A DNA stretch of 64,000 nt, taken from the NCBI RefSeq assembly GCF_003415675.1, contig NZ_QFZK01000010.1, positions 1-64,000 of the forward strand. Direction: 5' to 3'. Below are positions 1 to 64,000 of this stretch, one piece after another; position 1 is the first letter of the stretch; each line of letters opens with the position of its first letter. The translations under genes were made by a program, and so were the position numbers. Under the pieces are notes generated by a model. That model was not told where the DNA came from and ran no database searches. It saw nothing but the letters and a program-made list of their open reading frames with translations. The stretch comes from Rhodoferax lacus (GTDB taxonomy: Bacteria; Pseudomonadota; Gammaproteobacteria; Burkholderiales; Burkholderiaceae_C).

Positions 1-732
1 ACCGGCTCCAAGAGTTCGGGAGCGGTTGCCTACAACGTGCAGGTTGCCGTAGATACCAAGAATCATCTGATCGTCGCCCATGAAGTGACAAACGCTACAA
101 GTGACAGGGCACAGTTGAGCCCAATGGCACAGGCTGCGCGTGAGGCCATGGGGAAGAAGGAGCTTATGGTGATTGCTGACCGCGGCTACTTTAGTGGCCC
201 TCAGATCAAAGCCTGTGCCGACGCTGGCATTGCTGCAGTGTTACCAAAGCCAATGACATCAAACGCCAAGGCAGAGGGACGATTCGATAAAGCGGACTTC
301 ATCTACATCAAGCGAGACGACGAATACAAATGTCCCGCAGGCCAGCGAGCGATTTACCGATTTAGTCGAGAAGAAAATGGATTGTTGTTGCGGCGATATT
401 GGAGTAGTGAGTGCCCTCAGTGCCCCTTGAAAGCCAAATGCACGCCGAGCTCGTATAGACGCATTTCCCGATGGGAACATGAGGACGTACTGGAGGCCGT
501 CCAGCAACGCCTGGATCGGTCACCAAAGGCTATGGCCATCAGGCGCAGTACTGTTGAGCATGTGTTCGGCACACTCAAGGGCTGGATGGGGCATACCCAC
601 TTCCTCACGCGTAGACTGCCACATGTAGGCGCCGAGATGAGCCTCAATGTGTTGGCCTACAACTTCAAGCGGGTATTGAGCATCCTGGGGTTCGAGGCAA
701 TGATGAAAGCGATGAGACTGGCAGGGGCATGA
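1..732 (+). CDS. IS1182-family transposase, C-terminal part (cut by window start)
   Basis: DDE transposase that mobilises its own element. The frame is open from base 1, before the first internal GTG at 37, so the gene starts upstream of the window. The visible 243 residues include YNVQVAVD near the start, VIADRGYFSG in the middle, a cysteine-rich insert (CPQCPLKAKC) and the C-terminal block TVEHVFGTLKGWMG, which carries the likely catalytic glutamate. LNVLAYNFKRV closes the family signature. No frameshift is visible in this part, so the element may be intact, but the N-terminal half is not available to judge. Confidence 0.85.
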   Translation, partial: TGSKSSGAVAYNVQVAVDTKNHLIVAHEVTNATSDRAQLSPMAQAAREAMGKKELMVIADRGYFSGPQIKACADAGIAAVLPKPMTSNAKAEGRFDKADFIYIKRDDEYKCPAGQRAIYRFSREENGLLLRRYWSSECPQCPLKAKCTPSSYRRISRWEHEDVLEAVQQRLDRSPKAMAIRRSTVEHVFGTLKGWMGHTHFLTRRLPHVGAEMSLNVLAYNFKRVLSILGFEAMMKAMRLAGA

Positions 733-889
733 GCCCTTTGGGCTTCATTTGAAGGCATCACAAAGGCCATTGCAACGACATAGGACCTCTTGTGCGACAT
801 CGGCTGATGCACTAACGAAAATCCACTCGCTGTCTGGCAACGCAGCTTGCCGACATTGTCAAAAATAATGTTTCCACACAGCCTCGGCC
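1..889 (+). mobile_element. IS1182-type insertion sequence, right-hand part
   Basis: The window opens inside an insertion sequence. It holds the 3' part of a transposase gene followed by about 150 noncoding bases. The likely right terminal inverted repeat is at 870-889 (GTTTCCACACAGCCTCGGCC), which resembles ends I associate with IS1182 members. The left end lies outside the window, so neither the repeat pairing nor a target duplication can be checked here. The outer boundary is therefore an inference. Confidence 0.6.
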
Positions 890-1231
890 ATGAGCAGTCG
901 CAGGACTTGATCGCCCGTACTGTCACTAAGGGCTGGAAGCGGGTGCTCCCGACAGTCCGAAGTCCGGTGGTCCAGTTCTACCCCCGTCAGACGCCGCCCT
1001 TGGCTTTGGTTATCGTGCCCATAGCGGTTAGTCAACCTGTCGATTGCGGTGCGTAAAAGCGGTCAGCATAAGTAGGGCCGTGATTGCGGAAGATCTCGCA
1101 TGAATAAGTTCATTGATTCTTGTGCTGACGAATCGTTATTTGCTAAACGGTAGCCTTTCTATGGCATTTATGTTTGGGGAATCTTGGGGAGCCAGTTGGT
1201 CAATCAATTGCCCCCTATCAACGAGTGCAGC
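733..1231. other. Noncoding stretch: IS right end and unassigned sequence
   Basis: Bases 733-889 belong to the insertion sequence. From 890 to 1231 I see no convincing gene: the frames there are short, lack ribosome binding sites or are antisense to the LysR gene. No clear terminator hairpin was found for the LysR gene that ends at 1232. Confidence 0.5.
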
Positions 1232-2113
1232 TCAATCCGCAGGCCAGACGTCAAAAAGTGCTTTGCGACATGCAGCTACCAGCAGGTCGTCGCGGCGAGA
1301 AGCCAGGTACACCAATGACAACGGGCATTCTTGCGCAGTACCCTCCCAGATGTATACCTCTCCACGCTGCCTGGCATCTTGTGCCAGGTCTGATCGCATG
1401 GTGGCCAAACCCACGCTGCCACGCACCATGCTGACCATGGATGCCTCCTGGTCTGCTTCCACCACCGTCTGGACCGTCAAACCCCGTTCAGCAAACATGG
1501 TGCGCACCAGTCGGTTCTGTGAACTGCCTTCAGGCGTGCCAATCCAGGGCATAGCCGCAACATCCGCCCAACTTGCGGTTTGCATGCGCTGCTCCCACGA
1601 AGGTGGGGCGATGATCAGATAGGTCAAATTGCACATGGGCAGGCTCGCCACGTCTGGATCGGTGACCGGCCCCAGATAAAAGCCCACGTCCAACTCACCC
1701 GCCTTGACCCGTTCCAGCACCCATCCAGAAATTCCGTGCCGCAAACGCGGTTGCACTTTGGGAAAGTAATTCAACAGCGCGCTCAGGAATGAACCCAATC
1801 GTATGGTGTCCGGATCAATGACCGTGCCAATAGACACCGCCCCTGCTACTTCGCCACGCAGGGTGCGGGCCTGGTTGATCATCTCCATGGCATCGAACAA
1901 GATCCGCTCGGCCAAAGGCAACAGCGCCTTGCCTTCGCGCGTCAGCACCATGCCACCTACTTGGCGCTCGAACAGCACAACTCCCAATTCTTGCTCCAAG
2001 GCTTTGAGTTGCTTGGACACTGCGGGCTGCGTCAAGTGCAACTGTTCTGCTGCACGCGTCAAGTGCGCCAAGCGCGCAACCGTCAGAAAGGTGCGAATTT
2101 GGTAGATTTCCAT
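1232..2113 (-). CDS. LysR-family transcriptional regulator (probable regulator of glycerate operon)
   Basis: DNA-binding regulator of 293 residues, normal LysR length. The N-terminal winged helix-turn-helix is clear (AEQLHLTQPAVSKQLKALE, about residues 22-40), followed by FERQ and a periplasmic-binding-protein-like effector domain. It starts 24 nt after the enolase stop on the same strand, so it is probably the last gene of the transporter-kinase-pyk-eno operon. That is unusual, because LysR genes are often divergent from their targets. By context it likely senses glycerate, hydroxypyruvate or a related acid; this is inference. Its own binding site was not identified with confidence. Confidence 0.85.
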   Translation of the reverse strand: MEIYQIRTFLTVARLAHLTRAAEQLHLTQPAVSKQLKALEQELGVVLFERQVGGMVLTREGKALLPLAERILFDAMEMINQARTLRGEVAGAVSIGTVIDPDTIRLGSFLSALLNYFPKVQPRLRHGISGWVLERVKAGELDVGFYLGPVTDPDVASLPMCNLTYLIIAPPSWEQRMQTASWADVAAMPWIGTPEGSSQNRLVRTMFAERGLTVQTVVEADQEASMVSMVRGSVGLATMRSDLAQDARQRGEVYIWEGTAQECPLSLVYLASRRDDLLVAACRKALFDVWPAD

Positions 2114-2137
2114 AGCGCGTTCAGTCTACCAACTTGG

Positions 2138-4852
<2,715 letters not shown>

Positions 4853-4877
4853 TGGTATTTCCTTGCTTGTCTACCCG

Positions 4878-6194
4878 TTAAGGGCTAATAAAAATTGCGC
4901 GAAAGTCATTCACATTGGTGCGCGTAGGGCCGGTTGTGATGAGGTCTTGCAGACCGAGGAAGAATGCGTAAGCATCGTTGTTTGCAAGCAGTGCAACCGG
5001 ATCCAGTCCGAGACCGCTTGCACGGCGCAAAGAGTCCGGTGCAATCACGCCGCCGGCGTTGTCCTCCACACCGTCAATGCCGTCGGTATCACAGGCCAGG
5101 GCATAAACACCTGCCTCACCTTGCAGTTCAAGGGCCAGCGCCAACAGGAACTCCGCGTTGCGACCGCCCCGGCCATTCCCCCTTACCGTGACTGTAGTTT
5201 CACCTCCCGACAGCAGCAGGCTTGGTTTGCGAGCCTTATGGCTCGCTCTTATCTCGCGCACCATGGACGCCTGCGCCCGGGCCACCTCACGTGACTCACC
5301 TTCTATTGCCCCACCTAGATTGACAACCTGCAGGCCCAACTGCTGCGCATGGACCTCGGCCGCACGCAAGGCAAGTTGGGCCGTGGCAATCACATGAACC
5401 TGGCGTTCTCCCGCAACTGCTGCAGCCTCCAGAGCGGGTTGCTCCAACACAGCCCGTACCGCCGCGGATATGGGAATGCCATACCGCTGCAAAACGCCCA
5501 GAGCATCGGCAGGTGTTGTGTGGTCGGCAATTGTGGGCCCGGACGCAACCACCGCAGGATCGTCCCCCGGCACATCAGAGACTACCAAGGTCACTACGGT
5601 GGCGGCGCCGCAGGCATTTGCCAAGCGCCCGCCTTTGATGGAGGACAAATGCCGACGTACGACATTCATATCTACTATGGCAGCGCCACTGCGCAGCAAG
5701 GCCTTGTTGATGCCCCGCAGATCATCCATGGTCAACCCAGGCGCAGGCAAGGTGATGAGCGAAGAGCCACCACCAGACACCAGGACCAGCACCAGGTCAT
5801 CCGGCCCGGCTGTCTTGGCCAGTGCCAACATGCGCTTGGCCGCTGCCTCGCCTGCAGAATCGGGCACTGGATGCGCGGCCTCCACAATCTGGATCTGGCT
5901 GCAGACTTCGCCATGGCCGTAACGTGTCACCACCAAACCAGACAGCGGCCCCTTCCAGGCGGCCTCCACGGCGAGTGCCATGCGCGCAGAAGCCTTGCCT
6001 GCTCCCAGAACGATGGTTCGCCCCTTGGGAGGTGGCGGTAAGTAGGGGGCCATGCATTGCAGTGGGTCGACAGCGGCCAATGCCACGTTAAAGAGCTTGC
6101 GCAGGGTCTGCAGATTCGGCTCAGTACCATTGCCATCGGCTTCAGTTGATGGGCGCGTCCGCGGCAAGTCCCTATGCGGTGTTTGCGTATGCAT
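4878..6194 (-). CDS. ttuD: Glycerate 2-kinase (TtuD/MOFRL family)
   Basis: Family members phosphorylate D-glycerate to 2-phosphoglycerate, though databases often call them hydroxypyruvate reductase. The protein has 438 residues. The N-terminal domain shows VLGAGKASARMA, VVTRYGHG, EAAHPVPD, LVLVLVSGGGSSL and VVRRHLSSIKGGRLA. The C-terminal MOFRL domain shows LLSGGETTVTVRGNGRGGRN, ACDTDGIDG and TGPTRTNVNDFRAIF. The frame extends upstream to 6278, but ATG 6194 has a GGAGCT ribosome site and does not overlap the transporter, which ends 16 nt earlier. Downstream come pyk and eno, so the product 2-phosphoglycerate is handed directly to the next two enzymes. That context favours kinase over reductase function. 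Confidence 0.9.
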   Translation of the reverse strand: MHTQTPHRDLPRTRPSTEADGNGTEPNLQTLRKLFNVALAAVDPLQCMAPYLPPPPKGRTIVLGAGKASARMALAVEAAWKGPLSGLVVTRYGHGEVCSQIQIVEAAHPVPDSAGEAAAKRMLALAKTAGPDDLVLVLVSGGGSSLITLPAPGLTMDDLRGINKALLRSGAAIVDMNVVRRHLSSIKGGRLANACGAATVVTLVVSDVPGDDPAVVASGPTIADHTTPADALGVLQRYGIPISAAVRAVLEQPALEAAAVAGERQVHVIATAQLALRAAEVHAQQLGLQVVNLGGAIEGESREVARAQASMVREIRASHKARKPSLLLSGGETTVTVRGNGRGGRNAEFLLALALELQGEAGVYALACDTDGIDGVEDNAGGVIAPDSLRRASGLGLDPVALLANNDAYAFFLGLQDLITTGPTRTNVNDFRAIFISP

Positions 6195-6210
6195 CACAGC
6201 TCCACTCGTG

Positions 6211-7515
6211 TTATCGGTTGAGTTGCTTGGGTATTGCGCCCAAAACCAAGAAAGTGCCCAGCAGCAAACTACCCGCAATCAAATACATACCGCCCGCCGT
6301 GCTATGGGTTGCATCTTTGATGGCACCCACTAGGAAGGGACTGACAAAGCCTGCCAGATTGCCGATTGAATTGATCACCGCGATGCCAGCGGCAGCTGCG
6401 GTCCCCGTGAGGTAGGCGGTTGGCAGCGTCCAGAAAAGGGGCAGAGTGGACAAAATTCCTGCTGTTGCCACGGTGAGAGCGGCCATGGCTACCACAGTGT
6501 TGTCGCCGTACACCGCACTGAAAACCAGCCCAACTGCGCCCATGATGCCCATCACGGCGGTGTGCCAACGTCGCTCACCGGTCGTATCCGAGTGGCGCCC
6601 CATCAAGACCATGACGACAGCGGCAACACCGTAGGGAATGGATGTGAGCAGGCCCACGTTGACGAGGTCCTTCACACCCGTGTTTTTGATCAACTGGGGC
6701 AACCAGAATCCGACCCCGTAGAGTCCCATGATGAAGGCGAAGTAAATAATGGCCAGCAGCCAGACGCGTCCATTTGTAAAGACTTGCCCCAGAGTGAGTT
6801 CTTTCTTGTCAGTGGCATCTGCATGAATGTTCTCTTCCAGTAGCAACTTTTCTGACTCGGTGAGCCACTTGGCTTGACGAATGCCGTCATCCAGATAGGT
6901 CAAGACCCAGATGCCTACCAGCACGGAGGGAGCACCCTCCAGCAAGAACAGCCACTGCCAACCTGCCCACCCATTCACACCGGCCATGGTCTGCATGATC
7001 CAGCCAGACAGCGGACTACCAATGACTCCCGCAAAGGCAATACCGGTCATGAACAGGGCAATGATGCGCGCACGGCGGCGTGCCGGGTACCAATAGGTGA
7101 GATACAGAATGATGCCGGGAAAGAACCCTGCCTCTGATATGCCCAACAGAAATCTGAGCACGTAGAACATCTGCGCATCCGTTACGAACATCATCGCTGA
7201 AGAGATGACGCCCCAAGTCGCCATGATTCGTGCGATCCAGACCCTGGCGCCTACTTTGGACAAGATGATGTTGGAGGGCACCTCGAACAAAAAGTACCCG
7301 ATGAAGAAGATGCCGGCACCGAGCCCGTATACCGTGTCACTGAACTTCAAGTCACTGAGCATTTGCAGTTTGGCAAAGCCCACGTTAACCCGGTCTAGGT
7401 AGGACACCACATAGCAAAGAAACAGAAAAGGAATGAGTCGCCAACTCACTTTGGAATAAACGGATTCCTCCATTGAGGAAGCGTCGGTGCGCGATTGGGG
7501 CATTGGAATATCCAT
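6211..7515 (-). CDS. MFS organic-acid transporter (anion:cation symporter family, TtuB-like)
   Basis: Inner-membrane transporter of 434 residues with 12 predicted membrane segments. Its opening (WRLIPFLFLCYVVSYLDRVN) is typical of the ACS family that carries tartrate, glucarate, phthalate and similar acids. The motif YWYPARRRARI and SPLSGWIM in the N-terminal half, and a long central loop (TESEKLLLEENIHADATDKK), fit the same family. The frame is open up to 7716, but ATG 7515 has a GGAGAC ribosome site and begins at the natural N terminus. As first gene of the operon it probably imports glycerate, tartrate or a related acid; the exact substrate cannot be read from sequence. Confidence 0.88.
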   Translation of the reverse strand: MDIPMPQSRTDASSMEESVYSKVSWRLIPFLFLCYVVSYLDRVNVGFAKLQMLSDLKFSDTVYGLGAGIFFIGYFLFEVPSNIILSKVGARVWIARIMATWGVISSAMMFVTDAQMFYVLRFLLGISEAGFFPGIILYLTYWYPARRRARIIALFMTGIAFAGVIGSPLSGWIMQTMAGVNGWAGWQWLFLLEGAPSVLVGIWVLTYLDDGIRQAKWLTESEKLLLEENIHADATDKKELTLGQVFTNGRVWLLAIIYFAFIMGLYGVGFWLPQLIKNTGVKDLVNVGLLTSIPYGVAAVVMVLMGRHSDTTGERRWHTAVMGIMGAVGLVFSAVYGDNTVVAMAALTVATAGILSTLPLFWTLPTAYLTGTAAAAGIAVINSIGNLAGFVSPFLVGAIKDATHSTAGGMYLIAGSLLLGTFLVLGAIPKQLNR

Positions 7516-8211
7516 GCTTGTCTCCAGTGTTGTTGTAGATCCACTGCACACCAAACCGGTGGGTAGTGACTGGAGCGGGACTGTAGAGAACAGTGAAAAC
7601 ATCGTCCAATGGCATAAATTCATGCAGTCATGAACGGGAAGAATGCTGTCCCGAAAGGACCCGACTGCCAGGGATACAAAACATAAATCGCTATACCAAG
7701 CAGCACTGTGGAGCACTCCACCTACAGACTGCCGTCCCGGAAATGCAGATGGGCTTGGTAGGTGGGTGCTGTTCCACCTATAGCGTTTCAGCTTCCTGCG
7801 GGATGGACATCAATCAGCTTAGCCCTAGCCCGAAATTCGGTTCCGGATACCTGCCATTTACCAGTGACCGACAAGCAATGGTAGATGGCTGGTTTCCACT
7901 TTGACGAAACGACTGCCGCATGGCCGCCAGTCGATAACCGGGTGCGAACGTCAGCAATGGAATAGGCAGATTGCGAATTTCTTAGTCGACTCCCGCGGCT
8001 GACCTGCCGACCAGCGGACGGCTGCGGGTGACAGCAATGGGTCGGATTCAGTCAAAGATTGTCGAAATCAGTGTGACGGCCCAACAGCCTGACCCCGCCT
8101 TCATTCTCCAAAGCCAACCAAAAAATCCCACGCATTAAAACCCGCCGACCACCCCCGCAATAACAAGCATCTCCAAACGCCCCTCACAATCCCAGGCACA
8201 AAAAAAGTTGC
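7516..8211. other. Intergenic region with promoter of the glycerate operon
   Basis: About 700 bases without a convincing gene. The minus-strand promoter of the MFS-ttuD-pyk-eno operon must lie near its left end. A near-palindrome GCATAAATTCATGC is at 7612-7625. Two related dyads are at 7708-7721 and 7759-7780. From about 8095 to 8200 the sequence becomes A- and C-rich, with no recognisable feature and no clear terminator for the GNAT gene. Confidence 0.45.
7708..7780. promoter_or_regulatory. Two related inverted repeats upstream of the glycerate operon
   Basis: GTGGAG-CA-CTCCAC occupies 7708-7721, and TAGGTGG-N8-CCACCTA occupies 7759-7780. Both share a GTGG/CCAC core, and their right arms extend to CCACCTA. 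They lie about 190-265 nt upstream of the transporter start. They could be operators for the linked LysR protein or another regulator, but they are not a typical LysR box and no footprint evidence is available. Confidence 0.3.
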
Positions 8212-8739
8212 CTACAAGGCCTTCTCCATGAACCGGATGAAGGGATGCAATTCCTTGGGTGCCTCCACTTCGTCATAGGGCGGGCGGTCCAGGAAGCCGT
8301 GTTGTTCATAGACGCGCTGAGCGGATTGCATAAAGGGCGCAGTGTCCAGAACCATGCGCTGGTAGCCATACGACTTTGCATCGTTGAGGATGCGCTGCAA
8401 TATGGCGTCACCCAGGCGCTTGCCGCGAAAGGCCGGGCGCACATAAATGCGTTTGACCTCGGCCACACCACTGCGGACAAAGCGCAAACCACCCATGCCA
8501 GCCAGTGCGCCATCGAACTCCACCAAATAAAAGGCCCCGCGCGGTGGTGCATCTCCGCAAACCTTGTTCACCGTGCTCTCTACATACGGCGCCAGGTCCA
8601 TACCCAGCATGTCGAAGGCAGACTTTCCCGTGATCTTGCCGAAGCCGTCGAGCACCCAGCCCAGGTATTCCATGTTCAGTTCAACGAGCTGCTGGTGATG
8701 CAGCGCTGCATCAGCGAGGATGAATTGTGGGAGGGTCAT
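8212..8739 (-). CDS. GNAT-family N-acetyltransferase
   Basis: Cytoplasmic acetyl-CoA-dependent acyltransferase of 175 residues; the substrate is unknown. The acetyl-CoA binding motif A is visible as VKRIYVRPAFRGKRLGDAIL (about residues 95-114), followed by the helix and strand RMVLDTAPFM and the terminal AQRVYEQHGF segment typical of the fold. The start ATG at 8739 is the only good one. It stands alone between the glycerate operon promoter region and the steroid cluster, on the same strand as the enoyl-CoA hydratase, with 166 nt between them. No functional link to either neighbour can be shown. Confidence 0.85.
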   Translation of the reverse strand: MTLPQFILADAALHHQQLVELNMEYLGWVLDGFGKITGKSAFDMLGMDLAPYVESTVNKVCGDAPPRGAFYLVEFDGALAGMGGLRFVRSGVAEVKRIYVRPAFRGKRLGDAILQRILNDAKSYGYQRMVLDTAPFMQSAQRVYEQHGFLDRPPYDEVEAPKELHPFIRFMEKAL

Positions 8740-8905
8740 AGCTGGTCAGTATGCGCCATGCCAATGAGAGGGGAAATGCCGCAAGCCCTGTCTTTCGCCC
8801 CCGGCGCTTTTCCTTCCAAACCAACGCTGATTCCACTTCACCAAGCCTTAGGCCAAGCAGGTGTTCACCCGCACGCCAGGCCCGGCGGCGGATGCGTGCC
8901 GCGCT

Positions 8906-9718
8906 CTATCGCCCCTCAAACACCGGTTTGCGCTTTTCGATAAAGGCCTGCATGCCTTCCTTCTGGTCGTGCGTGGCGAACAGCAGCTGGTTGGCCTTGC
9001 GCTCCAGCATCAGGGCGGTCTCCAGCGAGACGTCGGCTCCGGCCAGCACCACTTCCTTGATCTGCATCGCCGCCAGGGGCGGCATGGCGGCAATGGTTTT
9101 TGCCATCTTCAGGGCTGCGGGCAGCAGTTCGGCGTCGGGCAGCACCTGGCTGACCAGGCCCATCAGGCGGGCCTCCTGCGCGCTCACCGGCTGGCCGGTC
9201 AGCAGCATGCGCATGGCGTTGAACTTGCCCACCGCGCGCAGCAGGCGCTGGGTGCCGCCTATGCCGGGCATGATGCCGATGCGGATCTCGGGCTGCGAGA
9301 AGCTCGCACCCTCACCGGCCAGGATGATGTCGCAGTGCATGGCCAGTTCGGCACCACCTCCGTAGGCAAAGCCGCACACCGCCGCAATCACCGGCTTGGG
9401 GCAACGCTCGATGGGGGCCCACACCCGCTCGGTGTGGCGCTGGAGGATCTCGATGGCGCCGCAGCCCTCCATGCTTTTGATATCGCCCCCGGCTGCAAAC
9501 ACCTGCTCGCCGCCGGTGAGCACGATCACGCGCACGCTGGTGTCTGCTGCCAGTTCGGTGAAGGCCTGGCCCAGGCTGGCCTGCAGCGTCAGGCTCAGGG
9601 CGTTGGCGGCCTCGGGCCGGTTCATGCGCAAGAGGGCAATGCCGTCGCCGGGGCGTTCGATCAGCAGTTCGGGGACGCTGGCCGTGGCGGGGCCGGCGGC
9701 TGGGGGCTTGGAAGACAT
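8906..9718 (-). CDS. Enoyl-CoA hydratase/isomerase (crotonase family)
   Basis: Crotonase-fold enzyme of 270 residues, probably hydrating or isomerising an acyl-CoA intermediate. The oxyanion-hole segments are visible as VFAAGGDIKSM and GGGAELAMHCDIIL. The catalytic-glutamate segment is QPEIRIGIMPGIGGTQR, so the enzyme should be active. The frame runs upstream to 9829, but ATG 9718 has an AGGAAC ribosome site and the longer form would cross the operator at 9774-9791. It is divergent from the SDR gene and shares a 109-nt promoter region with it. Its presence beside acyl-CoA dehydrogenases suggests a role in steroid side-chain or ring-derived acyl-CoA oxidation. Confidence 0.9.
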   Translation of the reverse strand: MSSKPPAAGPATASVPELLIERPGDGIALLRMNRPEAANALSLTLQASLGQAFTELAADTSVRVIVLTGGEQVFAAGGDIKSMEGCGAIEILQRHTERVWAPIERCPKPVIAAVCGFAYGGGAELAMHCDIILAGEGASFSQPEIRIGIMPGIGGTQRLLRAVGKFNAMRMLLTGQPVSAQEARLMGLVSQVLPDAELLPAALKMAKTIAAMPPLAAMQIKEVVLAGADVSLETALMLERKANQLLFATHDQKEGMQAFIEKRKPVFEGR

Positions 9719-9773
9719 GGCAGTTCCTGGGGTTGGTGCGACAGCGCGATCTTCGGGGGCACTGGCTGGCGCT

Positions 9774-9791
9774 ACATCGTCCTTTTGGACG
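9774..9791 (-). promoter_or_regulatory. Operator-like site A of the steroid-region motif
   Basis: On the minus strand this reads ACGTCC-AAAA-GGACGATG, matching the shared pattern TAGTCC-N4-GGACGATG. The core CGTCC/GGACG is a perfect inverted repeat. It lies 55 nt before the enoyl-CoA hydratase start, and a weak -10-like GAAGAT sits about 30 nt from its centre. The divergent SDR gene starts 36 nt to the right. Confidence 0.6.
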
Positions 9792-9827
9792 TATCGGGCA
9801 AAGGGCGTGGTCCGTAAATTCAAGGCC

Positions 9828-10607
9828 ATGAACCCCTATATCGATTTCCAACAACAGGTGGTGCTGGTCACCGGTGGCACCAAAGGCATTGGCCGCGGCA
9901 TTGCCGAGGGCTTTCTGGCCGCTGGCGCCACGGTCCTGGTGTGCGGGCGCAGCCTGCCCGAGGTAGCCCCCGCCCACCATGGGCGCGAGGCCGAATGCCT
10001 GGCCTGCGATGTGCGCGAGGCCGATGCCGTGCGCGCTCTGGTGCAGGGCGTTTTGCAACGCCATGGCCGGCTGGATGTGCTGGTGCACTGCGCTGGTGGC
10101 AGCCCGGCCGTGGAGGCCGCCACCGTGTCGCCCCGCTTTCACGAGGGCGTGATCCGCCTCAACTTCACGGCCGCCCTGCACACCGCACAGGCCGCCAACG
10201 CCGCCATGCAGCAGCAGGCTGCGGGTGGCGTCATTGTCTTCATTGGCAGCGTCAGCGCGCTGCGCCCCTCGCCCGGCACGGCCGCCTATGGCGCGGCCAA
10301 GGCCGCGGTGCTAAGCCTGGCGACTTCGCTGGCCGTGGAGTGGGCGCCCAAGGTGCGCGTGGTGGTGGTCAGCCCGGGGCTGGTGCGCACCGAACAGTCG
10401 GCCCTGCACTATGGCGACGCCGCTGGCATGGCCGCCGTGAGCGCCACCATTCCGCTGGGCCGCATGGCCGAGCCCGCTGACGTGGCGCAGGCCTGCCTGT
10501 TTGTGGCCTCGCCACAGGCGTCCTATCTCAGTGGCACCAACCTGCTGCTGCACGGCGGCGGCGAAAAGCCCGCCTTTCTGGATGCGGCAAAGGCTGGCAC
10601 AGCCTGA
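9828..10607 (+). CDS. Short-chain dehydrogenase/reductase
   Basis: NAD(P)-dependent oxidoreductase of 259 residues. The Rossmann motif TGGTKGIGRGIAEGF is near residue 16, NNAG is replaced by HCAGG, and the catalytic Ser-Tyr-Lys set appears as IGSVSA and YGAAKAA. PGLVRTE is the usual C-terminal loop. ATG 9828 begins the standard fold; longer frames upstream are only the antisense of the hydratase. It heads the plus-strand series of steroid acyl-CoA genes, 35 nt before the MaoC/OB protein. It is probably an alcohol or hydroxyacyl-CoA dehydrogenase in that pathway; the substrate is inferred from context only. Confidence 0.9.
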   Translation: MNPYIDFQQQVVLVTGGTKGIGRGIAEGFLAAGATVLVCGRSLPEVAPAHHGREAECLACDVREADAVRALVQGVLQRHGRLDVLVHCAGGSPAVEAATVSPRFHEGVIRLNFTAALHTAQAANAAMQQQAAGGVIVFIGSVSALRPSPGTAAYGAAKAAVLSLATSLAVEWAPKVRVVVVSPGLVRTEQSALHYGDAAGMAAVSATIPLGRMAEPADVAQACLFVASPQASYLSGTNLLLHGGGEKPAFLDAAKAGTA

Positions 10608-10642
10608 GCCCATGCAGCACCCCCCATTTCAAGGAGCAAGTC

Positions 10643-11620
10643 TTGGCTGAACACGCGTGGATGACAGAAATCCGGGCCCTGGTGGGCAAGGAATACGGGC
10701 GGGTCTATGCCTGGGATGCGGTCAACGCCCCCATGGTCCGGCAATGGTGCGAAATCATGGGCGTGAACGTGCCCACCGACGCCAGTGGGCAGGTGCTGGC
10801 GCCTCCGGCCATGCTGCAGGTGTGGTGCATGGAGGGGCCGGTGGCCAACAACTACCCGCCCGGCTCCACCAGCGAAAACCCCTACGAGGTTCTCAAGCTG
10901 ATCGAAGCCCAAGGCTACCCCTCGGTGGTGGCGGTGAACTCCGAGCTGAGCTTTGTGCGCGATGTGCGCGCGGGCGAAAAGCTCTACTACACCACGCGGC
11001 TGGACAGCATTGGCGAGGAAAAAACCACGGGCCTGGGCACCGGCTTTTTTGTCACCCTGGTGATGGACTATTTCTCGCAGCAGGAGCCCGGCCAGAGCGA
11101 CGAGGCCGTGGGGCAGCTGCTGTTTCGCGTCTTCAAGTTCCGCGCTGCACAGGCTGCCGCACCGACACCGACACCAGCACCCGTCACTGCAAGTGCCAGC
11201 GCCCCGGCGCCGCGCCGCCCCCTGCCCGGTATCAGCGACGACACGCGCTTTTTCTGGGACGGCGTGCGCCAGGGCCAGCTGCTGATCCAGCGCTGCAAGG
11301 CCTGCGCCAGCCTGCGCCATCCGCCCGGCCCGGTGTGCCCCACGTGCCATTCGTTTGAGTGGGACACCCTGCAGGCCTCGGGCCGCGGCACGGTGTATTC
11401 GTTTGTGGTGATGCACTACCCCGAGGTGGCGCCCTTTGAGCACCCAAACCTGATTGCGCTGATCGAGCTGGAGGAGGGCACCCGCCTGGTGGCCCAGCTG
11501 CTGGGCATTGCGCCCGATGCGGTGCAGATCGGGCAGGCGGTGCAAGTCGAATTCAACACCTTTGACGGTGACCTGGTGCTGGCGCAGTTCCGCCCGGTGG
11601 CCACCGCAGCACAGGCTTAA
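10643..11620 (+). CDS. MaoC-like/OB-fold (DUF35) fusion, ChsH2-like hydratase-aldolase partner
   Basis: The 325-residue protein has an N-terminal MaoC/hotdog domain (about residues 1-160), an Ala-Pro-rich linker (TPTPAPVTASASAPAP) and a C-terminal zinc ribbon plus OB fold. The ribbon cysteines are CKAC and CPTC. In cholesterol side-chain degradation ChsH2 has this order, forms a hydratase with ChsH1, and its DUF35 domain binds the aldolase Ltp2. A MaoC gene and an Ltp2-like gene follow here, so the same complex is likely. TTG 10643 is taken as start because AAGGAG lies seven bases upstream; ATG 10661 is the alternative. The next gene starts 9 nt after its stop. Confidence 0.85.
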   Translation: MAEHAWMTEIRALVGKEYGRVYAWDAVNAPMVRQWCEIMGVNVPTDASGQVLAPPAMLQVWCMEGPVANNYPPGSTSENPYEVLKLIEAQGYPSVVAVNSELSFVRDVRAGEKLYYTTRLDSIGEEKTTGLGTGFFVTLVMDYFSQQEPGQSDEAVGQLLFRVFKFRAAQAAAPTPTPAPVTASASAPAPRRPLPGISDDTRFFWDGVRQGQLLIQRCKACASLRHPPGPVCPTCHSFEWDTLQASGRGTVYSFVVMHYPEVAPFEHPNLIALIELEEGTRLVAQLLGIAPDAVQIGQAVQVEFNTFDGDLVLAQFRPVATAAQA

Positions 11621-11629
11621 GGAGTACCC

Positions 11630-12787
11630 ATGGACTTTCAACTCAACGACGACCAGCGCGCCTTTGCCGATACCGCGCAGCAGCTGTTTGCCGACTTCTG
11701 TGGCGACGACGCATTGCGCGCCCACGATGCCTCCGACCAACCCTTCATGCAGGCCCTGTGGCAGCAGTGCGTGGCTACCGGCCTGCACAGCATGCTGGTG
11801 CCCGAAGAGCATGGCGGCCTGGGCCTGGGCATGACCGAACTGATGGCCGTGCTGGAGCAGCAGGGCCGCGCCTTGGCGCTGGTGCCCCTTTGGGAGCAGC
11901 AACTGGCCGCCACCGCGCTGGCGTACTTTGCCCCGGCCGTGCTGGGCCAGCCGGTGCTGCAGGCCGCCCTGGCCGGTGCGCCGCTGGCCCTGTCGCTCAC
12001 CGCCCTGGCCGTGCCTGCCGGTTCTGCGCTGCGCCTGCGCGCAGGCGCCCGTGGCTGGCAGCTGCAGGGCCTGGCCCCGGCCGTGGCGCTGGGCCAGGAG
12101 GCCACCCACGCTGTGGTGGCTGCATCCCTGCACGGCAGTGCTGAAGGCGGCACGCGCCTGGTGCTGGTGGACTTGCAGCAAGCCGGTGTGCGCCGGGTGG
12201 CTGGGCGTACCCAGCACCACCTGGCGGTGGCGGACCTGCATTTTGACGACCTGGAACTGCCGCCCGAGGCGGTGCTGGCACCGGCGGCCGCAGGCTGGCT
12301 GGAGCCGCGCGCCATTGCCTGCCTGGCGGCCCTGCAAATGGGGGTGACGCAGCAGCAGCTGCGCCGCACCGTGGACTACGTCAGCGAGCGCAAACAGTTT
12401 GACCGCGTCATCGGCAGCTTCCAGCTGGTGGCCGGGCAGATGGCCGATGGCCACATTGCGCTGGAGGCGCTGCGCAGCTCGGTCTGGCAGCTGGTGTACC
12501 GGTTGGATGCGGGCCTGGGCGCCGCACCGCAGGCCTGGGCCACGCGGGCTCTCGCCAACGACACCGGGCACCGCGTGGGCCACATGGCGCAGCACGTGCA
12601 CGGCGGCATTGGGGTGGACATCAGCTACCCCATCCACCGCTTCCTCTACTGGAGCCGCGCCCTCAATGCGGTGCTGGGCGGCACCGAACACCAGCTGGCG
12701 CGCTTGGGCGACTGGCTGGCCGACAACGACAACCTGGGCTGGAAATATGACTTTGCCGAAGACACCCTCCATGACGCGGCGCTTTGA
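11630..12787 (+). CDS. Acyl-CoA dehydrogenase subunit (steroid side-chain type)
   Basis: Flavin enzyme subunit of 385 residues with the three-part acyl-CoA dehydrogenase fold. ERKQFDRVIGSFQLVAGQMA and QHVHGGIGVD are visible in the C-terminal helical domain. The tail after SRALNAVLGG lacks the common Y-E-G-T segment. Steroid acyl-CoA dehydrogenases are often alpha2beta2 pairs of two different short subunits; the likely partner is encoded at 14401-15582. AAGGAG precedes the ATG. Its 3' end overlaps the MaoC gene by 17 nt, which indicates translational coupling. Confidence 0.88.
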   Translation: MDFQLNDDQRAFADTAQQLFADFCGDDALRAHDASDQPFMQALWQQCVATGLHSMLVPEEHGGLGLGMTELMAVLEQQGRALALVPLWEQQLAATALAYFAPAVLGQPVLQAALAGAPLALSLTALAVPAGSALRLRAGARGWQLQGLAPAVALGQEATHAVVAASLHGSAEGGTRLVLVDLQQAGVRRVAGRTQHHLAVADLHFDDLELPPEAVLAPAAAGWLEPRAIACLAALQMGVTQQQLRRTVDYVSERKQFDRVIGSFQLVAGQMADGHIALEALRSSVWQLVYRLDAGLGAAPQAWATRALANDTGHRVGHMAQHVHGGIGVDISYPIHRFLYWSRALNAVLGGTEHQLARLGDWLADNDNLGWKYDFAEDTLHDAAL

Positions 12788-13178
12788 CGCGGTGCAGCCG
12801 GGCGAAGAGCTGCCCGCGCTCGCCGTGCCCATCACCGTGGCCCTGATTGCCGGTGGCGCCATTGCCACGCGCGATTACTTCCCCGGCCACCATGACGCAG
12901 AGGCCGCACGCGCCCTGGGCTCGCCCCACATCTTCATGAACATCCTCACCACCAACGGCCTGGTGCAGCGCTTTGTGGAAGGCTGGACCGGAGCGGGCGC
13001 GCGCCTGTGTGAACTGAAGATCAAACTCGGCGCCCCCAACTACCCCGGCGACACCATGACCTTCAGCGGCACGGTGGGCGCCAAGCGCGACCACGACCGC
13101 ACCGTGGAAATCCAGCTCAAGGGCAAGAACGCCATGGGCAACCACGTGAGCGGCACCGTGCGTGTGCAGCTGCCTTGA
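12771..13178 (+). CDS. MaoC-like hydratase subunit (ChsH1-like)
   Basis: Single hotdog-domain protein of 135 residues. The segment ATRDYFPGHHDAEAARALG carries the Asp and His expected of an R-specific enoyl-CoA hydratase active site. Together with the MaoC/OB protein at 10643 it probably forms a ChsH1-ChsH2-like hydratase acting on the steroid 17-propenoyl-CoA intermediate. The start ATG lies inside the end of the preceding acyl-CoA dehydrogenase gene; longer frames are only its overlap. It ends 21 nt before the aldolase gene. Confidence 0.85.
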   Translation: MTRRFDAVQPGEELPALAVPITVALIAGGAIATRDYFPGHHDAEAARALGSPHIFMNILTTNGLVQRFVEGWTGAGARLCELKIKLGAPNYPGDTMTFSGTVGAKRDHDRTVEIQLKGKNAMGNHVSGTVRVQLP

Positions 13179-13199
13179 AGCGCCTGGAGATAGAACCCC

Positions 13200-14378
13200 A
13201 TGACTGATATGAACATTTCCGGCCGCGCCTCCATCGTGGGCCTGGGTGCCACCGAGTTCTCCAAACGCTCTGGCCGCACCGAGGTGCGCCTGGCCATGGA
13301 GGCCACGTTGCAGGCCTTGGCCGATGCCGGCATCGACCCGTCCGAGGTGGACGGTTTTTCTTCCTACTCGGTGGACAAAGTGCCCGAGTACGAGATTGCG
13401 CGCCTGCTGGGCGCCAAGAACGTCAGCTTCTTCTCGCAGGTGCCCCACGGTGGTGGCGCCGCCTGTGCGCCGGTGCTGCATGCAGCCATGGCCGTGGCCA
13501 CCGGCATTGCCAAGACGGTGGTGGTGTACCGCGCCATGAACGAGCGTAGCTGGTACCGCTTTGGCAATGGCAACTACGGCTTTGGCGACTCGCCGCTGTT
13601 TGAGAACGTCAACTACGGCTGGTACATGCCGCACGGTTTTCACACGCCGGCCGCCTGGGTGGGCATGTTTGCGCGGCGCTACATGCATGCCTTTGGTGCC
13701 ACCAGTGAGGACTTCGGCCGTGTGGCCGTGGCCGTGCGCGATTTTGCGGCCACCAACCCGGCCGCCTTTTTCCACGGCAAGCCCATCACGCTGGAAGAGC
13801 ACCAGGCCTCGCGCTGGATTTGCGAGCCCCTGCACCTGCTGGACTGCTGCCAGGAATCCGACGGCGCGGTGGCCATGGTCATCACCTCCACCGAGCGCGC
13901 GCGCGACCTCCAGCGCACACCGGTGGTCATCAAGGGCGCCGCACAAGGCATCAGCGACGGCCAGCAGATCATGACCTCCTACTACCGCGAGGACATCACC
14001 GGCCTGCCGGAAATGGGCCTGGTGGCCAAGCAGCTGTGGCAGCAAAGCCGGCTCACGCCACAGGACATCCAGACCGCGGTGATCTACGACCACTTCACCC
14101 CTTTTGTGCTGCCGCAGCTCGAAGAGTTCGGCTTTGTCAAACGCGGTGAGGCCAAAGACTTCATACGCGCCGGCCAGCACGCGCGCGGCGGCAGCCTGCC
14201 CATCAACACCCACGGCGGCCAGTTGGGCGAGGCCTATATCCACGGCATGAACGGCATTGCCGAGGGCGTACGCCAGGTGCGTGGTGACGCCGTCAACCAG
14301 GTGGCCGATGTGCACAACGTGCTGGTTACTGCGGGCACCGGTGTGCCCACCAGCGGCCTGATTCTGGGCACTGCCTGA
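13200..14378 (+). CDS. Thiolase-like steroid side-chain aldolase (Ltp2/Sal-like)
   Basis: Thiolase-superfamily protein of 392 residues of the lipid-transfer-protein/SCP-x type. Visible segments are GLGATEFSKRSGRTE, GGGAACAPVL, AVIYDHFTPF and NTHGGQLGEAYIHG. In cholesterol and bile-acid pathways proteins of this class (Ltp2, Sal1) cleave the 17-hydroxy side-chain CoA ester by retro-aldol reaction instead of thiolysis, and need a DUF35 partner. Here that partner is most likely the 10643 protein. The gene sits between the hydratase and the second acyl-CoA dehydrogenase subunit. Aldolase rather than thiolase activity is inferred from family and context. Confidence 0.85.
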   Translation: MTDMNISGRASIVGLGATEFSKRSGRTEVRLAMEATLQALADAGIDPSEVDGFSSYSVDKVPEYEIARLLGAKNVSFFSQVPHGGGAACAPVLHAAMAVATGIAKTVVVYRAMNERSWYRFGNGNYGFGDSPLFENVNYGWYMPHGFHTPAAWVGMFARRYMHAFGATSEDFGRVAVAVRDFAATNPAAFFHGKPITLEEHQASRWICEPLHLLDCCQESDGAVAMVITSTERARDLQRTPVVIKGAAQGISDGQQIMTSYYREDITGLPEMGLVAKQLWQQSRLTPQDIQTAVIYDHFTPFVLPQLEEFGFVKRGEAKDFIRAGQHARGGSLPINTHGGQLGEAYIHGMNGIAEGVRQVRGDAVNQVADVHNVLVTAGTGVPTSGLILGTA

Positions 14379-14400
14379 AAACCCGAAAAAGAAAGAGTCC

Positions 14401-15582
14401 ATGTTCATCGACCTGACCCCCGAACAGCACCGCCTGCGCCTGCAGGTGCGTGACTATTTCAACACCCTGATGACGCCCGAGCTGCGCCAGCGCCTGCGCG
14501 GCGCCGAGAGCGGCGACGAGTACCGCCAGACCATCCGCCAGATGGGACGCGACGGCTGGCTGGCCGTGGGCTGGCCCAAGGCCCACGGCGGCCAGGGCCT
14601 GAGTGCCACCGAGCAGCTGATCTTTTTTGAAGAGGCCAATATTGCCGGCGCGCCGCTGCCCTTTGTGACCATCAGCACGGTGGGCCCGGCGCTGATGGAG
14701 CACGGCACTGCCCAGCAAAAGGCCGAGTTCCTGCCCGGCATTGCCGCGGGCGAAACCATTTTTGCCATCGGCTACTCCGAGCCCCAGGCCGGCTCGGACC
14801 TGGCCACCTTGAAGACCCAGGGCCGCCTGGAGGGCGACCTGGAGACCGGGCACTTTGTGGTCAACGGCAACAAGCTCTGGACCTCGGGCATTGAGGCGGC
14901 CGACCACATCTGGCTGGCCGTGCGCAGCAGCCCGGAGCTGGCGCGTCACAAGGGCATCTCCATCCTGATTGCCGACACGGCGGCCAAGGGTTTTTCGCAC
15001 ACGCTGATCCACACCGTGGGCAACGTTACCTCGGCCACCTACTACGACAACGTCGAGGTGCCGGCCCACCGCCTGGTGGGCACGCTGCACGGCGGCTGGA
15101 AGCTCATCACCTCGCAGCTCAACCACGAGCGCCTGGGCCTGGGCTCCTGGTCCGACAAGATTTTCGGGCCGTTCCGCCGGGTGCTGCTGTGGGCCAAGGC
15201 GCGCGACGAGCAGGGCCAGCGCGCCATCGACCAGCCCTGGGTGCGCCGTTCTCTGGCCGAGTGCTACACCCGCATGGAGGCCATGCGCCTGATCAATTTC
15301 CGCATTGCTGCGGATCTGGAAGCCGGTGGCATGGATGTGGCCCTGGCCTCCACCACCAAGGTGTATGGCTCGGAGGGCGTGGTGGACATTCTGCGCCGCT
15401 TGATGGACATCGTGGGCAGCAGCGCGCTGGTGCGCTCGGGCTCCAGCGCTGCCTATTTGCTGGGCGAGCTGGAGTACGAAATCCGCTCCTGGCCCATCAA
15501 TACCTTTGGTGGCGGCACCAACGAAATCCAGCGCGAGCTGATCGCCCAGTTTGGCTTGGGTATGCCCAGGCCCGTGCGCTAA
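14401..15582 (+). CDS. Acyl-CoA dehydrogenase subunit (partner of 11630 product)
   Basis: Acyl-CoA dehydrogenase of 393 residues. It shows GYSEPQAGSDLATLKTQGR (substrate and flavin loop), NGNKLWTSG, RSGSSAAYLLGELEYEIRSW and the flavin-binding tail TFGGGTNEIQRELIAQFGLG. The glutamate of the usual Y-E-G-T catalytic segment is replaced by glycine, as in the steroid-specific subfamily where the base lies elsewhere. It probably pairs with the 11630 product. The start ATG follows the aldolase stop by 22 nt. Together they would desaturate the 17-side-chain acyl-CoA before hydration. Confidence 0.88.
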   Translation: MFIDLTPEQHRLRLQVRDYFNTLMTPELRQRLRGAESGDEYRQTIRQMGRDGWLAVGWPKAHGGQGLSATEQLIFFEEANIAGAPLPFVTISTVGPALMEHGTAQQKAEFLPGIAAGETIFAIGYSEPQAGSDLATLKTQGRLEGDLETGHFVVNGNKLWTSGIEAADHIWLAVRSSPELARHKGISILIADTAAKGFSHTLIHTVGNVTSATYYDNVEVPAHRLVGTLHGGWKLITSQLNHERLGLGSWSDKIFGPFRRVLLWAKARDEQGQRAIDQPWVRRSLAECYTRMEAMRLINFRIAADLEAGGMDVALASTTKVYGSEGVVDILRRLMDIVGSSALVRSGSSAAYLLGELEYEIRSWPINTFGGGTNEIQRELIAQFGLGMPRPVR

Positions 15583-15612
15583 GACATCGCAAAAAAATAA
15601 GGGAGACAACCC

Positions 15613-17421
15613 GTGACGACAGCACCCACCGTTCCCCGTGAGCTGACCCAGGCCCGGCTGGACCGCCGCGCCCACGTTGGCACGCAATTCCTGGCCTCCA
15701 GCCCCTACACCACCGCCGACCGGGTGGAGGAGTCCGTGCAGCGCTATGGCCAGCGGCCCTGCCTGCACTTTGGCACGCAGAGCTGGACGTATGCCACCTT
15801 CAACGAAGGCGTGAACCAGGTGGCCCATGCCGCCCACGCCCTGGGCGTGCGCCGGGGCGATGTGGTGGCGCTGGCCATGGAGAACCGGCCGGCCTTTTTC
15901 TTCGCCTGGTTTGGCCTGAGCAAGCTGGGTGCCGTAGTGGCCTTTTTGAACACCCATGTCAGCGGCCGTGCCCTGGAGCACGCGCTGGAGGTTACCGGCG
16001 CCACCACGGTGATTGTGGGCTCCGAGTGCCTGGCGCACTTTGCCGCCACCCCGGGCCTGCCCGCCGGTCTGCGCCTGTGGCTTTGGCCCGATGCAGAGCG
16101 CGCAGCCGACCCCGCGCACCACGCCCTGTGTGCACTGGACCTGAGCACGCAGGTGGCCCAGGCGCCAACGCACAACCCGCCGGCCGAATGGCGCGCAGGG
16201 CTTGTGGCGGGCGACACGGCGCAGTACATCTTCACCTCGGGCACCACCGGATTGCCCAAGGCCGCGGTGATCAGCCATGCGCGCTGGCTCATGGCAGGCG
16301 CGGGCATGCAGGCCATCTGGGAGATCGTGCCGGAGGATTGCTTCTACTGCTTCTTGCCGCTCTACCATGGCGCGGCCTCCATGTCGGCCACGGCCACGGC
16401 GCTCACGGCCGGTGCCAGCCTGGCCTTGCGGCGCAAGTTCAGCCGCAGCGAATTCTGGAGCGACGTGCGTCGCTACCAGATCACCATGGCCCAGTATGTG
16501 GGGGAGATCTGCCGCTTCCTGCTGAGCGTGCCGCCTGCGGCCGATGACAAGAACCACACGCTGCGCAAGATGTCGGGCACGGGCCTCACCCCCGAGATCT
16601 GGGCGCAGTGGGTGGAGCGCTTTGGTGAGGCGCAAATTTTTGAGAGCTGGGGCTCCACCGAGTCCAACACCAGCACCCTGAACCTGGACAACCGCATCGG
16701 CTCCTGCGGCCGCGTGCCCTTTTGGGAAAAAACCAACCTGCGCCTGGTGCGCTACGACATTGCCAACGAAGTGCATCCGCGCGGCGCCGATGGCTTTTTG
16801 CAGCTGGCCGAAGTGGATGAGCCGGGCGAGGCCATTGGCATGATTTACAACATTCCCGATGTAGTGGCCGGGCGCTTCGAGGGCTACACCTCGGCCGAGG
16901 CCACCGAGAAAAAAATCCTGCGCAATGTGTTTGCGCCGGGCGATGCGTGGTGGTCTTCAGGCGACCTGCTGCGTGCGGATGCCGATGGCTACTGCTGGTT
17001 TGTGGACCGCATTGGCGACACCTTTCGCTGGAAGAGCGAAAACGTGTCCACCGCCGAAGTGGCCGACGCCCTGGGCGACTTTGCCGGCCTGGATGCACTC
17101 ACCATTTATGGCGTGCAGGTGCCAGGCCACGAAGGGCGCGCGGGCATGGCCGCGCTGGTGCTGCTGACGGGCGCGGTGTTTGACCCTGCGGCCTTCTGGG
17201 CCCTGGCTACAGCACGCCTGCCACGCTATGCGGCCCCGCTGTTTGTGCGCCTCTCGGCCACCGCCGACATGACCGGCAACTACAAGCTGCGCAAGGTGGA
17301 CCTGCAGCGTGAGGGCTTTGATGCCAGCCTGGTGCAAGACCCCCTGTTTGTGCGCGACGATGCGGCCCGCACCTATGTGCCCCTGAACCCGCAGGCCCTG
17401 GCAAAGGCGCTGGGTGGATAG
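15613..17421 (+). CDS. Long-chain/steroid acyl-CoA synthetase (FATP/FadD17-like)
   Basis: AMP-forming ligase of 602 residues that likely activates a steroid side-chain carboxylate with CoA. The P-loop is YIFTSGTTGLPKAA; later motifs are WGSTESN and SGDLLRADADGYCWFVDR, followed by GDTFRWKSENVST, typical of the very-long-chain/bile-acid ligase branch. The GTG at 15613 is chosen because GGGAGA lies just upstream. Its stop overlaps the GTG of the metallo-hydrolase gene by 8 nt. In bile-acid degraders a ligase of this branch starts side-chain oxidation; the actual substrate here is not known. Confidence 0.88.
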   Translation: MTTAPTVPRELTQARLDRRAHVGTQFLASSPYTTADRVEESVQRYGQRPCLHFGTQSWTYATFNEGVNQVAHAAHALGVRRGDVVALAMENRPAFFFAWFGLSKLGAVVAFLNTHVSGRALEHALEVTGATTVIVGSECLAHFAATPGLPAGLRLWLWPDAERAADPAHHALCALDLSTQVAQAPTHNPPAEWRAGLVAGDTAQYIFTSGTTGLPKAAVISHARWLMAGAGMQAIWEIVPEDCFYCFLPLYHGAASMSATATALTAGASLALRRKFSRSEFWSDVRRYQITMAQYVGEICRFLLSVPPAADDKNHTLRKMSGTGLTPEIWAQWVERFGEAQIFESWGSTESNTSTLNLDNRIGSCGRVPFWEKTNLRLVRYDIANEVHPRGADGFLQLAEVDEPGEAIGMIYNIPDVVAGRFEGYTSAEATEKKILRNVFAPGDAWWSSGDLLRADADGYCWFVDRIGDTFRWKSENVSTAEVADALGDFAGLDALTIYGVQVPGHEGRAGMAALVLLTGAVFDPAAFWALATARLPRYAAPLFVRLSATADMTGNYKLRKVDLQREGFDASLVQDPLFVRDDAARTYVPLNPQALAKALGG

Positions 17422-18514
17422 CGCGGCAGCCCCCTTGCCCGTGCAGCGCCTGCGTGCCTCGGCAGACCTGGACTATCCGTTTGCGCCGCCCACGCCCGAT
17501 GGCGCGGTGGTGGAGGTGGCGCCCGGCATCCTGTGGGCGCGCATGCCCATGCCCATGGCGCTGGACCACATCAACGTCTACCTGCTGCGCGAAGACGATG
17601 GCTGGACCCTGGTGGACACCGGCTTGAACCTGCCGCGCACGCGCGAGCTGTGGGAGCAGATTGTTGCCACGCAGTTGGAGGGCCTGCCGGTCAAACGCCT
17701 GGTCTGCACCCACTGCCATTACGACCACGCCGGTGTGGCCGCCTGGCTGTGCGCGCGCTACCAGATTCCGCTGCTCATGACCTACGGCGAGTTCTTCATG
17801 CTGCGCGGCCTGATGGGGCCGCCGCCCGACCCGCTGCCGGAGTCGTTGCTGGGCTTCTACCAGCGCGCCGGTATGGGGCAGGCCCAGGTGGGCAAAATGT
17901 TTGAGGCCCTGCGCCGCGACCCCTTCATGCCGCCCGTGCCCGAGAGCTACCAGCGCCTGCGGGCGGGTGATGTGCTGACCATCGGCACGCGCGACTGGCA
18001 GGTGATCATTGGCGAGGGCCATTCGCCCGAGCACGCCTGCCTGTACAACGCCAGCGAGCGCATCCTGATTGCCGGTGACCAGTTGCTGCCGCGCATCAGC
18101 TCCAACGTGCTGGTGTCCTCCATAGAGCCCGAGGCCAACCCGCTGCAACTGTGGCTGGCCTCGCTGGACCGACTGGATGTGCTGGCCCCCGACACCCTGG
18201 TGCTGCCTTCGCACCAGAGCGTGTTTCGCGGCCTGCATGCACGGGTGGCGGAATTGCATGCCCACCATCAGCAACAATTCGAGCTGCTGCGCACGGAGCT
18301 GGGCCAACGTGGATCGGCCACAGCGCTTGAATTGATGCAGGTGCAGTTTCCCAAACTGCGCGGCGCCATGGATGAGCTGATGGCCCTGGGCGAGACCCTG
18401 GCCCATTTGGCCTGGCTGCGCTACGAGGGCCAGATTGGCCGGGTGCTGGAGGATGATGCCTGTCATCGCTTCAGCCTGATGTCACCACCGACGGGAGTAT
18501 CCCTTGCAAGATAA
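17414..18514 (+). CDS. Metallo-beta-lactamase-fold hydrolase
   Basis: Zinc hydrolase of 366 residues. The metal motif THCHYDHAG (HxHxDH) is near residue 98; further ligand segments are GEGHSPEHACLY, AGDQLLPRIS and LPSHQSVF. The GTG start overlaps the preceding ligase gene by 8 nt, and its own stop overlaps the next gene by 11 nt, so all three are coupled. Enzymes of this fold in acyl-CoA clusters may act as thioesterases, lactonases or glyoxalase II-like hydrolases. In a steroid pathway it could hydrolyse a lactone or release CoA, but the reaction cannot be decided from sequence. Confidence 0.85.
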   Translation: MDSAAAPLPVQRLRASADLDYPFAPPTPDGAVVEVAPGILWARMPMPMALDHINVYLLREDDGWTLVDTGLNLPRTRELWEQIVATQLEGLPVKRLVCTHCHYDHAGVAAWLCARYQIPLLMTYGEFFMLRGLMGPPPDPLPESLLGFYQRAGMGQAQVGKMFEALRRDPFMPPVPESYQRLRAGDVLTIGTRDWQVIIGEGHSPEHACLYNASERILIAGDQLLPRISSNVLVSSIEPEANPLQLWLASLDRLDVLAPDTLVLPSHQSVFRGLHARVAELHAHHQQQFELLRTELGQRGSATALELMQVQFPKLRGAMDELMALGETLAHLAWLRYEGQIGRVLEDDACHRFSLMSPPTGVSLAR

Positions 18515-19733
18515 CAAAACCTTTCGCGCCGAGACGGCGCAATGGCTTGAGGCCAACTGCCCTGCCAGCCTGCGCACCCCCATCACCTCTGCCGAGATGG
18601 TGTGGGGCGGCTCGCAGCTGGCCTTTGACAACGAAGACCAACGCCTGTGGTTTGAGCGCATGCGCGAGCGCGGCTGGTTTGCACCGGGCTGGCCGGCCGC
18701 GCTGGGCGGTGGCGGCCTGAACGCCCGCCAGGCCCGCATTGTGGAAGAAGAAATGGCCCGCCTGGGCTGCCGCCAGCCGCAATACAACCTGGGCATCTGG
18801 ATGCTCGGGCCGGTGCTGCTGGAGCTGGGCACCGAGGCGCAACAGCGCGAGCACCTCATCCCCATGATGCAGGGCCGCCTGCGCTGGTGCCAGGGCTTTT
18901 CGGAGCCCAACGCCGGCTCCGATCTGGCCAGCCTCAAGACCTCGGCCAAGCTGGATGCGTCAGGCGAGAACTACCTGATCAACGGCTCCAAAATCTGGAC
19001 CTCGGACGCGGACAAGGCCGACTGGATGTATGCCCTGGTGCGCACCGACAGCAGCGCGCGCAAGCAGCAGGGCATCAGCTTCATGCTGGTGGACATGAAG
19101 AGCCCGGGCATCACCGTCAAGCCCATTGAGTTGATAGGCGGCAAGTCGGGTTTTTGCCAGGTGTTTTTTGACAACGTCAGCACCCCGGTGCGCCAGGTGC
19201 TGGGCGCTGTGGGCGAGGGCTGGAATGTGGCCAAGAAGCTGCTGCAGCATGAGCGCGCGGCCATGTCCAAGTTCACCGAGGGTGGCGCGCCTTCGCACGA
19301 CGCATTGGCCGTGGCACGGCCCTGCCTGCAGGCGCTGGCGGGCCAGGCACAGGCACAGGCTCCTCTACAGAGCGGAGCCGGCGCGGCGCAGGCCGCAGTG
19401 CTGCGCGAGCGGCTGGCCACCGTGCTGATGGACGCACAGGCTTTTGGCCTGACCCATGTGCGCGTGAAGGAGCAGGCCATGGCCGGGCAGGACATCAGCG
19501 GCCCGGCCTCCATCATGAAGCTGCTGCAGACCGAGCAGGAGGTGGCCAAGTACGAGCTGCTGACGCATGTGCTGGGCCAGCGGGGTTTGAGCTGGCAGGG
19601 CGATGAATTCAGCGCCGACGAACACGCCATCTGCCGCAGCTGGCTGCTCTCCAAGAGCTACACCATTGCCGGGGGCAGCTCCGAAGTGCAGCTCAACATC
19701 ATTGCCAAGCGCGTGCTGGGCCTGCCGGGCTAA
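18504..19733 (+). CDS. Acyl-CoA dehydrogenase subunit (second pair, FAD-tail type)
   Basis: Acyl-CoA dehydrogenase of 409 residues with GFSEPNAGSDLASLKTSAK, NGSKIWTSDADKADW, and the tail YTIAGGSSEVQLNIIAKRVL, where glycine replaces the usual catalytic glutamate segment. The frame begins at TTG 18504, supported by GGGAG upstream and by its overlap with the metallo-hydrolase stop. It is followed 31 nt later by a second short acyl-CoA dehydrogenase, so the two probably form an alpha2beta2 enzyme for another round of side-chain oxidation. Confidence 0.87.
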   Translation: MQDNKTFRAETAQWLEANCPASLRTPITSAEMVWGGSQLAFDNEDQRLWFERMRERGWFAPGWPAALGGGGLNARQARIVEEEMARLGCRQPQYNLGIWMLGPVLLELGTEAQQREHLIPMMQGRLRWCQGFSEPNAGSDLASLKTSAKLDASGENYLINGSKIWTSDADKADWMYALVRTDSSARKQQGISFMLVDMKSPGITVKPIELIGGKSGFCQVFFDNVSTPVRQVLGAVGEGWNVAKKLLQHERAAMSKFTEGGAPSHDALAVARPCLQALAGQAQAQAPLQSGAGAAQAAVLRERLATVLMDAQAFGLTHVRVKEQAMAGQDISGPASIMKLLQTEQEVAKYELLTHVLGQRGLSWQGDEFSADEHAICRSWLLSKSYTIAGGSSEVQLNIIAKRVLGLPG

Positions 19734-19764
19734 GGCGCGCCCCCATCCACACCGAGAGACCGAG

Positions 19765-20889
19765 ATGACTTATCTGTTGAGTGAAGAACAAAGCATGCTG
19801 CGCGACAGCGCGCGCGACTTTTTGCAGGGCCAGGCCCCAGTGGCACTGCAGCGTAGCCTGCGCGACAGCGATGCCGGGCTCGGCTTTGAGCCTGCTGTGT
19901 GGCAGCAGGCCATAGACCTGGGCTGGCTGTGCGCCGTGTTCCCGGAGGAGCAGGGCGGCCTGGCCATGGGCTACCAGGGCATGGGCTGCGTGTTTGAACA
20001 CATGGGCCGCAACCTTGCGGCCCTGCCACTGCTCTCGCAGGCGGTGCTGTGCGGCGAGTTGCTGCTGCGCACGGCCAATGCTGCGCAGCAGGCGCTGTGG
20101 CTGCCCGCGCTGCTGGCCGGCACACAGCGTTTTGCCCTGGCCCTGGAGGAGGGCGGCCGCCACGCGCCGCTGCCCGTGCACACCCGCGCACGCCGTGTGG
20201 ACGGCGCCTGGGTGCTGGACGGCGAAAAGTGGTTTGTGATGGACGGCGTGGGCGCGCAGCAACTCATCGTCACTGCCTGCCTGGAAGACGGGAGCCTGGG
20301 CCTGTTTGTGGTGGATGTGCAGAGCCCGGGTGTGGCCCTGCAGCGCAGCCGCATGGTGGACAGCCGCAACAGCGCGCGTGTGCAGTTGCAGGCCGTGCGC
20401 CTGGGTGATGACCGGCAACTGGCTGCCCACAGCCACACGGCGCAAGCCTTGGACGCGGTGCTGGACCGTGCCCGCATCTGCCTGGCCGCCGAAGCGCTGG
20501 GCCTGACGCGTGAAGCGTTTGAGCGCACCGTGGCGTACCTGAAAGAGCGGGTGCAGTTTGATGTGCCAATCGGCAGCTTCCAGGCCCTGCAGCACCGGGT
20601 GGCGCGCCTGTACACCGAGCTGGAGTTGCTGGAGAGCTGCGTGCGCGCAGCCCTGGCCGCCATTGATGCCGATGCCCCCGACCTGCCGCTGCTGGCCAGC
20701 CTGGCCAAGGCACGCGCCTCTGATTTGTGTGAACGGGTGCTCAATGAAGCCGTGCAACTGCACGGCGGCATAGGGGTTACCGATGAGTTCGATCTGGGCC
20801 TGTTTGTCAAACGCGCGCGCGTGCTGCAGCACACTCTGGGCGATGGAATATTCCACCGTGACCGCTATGCCTTGCTGAGAGATTTTTGA
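19765..20889 (+). CDS. Acyl-CoA dehydrogenase subunit (second pair, partner)
   Basis: Short acyl-CoA dehydrogenase of 374 residues. It retains FERTVAYLKERVQFDVPIGS and NEAVQLHGGIGVTDE but lacks the tail flavin motif, matching the 11630 protein in style. It presumably pairs with the 18504 product. The ATG at 19765 begins the normal N terminus (MTYLLSEEQSMLRDSARDFL); upstream frame is only the end of the previous gene. Its stop TGA shares one base with the start of the next ligase gene. Confidence 0.87.
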   Translation: MTYLLSEEQSMLRDSARDFLQGQAPVALQRSLRDSDAGLGFEPAVWQQAIDLGWLCAVFPEEQGGLAMGYQGMGCVFEHMGRNLAALPLLSQAVLCGELLLRTANAAQQALWLPALLAGTQRFALALEEGGRHAPLPVHTRARRVDGAWVLDGEKWFVMDGVGAQQLIVTACLEDGSLGLFVVDVQSPGVALQRSRMVDSRNSARVQLQAVRLGDDRQLAAHSHTAQALDAVLDRARICLAAEALGLTREAFERTVAYLKERVQFDVPIGSFQALQHRVARLYTELELLESCVRAALAAIDADAPDLPLLASLAKARASDLCERVLNEAVQLHGGIGVTDEFDLGLFVKRARVLQHTLGDGIFHRDRYALLRDF

Positions 20890-22625
20890 TGGCCATGACC
20901 GACTCCCTTGCCCCTTCCCCCACCGCCGCGCACGACCTGCTGGCGCTGGCCGCCAAAGCCCGCGTGCAGCTCACCAGCCCGGGCGCCCCGTTTGAGCTGG
21001 AGACCGTGCAGCACGGCGGACAGGCCGTACGGGCCTACCGCAATGCCTTTGCCAACCTGCCAGGCCTGATACAGGCCGGGCGCGTCCATGGCGCCAAAGA
21101 GTTCATGGTCTACCAGCAGGACCGCTGGACCTTTGATCGATTCTTTGCTGCCGTGGATGCGCTGGCCGGCCGCTTACAGGCTTTGCACGGCCTGCAGGCC
21201 GGTGAACGCGTGGCCATTGCCATGCGCAACCGCCCCGAGTGGGCCGTGGCCTTTGCCGCCGTGGCCCTGGTGGGCGCGGTGCCGGTGCCGCTCAACAGCT
21301 TTGGCCTGCGTGACGAATTGCTCTCCAACCTGCACAGCGTGCAGCCGCGCTGGCTCATCTGCGACCAGGAGCGCCATGGGCGCGTGGCCGCAGACCTGCC
21401 AGCGCTGGCGTGCCAGGCCATCGTGGTGGATGCAGCCGATACCGCCGGCGCAGCCCTGGACTGGTCCGCGCTGATCGCACCCGGCGCGCCGGCACTGCAA
21501 GCCCCGGCACTGGACGCCACCGACCCGGCGCTGATCCTGTTTACCTCGGGTGCCACCAGCCAGGCCAAGGGCGTGCTCTCCAACCAGCGCGCGGTGTGCC
21601 AGGCCCTCTTCAACATCGACTACATAGGCGCCATCTCGGCCATCACCTCACCGGCTGCACTGGCGCGCATCATGGCGCGCGGCCTGCAGCCCACCACGCT
21701 CTCTGCCGTGCCGCTGTTCCATGTGAGCGGCCTGCATGCGCAGCTGCTGATTGCCCTGCGCCATGGCCGCCGCCTGATCCTCATGCACCGCTGGGACCCG
21801 GTGGCGGCACTCGCCCTGATACAGGCCGAGCAGGTCACGCAATTCAACGGCGCACCGACCATGGTGCAGCAGCTGTTGCGGCACAGCGAATTTGACGATC
21901 CGGCCATCACCGGCACGCTGGGCGGCCTGGGCTTTGGCGGAGGCGGCTTGTCGCAGCGCCTGATTGACGATGTGCTGACGCGGCGTGCCGACTCGCTCTC
22001 GGGCATAGGCTTTGGCCTGACCGAAACCAATGGCGTGGGCGCGGCCGCCTCCGGCACCCTGTTCCAGTTGCGCCCCACCAGTGCGGGGCCTACTTCACCC
22101 ATTGTGGAGGTGCGCATTGTGGACGCGCAGGGAAGTGATGTGGCAGCGGGCGAGGCCGGTGAAATCTGGCTGCGCGGTGTCACCGTGATGGATGCTTACT
22201 GGGGCCAGCCCGAGGCCAGCGCGCAAGCCCTGCAGGAGGCCTGGTTCCGCTCGGGCGATGTGGGCCTGGTCGATGCCGACGGCTTTTTGCGCGTGGTGGA
22301 CCGCATCAAGGATGTGATCAACCGCAGTGGCGAAAAAATTGCGGCGGCCGAGGTGGAGTCCTGCCTGTTGCAGCACCCGCACATCATTGAGGCCGCGGTG
22401 TTCTCGCAGGCCGATGAGGTAACGGGTGAAGCCGTGGTGGCCGCCGTGGTGCTGGCGCCGGGCGTGGCCCTGGATGGCGCAGCCGTGCAGGCCTTTGTGG
22501 CCGGGCGCCTGGCGGCCTACAAGGTGCCGGTGCGCGTGTATGTGCGCCAGGATGCGCTGCCGCGCAACCCCACAGGCAAGTTGCTCAAGTCCATCCTCAA
22601 GCGCGAGTTCTTGCAACCCGACTAG
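20889..22625 (+). CDS. AMP-forming acyl-CoA synthetase
   Basis: Acyl-CoA ligase of 578 residues. The nucleotide loop is LFTSGATSQAKGV, with GLTETNG, WFRSGDVGLVDADGFLRVVD and the C-terminal lysine region RNPTGKLLKSILK. The start ATG overlaps the previous stop in TGATG; a TTG three bases earlier is the alternative. It is the last gene of the 9828-22625 series and is the second CoA ligase there. It probably activates a shorter or different steroid acid than the FATP-like enzyme; specificity cannot be read from sequence. Confidence 0.88.
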   Translation: MAMTDSLAPSPTAAHDLLALAAKARVQLTSPGAPFELETVQHGGQAVRAYRNAFANLPGLIQAGRVHGAKEFMVYQQDRWTFDRFFAAVDALAGRLQALHGLQAGERVAIAMRNRPEWAVAFAAVALVGAVPVPLNSFGLRDELLSNLHSVQPRWLICDQERHGRVAADLPALACQAIVVDAADTAGAALDWSALIAPGAPALQAPALDATDPALILFTSGATSQAKGVLSNQRAVCQALFNIDYIGAISAITSPAALARIMARGLQPTTLSAVPLFHVSGLHAQLLIALRHGRRLILMHRWDPVAALALIQAEQVTQFNGAPTMVQQLLRHSEFDDPAITGTLGGLGFGGGGLSQRLIDDVLTRRADSLSGIGFGLTETNGVGAAASGTLFQLRPTSAGPTSPIVEVRIVDAQGSDVAAGEAGEIWLRGVTVMDAYWGQPEASAQALQEAWFRSGDVGLVDADGFLRVVDRIKDVINRSGEKIAAAEVESCLLQHPHIIEAAVFSQADEVTGEAVVAAVVLAPGVALDGAAVQAFVAGRLAAYKVPVRVYVRQDALPRNPTGKLLKSILKREFLQPD

Positions 22626-22647
22626 TCACGTTCTAGGGGTACGCCAT

Positions 22648-22665
22648 TAGTCTTTTCAGACGATG
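22648..22665 (+). promoter_or_regulatory. Operator-like site D of the steroid-region motif
   Basis: TAGTCT-TTTC-AGACGATG, with TTAG before and AA after, matches the shared motif; the compensating T/A changes keep the inverted repeat GTCT/AGAC. An AACAAT hexamer is at 22686-22691, 30.5 nt from the site centre. The site is 138 nt before the DUF1329 gene and just after the acyl-CoA synthetase stop, so it likely drives the DUF1329-DUF1302 pair. Confidence 0.6.
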
Positions 22666-22803
22666 AACAAAGCGGCCCCAGCCCCAACAATTCCATTATC
22701 GAATTCGTGTGATCTGCGCAGCACCTGCTGCGCAAGCCCAACGCATCGATTGCCACGGTCCGTGGCGAATTGGCCGAAATACTTGAAAGACAAGGAGACT
22801 GAA

Positions 22804-24189
22804 ATGAACAAGCGAATGGGAACTACGGCAACCGCCGCCATGGCCATCGGCCTGGTGCTGTCGGGCGCTGCATGGGCCAAAGTGCCTGCGGCCGAGGCCG
22901 ACAAACTGGGCAAGGAATTGACCTGCGTGGGCGCTGAAAAAGCCGCCAACAAAGACGGCAGCATTCCGGAGTTTTCCGGCAAGTGGCTGGGCACCCCCCC
23001 CGGCCTTACCTATACCAAAAGCGTGGGCCAACATCCGGTGGACCCCTACGCCAACGAGAAGCCGCTCTACAGCATCACCGCCGACAACATGGCGCAGCAC
23101 GCAGCCAAACTGTCGGACGGCCAGAAGGCCTTGTTTGCCAAGTTCCCCAAGACCTTCCGCATGGATGTGTACCCGGGCCACCGCGACTTCCGCTACCCCG
23201 ACTACGTATGCGATGCATCCAGGAAGAATGCGCTGAACGCCGAGATATCCGACGGCGGCCTGGGCATCAAGGGCGCCTTCAAGGGCGCCATTCCCTTCCC
23301 CCTGCCCAAGGATGGCAATGAAGCGCTGGCCAACAACACCTTCCCCTACCGCGCCTTCAACGAAGACACCGTGCGTGACATGGCCAATGTGCAGTCCAGC
23401 GGAAGCATTGCCTGGGGTCGTACACGCATTCTCAATCTGAATGTGGTCAACGGCTCCAGCATCATTGGCCAGCCGCTCGAAGGCGCCATGTCCTACAACC
23501 GCAGCACCATCTTGCTGCCCGAGCGTGACAAGGGCGGTGTATCGGTGTCCGAGGAGCCGGTGAACTTTGCCAAGGGCAAGCGCCTGGCCTGGAGCTACGA
23601 CCCCGGCACGCGCCGCGTGCGCCAGGTGCCAGAGTACGGCTTTGACCAGCCCATGGCGGGAACGGGTGGCAAGATGACTATCGACTCCGACAGTCTGTTC
23701 AACGGTTCGCCCGAGCGCTACAACTGGAAGCTGCTGGGCAAGCGTGAAATGTTTGTGCCAGCCAACAGCTACAAGCTGCACAGCAACACGGTGAAGTACG
23801 CCGACCTGCTCAAGCCCGGCACGCCCAACCCCGATTTCATCCGCTGGGAACTGCGCCGCGTGTGGGCTGTGGAGGGCACCTTGAAAGAGGGCTTCCGCCA
23901 CCTGTATGGCAAGCGCGTTATGTTTCTGGACGAAGACACCTGGAAGGCTGCCATGTCGGACTTCTATGACGCCCGCGGCAGCCTGTGGCAGTACGGCTTC
24001 ATCAACCACTACTACGCCTTTGACCTCGAAGGCTGGCATCCCGGCTCGGCCTTCTACCACGACCTGAACTCGGGTGGCTATGTAGGCTACAACCTGTTCC
24101 AGGAACGCGACAAGGGGCCTGTTCTCAACAAGGGCGACCTCAAGCCTGCGATGTTCACCCCCGAAGCTGCGCGCAGCGCCGGCAACTGA
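22804..24189 (+). CDS. DUF1329 family periplasmic/outer-membrane-associated protein
   Basis: Exported protein of 461 residues with a signal peptide (MAIGLVLSGAAWAK, cleavage near residue 26). The rest is the DUF1329 domain, whose fold has been compared with LolB-like lipid-binding proteins. Segments such as SYNRSTILLPERDKGG and HRDFRYPDYVCD are visible. An AAGGAGA site precedes ATG 22804; the longer frame from 22663 lacks support. It is followed 26 nt later by the DUF1302 gene. DUF1329 and DUF1302 genes recur beside RND transporters and YCF48-like genes in degraders of hydrophobic compounds, so a role in steroid passage across the envelope is likely but unproven. Confidence 0.85.
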   Translation: MNKRMGTTATAAMAIGLVLSGAAWAKVPAAEADKLGKELTCVGAEKAANKDGSIPEFSGKWLGTPPGLTYTKSVGQHPVDPYANEKPLYSITADNMAQHAAKLSDGQKALFAKFPKTFRMDVYPGHRDFRYPDYVCDASRKNALNAEISDGGLGIKGAFKGAIPFPLPKDGNEALANNTFPYRAFNEDTVRDMANVQSSGSIAWGRTRILNLNVVNGSSIIGQPLEGAMSYNRSTILLPERDKGGVSVSEEPVNFAKGKRLAWSYDPGTRRVRQVPEYGFDQPMAGTGGKMTIDSDSLFNGSPERYNWKLLGKREMFVPANSYKLHSNTVKYADLLKPGTPNPDFIRWELRRVWAVEGTLKEGFRHLYGKRVMFLDEDTWKAAMSDFYDARGSLWQYGFINHYYAFDLEGWHPGSAFYHDLNSGGYVGYNLFQERDKGPVLNKGDLKPAMFTPEAARSAGN

Positions 24190-24215
24190 TCACCGCAGAA
24201 CGAGGAACACATTCC

Positions 24216-25754
24216 ATGAAACACATCAACAAACTGTCGTCGGTAGCACTCGCCGTTTTGGCCCTGTCTGCTGCAGGTATTGCACAGGCCGGTGAAACCG
24301 TCGAGCTGGGCAATGACATGAAGCTCGATTGGCGCATCACGACGTCTTACACCGCATCGCAGCGCATGAAGAGTGCGGACCCGCTGTTGTCTGCGAACGC
24401 GGCAGGTAACGATGGCGACAACAACTTTGCCAATGGTTCGATGACGGCCAACCGGCTGTCGGCTTTGTTTGACGGCAAGCTGACCAAGGGAGATTCCGGC
24501 CTGGTGCTGTCCGGCAGCACTTTCTATGACGATGTCTACCATCACACCAATGACAATCAAAAGGGTGCCTTCAGTGTGAGCAAGCCGCCGCCGTTCAATG
24601 AATTCACTGAAGAGGCGCAGCACGACCATGGTGGTTACAGCCGCATCCTGGATGCCTATGGCTACACCTCGTTTGATCTGGGCGATTCCAGCCGCGCCAC
24701 CGTGCGTCTGGGTCGCCACGTGGTCAACTGGGGCGAGGCGGTGTACTTCCCGAATATCGCCATGGCCCAGGGGCCGTTTGATGGCACCAAGACCGGTGTG
24801 CCCGGAACGGAAATCAAGGACTCGGTGTTGCCGGAAGACCAGCTCTCTGCTTCGCTGGAGGTGAATCCAAGTTGGACCGTCATGGCCCATGCACAATTTG
24901 GCTTCCACCCAACGATTGCACCGGCACCCGGATCGTTCATGAGCACCTCGGATGGTGTGGGCTCAGGCGGCACCTGTCTGGGTGTCTACCAAAGCCCAAC
25001 GGTCCCCTGTCGTGGTCTCTCGCGCGCAGCGGACATCACGCCAGGCGATTCCGGACAATGGGGTATTGGTACCCGATTCCGAGTCACAGAGGTTACCGAG
25101 GTGGGTCTGTACTACCTCAATAGCCGGGACCGCAGCCCCTTGCCGCTCATCAATGCCACCGCCGGCAAATACAGCATCAGCTACATGGACAATGTGAAGC
25201 TCACCGGCGCCACGGTCAGCACGGTATTGGGTTCGGTAGCCGCCTACGGCGAGTTGACTTACCGTCAGGGCGCACCGATTCTGGTGGGTGCCCTGGCTAC
25301 CCCGACACCGGCGGACATGACACAGGTGAATATTGGTGCCTTTGCCAATATTGGCCGCTCGCCGATTGCCGACTCGATGCAGCTGCTGGGTGAAATCTCG
25401 TCGGTGCAATACAGCAACTACAAGGTTTCCGCCAGCGGCCTGAACTTCAAGACCGACAACGGTTTGGCGTTTTCGGGAACCCTGGTGCTGGGCTACCCGG
25501 GCGTGATGGAAGGTTGGGACCTCACGATCCCCATCAACTACTCGCAGCAGATCAGCGGCCGTACCCTGGCCGGTGGCGTGGGTGGTGAAGGCGACACGCG
25601 TTACAGCGTGGGCGCAGTGTTCACCTACAAGGGCAATCTGTCGCTTAGCGCCACTTATCTGGGCTATTCGGGTGATGCGTCCACCGCCGCCATAACCAAC
25701 CGCCTGGTGACCGACCGTGACCAGTTGTCCCTGGTGGCGAAGTACGCCTTCTAA
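24216..25754 (+). CDS. DUF1302 family outer-membrane protein
   Basis: Exported protein of 512 residues with signal peptide ending ALSAAGIAQA. It is rich in alternating beta strands and ends in YAF, a normal outer-membrane insertion signal. RHVVNWGEAVYFPNIA and the C-terminal LVAKYAF fit the DUF1302 family. It is probably a beta-barrel channel that admits steroids or partners the DUF1329 protein. It is followed immediately by a strong terminator at 25772-25804, which ends the DUF1329-DUF1302 transcript. Confidence 0.85.
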   Translation: MKHINKLSSVALAVLALSAAGIAQAGETVELGNDMKLDWRITTSYTASQRMKSADPLLSANAAGNDGDNNFANGSMTANRLSALFDGKLTKGDSGLVLSGSTFYDDVYHHTNDNQKGAFSVSKPPPFNEFTEEAQHDHGGYSRILDAYGYTSFDLGDSSRATVRLGRHVVNWGEAVYFPNIAMAQGPFDGTKTGVPGTEIKDSVLPEDQLSASLEVNPSWTVMAHAQFGFHPTIAPAPGSFMSTSDGVGSGGTCLGVYQSPTVPCRGLSRAADITPGDSGQWGIGTRFRVTEVTEVGLYYLNSRDRSPLPLINATAGKYSISYMDNVKLTGATVSTVLGSVAAYGELTYRQGAPILVGALATPTPADMTQVNIGAFANIGRSPIADSMQLLGEISSVQYSNYKVSASGLNFKTDNGLAFSGTLVLGYPGVMEGWDLTIPINYSQQISGRTLAGGVGGEGDTRYSVGAVFTYKGNLSLSATYLGYSGDASTAAITNRLVTDRDQLSLVAKYAF

Positions 25755-25771
25755 AGCGTTACAGCGTTAGT

Positions 25772-25804
25772 GCAAAAAGGCCCGGTGGTACCGGGCCTTT
25801 TTGC
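25772..25804 (+). terminator. Rho-independent terminator after DUF1302 gene
   Basis: A perfect 15-bp stem (GCAAAAAGGCCCGGT / ACCGGGCCTTTTTGC) with a GGT loop starts 17 nt after the stop codon. The right arm carries the T run, and the left arm's A run gives a T run on the other strand, so it can act in both directions. Confidence 0.9.
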
Positions 25805-25910
25805 GTTGCGCGCCCGTGCCGGGCGCCCACCTGCGGGTGCAAGTCCCGCCATATGCTGGCTCCAGCGTGTGCAGTGAAGCGCAACTGCATGCGGGTGATC
25901 AAGGCGGGTA

Positions 25911-26198
25911 TCAACAATTGGCCCGTCGATGATTCGCAACCAAGCGGTCGTCGAATTTCATATTCGGACTTCTCATAGCCCGATGCTTGGTCGTGCGGCC
26001 TTTCATGCGCTTGCGCCACATACGAAATGAACGGGGCTGCAGCGCGTGTCGCATGAGGCGAATGACATCCGCCTCTGACCATCCCGTGCGCTCCTGGATG
26101 GTCTCAAAGGCAGTACGGTCTTCCCAGGCCATCTGAATGATGGCCGAAAGATCACCTTCTGAAAGGCTTGCAAGGCGTTGAGAGAATTTGGCCTCCAC
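25911..26198 (-). CDS. TIGR03643/DUF2805 family small protein
   Basis: Small protein of about 95 residues. The block LSEGDLSAIIQMAWEDRTAF, the segment GWSEADVIRLMRHAL, and SFRMWRKRMKGRTTKH match a widespread family of unknown function with a helix-turn-helix-like arrangement. GTG 26198 is preferred because GGAGC lies eight bases upstream; ATG 26249 is an alternative that adds 17 residues without family similarity. It stands between the DUF1302 terminator and the transporter operon, on the same strand as that operon but 146 nt beyond its last gene. Confidence 0.75.
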   Translation of the reverse strand: MEAKFSQRLASLSEGDLSAIIQMAWEDRTAFETIQERTGWSEADVIRLMRHALQPRSFRMWRKRMKGRTTKHRAMRSPNMKFDDRLVANHRRANC

Positions 26199-26344
26199 GG
26201 CGATGCTCCAGGACGTGACGACGACTCTGCAATTCCACCGGATGTGCAATTACGCTGGCAGTGTGCCTCAAAACACCCATTCCCCGGAGCCCACCGTGTC
26301 AGAGACCGCTCGATCAATCACCGTGTGGGTTCGCGTGAGCCCCT

Positions 26345-26806
26345 TTAGCGCAACACGTCGCGGCTGCCGAACTCCAGCGCAATCACCATGCTGCGGTGGG
26401 CGATGCGCCAGCCGCGCTCGGTGTGCACCCAGCGGTCGTGGTATTCGCCCATGCACTCATAGGTCTGCTCAGCCAGGCTGCCTGCGCCGCGGTGGGATGC
26501 GCGCACGCTGATGCGGCTGCAAAGCGTGTCGCCCTGGTGGTCCACCAGCAGGTTGCCCAGCAGGTGCTGCGTGGGACCGCAGCCGCCCAGATTGCGCTGC
26601 AGCATGCGCAGGATGGCGGCACGGTCGGCCAGGGGCCAGCCGCCGTAGTTGGCACTGGCGGCTTCGTCAAACACTTCGGAAATGGCCGCCCAGTCGCGTG
26701 TGTCGCAGAGCTGGGCATAGCGCACCAGCACCTGATGCAGCGCGCGCTCGGTGCGCCATGCCTGCAGCGGCAAGTCCGCGGCCTTTTGTTCTTGTGGATG
26801 CGTCAT
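26345..26806 (-). CDS. NTF2-like/SnoaL-fold protein
   Basis: Protein of 153 residues with the NTF2-like cone fold: an N-terminal helix (LHQVLVRYAQLCDTRDWAAI), EVFDEAASANYGG, and a C-terminal sheet ending in WRIAHRSMVIALEFG. The fold includes ketosteroid isomerase, limonene epoxide hydrolase and aromatic dioxygenase small subunits. Its start overlaps the RND transporter stop as ATGA, so it is the third gene of the YCF48-RND-NTF2 operon. In a steroid cluster a ketosteroid isomerase or hydratase role is attractive, but I could not verify the isomerase catalytic residues. Confidence 0.8.
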   Translation of the reverse strand: MTHPQEQKAADLPLQAWRTERALHQVLVRYAQLCDTRDWAAISEVFDEAASANYGGWPLADRAAILRMLQRNLGGCGPTQHLLGNLLVDHQGDTLCSRISVRASHRGAGSLAEQTYECMGEYHDRWVHTERGWRIAHRSMVIALEFGSRDVLR

Positions 26807-29157
26807 GGCAGCCTCCTGACACCCACGTTGAGCCAGCAGGCCATGGCCGGCAGCAGGAAGATGGCGCCCAGCACATTGACCAGAAACATGAAGGCCAGCA
26901 GGATGCCCATATCGGCCTGGAACTTCAGGGCCGAGAAGGCCCAGGTGCCCACGCCAATAGCCATAGTGAAGGCGGTAAACACGGCGGCCGTGCCGCGCTG
27001 GCGCAGGGCCTCGTAGAAGGCCTCGCGCAGCGTGGCGCCGCGGTCCTCGATCTCGTGCTGCAGCCGCTCGAACAGGTAAATGCCGTAGTCCACGCCCACG
27101 CCCACGCCCAGCGCAATCACCGGCAGGGTGGCCACCTTCAGGCCAATGCCCAGGGCCGCCATCAGCGCGTTGCACAGGATGGACACCAGGGCCAGCGGCA
27201 CGATGATGCACAGCACCGCGCGCCAACTGCGAAAGGTCAGCCAGCACAGGAGCGTGATGGCACCAAAGATGGCTGCCAGCATCTGTACCTCAGCCTGCTC
27301 AACGGCCTCGTTGGTGGCGGCGGCCACACCGGCATTGCCACCGGCCAGACGGTACTTCAGGTTGGGCGTCTTGTCGGCCTCTATGAACTTGCGCACCTCG
27401 CCCACCACATGCTTGAGCGTGGCGCCCTCGTGGTCTTTGAGGAAGAGCTGCAGGTGCAGCACCTTGCAGCCGTCGGTGTTGAGGCCGAGCTCGGGGTTGG
27501 CCGCCTTGGCGCCGGTGCGCAGGGCGGCTTCGGTGCGCTGCAGGGCGGCCCAGCGCGGGTTGCCTTCGTTGTTGCCGGCGGCTGCCAGCTTGGCAATGCC
27601 GGCCACCGTGGCCACCGAGCGCACACCGTCCACGCCGCGCATGGTCTGGTCGAAGCGTTCGATGGAGTTCATCACCGGCCAGTTCAGGCAGGCTTCGTCC
27701 AGGTTGCTGGTCTCGGCATACACCGACAGCACGTCCATGCCGATGGAGTAGTCGCGGATGATGCTGGCGTTGTCCAGGTTGTAGCGCGACTCGGCGCGCA
27801 GCTCGGGCGCACCCGCGCCAATGTCGCCGGTCAGCAGGTGGCGCGACATGACTGTGCCGCCCACCATCAGGACCACGGACACGGCCAGTGTGACCAGCGC
27901 CGGCTTGGGTTCAACCAGAGCCGACACGCGCCACCAGTGCGGATGGCGCTGCGCGTGCTGGTTGACGTCCATCTGCGGCAAGGTCGATGGCCGCACATAG
28001 GACAGCGACACCGGCAGCACCACCTTGTTGGTCAGCACCATCAGCAGCACACCCAGGCAGGCGGTCACGCCCAGCTCGTGCACGATGGGGATGTCAATCA
28101 TCATGATCACCATGAAGCCCAGTGCATTGGTCAGCAGTGCCACCGTGCCGGGCACGGCCAGACGGCGAAAGGCGTTGCGGGCCGCATTGCTGGGGCTCTC
28201 ACCACAATGCACCTCGTACTTCCAGGCATTGGTCATCTGCACTGCGTGCGACACACCGATGGAGAAAATCAAAAATGGCACCAGAATCGACATCGGGTCT
28301 ATGCCGTAGCCAGCCAGGGGCAGCAGCCCCAGCAGCCAGATCACCGGCAGCATGGCCACCGACAGCGCCAGCACCGTCAGGCTGCGCGCGCGCGAGTAGG
28401 CCCACAGCAGCAGCGCGGTGATGACAAAGGCAATCACGAAGAAGCCCATGACGATGATCAGGCCCTCCATCACATCGCCCACCACCTTGGCAAAGCCGAC
28501 GATGTGGATCTCGATGCGCGGGTCATTGAACTTGCCGCGTATGGCTTCGAGCTTTTGCGCCACGTCGTGGTAGTCCAGGCGCTTGCCGGTTTGCGGGTCC
28601 ACCTCCAGCAGGTCGGCGCGCACCAGGGCGGACTTCAGGTCATTGCCCACCAGGCGGCCGATCTGGCCGGACTTGGCCACGTTCGAGCGCACCTGGGCCA
28701 GGCCCTGCGCGTCCGGGGTGAAGCGCGAGGGGATGATCACCTCGCCCACAAAGCCGTCTTCGGTAATTTCGATGTAGCGCACGTTGGGCGTGAACAGCGA
28801 ATACACCTGGCCGCGGTTCACGCCCGGGGTGAAGAACACCTCGTCGTTGACGCCGCGCAGGGCTTTGAGAAAGTCTTCGTTGTAGATGTCGCCCTCGCCC
28901 TTCCACTTCACGCTCACCAGCACCCGGTTGGCCCCGGAGAAGGTGGTGGCGTGCTGCAAGAAGGCTGCCATGTATTCGTGGCGCATGGGGATGAGCTTGT
29001 TGAAGCCCGCGTCCAGGTGCGTGCGCATGGCAGAGGCGCCCAGCAGCACGGTGATCAGGGCCGTGAGGATCACTACCGTTTTGCGCCAGGCAATCAGGGT
29101 CTGCGCCATCTGCGCAATCAGGCGCTGCGCGCCAGAGGTGGGTTCGGTCAGGCTCAT
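26803..29157 (-). CDS. RND superfamily (MMPL-type) inner-membrane transporter
   Basis: Membrane protein of 784 residues built as two halves, each with one large periplasmic loop and a cluster of membrane helices, as in hydrophobe-exporting MMPL/HAE proteins. GVGVDYGIYLFERLQ near residue 690 is the sterol-sensing-like/RND helix motif, and FLIFSIGVSHAVQMTNAWKY is its counterpart in the first half. It overlaps the upstream YCF48-like gene and the downstream NTF2-like gene by ATGA. With DUF1329 and DUF1302 proteins nearby it could move steroids or their CoA-free products across the envelope. Direction of transport is unknown. Confidence 0.88.
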   Translation of the reverse strand: MSLTEPTSGAQRLIAQMAQTLIAWRKTVVILTALITVLLGASAMRTHLDAGFNKLIPMRHEYMAAFLQHATTFSGANRVLVSVKWKGEGDIYNEDFLKALRGVNDEVFFTPGVNRGQVYSLFTPNVRYIEITEDGFVGEVIIPSRFTPDAQGLAQVRSNVAKSGQIGRLVGNDLKSALVRADLLEVDPQTGKRLDYHDVAQKLEAIRGKFNDPRIEIHIVGFAKVVGDVMEGLIIVMGFFVIAFVITALLLWAYSRARSLTVLALSVAMLPVIWLLGLLPLAGYGIDPMSILVPFLIFSIGVSHAVQMTNAWKYEVHCGESPSNAARNAFRRLAVPGTVALLTNALGFMVIMMIDIPIVHELGVTACLGVLLMVLTNKVVLPVSLSYVRPSTLPQMDVNQHAQRHPHWWRVSALVEPKPALVTLAVSVVLMVGGTVMSRHLLTGDIGAGAPELRAESRYNLDNASIIRDYSIGMDVLSVYAETSNLDEACLNWPVMNSIERFDQTMRGVDGVRSVATVAGIAKLAAAGNNEGNPRWAALQRTEAALRTGAKAANPELGLNTDGCKVLHLQLFLKDHEGATLKHVVGEVRKFIEADKTPNLKYRLAGGNAGVAAATNEAVEQAEVQMLAAIFGAITLLCWLTFRSWRAVLCIIVPLALVSILCNALMAALGIGLKVATLPVIALGVGVGVDYGIYLFERLQHEIEDRGATLREAFYEALRQRGTAAVFTAFTMAIGVGTWAFSALKFQADMGILLAFMFLVNVLGAIFLLPAMACWLNVGVRRLP

Positions 29158-30164
29158 GGCTTGGCTCCGGTGTCGGCTGGGGGTTGGGCGCTCTGGGCCT
29201 GTGGCAGGGCCTGCAGGCCCGCGTCGCTGGTGATCCAGCCGCTGCCGTCTGCAGCCACCTGGATATCGGTCAGGGTGGCACGCCCCTTGGCCCGGCTGAT
29301 GCCAAAGCTGTTGCCACCGTCCGTGCTGGTGGCGATCAGGCTGCCCTGGCCCACCAGCAGCAGCCGGCCATCGGGCAGCACGGCATGGTTGAAGAAGGAC
29401 GTGGGCACCGGCAGCGTGGAGCGGCTCCAGGAGCCTTGCGCACCCTGGCTCACAAAGGCGTTGCCGCGCATGCCGTAGGCCAGCCAGTTGCCATCGGGCA
29501 GGGCGGCGGCGTTGTAGAGGGAGCCCTTGTAGAAAGGCTCCACGGCGGCCCAGTGCTCGCCGCCATCATCCGAGCGCAGCACCAGGCCGCGCTCGCCCAC
29601 GATCAGCCAATGCCGGCCGTCAGCCGAGCCGACCACGCGGTTCATGTGCTTGTCATCGAGCGCGTCGCCGGTCTTGGGCAGCACCAGGCGCTGCCAGCTG
29701 TTGCCGGCATCATCCGAGCGCAGTGCGCGGCCAAAGGCGCCCACCACAATCCAGGACCCCGAGGGCAGCCGACCCACGCCCATCAGGGGTTCGCCGTTCT
29801 GCTCGTCAAACGCCACTTCCTCCCAGCTCAGGCCGCCGTCGGTGGTGCGCAGGATCCAGCCTTCGTGGCCCACAGCCATGCCTGTCAGTCCATCGCCGGC
29901 AAAGCTGATCTGGTTGATCAGCGCCTGGCGCTGCACCGGCATAGCCGCGCGCTGCCAGTCCCGGCCCTGGTTGGTGGAATACAGCACCGTACCCAACTCG
30001 CCAGCCGTCACCAGGCCGGCCTTGGAGCGGGCAATGGTGTTGAGGTGCAACTTCTCCACCGCCAAACGGGTTACGGCCAGTGCAGGCGTCTCCCTGGGGG
30101 CAAAGGCTTGGACGGCCGCTGCGGCCATCAATGCGGCCATGATCAGGCCAACGGGGGTTCTCAC
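29154..30164 (-). CDS. YCF48/BNR-repeat periplasmic protein
   Basis: Exported protein of 336 residues with a signal peptide (VGLIMAALMAAAAVQAFA). The body has repeated beta-propeller blades such as LYSTNQGRDWQ, LRTTDGGLSWE, LRSDDAGNSWQ and LRSDDGGEHW, the sequence type of photosystem II assembly factor YCF48. In bacteria lacking photosynthesis such proteins sit beside RND transporters and may be periplasmic adaptors. It is first in the operon, with operator-like site B 78 nt upstream. The function in steroid metabolism is inferred from context. Confidence 0.85.
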   Translation of the reverse strand: MRTPVGLIMAALMAAAAVQAFAPRETPALAVTRLAVEKLHLNTIARSKAGLVTAGELGTVLYSTNQGRDWQRAAMPVQRQALINQISFAGDGLTGMAVGHEGWILRTTDGGLSWEEVAFDEQNGEPLMGVGRLPSGSWIVVGAFGRALRSDDAGNSWQRLVLPKTGDALDDKHMNRVVGSADGRHWLIVGERGLVLRSDDGGEHWAAVEPFYKGSLYNAAALPDGNWLAYGMRGNAFVSQGAQGSWSRSTLPVPTSFFNHAVLPDGRLLLVGQGSLIATSTDGGNSFGISRAKGRATLTDIQVAADGSGWITSDAGLQALPQAQSAQPPADTGAKP

Positions 30165-30242
30165 GCTGTAGTCTCCTATCGGGTCGCCCGGTCAAACGCC
30201 AGGGCTGCTGTGGGCCGCATTGTCACCTTCCACCACCCCCCG

Positions 30243-30261
30243 TCATCGTCCGAAGGGACGA
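30243..30261 (-). promoter_or_regulatory. Operator-like site B of the steroid-region motif
   Basis: On the minus strand it reads TCGTCC-CTTC-GGACGATGA; TCGTCC/GGACGA is a perfect 6-bp inverted repeat with a 4-nt gap. GACAAT on the minus strand (30219-30224) lies 29.5 nt from the centre. It faces the YCF48-RND-NTF2 operon. Confidence 0.65.
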
Positions 30262-30290
30262 CGGTACAAAAAAGGGGCAAGCCGCATGCA

Positions 30291-30308
30291 TAGTCCTGGC
30301 GGACGATG
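30291..30308 (+). promoter_or_regulatory. Operator-like site B2 of the steroid-region motif
   Basis: TAGTCC-TGGC-GGACGATG, followed by a CACAAT hexamer at 30329-30334, 30.5 nt from the centre. It lies 55 nt before the thiolase-like gene at 30364 and 45 bp from site B, which faces the other way. The 199-nt divergent region therefore has one site per direction. Confidence 0.65.
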
Positions 30309-30363
30309 ATGCACGCAGGGCGCCTTGTCACAATCGCCGCATTGCTCAATACCGAGGGTTCGC

Positions 30364-31584
30364 ATGGGTCTTCAAGGAAAGTCGGCGCTGGTTGGCGCCG
30401 CACAGTACAAGCCGGAAAAATACGCCACCGCGCCGCGCATGTTTCACCTGGAACAGGTGGCCGATCTGGCCACCCAGGCGCTGGATGATGCGGGCCTGTC
30501 GCTGTCCGATGTGGACGGCCTGATCACCGTGGGCCCGCAGTTCCATGAGGCCGGCATGTTCGTGCCGGCCATGGCCGGCGAATACCTGGGCGTACCCCTG
30601 AACTATGCCGAGGTGGTGGACCTGGGGGGCGCAAGCTCCGTGGGCATGGTCTGGCGTGCCGCCGCCGCCATTGAGCTGGGGCTGTGCGACACCGTGGTGT
30701 GCGTGATCCCCTCGCGCATGGCGCCCACCGCAGCGCACGATGACCACGCCGCCGAGGTCATGCGCGCCAGCCGCTTTGGCGGCCACAGCACGCGCTTTGG
30801 CGCACCCGAGGCCGAGCTCGATCTGCCCTATGGCCACATGGCGCAAAACACCGGCTACGCCATGATTGCCCAGCGCTATGCCGCGCTGCACGGCTACGAT
30901 GCAGCCGCCTTGGCGCGCATCTGCGTGGACCAGCGCTTCAACGCCTGCCACAACCCCCAGGCCATGTTCTACGGCCAGCCCCTCACGGTGGACGATGTGC
31001 TGGCCTCGCGCATGGTGGCAGAGCCGCTGCGCATGTTGGAGATCGTGATGCCGGTGGCTGGCGGCGGCGCCATGGTGCTCACCCGCGCCGACAAGGCACG
31101 GGGCTGCCGCCACCGCGGCGTGCAGGTCATTGGCTGCGGCGAGCATGTGCAAAGCAAGTCGCCCACCTATGCCAAGGACATGCTGGCCACCCCGATTGGC
31201 CCGGCCTCGCGCAAGGCCTTTGCCATGGCGGGCCTTACGCCCGCCGATATGCACATGGCGCAGATATACGACTGCTACACCATCACCGTCATGCTGACGC
31301 TGGAAGACGCGGGCTTTTGCGCCAAGGGCGAGGGCATGCGCTTTTTGCGCGAGCACGATTTCACCTTCAAGGGCAACTTCCCGATGAACACCCACGGCGG
31401 ACAACTCAGCTTTGGCCAGACCGGCAGCTCCGGCGGCATGACGCAGGTCATCGAGGCCATGCACCAGATCCAGGGCCGCGCGGGCGTGCGCCAACTGGCA
31501 CGCCACGACCTGGCCTATGTGTCGGGCACGGGCGGTGTGATGAGCGAGCAGGGCGCCCTGATCCTGCAAGGAGCCGCAGCATGA
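30364..31584 (+). CDS. Thiolase-like aldolase (second Ltp/Sal-type protein)
   Basis: Thiolase-superfamily protein of 406 residues. It has LEQVADLATQALDDAGLSLS, VDLGGASSVGM where ordinary thiolases carry the nucleophilic cysteine, QIYDCYTITVM, and NTHGGQLSFGQTG. The apparent lack of a cysteine at the first position argues for aldol cleavage rather than thiolysis. Its stop overlaps the next gene (ATGA), which encodes a DUF35/MaoC fusion, the expected partner type. This makes a second hydratase-aldolase module besides that at 10643-14378, probably for a different side-chain length. ATG 30364 begins the natural N terminus; the longer frame is unsupported. Confidence 0.86.
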   Translation: MGLQGKSALVGAAQYKPEKYATAPRMFHLEQVADLATQALDDAGLSLSDVDGLITVGPQFHEAGMFVPAMAGEYLGVPLNYAEVVDLGGASSVGMVWRAAAAIELGLCDTVVCVIPSRMAPTAAHDDHAAEVMRASRFGGHSTRFGAPEAELDLPYGHMAQNTGYAMIAQRYAALHGYDAAALARICVDQRFNACHNPQAMFYGQPLTVDDVLASRMVAEPLRMLEIVMPVAGGGAMVLTRADKARGCRHRGVQVIGCGEHVQSKSPTYAKDMLATPIGPASRKAFAMAGLTPADMHMAQIYDCYTITVMLTLEDAGFCAKGEGMRFLREHDFTFKGNFPMNTHGGQLSFGQTGSSGGMTQVIEAMHQIQGRAGVRQLARHDLAYVSGTGGVMSEQGALILQGAAA

Positions 31585-32534
31585 GCTGGAACAAACCCCT
31601 GCCCCACGCAACCCCCATATCGGCCCCCTACTGGGAAGGCCTCAAGGCCCACGAGGTGCGGCTGCAGCAGTGCGAAGACCACGGCCACTGGCTGTTCTTC
31701 CCGCGCAGCCACTGCCCGACCTGCGGCTCGCGCCGGCTGGCCTGGCGCCAGGTGTCGGGCCTGGGCACGCTCTACACCTTTACCGTGGCGCGCGTACCCA
31801 CACTGCCCGAGTTCAGCGACGAAATGCCGCAGCTGCTGGCCGTGGTGGAGCTGGACGAAGGCGTGCACATCAACACCACGCTGGTGGGTGTGGACCCGGC
31901 CCAACTGGCGGTGGGCATGCGCCTGCGCCCGGTGTTTGACGAGCGCCCCGGTGTGGCCACGCTCTTGCGCTACACCCCGGTGGACTCGGCGCACCCGGAT
32001 GTGATGACCGACGCCACAGCGGATGTGCAGGCGCCCGCCGCAGAGCCCGCACCGCAAGCCGTGGCAAGCAAACGCCAGATCGGCCACAAGGACCTCGAGG
32101 CCCTGCGCGGCCTGGTGTCCGAGCAGTATTCCGGCTGGTCCAACGCGGTGCAGGTCACGCAGGACATGATCAACCAGTTTGCCGCACTCTCGGGTGACGA
32201 CTACTGGATCCACACCGACCCCGAGCGCGCCAAGCGCGACGGCCCCTTTGGCGGCACCATTGCGCACGGTGCGCTGGTGCAGGTGCTGGCCAGCCGCCTG
32301 GCCATGCCCATGGATTTTGAGGTGGTGGGCTTTGGTAACATCGTCAACTACGGCTCGGACCGCCTGCGCTTTCCCAGCCCCGTGCCAGCGGGCTGCCGCA
32401 TCCACGGACGCTACCGCATCAAGTCGGTCGAAGCCGTCAAGAGTGGTACCCAGCTCACCATGGAGATCAACATCCATGTGGTCGGCCAGGACCGGCCCTC
32501 GGTCATCAACGATCTGGTGATGCTTTACATGTAA
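31581..32534 (+). CDS. OB-fold (DUF35)/MaoC fusion with reversed domain order
   Basis: Protein of 317 residues. The N-terminal zinc ribbon and OB fold (about residues 1-130) has the ligands CEDH and CPTC; one usual cysteine is histidine. An Ala-rich linker follows, then a C-terminal MaoC hydratase domain with FAALSGDDYWIHTDPERAK, which keeps Asp and His of the active site, and FGGTIAHGALVQVLAS. The order is opposite to that of the 10643 protein (MaoC then OB). It overlaps the thiolase-like gene by ATGA, so aldolase, OB partner and hydratase are made together. A bidirectional terminator follows at 32557-32584. Confidence 0.86.
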   Translation: MSWNKPLPHATPISAPYWEGLKAHEVRLQQCEDHGHWLFFPRSHCPTCGSRRLAWRQVSGLGTLYTFTVARVPTLPEFSDEMPQLLAVVELDEGVHINTTLVGVDPAQLAVGMRLRPVFDERPGVATLLRYTPVDSAHPDVMTDATADVQAPAAEPAPQAVASKRQIGHKDLEALRGLVSEQYSGWSNAVQVTQDMINQFAALSGDDYWIHTDPERAKRDGPFGGTIAHGALVQVLASRLAMPMDFEVVGFGNIVNYGSDRLRFPSPVPAGCRIHGRYRIKSVEAVKSGTQLTMEINIHVVGQDRPSVINDLVMLYM

Positions 32535-32556
32535 TCAAGATACGCTGCAAAAAGGA

Positions 32557-32584
32557 AAAGGCCGCCCTGATTGAGGCGGCCTTT
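32557..32584. terminator. Bidirectional terminator between convergent operons
   Basis: AAAGGCCGCC and GGCGGCCTTT form a perfect 10-bp stem with an 8-nt loop, between the stop of the DUF35/MaoC gene (32534) and that of the aldolase gene (32619). The T-rich right arm and A-rich left arm suit both strands. Confidence 0.85.
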
Positions 32585-32618
32585 CTTATGGGGGTGTAAT
32601 CCGTCGTATGGGCGTAGC

Positions 32619-33656
32619 TTAGCGCAGCAAGCCGCGCTCTTTGGCCATGGTCATGGCGGTGTCTTCGATCATGTCTTCCTGCCCGCCAATCATCTTCTTG
32701 CGGCCCAGCTCCACCAGGATGTCGCGCGAGGACACGCCAAAGCGTGCGGCGGCGCGCTTGGCGTGCAGCAGGAAGGTGGAGTACACACCAGCAAAGCCCA
32801 GCGTGAGCGAATCGCGGTCCACGCGCACCATGTGGTCCATCAGGGGCACCACCACATCCTCAGCCACGTCCATCAGCTTGAACAGGTCCACGCCGGTCTC
32901 AATGCCCAGACGCTCGCACACCGCCAGAAAGGCTTCCAGCGGCGTGTTGCCCGCACCGGCGCCCAGGCCTGCCACCGAGCCGTCGATGCGGCTGGCACCG
33001 GCCTCGATGGCGGCCACCGAATTCCACACGCCCAGGCCCAGGTTATGGTGGCCGTGGAAGCCGATTTCGGTCTCGGGTTTGAGCACGGCTTTGAGTGCGC
33101 TGACGCGCGCCGTCACATCAGCGGGCAGCATGTAGCCGGCCGAGTCGGTGATGTACACGGTTTGCGCGCCATAGCCCTCCATCAGCTTGCCCTGCTCGGC
33201 CAGGCCTTCGGGCGTGTTCAGGTGGGCCATCATCAAGAAGCCGGTGGTGTCCATGCCCAGTTTGCGCGCAAAGGCGATGTGCTGGGGCGAGGTGTCGGCC
33301 TCGGTGCAGTGCGTGGCCACGTGCACGCTGCGCGCGCCGCAGTCATAGGCGCTTTGCAGCTCGCGCATGGTGCCCAGGCCAGGGATCAGCAGCACCGATA
33401 CCTTGGCCTGCTGCATCAGCGGGCACACCGCGCGCAAATAGTCTTCGTTGCTGGCCAGCGCAAAGCCGTGCTGCAGCGAGTTGCCGCCCAGGCCCGCGCC
33501 GTGCGTTACCTGGATCAGTGGCACGCCGGCGGCGTCCAGCGCGGTGGCCACGGTGACCATCTGTTCTACGGAAATCTGTTCGCGCTTGGCATGCATGCCG
33601 TCGCGCAGGCACATGTCGTGCAGCAGGACCTTGCGGCCTTTCAGGGTGCTTGTCAT
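32619..33656 (-). CDS. tesG: 4-hydroxy-2-oxovalerate/4-hydroxy-2-oxohexanoate aldolase
   Basis: Pyruvate aldolase of 345 residues that cleaves the hydroxy-oxo acid from ring A to pyruvate plus an aldehyde. [15 protein letters not shown] carries the metal-binding Asp. [31 protein letters not shown] (metal His pair) and [19 protein letters not shown] are visible. The C-terminal part contains the dehydrogenase-binding domain, and the partner dehydrogenase is the next gene upstream (13 nt between them). ATG 33656 is chosen over 33680, which would overlap that gene. The symbol follows steroid tes clusters with the order tesD-tesE-tesF-tesG; dmpG is the aromatic-pathway equivalent. Confidence 0.93.
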
Positions 33657-33669
33657 AGGGGTGCTTTCT

Positions 33670-34608
33670 TCAGGCGGCAATATCGGCCATAGCGGCCACA
33701 GTGGCCACGGGCTTGAGGGTGATGTGGCCGTCCAGGATTTCCTGGGCGAACATCTCGGCAGTGCGGCTGGCCGCCGCGGTCATGATGTCCAGGTTGCCGG
33801 CATAGGTGGGCAGGTAGTCACCCAGGCCTGCCACCTGCATGTAGACGGCCACGCGCTTGCCGTCAAACAGCGGGCCGTTGACCAGGGTGTAGCCGGGCAC
33901 GTATTTCTGCACCTCGGCGATCATGGCGTGGATGGACGCGGTGATGCGCTCCTGGTCCGGCTCCTCATCGCACAGGCACTGGATGGTGTTGCGCATCATC
34001 ATGGGCGGCTCGGCCGGGTTGATGATGCACAGGGCCTTGCCCTTGCGCGCGCCGCCCACTTTTTCGATGGCGTTGGACGTGGTGTAGGTGAATTCGTCGA
34101 GGTTGGCACGTGTGCCCGGGCCTATGGATTTGGAGGCCAGGCTGGCCACGATCTCGGCGTAGCCCACGCCCTGTATGCGGCTGACGGCGTGCACGATCGG
34201 TATCGTTGCCTGCCCCGCGCACGAGATCATGTTGACGTTCATCTCCCCGGCGTGTTCGCGCAGGTTCACCGGCGGCACGCACAGCGGGCCGATGGCCGCG
34301 GGGGTCAGGTCGATCATCAGCACGCCCAGCGCGTTGAGCTTGCGGCTGTTCTCGGCATGTACGTAAGCGCTGGTGGCGTCAAAGGCAATCTGGATGCCGT
34401 CGGCCAGCACATGGGGCAACAGGCCGTCCACGCCCTCGGCCGTGGTCTTGAGGCCCATGGCGCGGGCGCGCTCCAGGCCTTCGGAGCCGGGGTCAATACC
34501 CACCATCCAGACCGGCTCAAGCACCGGGCTGCGCTGGAGCTTGTAGATCAGGTCGGTGCCGATGTTGCCGGAGCCGATCAGGGCGCACTTGATTTTCTTG
34601 TGTGTCAT
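33670..34608 (-). CDS. tesF: Acylating acetaldehyde/propionaldehyde dehydrogenase
   Basis: Oxidises the aldehyde from the aldolase to acetyl-CoA or propionyl-CoA with NAD. It has 312 residues, normal for the family. Visible are the NAD-binding [26 protein letters not shown], the catalytic cysteine in [18 protein letters not shown], and [15 protein letters not shown]. It lies between the hydratase and aldolase genes, with 13 nt on either side; the aldolase and dehydrogenase normally form a channeling complex. In steroid ring A breakdown the substrate is propanal; acetaldehyde would be used in catechol pathways. Context favours propanal. Confidence 0.93.
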
Positions 34609-34621
34609 AGGGGTTCTTGCC

Positions 34622-35440
34622 TTATTCAGTAAACGCGATGGAACAGCCGCCCAGGCCCTCGATCTGCAGGGTGAAGCGGTCGCCCGCCACGGCGCTCACC
34701 AGCGGTGCCAGCGAGCCCGAGAGAATGATTTCGCCAGCCTTGAACGGGATGCCGAAAGCCCCCAGGGTGTTGGCCAGCCAGGCCACGGCCTCGGCCGGGT
34801 GGCCTTGCACCGCAGAGCCCAGACCAGCGCCGGCCGGCACGCCGTTTTGCCACATCTGCATGGAGGCGCAAGCCAGGTCCAGGCTGCGCGGGTCGGTCTG
34901 CTGCGTGCCCAGCACGAAGACGCCGCAGGAGGCGTTGTCAGCCACCGTGTCCTGGATGCGGATCTTCCAGTCCTGCACGCGCGAATCCACAATTTCAAAG
35001 CAGGGCGCCACATAGGCAGTGGCGGCCAGCACGTCCTCGCGCGTGACGCCCGGGCCTTGCAGGTCGGCGCGCAGCACAAACGCGATTTCGCCCTCGGCGC
35101 GCGGCTGGATCAGCCCGGCTTGAGTGAGCGACACCGTGGCGCCATCAGCCATGTGCATGGTGTCGGTGAGGAAGCCAAAATCGGGCTGGTACACGCCCAG
35201 CATGTCCTGCACCGCCTTGGAGGTCACGCCGATCTTTTTGCCGATGACGCGTTCGCCCGAAGCCTCGCGCAGGCGCAGCATGTGCAGCGAGATGCGGTAG
35301 GCATCTTCTACCGTCAGGTCCGGGTGGCGGCTGGTCAGGGGTGTGACCGTGCTGCGCTGGCGCAGGGCCTGGAACAGCTCATCGCCCAGGGCAGCTATCC
35401 GTTCGTTTTGCGGGTCGTTATTCATATGCGGCTCAGCCAT
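34622..35440 (-). CDS. tesE: 2-hydroxyhexa-2,4-dienoate/2-oxopent-4-enoate hydratase
   Basis: Hydratase of 272 residues that adds water to the dienoate released by ring A hydrolysis. Segments [43 protein letters not shown] and [20 protein letters not shown] are family signatures with metal-binding acidic residues. Its start overlaps the hydrolase stop by 8 nt if ATG 35440 is used; ATG 35425 is the non-overlapping alternative. It is followed 13 nt later by the acylating dehydrogenase. Confidence 0.92.
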
Positions 35441-36272
35441 GCTGCAAGAAGTCGATGCAGCTGCGGTTGAACAGCTCCTGGTGTTCCACCTGCACCCAAT
35501 GGCCGCAGCGGTTGAGCAGTTGCAGGCGCGCCTGCGGTGCGTTTTGCAGGATCTTCATGGCGCCGCCCACCGGGTTGAACTGGTCATTCACCCCCCAGAA
35601 GCCGTAGATGGGGCACTGCAGTTCGTGCAGGCGATCGGTCATGTTGGGCACCTTCATCACCGAGCGCGCCGCCTGGGTCTGCAGCGCGGCAATCGGTGCG
35701 CGCTCGGCAATGATGGCGTCGGTCAGCAGCGTGGGGTCAAACAGCTGCATGGTCATCACTGCGCGCATGGCCTCCGCCCCGGTTTTGCCGGACTTGTAGA
35801 TGGCGAACATATTGGCAATGCCGGGCATGTCCAGGTAGGTCTGCAGGTCTTCCACACCGCCGGGCGCCATCAGGATCAGGCGGCTTACTTCCTGCGGGTA
35901 GGCCAGTGCGTAGCCCAGGGCCACCGCGCCACCCAGGGAGTTGCCCAGCAGCGTGATGTTCTTCAGGCCCAGGGCGTCCACCAGCCCCTTGACGCCGGCA
36001 ACAAAGAAGTCCAGGTCATACATGGGGATGTCGGGCTTGCTTGAGAGGCCAAAGCCCAGCAGGTCGGGCACGATGCTGCGGTAGCCCGCCTGTGCAAACA
36101 CGGGGTAGTTGCCCTTGAAGTTGCTGTAGCCGCTGGCGCCACCTCCGGCGCCGTGCAAAAAGATCACCACCTCGCCCTCGCCCTGGTCGTGGTAGTGGAT
36201 GCGCTGTGCGGCGCCGGCCACCGGCGCAATGTCTGCAAAGTGGCCAATGGGGATGGGGGAGGGCTGTGTCAT
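35433..36272 (-). CDS. tesD: Meta-cleavage product hydrolase (HsaD/TesD-like)
   Basis: Alpha/beta hydrolase of 279 residues that cuts the C-C bond of the meta-cleavage product of ring A. The oxyanion segment is FLHGAGGGASGYSNF, the nucleophile elbow is LLGNSLGGAVA, the acid lies in WGVNDQFNPVGG and the His in NRCGHWVQVEH, so the triad is complete. The frame extends to 36329, but ATG 36272 gives the natural N terminus and does not overlap the reductase gene end. It lies between the flavin reductase and hydratase genes. No extradiol dioxygenase, which would make its substrate, is in the window. Confidence 0.92.
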   Translation of the reverse strand: MTQPSPIPIGHFADIAPVAGAAQRIHYHDQGEGEVVIFLHGAGGGASGYSNFKGNYPVFAQAGYRSIVPDLLGFGLSSKPDIPMYDLDFFVAGVKGLVDALGLKNITLLGNSLGGAVALGYALAYPQEVSRLILMAPGGVEDLQTYLDMPGIANMFAIYKSGKTGAEAMRAVMTMQLFDPTLLTDAIIAERAPIAALQTQAARSVMKVPNMTDRLHELQCPIYGFWGVNDQFNPVGGAMKILQNAPQARLQLLNRCGHWVQVEHQELFNRSCIDFLQHG

Positions 36273-36304
36273 GGTGTGGTGGGGGTAGTGATAGGTTGGG
36301 TGGC

Positions 36305-37285
36305 TTACGAATCGGTGCGCGCAGTCCACAGCTTGGGCAGGCCGGGGTCGGTGATGGAGATCAGGCGCTTGAGCAGGTTGCGCAGCATGGCGGCTTCCAT
36401 CTCGCCGAGCTGGTCGATCACATCGGCCTCCTCGGCCTTGGCAGCGGCCAGCACATGCAGGATGGCATCGCGCCCGCGGACGCTCAGGGCAAAGCTGTCG
36501 GCCTGGGGCTGCTCCAGCAGGCCGCGGTCACACAGGGCCTGCAGCAGCACCGGGCCCACATCAATGGCGGTGTAGGCCACATGGCCGGCAATGGCGCTGG
36601 ACGACAGGGGTGCCTGCACGCTCAGCAGCGAGAGCACGAAGAAGTCCGCCTCGCTCAGGCCGCGCTCATTGAGCGTGCTGCGTATGCCGCCCACAAACTG
36701 GAAGTGCGAGCGGCCCAGCAAATAGCCCAGCAGGTCCTCGGAAAACAGCGCCGAGCCCGTGTCCGCACGCGGCTCGGTGGACACCGGTTCGGACTTGCGT
36801 GCCGCCAGCGCGTAGCCGCCGGTCACGTAGAGCAGGGGCGGGCGCTCGCTGCGGTCGTAGCCAATCACTTCGCCGACAAAGATGATGTGGTCCCCGCCCT
36901 CGTACTGGAACATGGTGCGGCACTGGAAGCGCGCGCTGCAGGCCTGCAGCAGGGGGGCCTGGCTGGGGCTGGGGTCGAGCTGCAGGCCGCTGAACTTGTC
37001 TTCGCCCGCGCGGGCGAACAGGTTGGACATGTCCACCTGGTCTTCGGCCAGGATGTGCACGTTCCAGTGTCCGGCGCTGGTAAAGCTGTCCAGGCTGCGC
37101 GCGCTCTTGGCCAGGCTCCACAGCACCAAGGGCGGCGAGATGGAGACCGAGTTGAAGCTGTTGGCGGTCACGCCCACCGGTGCGCCATCGGCCGCATGGG
37201 CGGTGACGATGGTGACACCGGTGGCAAACATGCCAAGGGCACGGCGGAAGTCTTTGGGGTCGAAGGTCTGGGGCGCGAGAGCCAT
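36305..37285 (-). CDS. Flavin reductase with C-terminal MarR-like domain (seco-hydroxylase reductase)
   Basis: Protein of 326 residues. The first 170 residues are a flavin reductase domain (RRALGMFATGVTIVTAHAAD, ANSFNSVSISPPLVLWSL). The remaining 150 residues resemble a MarR-type winged helix (LSEADFFVLSLLSVQAPLSS, CDRGLLEQPQADSFALS). This long form is known from the C1 reductase of Acinetobacter 4-hydroxyphenylacetate hydroxylase, where the extra domain binds the substrate and controls reduction. It most likely supplies reduced flavin to the oxygenase encoded divergently at 37497 for hydroxylation of the 3-hydroxy-9,10-seco steroid. Short HsaB reductases lack the extra domain. Confidence 0.88.
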   Translation of the reverse strand: MALAPQTFDPKDFRRALGMFATGVTIVTAHAADGAPVGVTANSFNSVSISPPLVLWSLAKSARSLDSFTSAGHWNVHILAEDQVDMSNLFARAGEDKFSGLQLDPSPSQAPLLQACSARFQCRTMFQYEGGDHIIFVGEVIGYDRSERPPLLYVTGGYALAARKSEPVSTEPRADTGSALFSEDLLGYLLGRSHFQFVGGIRSTLNERGLSEADFFVLSLLSVQAPLSSSAIAGHVAYTAIDVGPVLLQALCDRGLLEQPQADSFALSVRGRDAILHVLAAAKAEEADVIDQLGEMEAAMLRNLLKRLISITDPGLPKLWTARTDS

Positions 37286-37335
37286 GGAAGTCTCCTGTTG
37301 TGGCGCCAGTATCCAAGCGCTGCGCCGCCGTGAAA

Positions 37336-37353
37336 TCCTCCAGAAGGACTAGG
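37336..37353 (-). promoter_or_regulatory. Operator-like site C2 of the steroid-region motif
   Basis: On the minus strand it reads TAGTCC-TTCT-GGAGGATT, a weaker right arm than the others. GATACT at 37308-37313 lies 30.5 nt from the centre. It faces the reductase-tesDEFG operon and is 50 nt from its first start codon. Confidence 0.5.
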
Positions 37354-37372
37354 CGCCCATGGTGTCTGTGCT

Positions 37373-37390
37373 TAGTCCACTTGGACGATG
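37373..37390 (+). promoter_or_regulatory. Operator-like site C of the steroid-region motif
   Basis: TAGTCC-ACTT-GGACGATG with TTAG before and AA after, identical in both arms to site B2. It is 106 nt before the oxygenase gene and 37 bp from site C2, which faces the other way. The hexamer at the expected place is weak (GACGAT, 37412-37417). Confidence 0.6.
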
Positions 37391-37496
37391 AATGGATGGG
37401 TCTGTCAGTGGGACGATTGCAGCGTCGAACAGGCGTTTGCCTTGTCGCTTTATCAACCCACACGCGCCCCAGAGTCGCGGCCATTGGAGACTGGTT

Positions 37497-38693
37497 ATGC
37501 CTGCAACCCATGATGACTACTTGACACCCGAGGCGATCACCCTCATCGAGCGCGCCCGGGCACTCGCCCCCATGCTGGCCGAACGGGCCGCAGCCGCCGA
37601 CCGCGAAGGCCGCGTCAGAACCGAAACCATTGAAGCCATTGCCGAGGCCGGTCTCTACAAGGTGCTGCAGCCCAAGCGCTGGGGCGGCTACGAGCTCGAT
37701 CCGCGCGTGTTCTACACCATCCAGATGGAACTGGCCCGTGGCTGCATGTCCACCGCCTGGATGTATGGCGTGGTGGGTGTGCACCCCTGGCAGCTTGCAC
37801 TGTTCCCCGAGCAGGCCCAGCAGGATGTCTGGAGCAAGGACAACAATGTCCGCGTCGCCTCCACCTACATGCCCACCGGCAAAGCCGAAGCGGTGGAGGG
37901 CGGCTACCGCTTCACCGGCCGCTGGAGCTTCTCCACCGGCATTGAGCACTGCGACTGGATCTTTCTGGGCGGTCTGCTGCCCAAGAAGGACGGCTCGGGC
38001 GCCATCGAGCACGCTACCTTCATGCTGCCCAAGTCCGACCTGCGCATCGAAGACAACTGGGATGTGCTGGGCCTGCGCGCCACCGGCAGCCACGACATCA
38101 TTGTGGAAGGCGCCTTTGTGCCCGAGTACCGCACCCAGCGCACCAACGACCACAGCGACGCCGGCTGCCCCGGCCGCGCCACCAACCCCGGCTGGCTGTA
38201 CCGCATCCCGTTTACGCAGGTGTTCCAGCGCGCCGTCTCCACCGCCTGCATTGGCGCGCTGGAAGGTGCCGTGGACAGTTTCCGCGAGCGCGCGGCCGCC
38301 CACATCGGCAAGCACGGCACCAAGATGGCCGAGGACATCAACTCCCAGCAGGCCGTGACCGAGGCCATGATGGCCACCGACCAGCTCAAGCTGGTGCTCT
38401 ACCGCAACTACGCGCGCATCGTGCACTGCGCCAAGAGCGGCGAACGCATGCCGGTAGAAGAGCGCCTGATGCAGCGCGCCCAGGCCGCCACCGTGCCCAA
38501 GCTGTGTGGTGAACGTATCAACGAGTTGATGCGCGCCTGCGCCGCCTCGGGCACCTTCAAGACCAACCCGGTGGAGCGCGTCTTCCGCGACATTTCCACC
38601 GGTCGCGGCCACATTGCCAACAACACCGATGTCTATGTGCGCGCCCACGGCGGCGTGATGCTGGGCCTGCCCAATATGGACGCCTTTGTCTGA
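37497..38693 (+). CDS. Flavin-dependent monooxygenase, oxygenase subunit (HsaA/TesA-like)
   Basis: Protein of 398 residues with an acyl-CoA dehydrogenase-like fold used by two-component flavin monooxygenases. RGCMSTAWMYGVVGVHPW, GRWSFSTGIEHCDWIFLGG, GLRATGSHDI and the C-terminal RVFRDISTGRGHIANNTD are visible. In steroid degradation this subunit hydroxylates the aromatic A ring of the 9,10-seco intermediate at C4, using reduced flavin from the divergent reductase. ATG 37497 has TTGGAGA upstream; the longer frame from 37392 runs through operator C and is not used. The FAD dehydrogenase gene follows after 4 nt. Confidence 0.88.
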   Translation: MPATHDDYLTPEAITLIERARALAPMLAERAAAADREGRVRTETIEAIAEAGLYKVLQPKRWGGYELDPRVFYTIQMELARGCMSTAWMYGVVGVHPWQLALFPEQAQQDVWSKDNNVRVASTYMPTGKAEAVEGGYRFTGRWSFSTGIEHCDWIFLGGLLPKKDGSGAIEHATFMLPKSDLRIEDNWDVLGLRATGSHDIIVEGAFVPEYRTQRTNDHSDAGCPGRATNPGWLYRIPFTQVFQRAVSTACIGALEGAVDSFRERAAAHIGKHGTKMAEDINSQQAVTEAMMATDQLKLVLYRNYARIVHCAKSGERMPVEERLMQRAQAATVPKLCGERINELMRACAASGTFKTNPVERVFRDISTGRGHIANNTDVYVRAHGGVMLGLPNMDAFV

Positions 38694-38697
38694 CCTT

Positions 38698-40446
38698 ATG
38701 GACATGCCTTCTGACAAGCCGGTTGCGGAACTGGCCCATGACCTGATCGTGGTGGGCTCCGGCGCCGGCGCCCTGCTGGGTGCCATCCGCGCCGCCGATG
38801 CGGGCCTGAGCGTGCTGGTGGTGGAAAAGGCCAGCCTGGTGGGCGGCACCTCGGCGCTCTCGGGCGGCGGCATCTGGATTCCGGACAACCACGACATGCC
38901 GCGCGCAGGCCTGCGCGACAGCATCGACGCAGCCTTTCGCTACGTCAAGACCTGTGCCAAAGGCCTGGCCACTGACGACCGCGTGCTGGCCTATGTGGAG
39001 ACTGCGCGCGAGATGGCACGCTACCTGGCCCAGATCGGTGTGCCCTACCGCTGCATGCCCAGCTACTCGGACTACTACCCGGCGCTGGACGGCTCGCTGC
39101 CGGGCGGGCGCACCATGGACCCGTGCGATTTCAATGCGGCCAAGCTCGGCGTCAAGGCGCTGGGCACTTTGCGCCCGACCAACCCGGGGCAACTGATCTT
39201 CGGGCGCATGGGCATCAACGCCTTTGAGGCACGCTCCATGCTGGCGCGCGAGCGCAAGTCCAAGTTTGTGCTGATGTGGATCATGGCGCGCTACTTTCTC
39301 GATTACCCCTGGCGCCGCAAGACCGCGCGCGACCGCCGCCTGACCGGCGGGCAGGCCCTCATGGGCGGCCTGCTTACTGCCCTGCGCCAGCGCAACATCA
39401 CGCTGTGGCTGGACACGCCGCTGCAGTCCCTGGTGCAGGAAGCCGGGCGTGTGACCGGTGTGGTGGTGCAGCGCGAAGGCAAGTCTGTGCAGTTGGCCGC
39501 GCGCCGCGGCGTGCTGCTGGGCGCGGGCGGCTTTGAGCGCAACCAGGCCCTGCGCGAGCAGTACCTGCCCCAACCCACCAACGCCGACTGGACGGCCACG
39601 CCCGTGGGCGGCAACACGGGCGACGCCATCCTGGCCGGAGCAGAAGCCGGTGGCGTGCTGCACCTGATGGCGCACAGCTGGGGCGTGCCCACGCTGTTCG
39701 TACCCAAGGAAGACAAGCACCGCGCCATGTTTGTGGAGCGCTCGCTGCCCGGCTGCATGGTGGTCAATGCGCAGGGTGCGCGCTTCCTGAATGAATCCGG
39801 CCCCTACCCGGAGTTCCAGCAGGCCATGTTTGCCAACCACCAGCAAACCGGCGGCGCCGTGCCGGCCTGGATTGTGTTTGACGCCGACTTCCGCGCCAAG
39901 TACCCCATAGGCCCGCTGATGCCGTCCACCGCCATGCCCGACAACCGGCTGCGCAAGAGCTGGCTCAATGTGGTCTATTGGAAGGGTGAGACCCTGCAGG
40001 AGCTGGCCCAGCAGATTGGCGTGGACCCCGCAGGCCTGGCGGCCAGCGCAGAGCGCATGGGCGACTTTGCTCGCACCGGAAAGGACCTGGACTTTGACCG
40101 CGGCGGCAACAGCTTTGACCGCTACTACGGCGACGCCAGCGTCAAGCCCAACCCCAATCTGGCGCCCATTGCCAAGGGCCCGTTCTATGCCCTCAAGCTG
40201 TTCCCCGGCGACATCGGCACCAAGGGCGGTTTGCTGACCGACCGCGACGCGCGCGTGCTCCAGCAGGACGGGCAGGCCATTGAAGGGCTGTACTGCGTGG
40301 GCAACAACAGCGCCTCGGTGATGGGCCCGGCCTATCCTGGTGCGGGCTCCACCCTGGGGCCGGCCATGGCCTTTGCCTACCGTGCCATTGCGCATATGAC
40401 GGGCCAGCCCATGGCGCTGCAACGCACCGACCTGCTCCATGCCTGA
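38698..40446 (+). CDS. 3-ketosteroid delta1-dehydrogenase (KstD/TesH-like)
   Basis: FAD protein of 582 residues that likely introduces the C1-C2 double bond in ring A. The FAD motif LIVVGSGAGALLGAIRAADA is near residue 13, GGTSALSGGGIWIP follows, and the C-terminal VGNNSASVMGPAYPGAGSTL has the tyrosine and glycine segment expected of KstD enzymes. ATG 38698 follows the oxygenase stop by 4 nt; ATG 38704 and TTG 38686 are alternatives. It overlaps the second FAD gene by 8 nt. Family members with other ketosteroid preferences exist, so the exact substrate is open. Confidence 0.85.
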   Translation: MDMPSDKPVAELAHDLIVVGSGAGALLGAIRAADAGLSVLVVEKASLVGGTSALSGGGIWIPDNHDMPRAGLRDSIDAAFRYVKTCAKGLATDDRVLAYVETAREMARYLAQIGVPYRCMPSYSDYYPALDGSLPGGRTMDPCDFNAAKLGVKALGTLRPTNPGQLIFGRMGINAFEARSMLARERKSKFVLMWIMARYFLDYPWRRKTARDRRLTGGQALMGGLLTALRQRNITLWLDTPLQSLVQEAGRVTGVVVQREGKSVQLAARRGVLLGAGGFERNQALREQYLPQPTNADWTATPVGGNTGDAILAGAEAGGVLHLMAHSWGVPTLFVPKEDKHRAMFVERSLPGCMVVNAQGARFLNESGPYPEFQQAMFANHQQTGGAVPAWIVFDADFRAKYPIGPLMPSTAMPDNRLRKSWLNVVYWKGETLQELAQQIGVDPAGLAASAERMGDFARTGKDLDFDRGGNSFDRYYGDASVKPNPNLAPIAKGPFYALKLFPGDIGTKGGLLTDRDARVLQQDGQAIEGLYCVGNNSASVMGPAYPGAGSTLGPAMAFAYRAIAHMTGQPMALQRTDLLHA

Positions 40447-42127
40447 CACGCTGCAGGCGCCCAGGCCGCCGCGCCAAAGCACCGTCACCCCCATACTGCC
40501 GCCCCTGCTGGTGGACGCAGGCCAGGCACTGGCCTGGAGCGACACCACCGATGTGCTGGTGGTGGGCTGGGGCGCGGCTGGCGCTTGTGCCGCCATTGAG
40601 GCACGTGCGGCCGGTGCCGAGGTGCTGGTGCTGGACCGCTTTGGCGGCGGTGGCGCCAGCGTACTGTCGGGCGGCGTGGTGTATGCCGGTGGTGGCACGC
40701 CCTACCAGCAGCAGGCCGGCTTTGCGGACACACCGCAGGCCATGCAGGATTACCTGCGCCAGGAAGTGAACGGCATGGTGTCAGAGGCCACGCTGCAGCG
40801 TTTTTGCCAGGACAGCGCGGCCAACCTGGCCTGGCTGGAGCAGCAGGGCGTGCGCTTTGGCGCCAGCATGCCTGCGCACAAAACCTCGTATCCGCCGAAG
40901 GGCAAATTTTTGTACTACTCCGGCAACGAGGTGGTGCCGGCCTATGGCAGCAGCCAGCCAGCGGCGCCGCGCGGCCACCGTGCGCTGTCACCGGGCCAGT
41001 CGGGGGCTGCGCTGTATGCGGCGCTGCAGGACTCCACCCGGAAGGCCGGGGCGCGAACCCTCACCCAGGCCAGCGTGCGCCGTCTGGTGCAAGAGCGGCT
41101 GGCCGACGGCAGCCCGGGCCGTGTGCTGGGGGTGGAAGTGTGGCAACTGCCTGAGGGCGCACCCGCCACGCGCCGCCATGCCGAGCTCGATGGCCTGGTC
41201 GCCCAATGGCGGCTGTACCAGCAGGGCCGTGCCGAAGCGGCCCGGCGCGAAGCCGCCGGCATTGAGCAGGCCCAGGCCCAACCCCGTTTGATTCGCGCCC
41301 GGCGCGGTGTGATCCTGGCCACCGGTGGCCACATCTACAACCCCGAGCTGGTTGCACAGCACGCACCCGCCTACCGGCGCGGCTGGAAGGTGGGCGGTGC
41401 CGGCTGCGATGGCAGCGGCCTGCGCCTGGGCCAAAGCGTGGGCGCAGCGGCCGCAGCCCTGGGCGCGGTGTCGGGCTGGCGCTTCATCACGCCGCCATAT
41501 TCCTGGCCCAAGGGTCTGGTGGTGAATCGCCGCGGCGCGCGCTTTTGCAACGAGCAGGTGTATGGCGCCAAGCTCGGCCACGAGATGATCCAGCACCAGG
41601 AGGGCCGGGCCTGGCTGCTGCTGGATGCGGGCCTGCGCCGACGGGCGGTCTGGGAGTGCCTGTTTGGCGGCCTGTGGTCGTTCCAGGCACTGCCGGCGCT
41701 GGCGCTGATGTTTCGCTACCGCACCAAGGCAGCCACGCTGGAGGCGCTGGCGGCCAAGATCGGCGCCGATGCCGCAACCCTGCGCGCCACGGTGGACGAG
41801 GCCAATGCCGCTGCGCGCGGGGAGCGCGAGGACCCGCTGGGCAAGTCGGCCGACATGCGCCGGGTGCTGGAGAAGGGGCCGTTCTACGCCATCAATATCT
41901 CCATTGGTGAAAAAATGTTCCCGCTGGCCACCCTGAGCCTGGGCGGCCTGCGGGTGCACGAAGACAGCGGGCAGGTGCTGGACGCGCAGGGCCAGCCCCT
42001 GCCCGGGCTGTATGCCGCGGGCCGCACGGCCGTGGGCATCCCCTCCGGCGGCTACATCAGCGGACTGTCGCTGGCCGACTGCGTGTTCTCCGGGCGCCGG
42101 GCCGGGCGCTGCGCAGCCAGCGCCTAG
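40439..42127 (+). CDS. FAD-dependent ketosteroid dehydrogenase (TesI/delta4-type candidate)
   Basis: FAD protein of 562 residues of the same fumarate-reductase-like family as its upstream neighbour but a different branch. Seen are VLVVGWGAAGACAAIEARAA, ASVLSGGVVYAGGGTPYQQQ, the segment ILATGGHIYNPEL, and the C-terminal LPGLYAAGRTAVGIPSGGYI. By context it may act as the 3-keto-5alpha-steroid delta4-dehydrogenase that complements a delta1-dehydrogenase, but this is inference. The start lies inside the end of the previous gene (8-nt overlap), so both are translated together. The hydroxysteroid dehydrogenase follows 36 nt downstream. Confidence 0.82.
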   Translation: MPDTLQAPRPPRQSTVTPILPPLLVDAGQALAWSDTTDVLVVGWGAAGACAAIEARAAGAEVLVLDRFGGGGASVLSGGVVYAGGGTPYQQQAGFADTPQAMQDYLRQEVNGMVSEATLQRFCQDSAANLAWLEQQGVRFGASMPAHKTSYPPKGKFLYYSGNEVVPAYGSSQPAAPRGHRALSPGQSGAALYAALQDSTRKAGARTLTQASVRRLVQERLADGSPGRVLGVEVWQLPEGAPATRRHAELDGLVAQWRLYQQGRAEAARREAAGIEQAQAQPRLIRARRGVILATGGHIYNPELVAQHAPAYRRGWKVGGAGCDGSGLRLGQSVGAAAAALGAVSGWRFITPPYSWPKGLVVNRRGARFCNEQVYGAKLGHEMIQHQEGRAWLLLDAGLRRRAVWECLFGGLWSFQALPALALMFRYRTKAATLEALAAKIGADAATLRATVDEANAAARGEREDPLGKSADMRRVLEKGPFYAINISIGEKMFPLATLSLGGLRVHEDSGQVLDAQGQPLPGLYAAGRTAVGIPSGGYISGLSLADCVFSGRRAGRCAASA

Positions 42128-42163
42128 GCACAACGCAAGAACAGACAAGCAAGGAACAAGCAC

Positions 42164-42934
42164 ATGGGACAAGTACAGGACAAAGTGGCGCTGGTCACGG
42201 GCGGCGCCAGCGGCGTGGGCCGCGAGGCCGTGCTGCTGCTGCTGCGGGAAGGGGCCCGCGTGGCCATCAGCGATATCAACGCCGAGGCCGGTGCCGCACT
42301 GCTGGCCGAGTTGCAGGCAGAGCACGCCGCTCGGGTGATTTTTGTGCGCCACGACGTGGCCAGCGAGGCCGACTGGCACACCACCCTGGCAGCAGTGCAG
42401 CAGCAACTGGGCCCGCTCGACATCCTGATAAACAACGCCGGCATCTTGATTGCGGGCAGCATCGAGAGCGCCACGCTGGCCCAGTTCCGCCAGCTCATGC
42501 AGGTCAATGCCGACTCCTGCTTCCTGGGCTGCCAGCTGGGCGTGGCCGCCATGCGCGAGCGCGGCGGCAGCATTGTCAACATGGCCTCGGTGTCGTCCTG
42601 GATGCCCATTGAAGGCTATGCCGGCTACAGCGCCAGCAAGGCCGCCGTGGCCGCGCTCAGCCGGGCCACGGCCTTGTACTGCCGCAAGAACGGCCTGGCC
42701 GTGCGCGTCAACTCGCTGCACCCCGACGGCATCTACACGCCCATGATGCAGGCCTCGGCCCCGGGTGTACCGGCCAAGTATTTGTTGTTTGACCCCAAGA
42801 CCAATCCCAAGGGCCGCGCCTGCATGCCCGAGCAGATTGCGCAGGTGCTGCTGTTTCTGGCGTCGGACGCATCACAGGCCATCAGCGGCGCCGAAATCCG
42901 CGCCGACAGCGCCATTCTGGGGATGGGGCTGTGA
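42164..42934 (+). CDS. 3beta/17beta-hydroxysteroid dehydrogenase (SDR family)
   Basis: NAD-dependent alcohol dehydrogenase of 256 residues. The sequence closely follows what I recall of the Comamonas testosteroni 3beta/17beta enzyme: VALVTGGASGVGREAV, VRHDVASEADW, VNMASVSSWMPIEGYAGYSA with the Ser-Tyr-Lys triad (YSASK), NSLHPDGIYTPMMQAS and the end AILGMGL. It oxidises hydroxyl groups at C3 or C17 to ketones, an entry step of androgen breakdown. Its stop overlaps the reductase start as GTGA. This is the strongest single indication that the cluster works on steroids. Confidence 0.9.
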   Translation: MGQVQDKVALVTGGASGVGREAVLLLLREGARVAISDINAEAGAALLAELQAEHAARVIFVRHDVASEADWHTTLAAVQQQLGPLDILINNAGILIAGSIESATLAQFRQLMQVNADSCFLGCQLGVAAMRERGGSIVNMASVSSWMPIEGYAGYSASKAAVAALSRATALYCRKNGLAVRVNSLHPDGIYTPMMQASAPGVPAKYLLFDPKTNPKGRACMPEQIAQVLLFLASDASQAISGAEIRADSAILGMGL

Positions 42935-43998
42935 GCACCGAGGCCGCCGCTCCCACAACTCCCGCCTCGCGCTACCACACGCTGCAGGTGCGCGCGGTGG
43001 TGGACGAATCGCACGACGCCCGCTCCATCAGCTTTGATGTGCCGCCCGCGCTGGCCGATGTGTTCCGTTACCGGCCGGGCCAGTTCCTCACGTTGCGCCT
43101 GCCGGTGCAGGGCAAGTACCTGCCGCGCTGCTACTCGATGTCGAGCACGCCGGGGCTGGACACGGGCCTGCGCGTAACCATCAAGCGCGTGCACCAGGGA
43201 CGCGGCTCCAACTGGCTGTGTGACCAGGTCAAGGCCGGTGACACCCTGGAACTGCTGGCCCCCGCCGGTGTCTTCACGCCCCGCGCGCTGGAGGGGGATT
43301 TTTTGCTGTTTGCCGGCGGCAGCGGCATCACGCCGGTGTTTTCCATTCTGCGTGCGGTGTTGGCACAGGGCAGTGGGCGCGTGCACCTGGTGTATGCCAA
43401 CCGCGATGAGCGCTCCGTCATCTTCCGCGATGCACTCAAGGCCCTGGCCGCAGCCCACCCCGAGCGGCTGCAGGTCACGCACTGGCTGGACTCGGTGCAG
43501 GGCATACCCAGCGTGGCGCAACTGGCCGAGTTGGCGCGCGCACACCGCCAGGCCCAGGCCTTTATTTGCGGCCCCGGCCCCTTCATGGATGCGGCCGTGG
43601 CGGCCCTGCAGACTATCGACATGGCGGATGCGCAGATCCATGTGGAGCGCTTTGTTTCCCTGCCCGAAGAAGATGCACCGGCCCCTGCGCAGACGCAGCC
43701 GCCTGCCGCCAGCACCGTGGACGAGGCCGAGGTGGAGTTGCACCTGGACGGCCAGGTGCACCAGCTGCGCTGCGGTGGCAACGAGACCCTGCTGCAAGCC
43801 GCCCTGCGCGCCGGTATTGCCGCGCCCTATTCCTGTCAGGCCGGGCTGTGCGCGGCCTGCATGTGCCAGGTCAAAGAGGGCTCGGTGCACATGCGCCACA
43901 ACGAAGCCCTGGACCACAGGGACCTGGCCAAAGCCTGGACGCTGTCCTGCCAGGCCGTGCCCACCAGCGCGCGCCTGCGCATCCATTTTCCGGAGTAG
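42931..43998 (+). CDS. Ferredoxin-NAD(P) reductase with C-terminal 2Fe-2S domain (KshB-like)
   Basis: Electron-transfer protein of 355 residues. The order is FAD domain (RCYSMSS, an RxYS motif), NAD domain ([25 protein letters not shown]) and a plant-type ferredoxin at about 270-350 with cysteines in [13 protein letters not shown] and a fourth in LSCQAV. This PaaE/KshB layout fits the reductase of 3-ketosteroid 9alpha-hydroxylase, which feeds the Rieske oxygenase KshA. No Rieske oxygenase gene is in the window, so the partner must be elsewhere. GTG 42931 overlaps the SDR stop. Confidence 0.87.
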
Positions 43999-44005
43999 AT
44001 TTCCC

Positions 44006-45691
44006 ATGAACCGTTTATCCGATTCGCTGCCCGCAGCGGCCGCGTCCCTTGCTGCGTCTGCTGCTTCTGCAGCCTCAGATGCCTCTGCTGCAACTGCTAC
44101 CACTGATGCGCCCGCCGCATCGTGGCCCCTGCCCGCCACCTTGCCCGCCCTGATCCGCCAGGCCGCAGCGCGCTATGGCGCGCAGAGCGCCATCATTGAC
44201 GGCGATGTGCGCATCAGCTACGCCGACCTGCTGCAGCGCAGCCAGGCGGTGGCCCGGGCGCTGCTGGCGCATGGCGTGCAAGCCGGCGAGCGCGTGGCCA
44301 TCTGGGCGCCCAATCTGCACGAGTGGATTGTTGCGGCCTGCGGCATCCATGCGGCAGCGGCCGTGCTGGTGCCCATCAACACGCGCATGAAGGGGCCCGA
44401 GGCGGCCGACATTCTGGCGCGCAGCGGCACCCGGCTGCTGTTTTGCATTGGCGACTTTCTGGGGCAAAACTACCCCGCGCTGCTCAAGGGCCTGCGCCCC
44501 GCATCACTGGAGCACCTGGTGGTGTTGCGCCAGGCGCCATCCCCCCAGGGTGCTGCCGACGGCACGCTGGGTTGGGATGGTTTTCTGGCCAGCGGTGCAG
44601 CCACCGACCCGGCCCTGGTGGAGGCGCGCGAACGCACGCTCAGCGCCAACAGCACGGCCGACCTGATGTTCACCTCTGGCACCACCGGGCGGCCCAAGGG
44701 CGTGATGGCGGCCCATGGCCCCACCATCCGCGCCTTTGAGGAATGGTCCCAAGTGGTAGGCCTGGGTGCATTGGACCGCTACCTCATCGTCAACCCCTTC
44801 TTCCACACCTTTGGCTACAAGGCCGGCTGGGTGGCCGCCTTCATCCGCGGTGCCACCGTGTATCCGCAGCAGGTGTTTGATGCCGATGCCGTGCTGGCCC
44901 GCATTGCCAGCGACCGCATCAGCTTCATGCCCGGGCCGCCCACCCTGTTCCTGACCATGCTGGCGCATCCCCGCCTCAAGGACTTTGACCTGTCCTCTCT
45001 GCGCTCGGCCGTTACCGGTGCGGCCACCGTGCCGCCGGTGCTGATCAGCCGCATGCGCGAGGAGCTGGGCATTGCCAACGTCACCACTGCCTACGGGCTG
45101 ACCGAGTGCGGCGGCTGCGCCACCGTGTGCGACCCCTCCGACAGCGTGGAAACCGTGGCCGGCACCTGTGGGCGCGCTCTGCCGGGCACCGAGGTGCGCT
45201 GCGTGGACGGCCAGGGCCAGAGCGTGGCCGCAGGCGAGGCGGGTGAAGTGCTGCTGCGCGGCTACCACGTCATGCAGGGCTACTTTGAAGACCCGCAGGC
45301 CACCCACGAGGCGATTGATGCCGACGGCTGGCTGCACACCGGTGACGTGGGGGTGCTGGACGAGCGGGGCTATTTGCGCATCACCGACCGGCTCAAGGAC
45401 ATGTTCATCACCGGCGGCTTCAACGTCTATCCGGCCGAGGTGGAGCGGCTGCTCAGCCCGCACCCGGCCATTGCCCAGGTGGCAGTGATCGGCGTGGCTG
45501 ATGAGCGCATGGGCGAGGTGGGTTGCGCCTGTGTGGTGCTGCGCGAAGGCGTCACGCTGTCCGAGGCCGAGCTTATCGCCTGGGCCCGCACCGCCATGGC
45601 CAACTACAAGGTGCCGCGCTTGGTACGCTTTTACGAGGCACTGCCGGTGAATGCCTCGAACAAGGTCGACAAGAAGTTATTGCGGGTTTGA
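44006..45691 (+). CDS. FadD3-like acyl-CoA synthetase
   Basis: AMP-forming ligase of 561 residues. [18 protein letters not shown] is the nucleotide loop; [28 protein letters not shown] and the lysine [11 protein letters not shown] follow. The N terminus (after an Ala-rich leader of about 35 residues) and the [15 protein letters not shown] block resemble FadD3, which activates the C/D-ring acid left after ring A and B cleavage. It follows the KshB-like gene by 7 nt and ends the plus-strand series from 37497. No HIP-degradation genes follow, so its exact role is inferred. Confidence 0.85.
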
Positions 45692-45716
45692 TGACACAGG
45701 CTACAGGGGACCCAAC

Positions 45717-45929
45717 ATGAGCATTCGGGATGAGACGACGGTTATTGTTGCAAGCGGCTTGCGCTACAAGTCCAAGGAGCCCGGCTCTGCATTTCCCTCA
45801 ACTCCGTATTCGGGCAACGCGACCATGTCCTGCCTTCTGTGTGGCAAGCACAGCCTGCGATCACAGATGATGTCCAGAAGGCTCTTTGGAAAAGTGCACG
45901 CCGTGTGTGCGCCACAGTGCGCAAAGTGA
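45717..45929 (+). CDS. Small cysteine-rich protein, possible zinc ribbon
   Basis: Seventy residues, function unknown. The C-terminal half has CLLCGKHSLRSQMMSRRLFG and then CAPQC, i.e. a CxxC and CxxxC pair about 25 residues apart, suggesting one bound zinc. AGGGGAC lies just upstream of the ATG. It follows the FadD3-like gene by 25 nt and might be the last gene of that transcript or independent. The base composition is lower in GC than its neighbours. I do not recognise the family. Confidence 0.5.
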   Translation: MSIRDETTVIVASGLRYKSKEPGSAFPSTPYSGNATMSCLLCGKHSLRSQMMSRRLFGKVHAVCAPQCAK

Positions 45930-45997
45930 GCTTGCGCTCAACGCTTCTGCCAAGAAAAAGTGGAAGCGCTAAAAATATTTGTGCAAATAACCGAACC

Positions 45998-46027
45998 AAA
46001 AACTGTCTGCATGGTTTTTAGGCAGAC
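45998..46027 (-). terminator. Possible minus-strand terminator beyond the LysR remnant
   Basis: GTCTGC (46005-46010) and GCAGAC (46022-46027) form a 6-bp stem with an 11-nt loop. On the minus strand it is followed by AGTTTTT. It could be the old terminator of the truncated LysR gene that ends at 46174. Confidence 0.35.
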
Positions 46028-46173
46028 TGTGTAAAGCCAGCAGGCATGCGGGTTTGGCAGGTTTCCCGCCAAGTTATCCCCAACTCAGCACACAGCTTCT
46101 GTGGATGGAGGCGCCCCGGGGCCTGTGGTAAGCGCACGATTGAACAGGCCCATCCCGTAGCAAGCAGAACTCG

Positions 46174-46611
46174 CTATGGGCGTTTGCGTTTGCCGCGCCG
46201 CGCATCCTGAGCTGCTGCGAGCTCCCTGGCAGACAGCACTATGTCGGAAGTGTCCAGCAGGCGGGAGATCGCAAGGTCGATAAAGGCACGAACGCGTCTG
46301 GGCAGTGCGCGCCGGCTGCCATAGTAGACATGCAGGCCGAAGTGGTCGCACAGGTGCGGCAGCAGCACCGGCACCAGCCGGCCTGAGCGGATATAGGGTG
46401 CAGCCGAAAGGTTTGCCAACTGGCCCAGCACCTGGCCTGTGGTGGGGTGGCGGAACACGCTGCAGCGGTGCTTTGAGAGTTCATCCAGACCCAGCGGCAT
46501 GCCATGGCGCTCCAGATAGGAGGGTGCGGCGCAAATGATCAGTTGCACCGGAACGAGGCGACGGGCAATCACACCCTCTTCCGGCGAGGCACCGATGCGA
46601 AAGCCCACACC
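46174..46611 (-). pseudogene. LysR-family regulator remnant (C-terminal part)
   Basis: From about 46611 leftwards the minus strand reads [20 protein letters not shown], then [20 protein letters not shown] and a tail ending in RRGKRKRP, which is the effector-binding half of a LysR regulator. The DNA-binding half is absent. The open frame continues upstream to 46917, but that part is only the antisense of the alcohol dehydrogenase remnant. A deletion seems to have removed the 5' part of this gene. Confidence 0.75.
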
Positions 46612-46827
46612 GGCCCGCTGGTGTTTGCCCGCCGGGCCCTTGCAGGGTCGCTGATCGGCGGTATCGCCGAGACGCAGGAGATGCTGGATTTCTGTGGCCA
46701 GCACGGCATCACCTCCGACATCGAGATTGTGCGCATACAGGACATCAACGAAGCCTACGGGCGCCTGCTCAAGGCCGATGTGAAGTACCGCTTTGTGATC
46801 GACATGGCCTCGCTGCAGCAGGCATAG
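46612..46827 (+). pseudogene. Zinc-type alcohol dehydrogenase remnant (C-terminal part)
   Basis: The plus strand encodes [20 protein letters not shown], then [20 protein letters not shown] and [12 protein letters not shown], matching the last 70 residues of YahK/cinnamyl-alcohol-type NADP alcohol dehydrogenases. Everything upstream, including the zinc and most nucleotide-binding segments, is missing. The homology begins almost exactly where the LysR remnant begins on the other strand, so the two genes were divergent and one deletion removed both 5' parts and the promoter between them. Confidence 0.75.
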
Positions 46828-46838
46828 AGGGCAACACT

Positions 46839-46858
46839 GCCCCCCGAAAACGGGGGGC
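46839..46858 (+). terminator. Hairpin after the alcohol dehydrogenase remnant
   Basis: GCCCCCCG-AAAA-CGGGGGGC is a perfect 8-bp stem with a tetraloop, 11 nt after the stop codon. There is no T run behind it, so it is either an inefficient terminator or a transcript-stabilising hairpin left from the lost gene. Confidence 0.45.
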
Positions 46859-46931
46859 GCATGCCAGCCAGGGGGTATGTATTGAATACCCCTCAAGCGC
46901 GGTGCACGTTTTATCAATATAAGATCGCAGC

Positions 46932-47165
46932 ATGTATCGCGTCGTCACCAAATCCATGGTTACCCAAAACGGTATCCGCAAACGCCAGATTGATCCGGGT
47001 CCTTGGCAGGAGTCGGAACAACTGGTGCGCAGCTGGGCGCAGTTTCTGGAGGCCACAGGCCGCTATGACGTGGTGACCGTTGAGTCCAACGGCCGGTCAT
47101 CCGACGGCGCAAGGTCAGATACCGACATCCCCGACGAAGACCTGTTCATGGAGCTGGGCAACTAA
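46932..47165 (+). CDS. Hypothetical protein of 77 residues
   Basis: Unknown function. The frame is mostly polar, with WQESEQLVRSWAQFLEATGR as a likely helix and an acidic end (DTDIPDEDLFMELGN). A TATAAG hexamer lies only 9 nt before the ATG (46918-46923), so any transcript from it would be nearly leaderless; no good ribosome site is present. Its 3' end overlaps the convergent acyl-CoA synthetase gene by 20 nt. It may be real, but evidence is limited to length and composition. Confidence 0.45.
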   Translation: MYRVVTKSMVTQNGIRKRQIDPGPWQESEQLVRSWAQFLEATGRYDVVTVESNGRSSDGARSDTDIPDEDLFMELGN

Positions 47166-49845
47166 GCTCCGTACCGCTGCCGTTCAAGGCGAGCACCAGG
47201 CGGCAGACTTTGGCCTCATCAGAAGGCCGCTCCACAAAGCCCACGCTGCGCGCCAGATGGCGCATGGCCAGATTCTCGGCCAGCACCATGCCCACCAGAT
47301 TCTGCGTGCCGTTGGCACGCGCATAGCGCACCATCTTGTCCAGCAGGACGTGGCCCAGGCCCCGTCCCTTGCAGTCCGAGCGCACGATGATGGCGAACTC
47401 GGCATCGATGTTGTCGGGGTCGCTGAGGGCGCGCACCACGCCCAGCGTCTGCTCCGGGCCCCGGGCGTTCATGGGGTCAGGGGCCACCGCCACAAAAGCC
47501 ATCTCGCGTGCGTAATCAATCTGCGTCAGGCGGGCCAGCTCGCTGGGCTCCAGATGGCGCTGGCTGAAGAACACGCGCATGCGAACGTCCTCGGGTGCCA
47601 ATTGCTGCAAGAACGCCAGATGCTGGGCCTGGTCCTCCGGGCGAATCGGGCGCAGCGTCAGGCTGCGCCCATTCCAGCGGCAGGGCTCCGCCAGGTGCTG
47701 CGGATAGGGGCGGATGGCAAAGTGCTGCTCGCCACCTGCAGCGGTGCTGCTGACCTTGATGCGCGCGTCCAGCGCCACCACGCCATGGGCATCGGCCAGC
47801 AGCGGGTTGATGTCCAGCTCGGCCAGCTCGGGTATATCGGCCAGCAGCTGTGAGACGGCCAGCAGCACGCCCTGCAGCGCTTCCATGTCCACCGCAGGCG
47901 TGTCCCGAAAACCCTTGAGCAAGCGCGAGACCCGGGTGCGCTCCATCAGTGCACGCGCCAGTGGTGCGTTCAAGGGCGGCAGCGCTACCGCGCGGTCGGC
48001 CACCACTTCCACAGCGGTGCCGCCTTGCCCGAACAGGATCACCGGGCCAAACACCCGGTCCAGGCTGGCGCCCACAATCAGCTCATGGGCCTGCGGCCGG
48101 TGCACCATGGCCTGTACCGTGAAGCCGTCAATGCGCGCATCCGGCCGCGCCGCGCGCACACGCTCCAGCATCTGCTGTGCGGCGCGGTGCACCGCGTCTT
48201 CGCTGGCCAGGTCCAGCGCCACGCCGCCCACATCGGACTTGTGCGAAATGTCGGGCGAGAGAATTTTCAGCACCACCGGCCAGCCCAGTTGTGCGGCCGC
48301 CTGCTGCGCTGCCTGCGGTGTGGCGTCAGCCCGGCGGGTCGGCACCACCGGAATGCCATAGGCCTGCAGCACGTGCTTGGCTTCCAGCTCGCTCAGCATC
48401 TCGCGCCCGCCTGCCAGCACCTGCTGCACCAGGGTCTGCGTGCCGCGGCTGTCCACCTCGGGCTGCACGGGCCTGGCACTTGGCGCCTCCAGCAACTGCG
48501 CCTGGTTGCGCCGGTAGGTGACGCCAAAACCAAAGGCCCGCACCGCCTGCTCGGGCGTGCTGTAGCTGGCCACCCGGGCCCCCTGAAACAGCCGGGTGGC
48601 CTCCTGCACCGCCTGGGCCCCCAGCCAACAGGCCATCAGGGCCGGCGGCTTGTGTGTGGCCAGCGGCAACAGGGCGCGGGCAATCTCGGCACTGGGCACG
48701 ATGGCCGTGGGTGCATGCATCATCAGCACGGCGCCGCAGGCGGCATCGGCCAGCAGCAGCTGCAGGGCCTGCACATAGCGCTGCACCGGCGCATCACCAA
48801 TGATGTCCACCGGGTTGCCGTGTGACCAGTTGGGCGGCAGCAAGGCGTCCAGCGCGTGCAGGGTGGCGCTGGAGAGCTGCGTCAGCTCCACACCGAGGTG
48901 CTCGGCGGCGTCCACGGCCAGCACACCGGCACCGCCGCCGTTGGTCAGCAGCGTCAGCGTGTCGGCCTGGTTGCCGCGAAAGCGCGCCAGGGCTTCCGTG
49001 GCATCGAACAATTGTTCCAGGCTGTCCACACGCAGCATGCCAGCCCGCGCAATGGCCGCGTCGACCACCAGGTCGTTGCCCGCCAGCCCTCCGGTATGCG
49101 AGGCCGCGGCCTGTTGGCCTTTGCGGGAGCGCCCGGCCTTCACTACGATCACCGGCTTGTTGCGCGCCGCCGCGCGCGCGGCCGACATGAACTTGCGCGC
49201 CGCTGTGACCGATTCGATGTACAGCAGGATGGCGCGCGTCCTGGCGTCACTGGCCAGGTAGTCCAGCATGTCGCCAAAATCAATGTCCAGGTGTTCGCCC
49301 AAGGACACGCAGTGCGAGAAGCCGATGCCGCGCGCCTCGGCCCAGTCCAGCATGGCCGTGGTCAGCGCGCCCGACTGCGAGACAAAGGCCAGCTCGCCGG
49401 GCAGTGCATCGCGGTGCGCAAAGCTGGCGTTTAGATGCACATAGGGCGACAGCAGGCCAATGCAGTTGGGCCCCAGAATGCGCAGCAGCGCGGGCTGGGC
49501 TGCTGCCAGTACCTCGGCTTGTTGCGCCGCGCTCAGACCGGCAGTGAGCAGTACCACCGCGCGTGTACCCAAGCTGGCCAGTTGCTGCACCAGCAGCGCC
49601 ACGGTGTCGGGCGGCGTGCAGACCACGGCCAGGTCGGGCACCTGCGGCAGGTCTTGCACACGGGGCACCACGGCAATGCGGCCCAGCGCGGTGTACTTCG
49701 GGTTGACGGCATACAGCGGGCCTGCAAAGCCGCCCTCCAACAGGTTGCGCCACACCGTGCTCCCCACGCGCCCGGGCCGCATGGAGGCACCAATCACCGC
49801 CACAGAGGCCGGGTTGAACAGCCGCTCCAGGTTGCGGATGCTCAT
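47146..49845 (-). CDS. Acyl-CoA synthetase (NDP-forming)/GNAT fusion, Pat-like protein acetyltransferase
   Basis: Protein of 899 residues in three parts. Residues 1-460 are CoA-binding and succinyl-CoA-ligase-like domains (FNPASVAVIGASMRPGRVGS, ILGPNCIGL, AASHTGGLAGND with the phospho-histidine). Residues about 480-700 are an ATP-grasp domain (LEAKHVLQAYGIPVVPTRR, LKILSPDISHKSDVGGVAL). The last 170 residues are a GNAT acetyltransferase (IVRSDCKGRGLGHVLLDKMV). This is the layout of Pat/YfiQ, which acetylates and silences acyl-CoA synthetases; the window has several such ligases. ATG 49845 gives the family N terminus, and the longer frame to 49923 overlaps the XRE gene. Confidence 0.88.
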   Translation of the reverse strand: MSIRNLERLFNPASVAVIGASMRPGRVGSTVWRNLLEGGFAGPLYAVNPKYTALGRIAVVPRVQDLPQVPDLAVVCTPPDTVALLVQQLASLGTRAVVLLTAGLSAAQQAEVLAAAQPALLRILGPNCIGLLSPYVHLNASFAHRDALPGELAFVSQSGALTTAMLDWAEARGIGFSHCVSLGEHLDIDFGDMLDYLASDARTRAILLYIESVTAARKFMSAARAAARNKPVIVVKAGRSRKGQQAAASHTGGLAGNDLVVDAAIARAGMLRVDSLEQLFDATEALARFRGNQADTLTLLTNGGGAGVLAVDAAEHLGVELTQLSSATLHALDALLPPNWSHGNPVDIIGDAPVQRYVQALQLLLADAACGAVLMMHAPTAIVPSAEIARALLPLATHKPPALMACWLGAQAVQEATRLFQGARVASYSTPEQAVRAFGFGVTYRRNQAQLLEAPSARPVQPEVDSRGTQTLVQQVLAGGREMLSELEAKHVLQAYGIPVVPTRRADATPQAAQQAAAQLGWPVVLKILSPDISHKSDVGGVALDLASEDAVHRAAQQMLERVRAARPDARIDGFTVQAMVHRPQAHELIVGASLDRVFGPVILFGQGGTAVEVVADRAVALPPLNAPLARALMERTRVSRLLKGFRDTPAVDMEALQGVLLAVSQLLADIPELAELDINPLLADAHGVVALDARIKVSSTAAGGEQHFAIRPYPQHLAEPCRWNGRSLTLRPIRPEDQAQHLAFLQQLAPEDVRMRVFFSQRHLEPSELARLTQIDYAREMAFVAVAPDPMNARGPEQTLGVVRALSDPDNIDAEFAIIVRSDCKGRGLGHVLLDKMVRYARANGTQNLVGMVLAENLAMRHLARSVGFVERPSDEAKVCRLVLALNGSGTELSCPAP

Positions 49846-49861
49846 GGCACCGCAACGTCCG

Positions 49862-50143
49862 TCATGGCTTGGCGCTGGCTGCCCCGTGGGTGCGCTGCAA
49901 GCCCATCGCCGACATTTTTTCAAAATCGCAAAACAGTTCGCACAGGTCCACGTTCAGTGCAGCGGCCAGGGCACCCAGCACTACCAGCGTGGGGTTGGCC
50001 GCACCCGCCTCAATGCGCGAAAGGTAGGTGCGGTAAATGCCGCAGCGCTCGGCCAGCGTGTCCTGGGTGGCACCGCTGCCCAGGCGCAAACGCTTGACGC
50101 GTTGACCCACAGTCTTCTTGAATTCCACATCATCGTTCTGCAT
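49862..50143 (-). CDS. XRE-family transcriptional regulator
   Basis: Single-domain DNA-binding protein of 93 residues. The helix-turn-helix is VGQRVKRLRLGSGATQDTLA followed by AERCGIYRTYLSRIEAGAAN. A short tail follows with no effector domain. ATG 50143 is preceded by GGAGG; the frame extends to 50185 without support. It is 16 nt upstream of the Pat-like gene and likely co-transcribed with it, and divergent from the PaaK-like ligase. It resembles the second XRE protein at 61781. Confidence 0.85.
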   Translation of the reverse strand: MQNDDVEFKKTVGQRVKRLRLGSGATQDTLAERCGIYRTYLSRIEAGAANPTLVVLGALAAALNVDLCELFCDFEKMSAMGLQRTHGAASAKP

Positions 50144-50280
50144 GTCAGTAGCCTCCAGGGAAGAAATGCAGGTGAAACACACCACTGGGTCCGATTGGAA
50201 TCACACCAGCTTTTGGCTTGTTGACAATTCGCAGCTTCGCTGTGGCCCCGTCGTCAACACTGGCGTGCATGCCATCTGCC

Positions 50281-51651
50281 ATGGATTGTTTTTTGCTGGG
50301 TGCTGCCGCACTGGATGTGCTGGCCGCCAACCGCTGCAGCCGCCGGGAGCTTGCACTGCGCCAGGCGCAGCGCCTGGACCGCCTGCTGCGGGAGCTCGCC
50401 CTTGGCAACACCCTGTACGCCGCGCACCTGCGTGGCAGGGGCCATGGCATCACATCCTTGCAGCAGCTTCCGGTGGTCACCAAGGCCGAGCTGATGCAGC
50501 GCTTTGACGAATGGGTAACCGACCCGCAGCTGCGCCTGCCAGACCTGCAGGCCTTTACCGCAGACCCCACGCGCATTGCCGAGCCCTTTCTTGGCCAGTA
50601 CACGGTGTGGGAGAGCTCGGGCTCCAGCGGCACGCCGGGCATCTTTGTGCAGGACCGCTGCGCCATGGCTATCTACGACGCACTGGAGTCCATACGGCGC
50701 AGCCCGCCGTGCGTCTCCAGGCGCTGGCTGGACCCGCTGTACTGCAGTGAACGCATGGCCCTTGTGGCGGCCACCGAAGGGCATTTCGCCAGCATCGTGT
50801 CGGTGCGCAGGCTCAAACACATCAACCCCTGGGCCGCGCAGGCCACGCACTGCCTGAGCATCCTGCAGCCACTGAACAGCCTGGTGCAGCAACTCAATGC
50901 CTTTGCGCCCACCATCCTCAGCACCTACCCCACCGTGGCCACGCTGCTGGCCGAACAACAGGCGCTGGGCAAGCTCAAGCTCAAGTTGAGCGAGGTCTGG
51001 ACCGGTGGCGAAACACTGAGTGGCGCGGCACGCGAACGCATTGCCGAAGTCTTCCAATGCGCGGTGCGCAACCACTATGGTGCGTCCGAATTTTTCAGCA
51101 TCGCCTCCGAATGCGCACGGGGCCAAATGCACGCCAACACCGACTGGCTGATTCTGGAGCCGGTGGATGAAAACCACCAACCGGTGCCGCCAGGACACGC
51201 CTCGGCCACCACCTTGCTCACGCACCTGGGCAACCGCGTTCAGCCGCTGGTGCGCTACGACCTGGGTGACCAGATCACGCTGGTCCACAGCCCGTGTGCC
51301 TGCGGTTCACCCTTTCCGGTCATACAGGTCAGCGGCCGCAACGATCCGCCGCTGCGGCTGCGCGGCAGGCAGGGTGTGCCGGTGGTGATCGTGCCGCTGG
51401 CGCTGACCACGGTGCTGGAAGAGCAGGCCGGTCTGTTCGCGTTCCAGTTGCGCCAGCAAGACGATGCAACGCTGGAACTTGCGGTGCCGCAAAAGGACGC
51501 GCACGCACAGGCCAGCCTGCGCAAGGCATGCCGGGCACTGCAGCGCTTTTTTGACATGCAGGGCGCAGCACGTATCCGCATTCATACGCGCAGTGGGGTG
51601 GAACTGCCGCGCGGCACCAGCGGCAAGGCTGCGCGCGTGCTCTCAATATGA
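50281..51651 (+). CDS. Phenylacetate-CoA ligase-like adenylate-forming enzyme
   Basis: Protein of 456 residues with PaaK-type organisation: QQLPVVTKAELMQRF, the nucleotide loop WESSGSSGTPGIFVQD, SEVWTGGETLSG, HYGASEF, YDLGDQI and a C-terminal lysine in RGTSGKAARVL. The aryl or acyl acid used is unknown. The start is uncertain: ATG 50281 and ATG 50269 are both near the family N terminus and neither has a clear ribosome site; a GTG at 50218 is less likely. It is divergent from the XRE-Pat pair. It ends 102 nt before hsp20. Confidence 0.82.
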   Translation: MDCFLLGAAALDVLAANRCSRRELALRQAQRLDRLLRELALGNTLYAAHLRGRGHGITSLQQLPVVTKAELMQRFDEWVTDPQLRLPDLQAFTADPTRIAEPFLGQYTVWESSGSSGTPGIFVQDRCAMAIYDALESIRRSPPCVSRRWLDPLYCSERMALVAATEGHFASIVSVRRLKHINPWAAQATHCLSILQPLNSLVQQLNAFAPTILSTYPTVATLLAEQQALGKLKLKLSEVWTGGETLSGAARERIAEVFQCAVRNHYGASEFFSIASECARGQMHANTDWLILEPVDENHQPVPPGHASATTLLTHLGNRVQPLVRYDLGDQITLVHSPCACGSPFPVIQVSGRNDPPLRLRGRQGVPVVIVPLALTTVLEEQAGLFAFQLRQQDDATLELAVPQKDAHAQASLRKACRALQRFFDMQGAARIRIHTRSGVELPRGTSGKAARVLSI

Positions 51652-51676
51652 CATTTGGCCCCGGCACCTGTGCCGA

Positions 51677-51690
51677 TTGCGAATTCTCAA
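51677..51690 (+). promoter_or_regulatory. TTGCG-N4-CGCAA-type site before hsp20-1
   Basis: TTGCG-AATT-CTCAA, one mismatch from a perfect palindrome. It is 63 nt before the hsp20 start. The -10-like AACAAT at 51713-51718 begins 29.5 nt from the site centre, so the site takes the -35 position of an activator at about -41. Confidence 0.7.
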
Positions 51691-51753
51691 TTAGCATGTT
51701 TGGCGTGCTGAAAACAATGGACCTCCGCCGTCCATTTTTTATCAGGAGTCCCT

Positions 51754-52305
51754 ATGAGCCGCCTAAGCCTTACCAACACCACGGTGCCCGATACCTTCCA
51801 GTCGCTGTTCCGTCAGATGGCCCAACCCTGGGGCATGGATGACCGGCTGATGGACGCCATGTTGCGCCCCGGTCTGTCGCTGCTGGACCCATCCTTCAAC
51901 CTCTCGCTGGACGCCATGACGCGCCGCTTTGCCAACTCGCTGCGCATGCGTGACAACCTGCTGGGCGGCATGCATGTGAATGTGGATGTGGTTGAAAAAA
52001 ATGGCGCCTACAAAGTGCGCGCCGACCTCCCTGGCATGAAGAAGGAGGACATCAACGTCCGCATCGAAGGCAATGTGGTGAACATCGAAGCCAAGACCCA
52101 GGAGGCCTCCGAGAAGAAAGAGGCCGATGGCAAGACGGTGTTCAACGAGCGCTACTACGGTGCCGTCTCCCGCACCTTTGCGCTGGACCAGGATATTGAC
52201 GAGAGCAAGGCCACCGGCAAATACGCCGACGGCGTGCTCACCCTGGACTTGCCCAAGAAGGCAAACTCACCCAAGGCCGAAGCGAAACCCATTGCCATCC
52301 AGTAG
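51754..52305 (+). CDS. Small heat-shock protein Hsp20 (first copy)
   Basis: ATP-independent holdase chaperone of 183 residues. The alpha-crystallin domain spans about residues 70-170: [49 protein letters not shown] and DGVLTLDLPKKA. The N-terminal 65 residues (DRLMDAMLRPGLSLLDPSFN) are the variable oligomerisation arm. AGGAG precedes the ATG. The CheB-CheR gene begins within or directly after its 3' end, so the two are likely coupled. The C-terminal I-x-I tail appears as PIAIQ. A second, shorter copy lies at 62811. Confidence 0.93.
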   Translation: MSRLSLTNTTVPDTFQSLFRQMAQPWGMDDRLMDAMLRPGLSLLDPSFNLSLDAMTRRFANSLRMRDNLLGGMHVNVDVVEKNGAYKVRADLPGMKKEDINVRIEGNVVNIEAKTQEASEKKEADGKTVFNERYYGAVSRTFALDQDIDESKATGKYADGVLTLDLPKKANSPKAEAKPIAIQ

Positions 52306-54988
52306 CAACGCCTCCGCAGGGCCTCAACCCCCACAAGCCCAGCCCCAAGCGCCGTCATTCCCCCTGGTGGGGATTGGCGCATCCGCGGGTGGGTTGCAGG
52401 CCCTGCAACTTTTCCTGGGCGGGGTGCCGCCCGCCTCGGGTATGGCCTTTGTCATCGTCCAGCACAGGGACCCGACCCACGACGGCCAACTGGTGGAAAT
52501 CCTCCAGCGCAGCACGCCCATGCCGGTCCTGCAGGCAGCCGACCAGATGCTGGTGCAGCCAGACCATGTGTATGTCATCCCCCCGGACCAGGACCTCTCC
52601 CTGCTGCAGGGCCGGCTGCTGCTGCTGGAGCCCATGCGGCAGCACGGCCCGCGCTTGCCGATTGACTTCTTTTTTCGTGCGCTGGCAGCCGACATGCGCG
52701 CGCGCAGCATAGGCGTCATCCTCTCCGGCACGGGCTCGGACGGCACCTTGGGCCTGCGCGCCATACGCGAGGCCTCGGGCTCGGTGTTTGTGCAGGACCC
52801 CATCACCGCAGCCTTTGACAGCATGCCGCGCAGCGCCATCGCAGCCGGGCTGGCTGACGTGGTGGCCTCGCCGCAGGAGCTGGCGCAGCGGGTGCTGTCC
52901 TACCGCACATTCGAGCCCTGGCAGGCGAAGATGGCGCCCGAGGCCGGTGGCGGCGACGAGCCCGATCTGGACAAGGTGATTGCTGTGCTGCGCCTGCAAA
53001 CCGGGCAGGACTTTTCGCTCTACAAAAAGAGCACCGTGTACCGCCGCGTGGAGCGCCGCATGGCCCTGCACCAGTTGCCCCGCCTGGGCGACTACCTGCG
53101 GTTCCTGCGGCAAAACAAACAGGAGGCCAGCCAGCTGTTCAAGGAGCTGCTGATCGGCGTCACGCGCTTCTTCCGCGAGGCCGAGGTGTGGGAGCAGCTC
53201 AAGTCCGACTGCATTCCCGCCCTGCTGGCCGCTATGCCCGGCGGGGGCACCCTGCGTGCCTGGATTCCCGCCTGCTCCACTGGCGAAGAGGCTTACACCC
53301 TGGCCATGGTTTTCCGCGAAGCGCTGGACCAGTGCAAGCCCGATGTGCACTATGCCCTGCAGATCTTTGCCACCGACCTGGACCCGGACGCCATCCAGCT
53401 GGCGCGCACTGGCGTCTATCCCGCCAATATTTCTGCCGATGTGTCCGAGGCGCGTCTGCAGCGCTTTTTTGTGCAGGAAGACGGCGTCTTCCGCGTCGGG
53501 CGCGACATACGCGGCATGGTGGTGTTCTCGCAGCAGAACGTGGTGATGGATCCGCCCTTTACCAACATCGACCTGCTGAGCTGCCGCAACCTGCTGATCT
53601 ATCTGGAGTCCGACCTGCAGCGCAAACTGCTGCCCCTGTTCCACTACAGCCTGCGCGCCAACGGCATCCTGGTGTTGGGCAACTCTGAAACCGTGGGCGA
53701 GAACAGCAGCCTGTTTTCTGCATTGCCCGGGCGCACCCGGCTGTACCAGCGCCGCAATGTGGCCACCAGCTACGATCCCGCGGACTTTCCCCCGGTCTTC
53801 AGCCGCCCCCGCCCCGGCGTGGGTGCAGCAGCCAGCGAAGAGCCCTCCACCCCGCAAAAAGCCCCGGAGCTGCACCAGCTCACCCAGGCGTTGTTGCTGC
53901 AGAGCTTTGCCCCCTCGGCCGTGCTGACCAACGCCCGGGGCGAGATTGTGTACCTGTGCGGCAAGGCCGGCATGTACCTGGAGCCTGCCGCAGGCAAGGC
54001 CAGCATGAGCCTGTTCTCCATGGCCAGGGAGGGACTGTCGGCCGTGCTGAATGAAATCTTCCCCAAGGCCGTGCGCGAACAAAAGCCGATAGGGCGCCAG
54101 GCCGTGCAGGTGGCTGGCCGGGCCGGTACGCAGTGGGTGGATGTCACGGTGCAGCCGCTGCTGGCGCCGCCAACCCTGTCCGGCATGGTGTTGGTGGTTT
54201 TTGCCGACGCCGCTGCACCGTCTGCCAGGGTTCCCCAGCCCGCAGTGCAGGATGACCGGCTGAGCACGCTGGCCTCCGAGATGCAGCATGTGCGGGATGA
54301 GTTGCGCACCACGCGCGACGAGATGCAGGCCTCGCAGGAGGAGCTCAAGTCCAGCAACGAGGAGCTGCAAAGCACCAACGAAGAACTGCAAAGCGCCAAC
54401 GAGGAGCTCACCACCTCCAAGGAAGAAATGCAGTCCATGAACGAAGAGCTGCAGTCGCTCAACCGCGAGCTGACCTTCAAGGTGGGGGAGATGTCGCAGT
54501 CCAGCGACGATATGAAGAACCTGCTCAACAGCACCGACATTGCCACCCTGTTTCTGGATGACCAGATGCATGTGCGCCGCTTCACCACCCAGGCCTGCGG
54601 CATCTTCAAACTCATTGCCAGCGATGTGGGGCGGCCCATCACCGATCTGGTGACGGCACTGAACTACGCAGACCTGGCCCGGGATGCACAGGAAGTTTTG
54701 CGCACCCTGGTCTTCAAGGAAGTGGCGGTGGAGGGCGCCGGCCAGCGCTGGTTCAACGTCCGGATCATGCCCTACCGCACGCAGGACAACCGCATCGACG
54801 GCGTAGTTATCACCTTTGTGGATATCAGCACCCTGAAGGCACTGGAGGGCACGCTGCAGCAGGCGCTGGAGGCCTTGCAGGCGCCGGGGCAGCCGTCCGA
54901 CAGCCGCCTGCTGCGGGCACAGACCCTGCTGGCTAGTGCATCAGGCGGGCACGCTCGTACTTTTGCACCTCTTCCACAGGGTACCTGA
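52292..54988 (+). CDS. CheB-CheR-PAS fusion (chemotaxis methylesterase/methyltransferase type)
   Basis: Protein of 898 residues. CheB-like methylesterase (about 30-210): VGIGASAGGLQAL (Ser), FVIVQHRDPTHDG (His), ILSGTGSDGTLGL (Asp). CheR methyltransferase (about 225-490): IGVTRFFREAEVW, WIPACSTGEEAYTLAM, NIDLLSCRNLLIYL. Two PAS-like regions flank a coiled coil of NEEL-type heptads (about 670-740). No histidine kinase follows. No ATG exists near the N terminus; TTG 52292, overlapping the hsp20 end by 14 nt, is the most plausible start, while an ATG at 52127 lies deep in hsp20. No chemotaxis genes are nearby, so it may be a stress or envelope sensor rather than part of a motility pathway. Confidence 0.82.
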   Translation: MPSSSNASAGPQPPQAQPQAPSFPLVGIGASAGGLQALQLFLGGVPPASGMAFVIVQHRDPTHDGQLVEILQRSTPMPVLQAADQMLVQPDHVYVIPPDQDLSLLQGRLLLLEPMRQHGPRLPIDFFFRALAADMRARSIGVILSGTGSDGTLGLRAIREASGSVFVQDPITAAFDSMPRSAIAAGLADVVASPQELAQRVLSYRTFEPWQAKMAPEAGGGDEPDLDKVIAVLRLQTGQDFSLYKKSTVYRRVERRMALHQLPRLGDYLRFLRQNKQEASQLFKELLIGVTRFFREAEVWEQLKSDCIPALLAAMPGGGTLRAWIPACSTGEEAYTLAMVFREALDQCKPDVHYALQIFATDLDPDAIQLARTGVYPANISADVSEARLQRFFVQEDGVFRVGRDIRGMVVFSQQNVVMDPPFTNIDLLSCRNLLIYLESDLQRKLLPLFHYSLRANGILVLGNSETVGENSSLFSALPGRTRLYQRRNVATSYDPADFPPVFSRPRPGVGAAASEEPSTPQKAPELHQLTQALLLQSFAPSAVLTNARGEIVYLCGKAGMYLEPAAGKASMSLFSMAREGLSAVLNEIFPKAVREQKPIGRQAVQVAGRAGTQWVDVTVQPLLAPPTLSGMVLVVFADAAAPSARVPQPAVQDDRLSTLASEMQHVRDELRTTRDEMQASQEELKSSNEELQSTNEELQSANEELTTSKEEMQSMNEELQSLNRELTFKVGEMSQSSDDMKNLLNSTDIATLFLDDQMHVRRFTTQACGIFKLIASDVGRPITDLVTALNYADLARDAQEVLRTLVFKEVAVEGAGQRWFNVRIMPYRTQDNRIDGVVITFVDISTLKALEGTLQQALEALQAPGQPSDSRLLRAQTLLASASGGHARTFAPLPQGT

Positions 54989-55145
54989 GGGCGCCGTCCA
55001 GCTTGACGTATTTGGGCCCCAGGCCGACGGCGCTGTACAGGCCTATGGCACACACCGACTGGCCCCAGCGCTTGGCCAAATCCTGTTGGGAGAGCATCTG
55101 TGGGTTCTGCATTTCCATGGTGGCCTGCGCTTGCAAATTGGACAT
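54933..55145 (-). CDS. Small helix-turn-helix (AlpA/MerR-like) protein
   Basis: Seventy residues. MLSQQDLAKRWGQSVCAIGL, then GLGPKYVKLDGALRYPVEEV and QKYERARL have the pattern of excisionase/AlpA-type winged helix proteins that read a promoter or attachment site. Its 3' end overlaps the 3' end of the CheB-CheR gene by 56 nt on the opposite strand. A dyad (GCCGTTTCAA-TGCC-TTGAAATGGC, 55167-55190) lies 21 nt upstream and may be its own operator. No integrase is nearby. Confidence 0.65.
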   Translation of the reverse strand: MSNLQAQATMEMQNPQMLSQQDLAKRWGQSVCAIGLYSAVGLGPKYVKLDGALRYPVEEVQKYERARLMH

Positions 55146-55235
55146 GCGCTATTGTTGACCAGCGGTGCCGTTTCAATGCCTTGAAATGGCCGGTATTCAC
55201 GACCTTGGGTGCGCCGCCAGGCACGCCCTTGCGTG

Positions 55236-55412
55236 CTATTGCCGCTTGCGGGACAGCTCAATCCAGCAGGCACCGCAGCGCCATTTTCCGGGGGTCAGTT
55301 CCACGCCGCCTTCAGGCGGGCGTGTGCTCTGGCATTTCCCGGAACAAAACCGGAAGTGGGCAGAACCCTGCAACGGCTTGAAAGGGGCAGCGACGGTAGT
55401 GGTGCTTTGCAT
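55236..55412 (-). CDS. Small cysteine-rich protein, possible zinc finger
   Basis: Fifty-eight residues starting at ATG 55412; the frame extends upstream without support. The sequence FRFCSGKCQSTRPPEGG and WRCGACWIELSRKR holds two Cys pairs about 25 residues apart, suggesting zinc binding. It lies between the HTH gene and the universal stress protein gene, on the opposite strand from the latter. I do not recognise the family; it could be a nucleic-acid-binding or structural zinc protein. Confidence 0.45.
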   Translation of the reverse strand: MQSTTTVAAPFKPLQGSAHFRFCSGKCQSTRPPEGGVELTPGKWRCGACWIELSRKRQ

Positions 55413-55552
55413 GAATGGCTTGTAGGTGTGTGAAGACGGAATGGTCGAGCAATCACATGAACGATTCGTGACAGTCCCAGCATAACCGGTGCGGGCCACA
55501 GGAGTCTGACGGCTCCCGGTGGCCTTTTTAGCCCCCTCCAATTGCGCCCGGT

Positions 55553-55566
55553 TTGCGAATTCGCAT
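55553..55566 (+). promoter_or_regulatory. TTGCG-N4-CGCAA-type site before uspA
   Basis: TTGCG-AATT-CGCAT, one mismatch from the palindrome. It is 64 nt before the universal stress protein start. The expected hexamer 29.5 nt from the centre is CACACT (55589-55594), a poor -10. Confidence 0.65.
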
Positions 55567-55630
55567 GCAGCCCATGGGAGGCGGCCCCCACACTGCCGGT
55601 GTCTATCAACCCACAGTCAGGAGAGCCACC

Positions 55631-56068
55631 ATGTTCAAGAAATTGCTGGTGCCTGTGGACGGTTCCCCCACGTCCAAGGCCGCACTGATGACCGCCATCG
55701 ATATGGCCAAAGTGTTGGGGGCCAGCATGACGGTGGTCAGCGTGTATGACCCCTTCCCCTTCATCGTCGCCGGGCCTGACTACGGCTATGCGCAGATGCA
55801 ATACGTAGACGCCGTTCGCACCGAGACCAAAAATACGGTGGACGCGGCGCGCAAACTCGCCGCCGATGCCGGGCTCACTGTGGAAGGCTTGGTGGTGGAT
55901 GCCTCCAAGACCTGGCGCGCTATCCTGGACACGGTCCAGGGCACCGCGTCCGATCTGATCGTGATGGGGTCGCACGGCCGCAGCGGCTTGGACAAGCTGG
56001 TCATGGGCAGCGTGGCACAAAGTGTTTTGCAGCACAGCCCTGTGGCAGTGCTGGTGGTTCGGGGCTGA
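55631..56068 (+). CDS. Universal stress protein (UspA family)
   Basis: Cytoplasmic stress protein of 145 residues. It begins MFKKLLVPVDGSPTSKAALM and has the ATP-binding pattern GSHGRSGLDKLVMGSVAQ near the end, followed by HSPVAVLVVRG, so the nucleotide-binding class is indicated. AGGAG precedes the ATG. The patatin gene starts 10 nt after its stop, so they form a two-gene unit under the palindromic site at 55553. Confidence 0.92.
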   Translation: MFKKLLVPVDGSPTSKAALMTAIDMAKVLGASMTVVSVYDPFPFIVAGPDYGYAQMQYVDAVRTETKNTVDAARKLAADAGLTVEGLVVDASKTWRAILDTVQGTASDLIVMGSHGRSGLDKLVMGSVAQSVLQHSPVAVLVVRG

Positions 56069-56078
56069 TCCGGCGCGC

Positions 56079-56951
56079 ATGCACTTTGACACCATCGTGT
56101 TTTCCGGTGGCGGCAACCGCTGCTTCTGGCAGGCCGGGTTCTGGTCGGTTATTGAGTCGGCCATGCAATTGCGCCCATTGCGCGTGACAGCCGTCAGCGC
56201 CGGCGCAGCCATGGCCTGCGTGCTGTTTGCCGGCACCTTCGAGAGCGGCTTTGAAGGCCACAAACGCGCCGTGCTGCGCAATCCCTACAACCTGTATGTG
56301 CGCAACCTGCTAAAGGCCAAACCCGTGTTTCCGCATGGTGCCATGTACCGCGCCGCTATTCTGGCCAGCATCAACGCTGCGGCCCTGGAACGTTTGCACC
56401 AGGGCCCGGACATCCAGATTGTGGTTGCCCGTCCACCGGCCTGGGCGCCAGGGCGCCTGGCCGTGGTGCTGGGTGCTGTCAGCGCCGGTGTGGATGCCTT
56501 GAACAGCCACAAGCTGGAGGCCGCTGCAGCCCGCAGGCTGGGCTTTCGGCCCGTCCATGTATCGGTGCGCGACTGCCACACCCCGCAAGAACTCGCTGAC
56601 CTGATCGTGGCCTCGTCCTGCGTACCACCGCTCACGCCCCTGATGCATGCAGACGGCATGCCCGTGTTGGATGGCGGATTGGTGGGCACCGTTCCCACCG
56701 GCCCTGACGGTCAAGCCCAGGGGCACACCCTGGTGCTGCTGACGCGGCCATTCCGTCGCCTGCAACCGCAGCCCGGAACCCTCTATGTGCAGCCCTCCAG
56801 CCCGGTGCCCGTGGGCACATGGGACTACACCGACGACAAGGCCCTGCAGGCTGCCTATGAACTCGGGCAAAGCGACGGCGCGGAATTCTTTGCCACCATC
56901 AGGGCCAGTACATCACGTGGTTCACGCCCTTGCCTCCCACATCGGTGTTGA
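56079..56951 (+). CDS. Patatin-like phospholipase
   Basis: Lipid acyl hydrolase of 290 residues. The oxyanion segment is VFSGGGNRCFWQAGF, the nucleophile serine is in AVSAGAAMA (the first Gly of GxSxG is Ala), and the Asp is in LDGGLVGTVP. The Ser-Asp dyad is therefore complete. It follows uspA by 10 nt. The 3' end overlaps the convergent small secreted protein gene by 53 nt. It could remodel membrane lipids during stress; substrate unknown. Confidence 0.85.
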   Translation: MHFDTIVFSGGGNRCFWQAGFWSVIESAMQLRPLRVTAVSAGAAMACVLFAGTFESGFEGHKRAVLRNPYNLYVRNLLKAKPVFPHGAMYRAAILASINAAALERLHQGPDIQIVVARPPAWAPGRLAVVLGAVSAGVDALNSHKLEAAAARRLGFRPVHVSVRDCHTPQELADLIVASSCVPPLTPLMHADGMPVLDGGLVGTVPTGPDGQAQGHTLVLLTRPFRRLQPQPGTLYVQPSSPVPVGTWDYTDDKALQAAYELGQSDGAEFFATIRASTSRGSRPCLPHRC

Positions 56952-57309
56952 GCACACGGGTCTTGCCCCGGTATTCGGCACGGATGCGGTAGTGGCCGGG
57001 ATGCAGCCGCACATACAGCCAGGGGCCCACGTCGGTGTAGTGCGCATCCGCTTCCTTGTGGCCTTGCCTGCGGATGCTGACCGACAGGCCCGTCAGGTAT
57101 TCGCCGGTGCGGGCCTGCGCAAAGGCCAGGTGCAGGTTGTAGTGCTTGCCGCGCTCACGCATGGCCTGCCGGTTGTCAATGCCCACGCCACCGCTCAGAT
57201 AGCCTCCGGGCTCCACATACGACAACTCTGACATCTCAGCGGCAAGCGCAGCGCTTGACGCCATACACAGCACAGCCAGAACACTCAGCAACTTCTTCCA
57301 GATTCGCAT
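56899..57309 (-). CDS. Small secreted protein of unknown function
   Basis: Protein of 136 residues with a clear signal peptide (MRIWKKLLSVLAVLCMASSA, cleavage after ALA). The mature part is beta-rich (YVEPGGYLSGGVGIDN, GPWLYVRLHPGHYRIRAEYR), which suggests a small periplasmic beta-sandwich. GGAGA precedes ATG 57309. The palindromic site 57366-57379 lies 56 nt upstream. The gene is divergent from the NHL lipoprotein gene. Its last 53 nt overlap the patatin gene. Family not recognised. Confidence 0.75.
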   Translation of the reverse strand: MRIWKKLLSVLAVLCMASSAALAAEMSELSYVEPGGYLSGGVGIDNRQAMRERGKHYNLHLAFAQARTGEYLTGLSVSIRRQGHKEADAHYTDVGPWLYVRLHPGHYRIRAEYRGKTRVLNTDVGGKGVNHVMYWP

Positions 57310-57365
57310 GGTCTTCTCCAAGTTTGGTGGACCTTGCAAATATAGGAATTGAACCCATTGCGCGA

Positions 57366-57379
57366 TTGCGCTTTCGCAA
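57366..57379 (-). promoter_or_regulatory. TTGCG-N4-CGCAA-type site before the secreted protein
   Basis: TTGCG-CTTT-CGCAA, perfect arms. It is 56 nt upstream of the secreted protein start on the minus strand, and TATATT (minus, 57339-57344) begins 28.5 nt from the centre, a good -10. The lipoprotein gene on the other side starts 118 nt away. Confidence 0.7.
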
Positions 57380-57497
57380 TCCTTCGAGCAATCGGCGCTT
57401 CAAACTGCATTGCCTGTGGCCAAGGTATTCATTGCAGGAAGCACCTTGGCGCTGCGTCCCGAAGCATTTCTACAAGTACAAAAATTCGGAGATTCCC

Positions 57498-59117
57498 ATG
57501 CAATCGATGCAAACCTTTCAGGGCCGGTGTGTCCGGCAAGTGGTCGTCCGTACGCAGGTTCTTTCCAGTGTTCTCGCCATGTGTCTCTTGTTGCTGAGCG
57601 CCTGCGGTGGGCGCAATGACAGTGGCGCTGGCAGTGACTTCACAGCCGGCGCAGCCGGTGCCAGCACCTTGAGCCTGGGCGGCACGGTGTCGGGGCTGGT
57701 GGCCAACAACCCGCTGGTTCTGGTCAACAATGCCGACGCCAGCACGGCCCTGACCGTGCCCGGCAACGGAGCCTTCACCTTTGCCCAGCGCTATGCAAAT
57801 GGTGCGGCCTACAACGTCACGGTGCGCACGCAACCTGCTACGCAGAACTGCACGGTTGTCAACGGGTCTGGCACATTGCCTTTCACAACAGGCCCGCGTG
57901 TCACGTGCCTGGGGCTGGGCAAGCTTCCATCGGGAACACTGTTTGCCACCGTGGCCGCTGCAGCGTTGCCGGCCAGCGTAACGGTCAGCACCGTTGCGGG
58001 TGATGCCAGTGACACCACGCATGTATTCAAGGGCGGTTTGCCTTCAGGCAGCATATTGAGCAGCCCCCACTTTTTGGCAACGGATGGAACCCATCTGTAT
58101 CTGACAGAAGGTGAGGCAAACGCGATCCGCAAAATCAGTCTGTCGGACTATTCCACCAGCAATTTTCTGGATGGTGGAGTCAGTGGCTTCGCCGACGACG
58201 CGGCCGGTTCGGGCGGTGCCAAGTTCAACGATCTGGAAGGCATCGTCACCGATGGAAAATATCTGTACGTCGGCGACATGTACAACTGCGCCATACGCAA
58301 GATAGAAATATCCACAAAGAAAGTGACCACGATCGCAGGCCAGGGCGGCATCTGTCGCAGCGGAACGACGTGGGCTGACGGCAAGGGTACCGATATCACT
58401 CTGGGCGCAAGTCCACCACCGACGGATAACACCAACACCCTATTCAACCTGCGGGCCCTGGCCTTGTCGGATGATGGAAAGACGCTGTATTTTGGTGACC
58501 TGAACCTGTTGCGCAAACTCGACTTGGCAACGGGCATGGTGACCACGATTCTGGGAAGGTTGGGAGAGAACGGCGTCATAGGCAATGCGGATGGAAGCTT
58601 TGCCACTGCCTTCATCAAACGGATCATCCTGAGCATCGCCGTCAATGGCAACAACCTGTATATGCTGACCGGCACCCTGGACCACACGCTGCGCAAAGTG
58701 GACTTGGCAGCACAGACGGTCAGCACGCTGGAGTTGTTCTATGCTGAAGACGACGGCAGCCATGACCAGTTCGATACGGACAACAAGGCCTTGTTAGACA
58801 GCATCCAGGCCAGCAATCCCAATTTCAAACCGTTTAGGGTGCGTTATGGACTCTCCCTGTCCACGTCCCTGGTGACGGACGGAACCTATATATATATTTC
58901 CGCGCTGGCAGCCAACCAAGTGGCCCGCATCCGTGCGGATGGCACGGACAACGGAATCCCCACGCCGCTTGTGAACCCAAGCCAGGCGTATGACTATACC
59001 GACGGCCTGGGTGGTCAGGCGCACCTCAAATACCCCTTGGGTATAACGTCTGACGGCAAATACCTGTACCTTGTGGACAAGTGGAGCTACACCGTGCGCA
59101 AGATAGCCCCGAACTAA
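57498..59117 (+). CDS. NHL-repeat lipoprotein
   Basis: Exported lipoprotein of 539 residues. The signal peptide ends in the lipobox LLLSACGG. After a carboxypeptidase-regulatory-like region (LGGTVSGLVANNPLVLVNN) come several propeller-type repeats: LATDGTHLYLTEGEANAIRK, VTDGKYLYVGDMYNCAIRKI, TSDGKYLYLVDKWSYTVRKI. These resemble NHL/SMP-30 repeats that form a beta-propeller. The true start is ATG 57498; upstream frame is not supported. It is likely anchored in the outer membrane with a periplasmic or surface propeller. Function unknown. Confidence 0.82.
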   Translation: MQSMQTFQGRCVRQVVVRTQVLSSVLAMCLLLLSACGGRNDSGAGSDFTAGAAGASTLSLGGTVSGLVANNPLVLVNNADASTALTVPGNGAFTFAQRYANGAAYNVTVRTQPATQNCTVVNGSGTLPFTTGPRVTCLGLGKLPSGTLFATVAAAALPASVTVSTVAGDASDTTHVFKGGLPSGSILSSPHFLATDGTHLYLTEGEANAIRKISLSDYSTSNFLDGGVSGFADDAAGSGGAKFNDLEGIVTDGKYLYVGDMYNCAIRKIEISTKKVTTIAGQGGICRSGTTWADGKGTDITLGASPPPTDNTNTLFNLRALALSDDGKTLYFGDLNLLRKLDLATGMVTTILGRLGENGVIGNADGSFATAFIKRIILSIAVNGNNLYMLTGTLDHTLRKVDLAAQTVSTLELFYAEDDGSHDQFDTDNKALLDSIQASNPNFKPFRVRYGLSLSTSLVTDGTYIYISALAANQVARIRADGTDNGIPTPLVNPSQAYDYTDGLGGQAHLKYPLGITSDGKYLYLVDKWSYTVRKIAPN

Positions 59118-59135
59118 AAGGCAATACGCGCGTCC

Positions 59136-60863
59136 ATGCCCATTGCCAACGCCGACGTGGTGGCGGTCTTCACGGAAATTGCCGACCTGCTGGAGATTGA
59201 AAACGCCAACCCGTTCCGCGTGCGCGCCTACCGCAATGCCGCGCGCATGTTGGGTGAGTTGGGGCGGGATGTCAGCACCATGGTGGCCGAGCCTGAGAGT
59301 CTGGACGCCTTGCCCGGCATTGGGCCGGACTTGGCGGCTAAGATTGTGGAGATCGTGGCCACCGGAAGCTGCGCCTTGCTGGAGCGGCTGCGCCAGGAGT
59401 TGCCGGTTGGCCTGTCTGAGTTGTTGAAGATACCAGGCTTGGGCCCCAGGCGCGTGCGCCTGCTGCACCAGGAGCTGGGCATTGCAACACTGGCCCAGCT
59501 GCGCCAGGCGGCGCAAGAGAAACGCGTGCAGACGGTGCACGGTTTTGGAAGCCGCAGCGAACAACGCATTCTGGAGGCCACCAACACCCTGCTGCTGGAG
59601 GCACCGCGTTACAAGCACGCCGATCTGGAGCCGCAGGCCCAGGCCCTGTTGGCCGATCTGGCCAGCCTGCCGGGTGTGCACACGGCCTTGGCCGCAGGCA
59701 GCTTGCGCCGGGGCCGAGAGACGGTGGGCGATATCGACCTGTTGGTCACCTGCGATGCGCCGCGTGCCGTCATGGACCATCTGGCTGAGGGGCCTGAGGT
59801 GCAGCGCGTGCTGCAAAAAGGCATCACCCGCTGCAGCGTGGTGCTCAAGCGCGGCGTGCAGGTGGACCTGCGGGCCGTGGCACCCGTCAGCCTGGGGGCG
59901 GCGTCGCTGTACTTCACTGGCTCCAAGGCACACAACATCGCGCTGCGCCAACGGGCGCAGGAGCAGGGCCTCAAGCTCAACGAATATGGCCTCTACCGGG
60001 GCCGCCAGCGCGTGGCAGGCGACAGCGAGGCGGCTGTCTATGCCGCGCTGGGCCTGCCGTACATCGAGCCTGAATTGCGCGAGGACCGTGGTGAAATCGC
60101 CGCGGCCGCTGCCGGCACGTTGCCCCGTCTGGTGCAGCGGTCCGACCTGCAGGGCGACCTGCACGCGCACACCAAAGACAGTGATGGCCACGACGGCCTG
60201 CAGGCCATGGCCGAGGCCGCACGCGCCCAGGGCCTGCACTACCTGGCCATCACCGACCACTCCAAACGCCTGGCCCTGTTGCATGGGCTGGATGCTGACG
60301 CCCTGTCCCGGCAGATCGACCGCATCGATGCGGTCAACGCGGGTCTGCGGGACTTTGTGCTGCTCAAGGGCGTGGAGGTAGACATTCTGGAAGACGGCAG
60401 CCTGGACCTGCCGCAAGCCGTGCTGCGCCGGCTCGACTTGGTGGTGGGTGCCATCCACAGCGGCTTTGGTCTGAGCCGAGCGCAGCAGACCCAGCGCCTG
60501 CTGCGCGCCATGGACAGCCCCTGCTTCAGTCTGCTGGCGCACCCCTCAGGGCGGCTGATCAATGAGCGCCAGGCCTGTGACCTGGACCTGGCCCAGGTGA
60601 TACGCAAGGCGGCTGAGCGCGGCTGCTTTCTGGAACTCAACGCCCACCCCGCGCGCCTGGACCTGGATGACACGGCCTGCCGCATGGCCAAGGACGCGGG
60701 TGTGCTGGTCAGCATCAATTCCGATGCACACAGCCATCTTCAGTTCGACAACCTGCGCCATGGCATCAGCCAGGCCCGGCGCGGCTGGCTGGAGGCCAGC
60801 GACGTGCTCAACACCCGCACCCTGGAACAGTTGCGCCCCTTGCTCAAGCGCACCATGGGCTGA
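59136..60863 (+). CDS. polX: Family X DNA polymerase with PHP domain
   Basis: DNA repair polymerase of 575 residues. An N-terminal 8-kDa and HhH region (ENANPFRVRAYRNAARML, LLKIPGLGPRRVRLLHQELG) precedes the polymerase-beta-like palm with GSLRRGRETVGDIDLLVTCD and QVDLRAVAP, which supply three catalytic Asp. The C-terminal PHP domain (DLHAHTKDSDGHDGLQAM, AHPSGRLIN, SINSDAHSH) acts as 3'-5' exonuclease or AP endonuclease in the family. The order and length are typical. It follows the lipoprotein gene by 18 nt and is convergent with the BON gene. Confidence 0.94.
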   Translation: MPIANADVVAVFTEIADLLEIENANPFRVRAYRNAARMLGELGRDVSTMVAEPESLDALPGIGPDLAAKIVEIVATGSCALLERLRQELPVGLSELLKIPGLGPRRVRLLHQELGIATLAQLRQAAQEKRVQTVHGFGSRSEQRILEATNTLLLEAPRYKHADLEPQAQALLADLASLPGVHTALAAGSLRRGRETVGDIDLLVTCDAPRAVMDHLAEGPEVQRVLQKGITRCSVVLKRGVQVDLRAVAPVSLGAASLYFTGSKAHNIALRQRAQEQGLKLNEYGLYRGRQRVAGDSEAAVYAALGLPYIEPELREDRGEIAAAAAGTLPRLVQRSDLQGDLHAHTKDSDGHDGLQAMAEAARAQGLHYLAITDHSKRLALLHGLDADALSRQIDRIDAVNAGLRDFVLLKGVEVDILEDGSLDLPQAVLRRLDLVVGAIHSGFGLSRAQQTQRLLRAMDSPCFSLLAHPSGRLINERQACDLDLAQVIRKAAERGCFLELNAHPARLDLDDTACRMAKDAGVLVSINSDAHSHLQFDNLRHGISQARRGWLEASDVLNTRTLEQLRPLLKRTMG

Positions 60864-60898
60864 GGCCCGCCATGCGTTCAAAAAAATGCCCTCTGTCC

Positions 60899-61552
60899 TC
60901 AGGGCCGCACCGTCAATTCGTTGACCACGCTGCTGATGCCCGGTGCCGACCACACGGCGCCGAACACGGCGGCGCGCTCGGGCCATGAATCCACCTTGCC
61001 ATGCAGGGTGGCTACCGAGCCTTTCACCTCCACCGTGATGTCCTTGGCCTCGCGCTGGGCGTGGCGGGTCAGGGCGTCGCGGATACGCATGGCCACATCA
61101 CTGGCGGGCACGGCCGATTTCAGGCTGATGGTGTTGCTCACGCCCACCACCCCGGTCAGCGCCCGTACGGCTTTGGCGGCGGCCTGGCGCTGGTAGTCCC
61201 AGTCCACCTCGCCCTTGAGCGTGACCCAGCCCTTTTCCACCCGCACCTGGATGCGGTCCGCCGGGATCTGGGTGTGCCACTGGAAGGCGGCCTCGGCCGC
61301 AGCGGCAATCTCGGTGTCGTTGCGCTTGTGGTTGGGTGCCAGCCTCACATCCATCTCCACTGCCAGGGCCTTGACGCCCTGCACCCGCCCCGCGGCTTTT
61401 TCGATGGCGAACTTCTCGGCATAGGTGTCCAGGTGCCCGGTCAGAGTGACCACGCCGTCCTTCACGGCAACGCCCACCTGGGCTGCATGGATGGCCGGGT
61501 CCCATGCCAGTTCCCGGCTGATGTCCGCCTTCAACATATCGTCACTCTTCAT
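60899..61552 (-). CDS. Triple BON-domain protein (OsmY-like)
   Basis: Protein of 217 residues with three BON domains of about 65 residues: VGVAVKDGVVTLTGHLDTYA, IQVRVEKGWVTLKGEVDWDY and DITVEVKGSVATLHGKVDSW mark each. BON domains bind membranes or other surfaces, and OsmY-type members are induced by osmotic or general stress. No signal peptide is visible, so it may be cytoplasmic. AGGAG precedes the ATG. The perfect palindrome at 61616-61629 is 63 nt upstream. Confidence 0.9.
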   Translation of the reverse strand: MKSDDMLKADISRELAWDPAIHAAQVGVAVKDGVVTLTGHLDTYAEKFAIEKAAGRVQGVKALAVEMDVRLAPNHKRNDTEIAAAAEAAFQWHTQIPADRIQVRVEKGWVTLKGEVDWDYQRQAAAKAVRALTGVVGVSNTISLKSAVPASDVAMRIRDALTRHAQREAKDITVEVKGSVATLHGKVDSWPERAAVFGAVWSAPGISSVVNELTVRP

Positions 61553-61615
61553 GGTGTTCTCCTTTTTCAGATCGTAGGGCCCAGGGCATCCTAGGATTGG
61601 CGGCTGGGCAACCCA

Positions 61616-61629
61616 TTGCGATATCGCAA
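61616..61629 (-). promoter_or_regulatory. TTGCG-N4-CGCAA-type site before the BON gene
   Basis: TTGCG-ATAT-CGCAA, a perfect 14-bp palindrome, 63 nt before the BON start on the minus strand. TAGGAT (minus, 61588-61593) begins 29.5 nt from the centre. The XRE gene on the other side starts 151 nt away. Confidence 0.75.
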
Positions 61630-61780
61630 CCGGCGCCCCGTGGGGGGCTCAGCCAGCCCACGGGCAAGTTCTTGGCCAAAGTGTGTGATTGGGTGTACAT
61701 TGCCCCGAAATTAATCGGGTGGCCTCAACTGACGCTGCCGCTTGACCCAGGGGGAACGGCCATGACGGCAAGTCAACATC

Positions 61781-62077
61781 ATGGATAAAAAGTACCTTGC
61801 GGCACTTGGCCAGCAGGTGCGATCGCACAGGCGCGCTGCCGCCATGACACAGACCGACCTGGCCTCGGTCTGCGGCATCAACCGGGTCTATGTGTGCCGG
61901 ATTGAACGCGGCACGGCCAACCCGTCGGTGGCACTGGTGCAAGACCTGGCGCAGGCCCTGCACATCGACATTGCCACGCTGATGATCGAGGTGCGCTCCA
62001 GGTCTGAGGCGTCCTTCCCCAGCCCCCTTAAAACTGATAGCCCAAGCCCAGCAAGCCCTGCGTACCCGAAGACTTGA
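61781..62077 (+). CDS. XRE-family transcriptional regulator (second copy)
   Basis: Protein of 98 residues. HTH: LGQQVRSHRRAAAMTQTDLA and GINRVYVCRIERGTANPSVA, similar to the 50143 protein (both have a TQxxLA helix, a RxYxxRIExG recognition helix and ANP). The C-terminal 25 residues are Ser/Pro-rich and overlap the end of the convergent outer-membrane gene by 50 nt. It is divergent from the BON gene, whose promoter palindrome lies between them. It is a candidate regulator of the nearby stress genes, but no direct evidence links it to the palindromes. Confidence 0.82.
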   Translation: MDKKYLAALGQQVRSHRRAAAMTQTDLASVCGINRVYVCRIERGTANPSVALVQDLAQALHIDIATLMIEVRSRSEASFPSPLKTDSPSPASPAYPKT

Positions 62078-62639
62078 AACTGTTGGACTGGCCGGGCAGG
62101 TTGGTGCTGCTGTAGAACACCTGCTTGACCTCGGCCTGCAGGTAGATGTGTTTGTCAACGAAGGAGCGCAATCCCAGGCCGTAGCCAGCGCCCTCGATGT
62201 ACTGGTCGGCACTTCCGGTGCTGGCATCAAAGTGCATGCTGGCGCCCTCATAGCCTACCTTCAGGTAGGCCAGCGTGCGGTCAAAGAGCTTGAGCCCTGG
62301 CTCCATATAGACGGAAAAGGCGGTGCGCCGTTTCAATGCCGCAAATCCCGCCGTGGTGTTGGCATTGCCCCCTGCGATATCGGTCAGGTTGAGGGTGGCT
62401 CCCAATGAGAATATGGCCGTGCCACCTGCGGGCCAGCCCCACGCACCCTGGATGCCCAGCCCCTGCGAAGTCCAGCCCAGGCCATTGATCTGGTTGTCAC
62501 CCACGCCCAACTCGGTGGTGCCTGAATCCAGCCCCACATTGAGGCCCAGGCTCAAGCCTTCGAACGGGGTCTTCTGGGCAAAGGCCGGCGCACTCACCAG
62601 GCTGGCCGCGAGCAACACGAGAGGGGTGATTCGCTGCAT
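62028..62639 (-). CDS. Outer-membrane beta-barrel protein
   Basis: Exported protein of 203 residues with signal peptide (LVLLAASLVSAPAFAQ). Alternating strands such as FSVYMEPGLKLFDRTLAYLK and the end GLLGLGYQF with a terminal aromatic residue fit a small porin-like eight-strand barrel. GGAG precedes the ATG. The perfect palindrome 62717-62730 is 77 nt upstream, between it and the divergent hsp20-2 gene. The function is unknown; it could be an OmpW/OmpA-like stress porin. Confidence 0.8.
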   Translation of the reverse strand: MQRITPLVLLAASLVSAPAFAQKTPFEGLSLGLNVGLDSGTTELGVGDNQINGLGWTSQGLGIQGAWGWPAGGTAIFSLGATLNLTDIAGGNANTTAGFAALKRRTAFSVYMEPGLKLFDRTLAYLKVGYEGASMHFDASTGSADQYIEGAGYGLGLRSFVDKHIYLQAEVKQVFYSSTNLPGQSNSFKSSGTQGLLGLGYQF

Positions 62640-62716
62640 GGCGGGTCTCCTTTTGTGAAGGCCGCAGCGGGACGCACGGCCTGCAAAAAGTGTCTGTTTG
62701 CGAAGACCTTTTCCGC

Positions 62717-62730
62717 TTGCGAATTCGCAA
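62717..62730 (+). promoter_or_regulatory. TTGCG-N4-CGCAA-type site before hsp20-2
   Basis: TTGCG-AATT-CGCAA, a perfect 14-bp palindrome, 80 nt before hsp20-2 and 77 nt before the divergent outer-membrane gene. TAGATT at 62752-62757 begins 28.5 nt from the centre on the plus strand. Confidence 0.75.
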
Positions 62731-62810
62731 TGGCAGCGTTCCCTGGCGCACTAGATTCATGCAGCGCTTTGCATGGTGCAAAGCCAGTTCAACCCACCAG
62801 GAGTTTCATC

Positions 62811-63239
62811 ATGAATGGTCTTCGTGTTTCCGATCCGCTGTTCGTCACACCGCTGGAGTCCGTGGTGCGCCGCTTCCTGTCGTCGTCGCTGTTTGATTCG
62901 GAGCTGGTCACCTTGCGCATGCCCGTGGACATCCTGGAGCGCGATGGCATGTATGCCGTCAAGGCCGACCTGCCGGGCCTCAAAAAAGACGATATCAATG
63001 TACGCATAGAAGGAAACCAGGTGCAGATTGAAGTGCGCGAAAGCCCGGACACAGCCGCCCCCACCAACGGTGACAAGGTGCTGCGCCAAGAGCGCAACCA
63101 CGCCGCCATCAGCCGCACCTTCAGCATGGCCGATGACATTGACGACACCCAGGTGAAGGCCTCGTATGTCGATGGCGTGCTGCAGCTGGAGTTGCCCAAG
63201 AAGGCCTCGTCCGCTGCTCGCAAGATTGCCATCCAGTAG
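62811..63239 (+). CDS. Small heat-shock protein Hsp20 (second copy)
   Basis: Holdase chaperone of 142 residues. The alpha-crystallin domain shows [53 protein letters not shown] and [12 protein letters not shown], ending in KIAIQ as in the first copy. The N-terminal arm ([20 protein letters not shown]) is shorter than that of the 51754 protein. AGGAG precedes ATG 62811; upstream frame is unsupported. It is followed 10 nt later by an ABC ATPase gene. Confidence 0.92.
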
Positions 63240-63249
63240 GGTTGCCGGC

Positions 63250-63981
<732 letters not shown>

Positions 63982-64000
63982 CAGCCAAAGCAGCGAAACG

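Follow-up and report, generated by a model that had tools for sequence, protein, structure and literature searches.

The steroid-degradation genes of Rhodoferax lacus stand behind a recurring palindrome, and the question raised by this locus is what the palindrome does and which protein would read it. We have analysed a window of 64,000 nucleotides, together with the rest of the genome and the genomes of relatives. The sites are conserved, keep a fixed distance to a −10 box, tie the sequence of an arm to the direction of the promoter, and co-occur with teiR. From these comparisons it is highly likely that they constitute the operator of one activator serving the whole steroid-degradation regulon, for which the LuxR-type protein TeiR/TesR is the most likely candidate.

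Results

A search of the window for TAGTCC-N4-GGACGATG with up to three mismatches gave 13 matches, whereas 100 shuffles averaged 2.85 and never exceeded 7. The six sites named in the initial annotation were all present, three of the six coordinates being off by 1–2 bases (Table 1 gives the corrected 18-mers). Of the seven remaining matches, some read three of these sites in reverse and the others are weak (2–3 mismatches, at 7600, 47336, 47372 and 63774). The consensus palindrome is T[AC]GTC[CT]-N4-[AG]GAC[GT]A. The steroid region of the window has seven operon starts, as inferred from strand and spacing, and each has a site. All of the sites had been described as lying in divergent promoters, which stands in part and fails for the site at 22648, because the genes on its two sides both read along the plus strand. 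At operator 5 the GGACTA arm points away from the reductase and ring-cleavage genes, and a related site is found in many relatives. The compensating T/A pair claimed for site D is real at that site but does not amount to a rule among relatives: in 46 that are non-redundant, the pair position is symmetric in 11 (C/G in 10, T/A in one) and asymmetric in 35.

Table 1. Putative operators of the window, their target genes and predicted promoter elements
Feature	Position	Strand	Details
Operator 1	9777–9792	probably both directions	18-mer 9775–9792 (−); GGACGATG arm toward minus strand, GGACGTAT arm toward plus; targets enoyl-CoA hydratase gene 8906–9718 (−) and SDR and side-chain genes 9828–22625 (+)
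Operator 2	22648–22663	+	18-mer 22648–22665 (+); GACGATG arm toward DUF1329/DUF1302 genes 22840–25754
Operator 3	30246–30261	−	18-mer 30244–30261 (−); GGACGATG arm toward Ycf48-like and MMPL genes 26803–30140 (−)
Operator 4	30291–30306	+	18-mer 30291–30308 (+); GGACGATG arm toward thiolase and ChsH2-MaoC genes 30364–32534
Operator 5	37336–37351	−	18-mer 37334–37351 (−); GGAGGATT arm toward reductase (hsaB/tesA1-like) and ring-cleavage genes 32619–37285 (−)
Operator 6	37373–37388	+	18-mer 37373–37390 (+); GGACGATG arm toward hsaA 37497–38693, then FAD_binding_2 dehydrogenases
Enoyl-CoA hydratase	8906–9718	−	target of operator 1
SDR oxidoreductase, first side-chain gene	9828–10607	+	target of operator 1; SDR/ChsH2/acyl-CoA dehydrogenase genes
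DUF1329 protein	22840–24189	+	target of operator 2
Ycf48-like protein	29154–30140	−	target of operator 3; match weak (64 bits; cut-off 326)
Thiolase-like protein	30364–31584	+	target of operator 4
Flavin reductase, hsaB/tesA1-like	36305–37285	−	target of operator 5
hsaA/tesA2-like oxygenase	37497–38693	+	target of operator 6; 364 bits to NCBIfam HsaA, under the cut-off of 450
Predicted −10 GAAGAT	9749–9754	−	enoyl-CoA hydratase gene; offset 38
Predicted −10 TAAATT	9815–9820	+	SDR/ChsH2/acyl-CoA dehydrogenase genes; offset 38
Predicted −10 AACAAT	22686–22691	+	operator 2; offset 38
Predicted −10 GACAAT	30219–30224	−	operator 3; offset 37
Predicted −10 CACAAT	30329–30334	+	operator 4; offset 38
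Predicted −10 GATACT	37308–37313	−	operator 5; offset 38
Predicted −10 GACGAT	37412–37417	+	operator 6; offset 39; weakest of the seven
Predicted transcription starts	about 9742, 9827, 22698, 30212, 30341, 37301, 37424		from the site/−10 model

The genes at 10.5–12.8 kb and 14.3–16.8 kb lie on the plus strand according to Pfam, against antisense frames in the automatic gene models. Among the window genes scanned (8.2–46 kb) none encodes a regulator, as had been stated initially. A LysR (HsdR-like) regulon is not supported by the LysR sequence at the end of the cluster, which is only a fragment (46174–46896) with no HTH match and has no counterpart in any of the 80 hsaA loci. Another LysR gene, at 1232–2113, lies beside enolase and outside the steroid region.

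In the comparison of orthologous promoters, the site preceded hsaA in every one of the 78 named relatives whose upstream DNA was available; these come from the best 80 of 512, two loci (L154 and L192) beginning at the gene itself. In these 78 relatives the site lies 77–196 nt before the aligned start and matches 12–14 of 14 positions. Paralogs resembling hsaA are without it in 26 of 26 cases, only 9–11 of 14 positions being matched upstream (two of the 26 have less than 400 nt of upstream DNA, and six further paralog matches lacking a locus were left out). The flanks diverge around the conserved site, and the arm far from the promoter is conserved too. Two Comamonas testosteroni loci (L175 and L178) have two sites between divergent hsaB- and hsaA-like genes, and in another genome, G093, the 18-mer before the extradiol dioxygenase gene is identical to that of R. 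lacus. A phylum-wide sample added four further hsaA-like genes, two with a clear forward site and two without. One of the latter genomes (G406, hsaA-like at 48%) has a forward match of only 11/14 beside a 14/14 site pointing away, and the other (G627, 42%) has no site of at least 13/14 in about 20 kb, yet does have a TeiR-like protein (E 2.4e-59).

Within R. lacus, all 11 exact matches to TMGTCYNNNNRGACGATG (nine places, two of them on both strands) fall in the window or on contig C25, which together make up 2.3% of the genome. Allowing one mismatch gives 32 matches genome-wide, against seven for a reversed-pattern control. C25 is a second steroid contig, with kshA, an extradiol dioxygenase gene and a LuxR gene of the TeiR/TesR type, and the expectation that other steroid genes would carry the site was borne out there: one site lies directly before the extradiol dioxygenase gene and another ahead of an SDR gene with kshA behind it. 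Seven places on C25 score at least 11/12, six of them intergenic and one (11786) within a gene model whose start is uncertain. Three matches (L034:5424, L035:5454 and L035:8089) were discarded as steroid sites, since they precede the exopolysaccharide genes epsE and epsA; in the R. lacus genome the LuxR gene epsA is preceded by the similar palindrome TAGTCC-N4-GGACTA.

Hexamers resembling a −10 box begin at 29.5, 30.5 or 31.5 nt, counted from the centre of the dyad, in seven of seven gene-assigned arms, as had been claimed, and in none of the five arms without an assigned gene, at a score of at least 1, a cut-off chosen after the scores were known (the weakest of the seven scores 1.1). With a chance of about 0.10 per arm, seven out of seven corresponds to 8e-8; the −10 weights are generic values for E. 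coli promoters. The 9777 site has a strong −10 toward the plus-strand genes too, which corrects its assignment to the minus strand only, and it is probably a two-way operator. The −10 box begins 38 nt (±1) into the site, and the −10 score has its maximum at offset 38 both in 79 hsaA promoters and in a further 195 sites (non-redundant: 172; peak 6.1 sd above the mean offset). The dyad therefore lies near −42.5 relative to the predicted start, the position of a class II activator, and this fixed spacing lends support to the initial proposal of a single activator near −41 (dyad at about −41/−42.5 from the predicted starts).

At a spacing of 17 nt from the −10 lies the hexamer ATGNNN, which matches TTGACA at 3.1 of 6 positions on average before hsaA and at 2.8 of 6 in the other sites. 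This partial −35 within the promoter-side arm (about three of six matches) rules out the notion that the −35 is missing, and it implies that part of the conservation of the arm may stem from polymerase and not from the activator. As the ATG end of GACGATG stands at the −35 place, 17 nt before the −10, it may serve both activator and polymerase. One might go further and regard the shared sequence as mainly a promoter element with an unusual −35 region, or as a repeat, given that the promoter-side arm is nearly invariant and combines its −35 position and roughly half-matched TTGACA with the ideal 17-nt spacing. We attach almost no weight to this reading, since the element has two palindromic arms around a free centre, conservation extends to the far arm though this lies upstream of any −35, the flanks diverge, and the exact matches are limited to two contigs with steroid genes.

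The two kinds of arm differ in what they face. GACGATG arms have a −10 on their side in 84% of 129 cases, compared with 12% at control offsets, and GACTA arms in 20% of 108, compared with 11%; this means that one arm marks direction. GACTA arms are slightly above their control (p about 0.003), which we counted against the proposed activator model. The link between arm and direction is new here. A further rule, that two-armed sites always lie between divergent genes, fails at C25:24727, which is flanked by two genes on the same strand.

The suggestion that a TeiR-family regulator is encoded elsewhere in the genome proved correct: its gene lies at C25:20945–22123 (−), and its product, 65% identical to a homologue in a C. 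testosteroni genome, is the protein that we would expect to bind the site. Strong TeiR homologues (E <1e-60) occur in four of 300 members of the order, the same four that have a strong hsaA (E <1e-100), and TeiR homologues were found in 45 of the 46 named hsaA-positive genomes searched; 28 of the 80 hsaA loci retrieved include teiR itself. Across 26 homologues the HTH has a mean identity of 89% (minimum 80%), compared with 56–60% (minimum 29–32%) for the rest of the protein. PF00196 (GerE) was above cut-off in the four homologues scanned, weakly so in R. lacus (23.8 against 23.5 bits), and Pfam and NCBIfam scans reported no kinase domain. A structure model of one homologue, L150, is modest (mean pLDDT 69.6), with a helical C-terminus and, among the matches listed by Foldseek, weak resemblance to GAF/PAS sensor proteins at TM-scores <0.4; it forms no part of the evidence for binding. 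L150 has no sequence relative in the PDB at E up to 0.001.

The thiolase–teiR pair and the extradiol dioxygenase gene are on the same strand in R. lacus and G093. No site was found within 300–400 nt upstream of teiR in R. lacus, G093 or 27 hsaA-linked teiR genes, where the best matches covered 7–10 of 12 positions. As teiR starts 61 nt after the thiolase gene, it could be controlled from an upstream operon promoter. Many genomes have several TeiR homologues, up to seven in one, which we counted against naming a single binder.

C25 also encodes a TetR-type regulator (5911–6609), for which one C. testosteroni genome has an orthologue at 63%, and the sites could in principle be its operator, bound by a KstR-like repressor overlapping the −35 region. 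TetR proteins commonly bind palindromes. There is also a precedent in KstR of actinobacteria, a TetR repressor of steroid genes (PMC6678751). We consider this very improbable, and we rejected the C25 protein as the binder on its distribution: just 13 of the 46 hsaA-positive genomes have it at E up to 1e-20, and two genomes that have sites give no match (G245) or weak matches only (G285). Furthermore, a repressor leaves unexplained both the fixed 38-nt distance to the −10 and the arm that encodes direction.

Another possibility is that the site is read by a different LuxR/NarL-type activator and that TeiR is a sensor upstream of it, in line with the published kinase view. Reviews describe TeiR as polar, and in one case as membrane-located, with kinase activity (PMC6678751, PMC8700777, PMC8399759), a description from which alone direct binding to DNA would not be predicted. 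R. lacus has 25 GerE-domain matches (E up to 1e-5) besides its one strong TeiR match, the site resembles the palindromes before epsA and epsE, and Colwellia chukchiensis keeps the site at hsaA with no TeiR homologue by TeiR sequence or profile search. Against this, TeiR has an HTH of its own, which is the best conserved part of the protein, and is without a recognised kinase domain; moreover, G245 has only three GerE matches (E up to 1e-5) besides TeiR and so offers few alternative candidates. We regard a different activator as improbable, and TeiR itself remains the preferred binder.

Discussion

In the model that we favour, TeiR would sit as a dimer on T[AC]GTC[CT]-N4-[AG]GAC[GT]A, centred some 42.5 bp upstream of the transcription start. 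There it would overlap a poor −35 box and contact RNA polymerase, as in class II activation. The GACGATG arm would adjoin polymerase and set the direction, the GACTA arm would form the side away from it, and a site with GACGATG on both sides could fire both ways. The signal would presumably be a steroid or a steroid metabolite.

More broadly, we lean towards the view that TeiR/TesR is a soluble, one-component sensor of a steroid or its metabolite. It would bind DNA itself and control the aerobic degradation of steroids in beta- and gammaproteobacteria, and probably in one more class. The means would be a polar palindrome in which the reading of an arm, GACGATG or GACTA, settles whether transcription leaves on that side. 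If true, the one-component reading would replace the published membrane-kinase picture. The operator can also guide searches: wherever one of these genomes has a gene behind a site, that gene is a candidate for a steroid gene. With the arm rule, sequence by itself hints at which way transcription runs, and the operator could serve as a part for steroid-sensing promoters.

No description of a TeiR operator was found among the matches listed in the literature searched, the original TeiR paper lying outside that search. Genes resembling tesR are cited in one source as limited to C. testosteroni (PMC6895838), a view that stands beside TeiR-like genes in Pseudomonas stutzeri Chol1 (PMC8399759) and in 45 of 46 genomes here. 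Deletion of one of the two TeiR-like genes of strain Chol1 is reported to delay cholate degradation, as unpublished data in that source (PMC8399759).

Several known systems invite comparison. The sites are like class II LuxR-type promoters, in which the lux box lies at about −42.5, in palindrome size and in a predicted centre at about −42.5, and perhaps also in a poor, partial −35. They are unlike them in that the arms here carry a mark of direction (GACGATG or GACTA), and those promoters serve quorum sensing whereas the regulon here is catabolic. EpsA of exopolysaccharide clusters (TIGR03020) is a LuxR protein, and in R. lacus its gene follows a palindrome that shares the GGAC half-site and the N4 spacer; at the two best exopolysaccharide sites both arms are GGACTA, the regulon is a different one, and EpsA would be only the presumptive binder. 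A palindrome common to steroid-degradation promoters, as here, is also described for EdcR, but EdcR is a repressor and its palindrome, TnnCnnTACnAnTnGTAnnGnnA, is a different sequence that overlaps the −10 (PMC8700777). KstR and KstR2, of the TetR family, likewise regulate steroid-degradation genes, but as repressors (PMC6678751), and the occurrence of the TetR candidate here does not follow that of the sites. There is also a likeness to TeiR/TesR of C. testosteroni itself, a LuxR-type positive regulator of testosterone degradation. The protein family is the same and so is the place of the gene, which follows a thiolase gene and lies, in the same orientation, downstream of the gene for the extradiol dioxygenase. 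The target transcripts also agree, TesR being required in C. testosteroni TA441 for induction of tesB-tesR, tesA1-tesG and tesA2-ORF18 (PMC6895838).

Distribution of the proposed operator

All six palindromic sites proposed by the initial annotation were recovered in the window by a search for TAGTCC-N4-GGACGATG with up to three mismatches; the three plus-strand sites lie exactly where they had been placed, while the three on the minus strand are displaced by 1–2 bases. The search gave 13 matches against 2.85 expected (100 shuffles, maximum 7). The motif is better described as the palindrome T[AC]GTC[CT]-N4-[AG]GAC[GT]A, with an additional TG following the arm (half-palindrome) on the promoter side. 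The table lists the window genes behind a site; their operon limits were deduced from strand and spacing. With 364 bits against the NCBIfam HsaA model, the hsaA-like protein among them stays under the family cut-off of 450. A fragment at the end of the steroid region (46174–46896, minus strand) matches a LysR substrate domain; it has no HTH match and no relative in 80 hsaA loci.

A search of the whole genome (4.9 Mb, 71 contigs) for the site at other steroid genes, as the initial annotation had suggested, was positive. Exact matches to TMGTCYNNNNRGACGATG number 11 at nine places, two of which match on both strands: four fall in the window, seven on contig C25 and none elsewhere. C25 carries kshA and the extradiol dioxygenase gene, and also encodes ETF subunits, an acyl-CoA dehydrogenase, an SDR and transporters. 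With up to one mismatch there are 32 matches, against seven with a reversed-pattern control; the corresponding figures for the three other genomes of the order sample with strong hsaA are 34 against 9 (G093, Comamonas testosteroni), 18 against 4 (G245) and 45 against 25 (G285). G093 also has identical 18-mers, TAGTCCCAAAGGACGATG, at C1:1781092 and C1:2925855, outside its main steroid stretch, and an imperfect site (L267:2674; 11/12 core positions) 79 nt upstream of its kshA homologue. The 18-mer at 9775–9792 of the window, ACGTCCAAAAGGACGATG, recurs without a single change in several genera; only for the window copy are the genes behind it identified.

Features associated with the proposed operator and related palindromes
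Feature	Location	Strand	Remark
Enoyl-CoA hydratase	window	minus	behind a site
Side-chain genes: SDR, ChsH2, acyl-CoA dehydrogenases, MaoC, thiolase, CoA ligases	window, 9828 to 22625	plus	behind a site
DUF1329/DUF1302 genes	window		behind a site
MMPL and Ycf48-like protein genes	window	minus	behind a site
Thiolase and ChsH2-MaoC genes	window		behind a site
Ring-cleavage genes and flavin reductase	window	minus	behind a site
hsaA and FAD_binding_2 dehydrogenases	window		behind a site
kshA	C25:13062-14177
Extradiol dioxygenase	C25:36036-36950
Other copies of ACGTCCAAAAGGACGATG	L265:11514, L140:5085, L146:2434, L150:18939, L171:6418, L183:20019, L193:14197, L198:20947
TAGTCC-N4-GGACTA palindromes (one variant)	L034:5424, L035:5454, L035:8089 (contigs C11 and C30)		upstream of epsE, epsA (a LuxR gene) and a further gene close by

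Conservation upstream of hsaA

An alignment of four hsaA orthologues retrieved 512 relatives; the comparison covers the best 80 named loci, whose titles include Comamonas, Thauera, Zoogloea, Massilia, Marinobacterium, Vibrio, Shewanella, Endozoicomonas and Colwellia. A correctly oriented site lies 77–196 nt before the aligned hsaA start in all 78 of these best 80 loci that have upstream DNA. Adding the window gives 79 promoters, 60 of which match at 14/14 positions, 16 at 13/14 and three at 12/14; the four orthologues of the order sample match at 14/14 in three cases and at 12/14 in G245. A divergent hsaB-like gene stands just upstream of hsaA in 39 of the best 80 loci. As a control, 26 hsaA-like paralogs (32–37% identity; two with less than 400 nt upstream, and six further matches without a locus left out) gave top upstream scores of 9–11 of 14.

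A phylum-wide sample yielded seven hsaA matches, four of them new. G630 has a forward site at 13/14; in G376, of another class and perhaps an alphaproteobacterium, the site scores 14/14, lies 139 nt upstream and is followed by a −10 at offset 38 (offsets are counted from the site's first T); G406 has a forward match of 11/14 only, next to a 14/14 site pointing away. G627, of another class and with 42% identity, has no site of at least 13/14 within about 20 kb. Testosterone degradation without a TeiR-like protein is reported for the alphaproteobacterium Novosphingobium tardaugens (PMC6895838), so the switch does not extend to every degrader.

Promoter geometry and direction

When a −10 hexamer was scored at each offset, offset 38 stood out in the 79 hsaA promoters (−0.16 against a mean of −4.89, sd 1.12) and in the 46 that are non-redundant (−0.52 against −4.99, sd 1.04). 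The same offset lies 6.0 sd over the mean offset for 195 other sites in 99 stretches, chosen without regard to the −10 (6.1 sd for the 172 non-redundant ones). The fixed spacing noted in the initial annotation also holds in the window, where a −10 is predicted at offset 37–39 for all seven gene-assigned arms and for none of the five remaining arms. Taking 7 nt between the −10 and the predicted start, the dyad would lie near −42.5. For the SDR genes, the predicted start at 9827 (−10 region from 9815) immediately precedes the ATG at 9828, and their mRNA may therefore be leaderless, or the true start may lie elsewhere.

At 17-nt spacing the ATG end of the promoter-side arm occupies the −35 place, with about three of six bases matching TTGACA. 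So poor a −35 is as expected of an activated promoter, although polymerase may share in the constraint on this arm. This gives the promoter-side arm a possible second role, and leaves the far arm, the distribution and the co-occurrence unaffected.

The two arms differ. Among 136 non-redundant core palindromes (272 arms, 99 stretches, hsaA sites included), 84% of 129 GACGATG arms face a −10 at offset 37–39, against 12% at control offsets; for other GACGA arms the figure is 60% of 35 (control 15%), and for GACTA arms 20% of 108 (control 11%). The promoter side is thus marked by a G where the far side has a T. The slight excess of the GACTA class over its control leaves room for weak reverse promoters.

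A candidate binding protein

Reviews describe TeiR/TesR as a LuxR-type positive regulator in C. testosteroni and also list further regulators (PMC6678751, PMC8399759 and PMC8700777); tesB-tesR, tesA1-tesG and tesA2-ORF18 are stated to require TesR for their induction (PMC6895838). Pseudomonas stutzeri Chol1 has two TeiR-like genes, and loss of one delays cholate degradation (unpublished data mentioned in a section of PMC8399759). The GerE-domain gene at the end of the tes region in one C. testosteroni genome, used as the query, matches C25:20945-22123 at 65% identity, which places the suspected TeiR-type protein outside the window, as anticipated. At E <1e-60, only four of the 300 order members have a match, the same four with strong hsaA. 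A homologue is found in 45 of 46 named hsaA-positive genomes, and teiR lies inside the fetched flanks of 28 of the best 80 of 512 hsaA loci. A TetR regulator also encoded on C25 is an unlikely rival as the binder, found in 13 of the 46.

The HTH of TeiR is 89% identical on average and the sensor parts 56–60%, as would be expected of a fixed DNA target. Pfam and NCBIfam matches comprise GerE at a marginal score and weak PAS domains, and no kinase domain. In our genome and in G093, teiR adjoins a thiolase gene and lies downstream of the extradiol dioxygenase gene, on the same strand. Colwellia chukchiensis (L208) keeps the site at hsaA, and neither sequence nor profile search found a TeiR homologue there. 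In G627 a TeiR-like protein (E 2.4e-59) is present and no sites lie nearby; the recognition region of this protein resembles the others less closely.

Several hsaA-positive genomes hold two to seven TeiR homologues, and in G285 a site lies about 180 nt upstream of one paralog. Sites also adjoin, or lie within a few kb of, further paralogs (G285:C2:1163924, G285:C1:2287739 and 2287790, G093:C1:1676582), hinting at cross-regulation among paralogs.

Comparison with known systems

The initial observation is confirmed, and the interpretation of the sites as a shared operator of a steroid regulon with one activator is supported, with TeiR as the most likely bound protein. In our own genome TAGTCC-N4-GGACTA palindromes also precede epsA and epsE, and epsA is itself a LuxR gene (241 bits on TIGR03020, cut-off 170); these palindromes are probably the EpsA operator. 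The presence of a similar half-site before another LuxR gene hints that GerE domains may read half-sites of this kind. The direction rule was not found described in the literature searched, which did not cover the original TeiR paper. Sequence analysis yields a new putative operator, and a map of the genes it would control, for a regulator of a known type; the operator itself carries a rule of direction.
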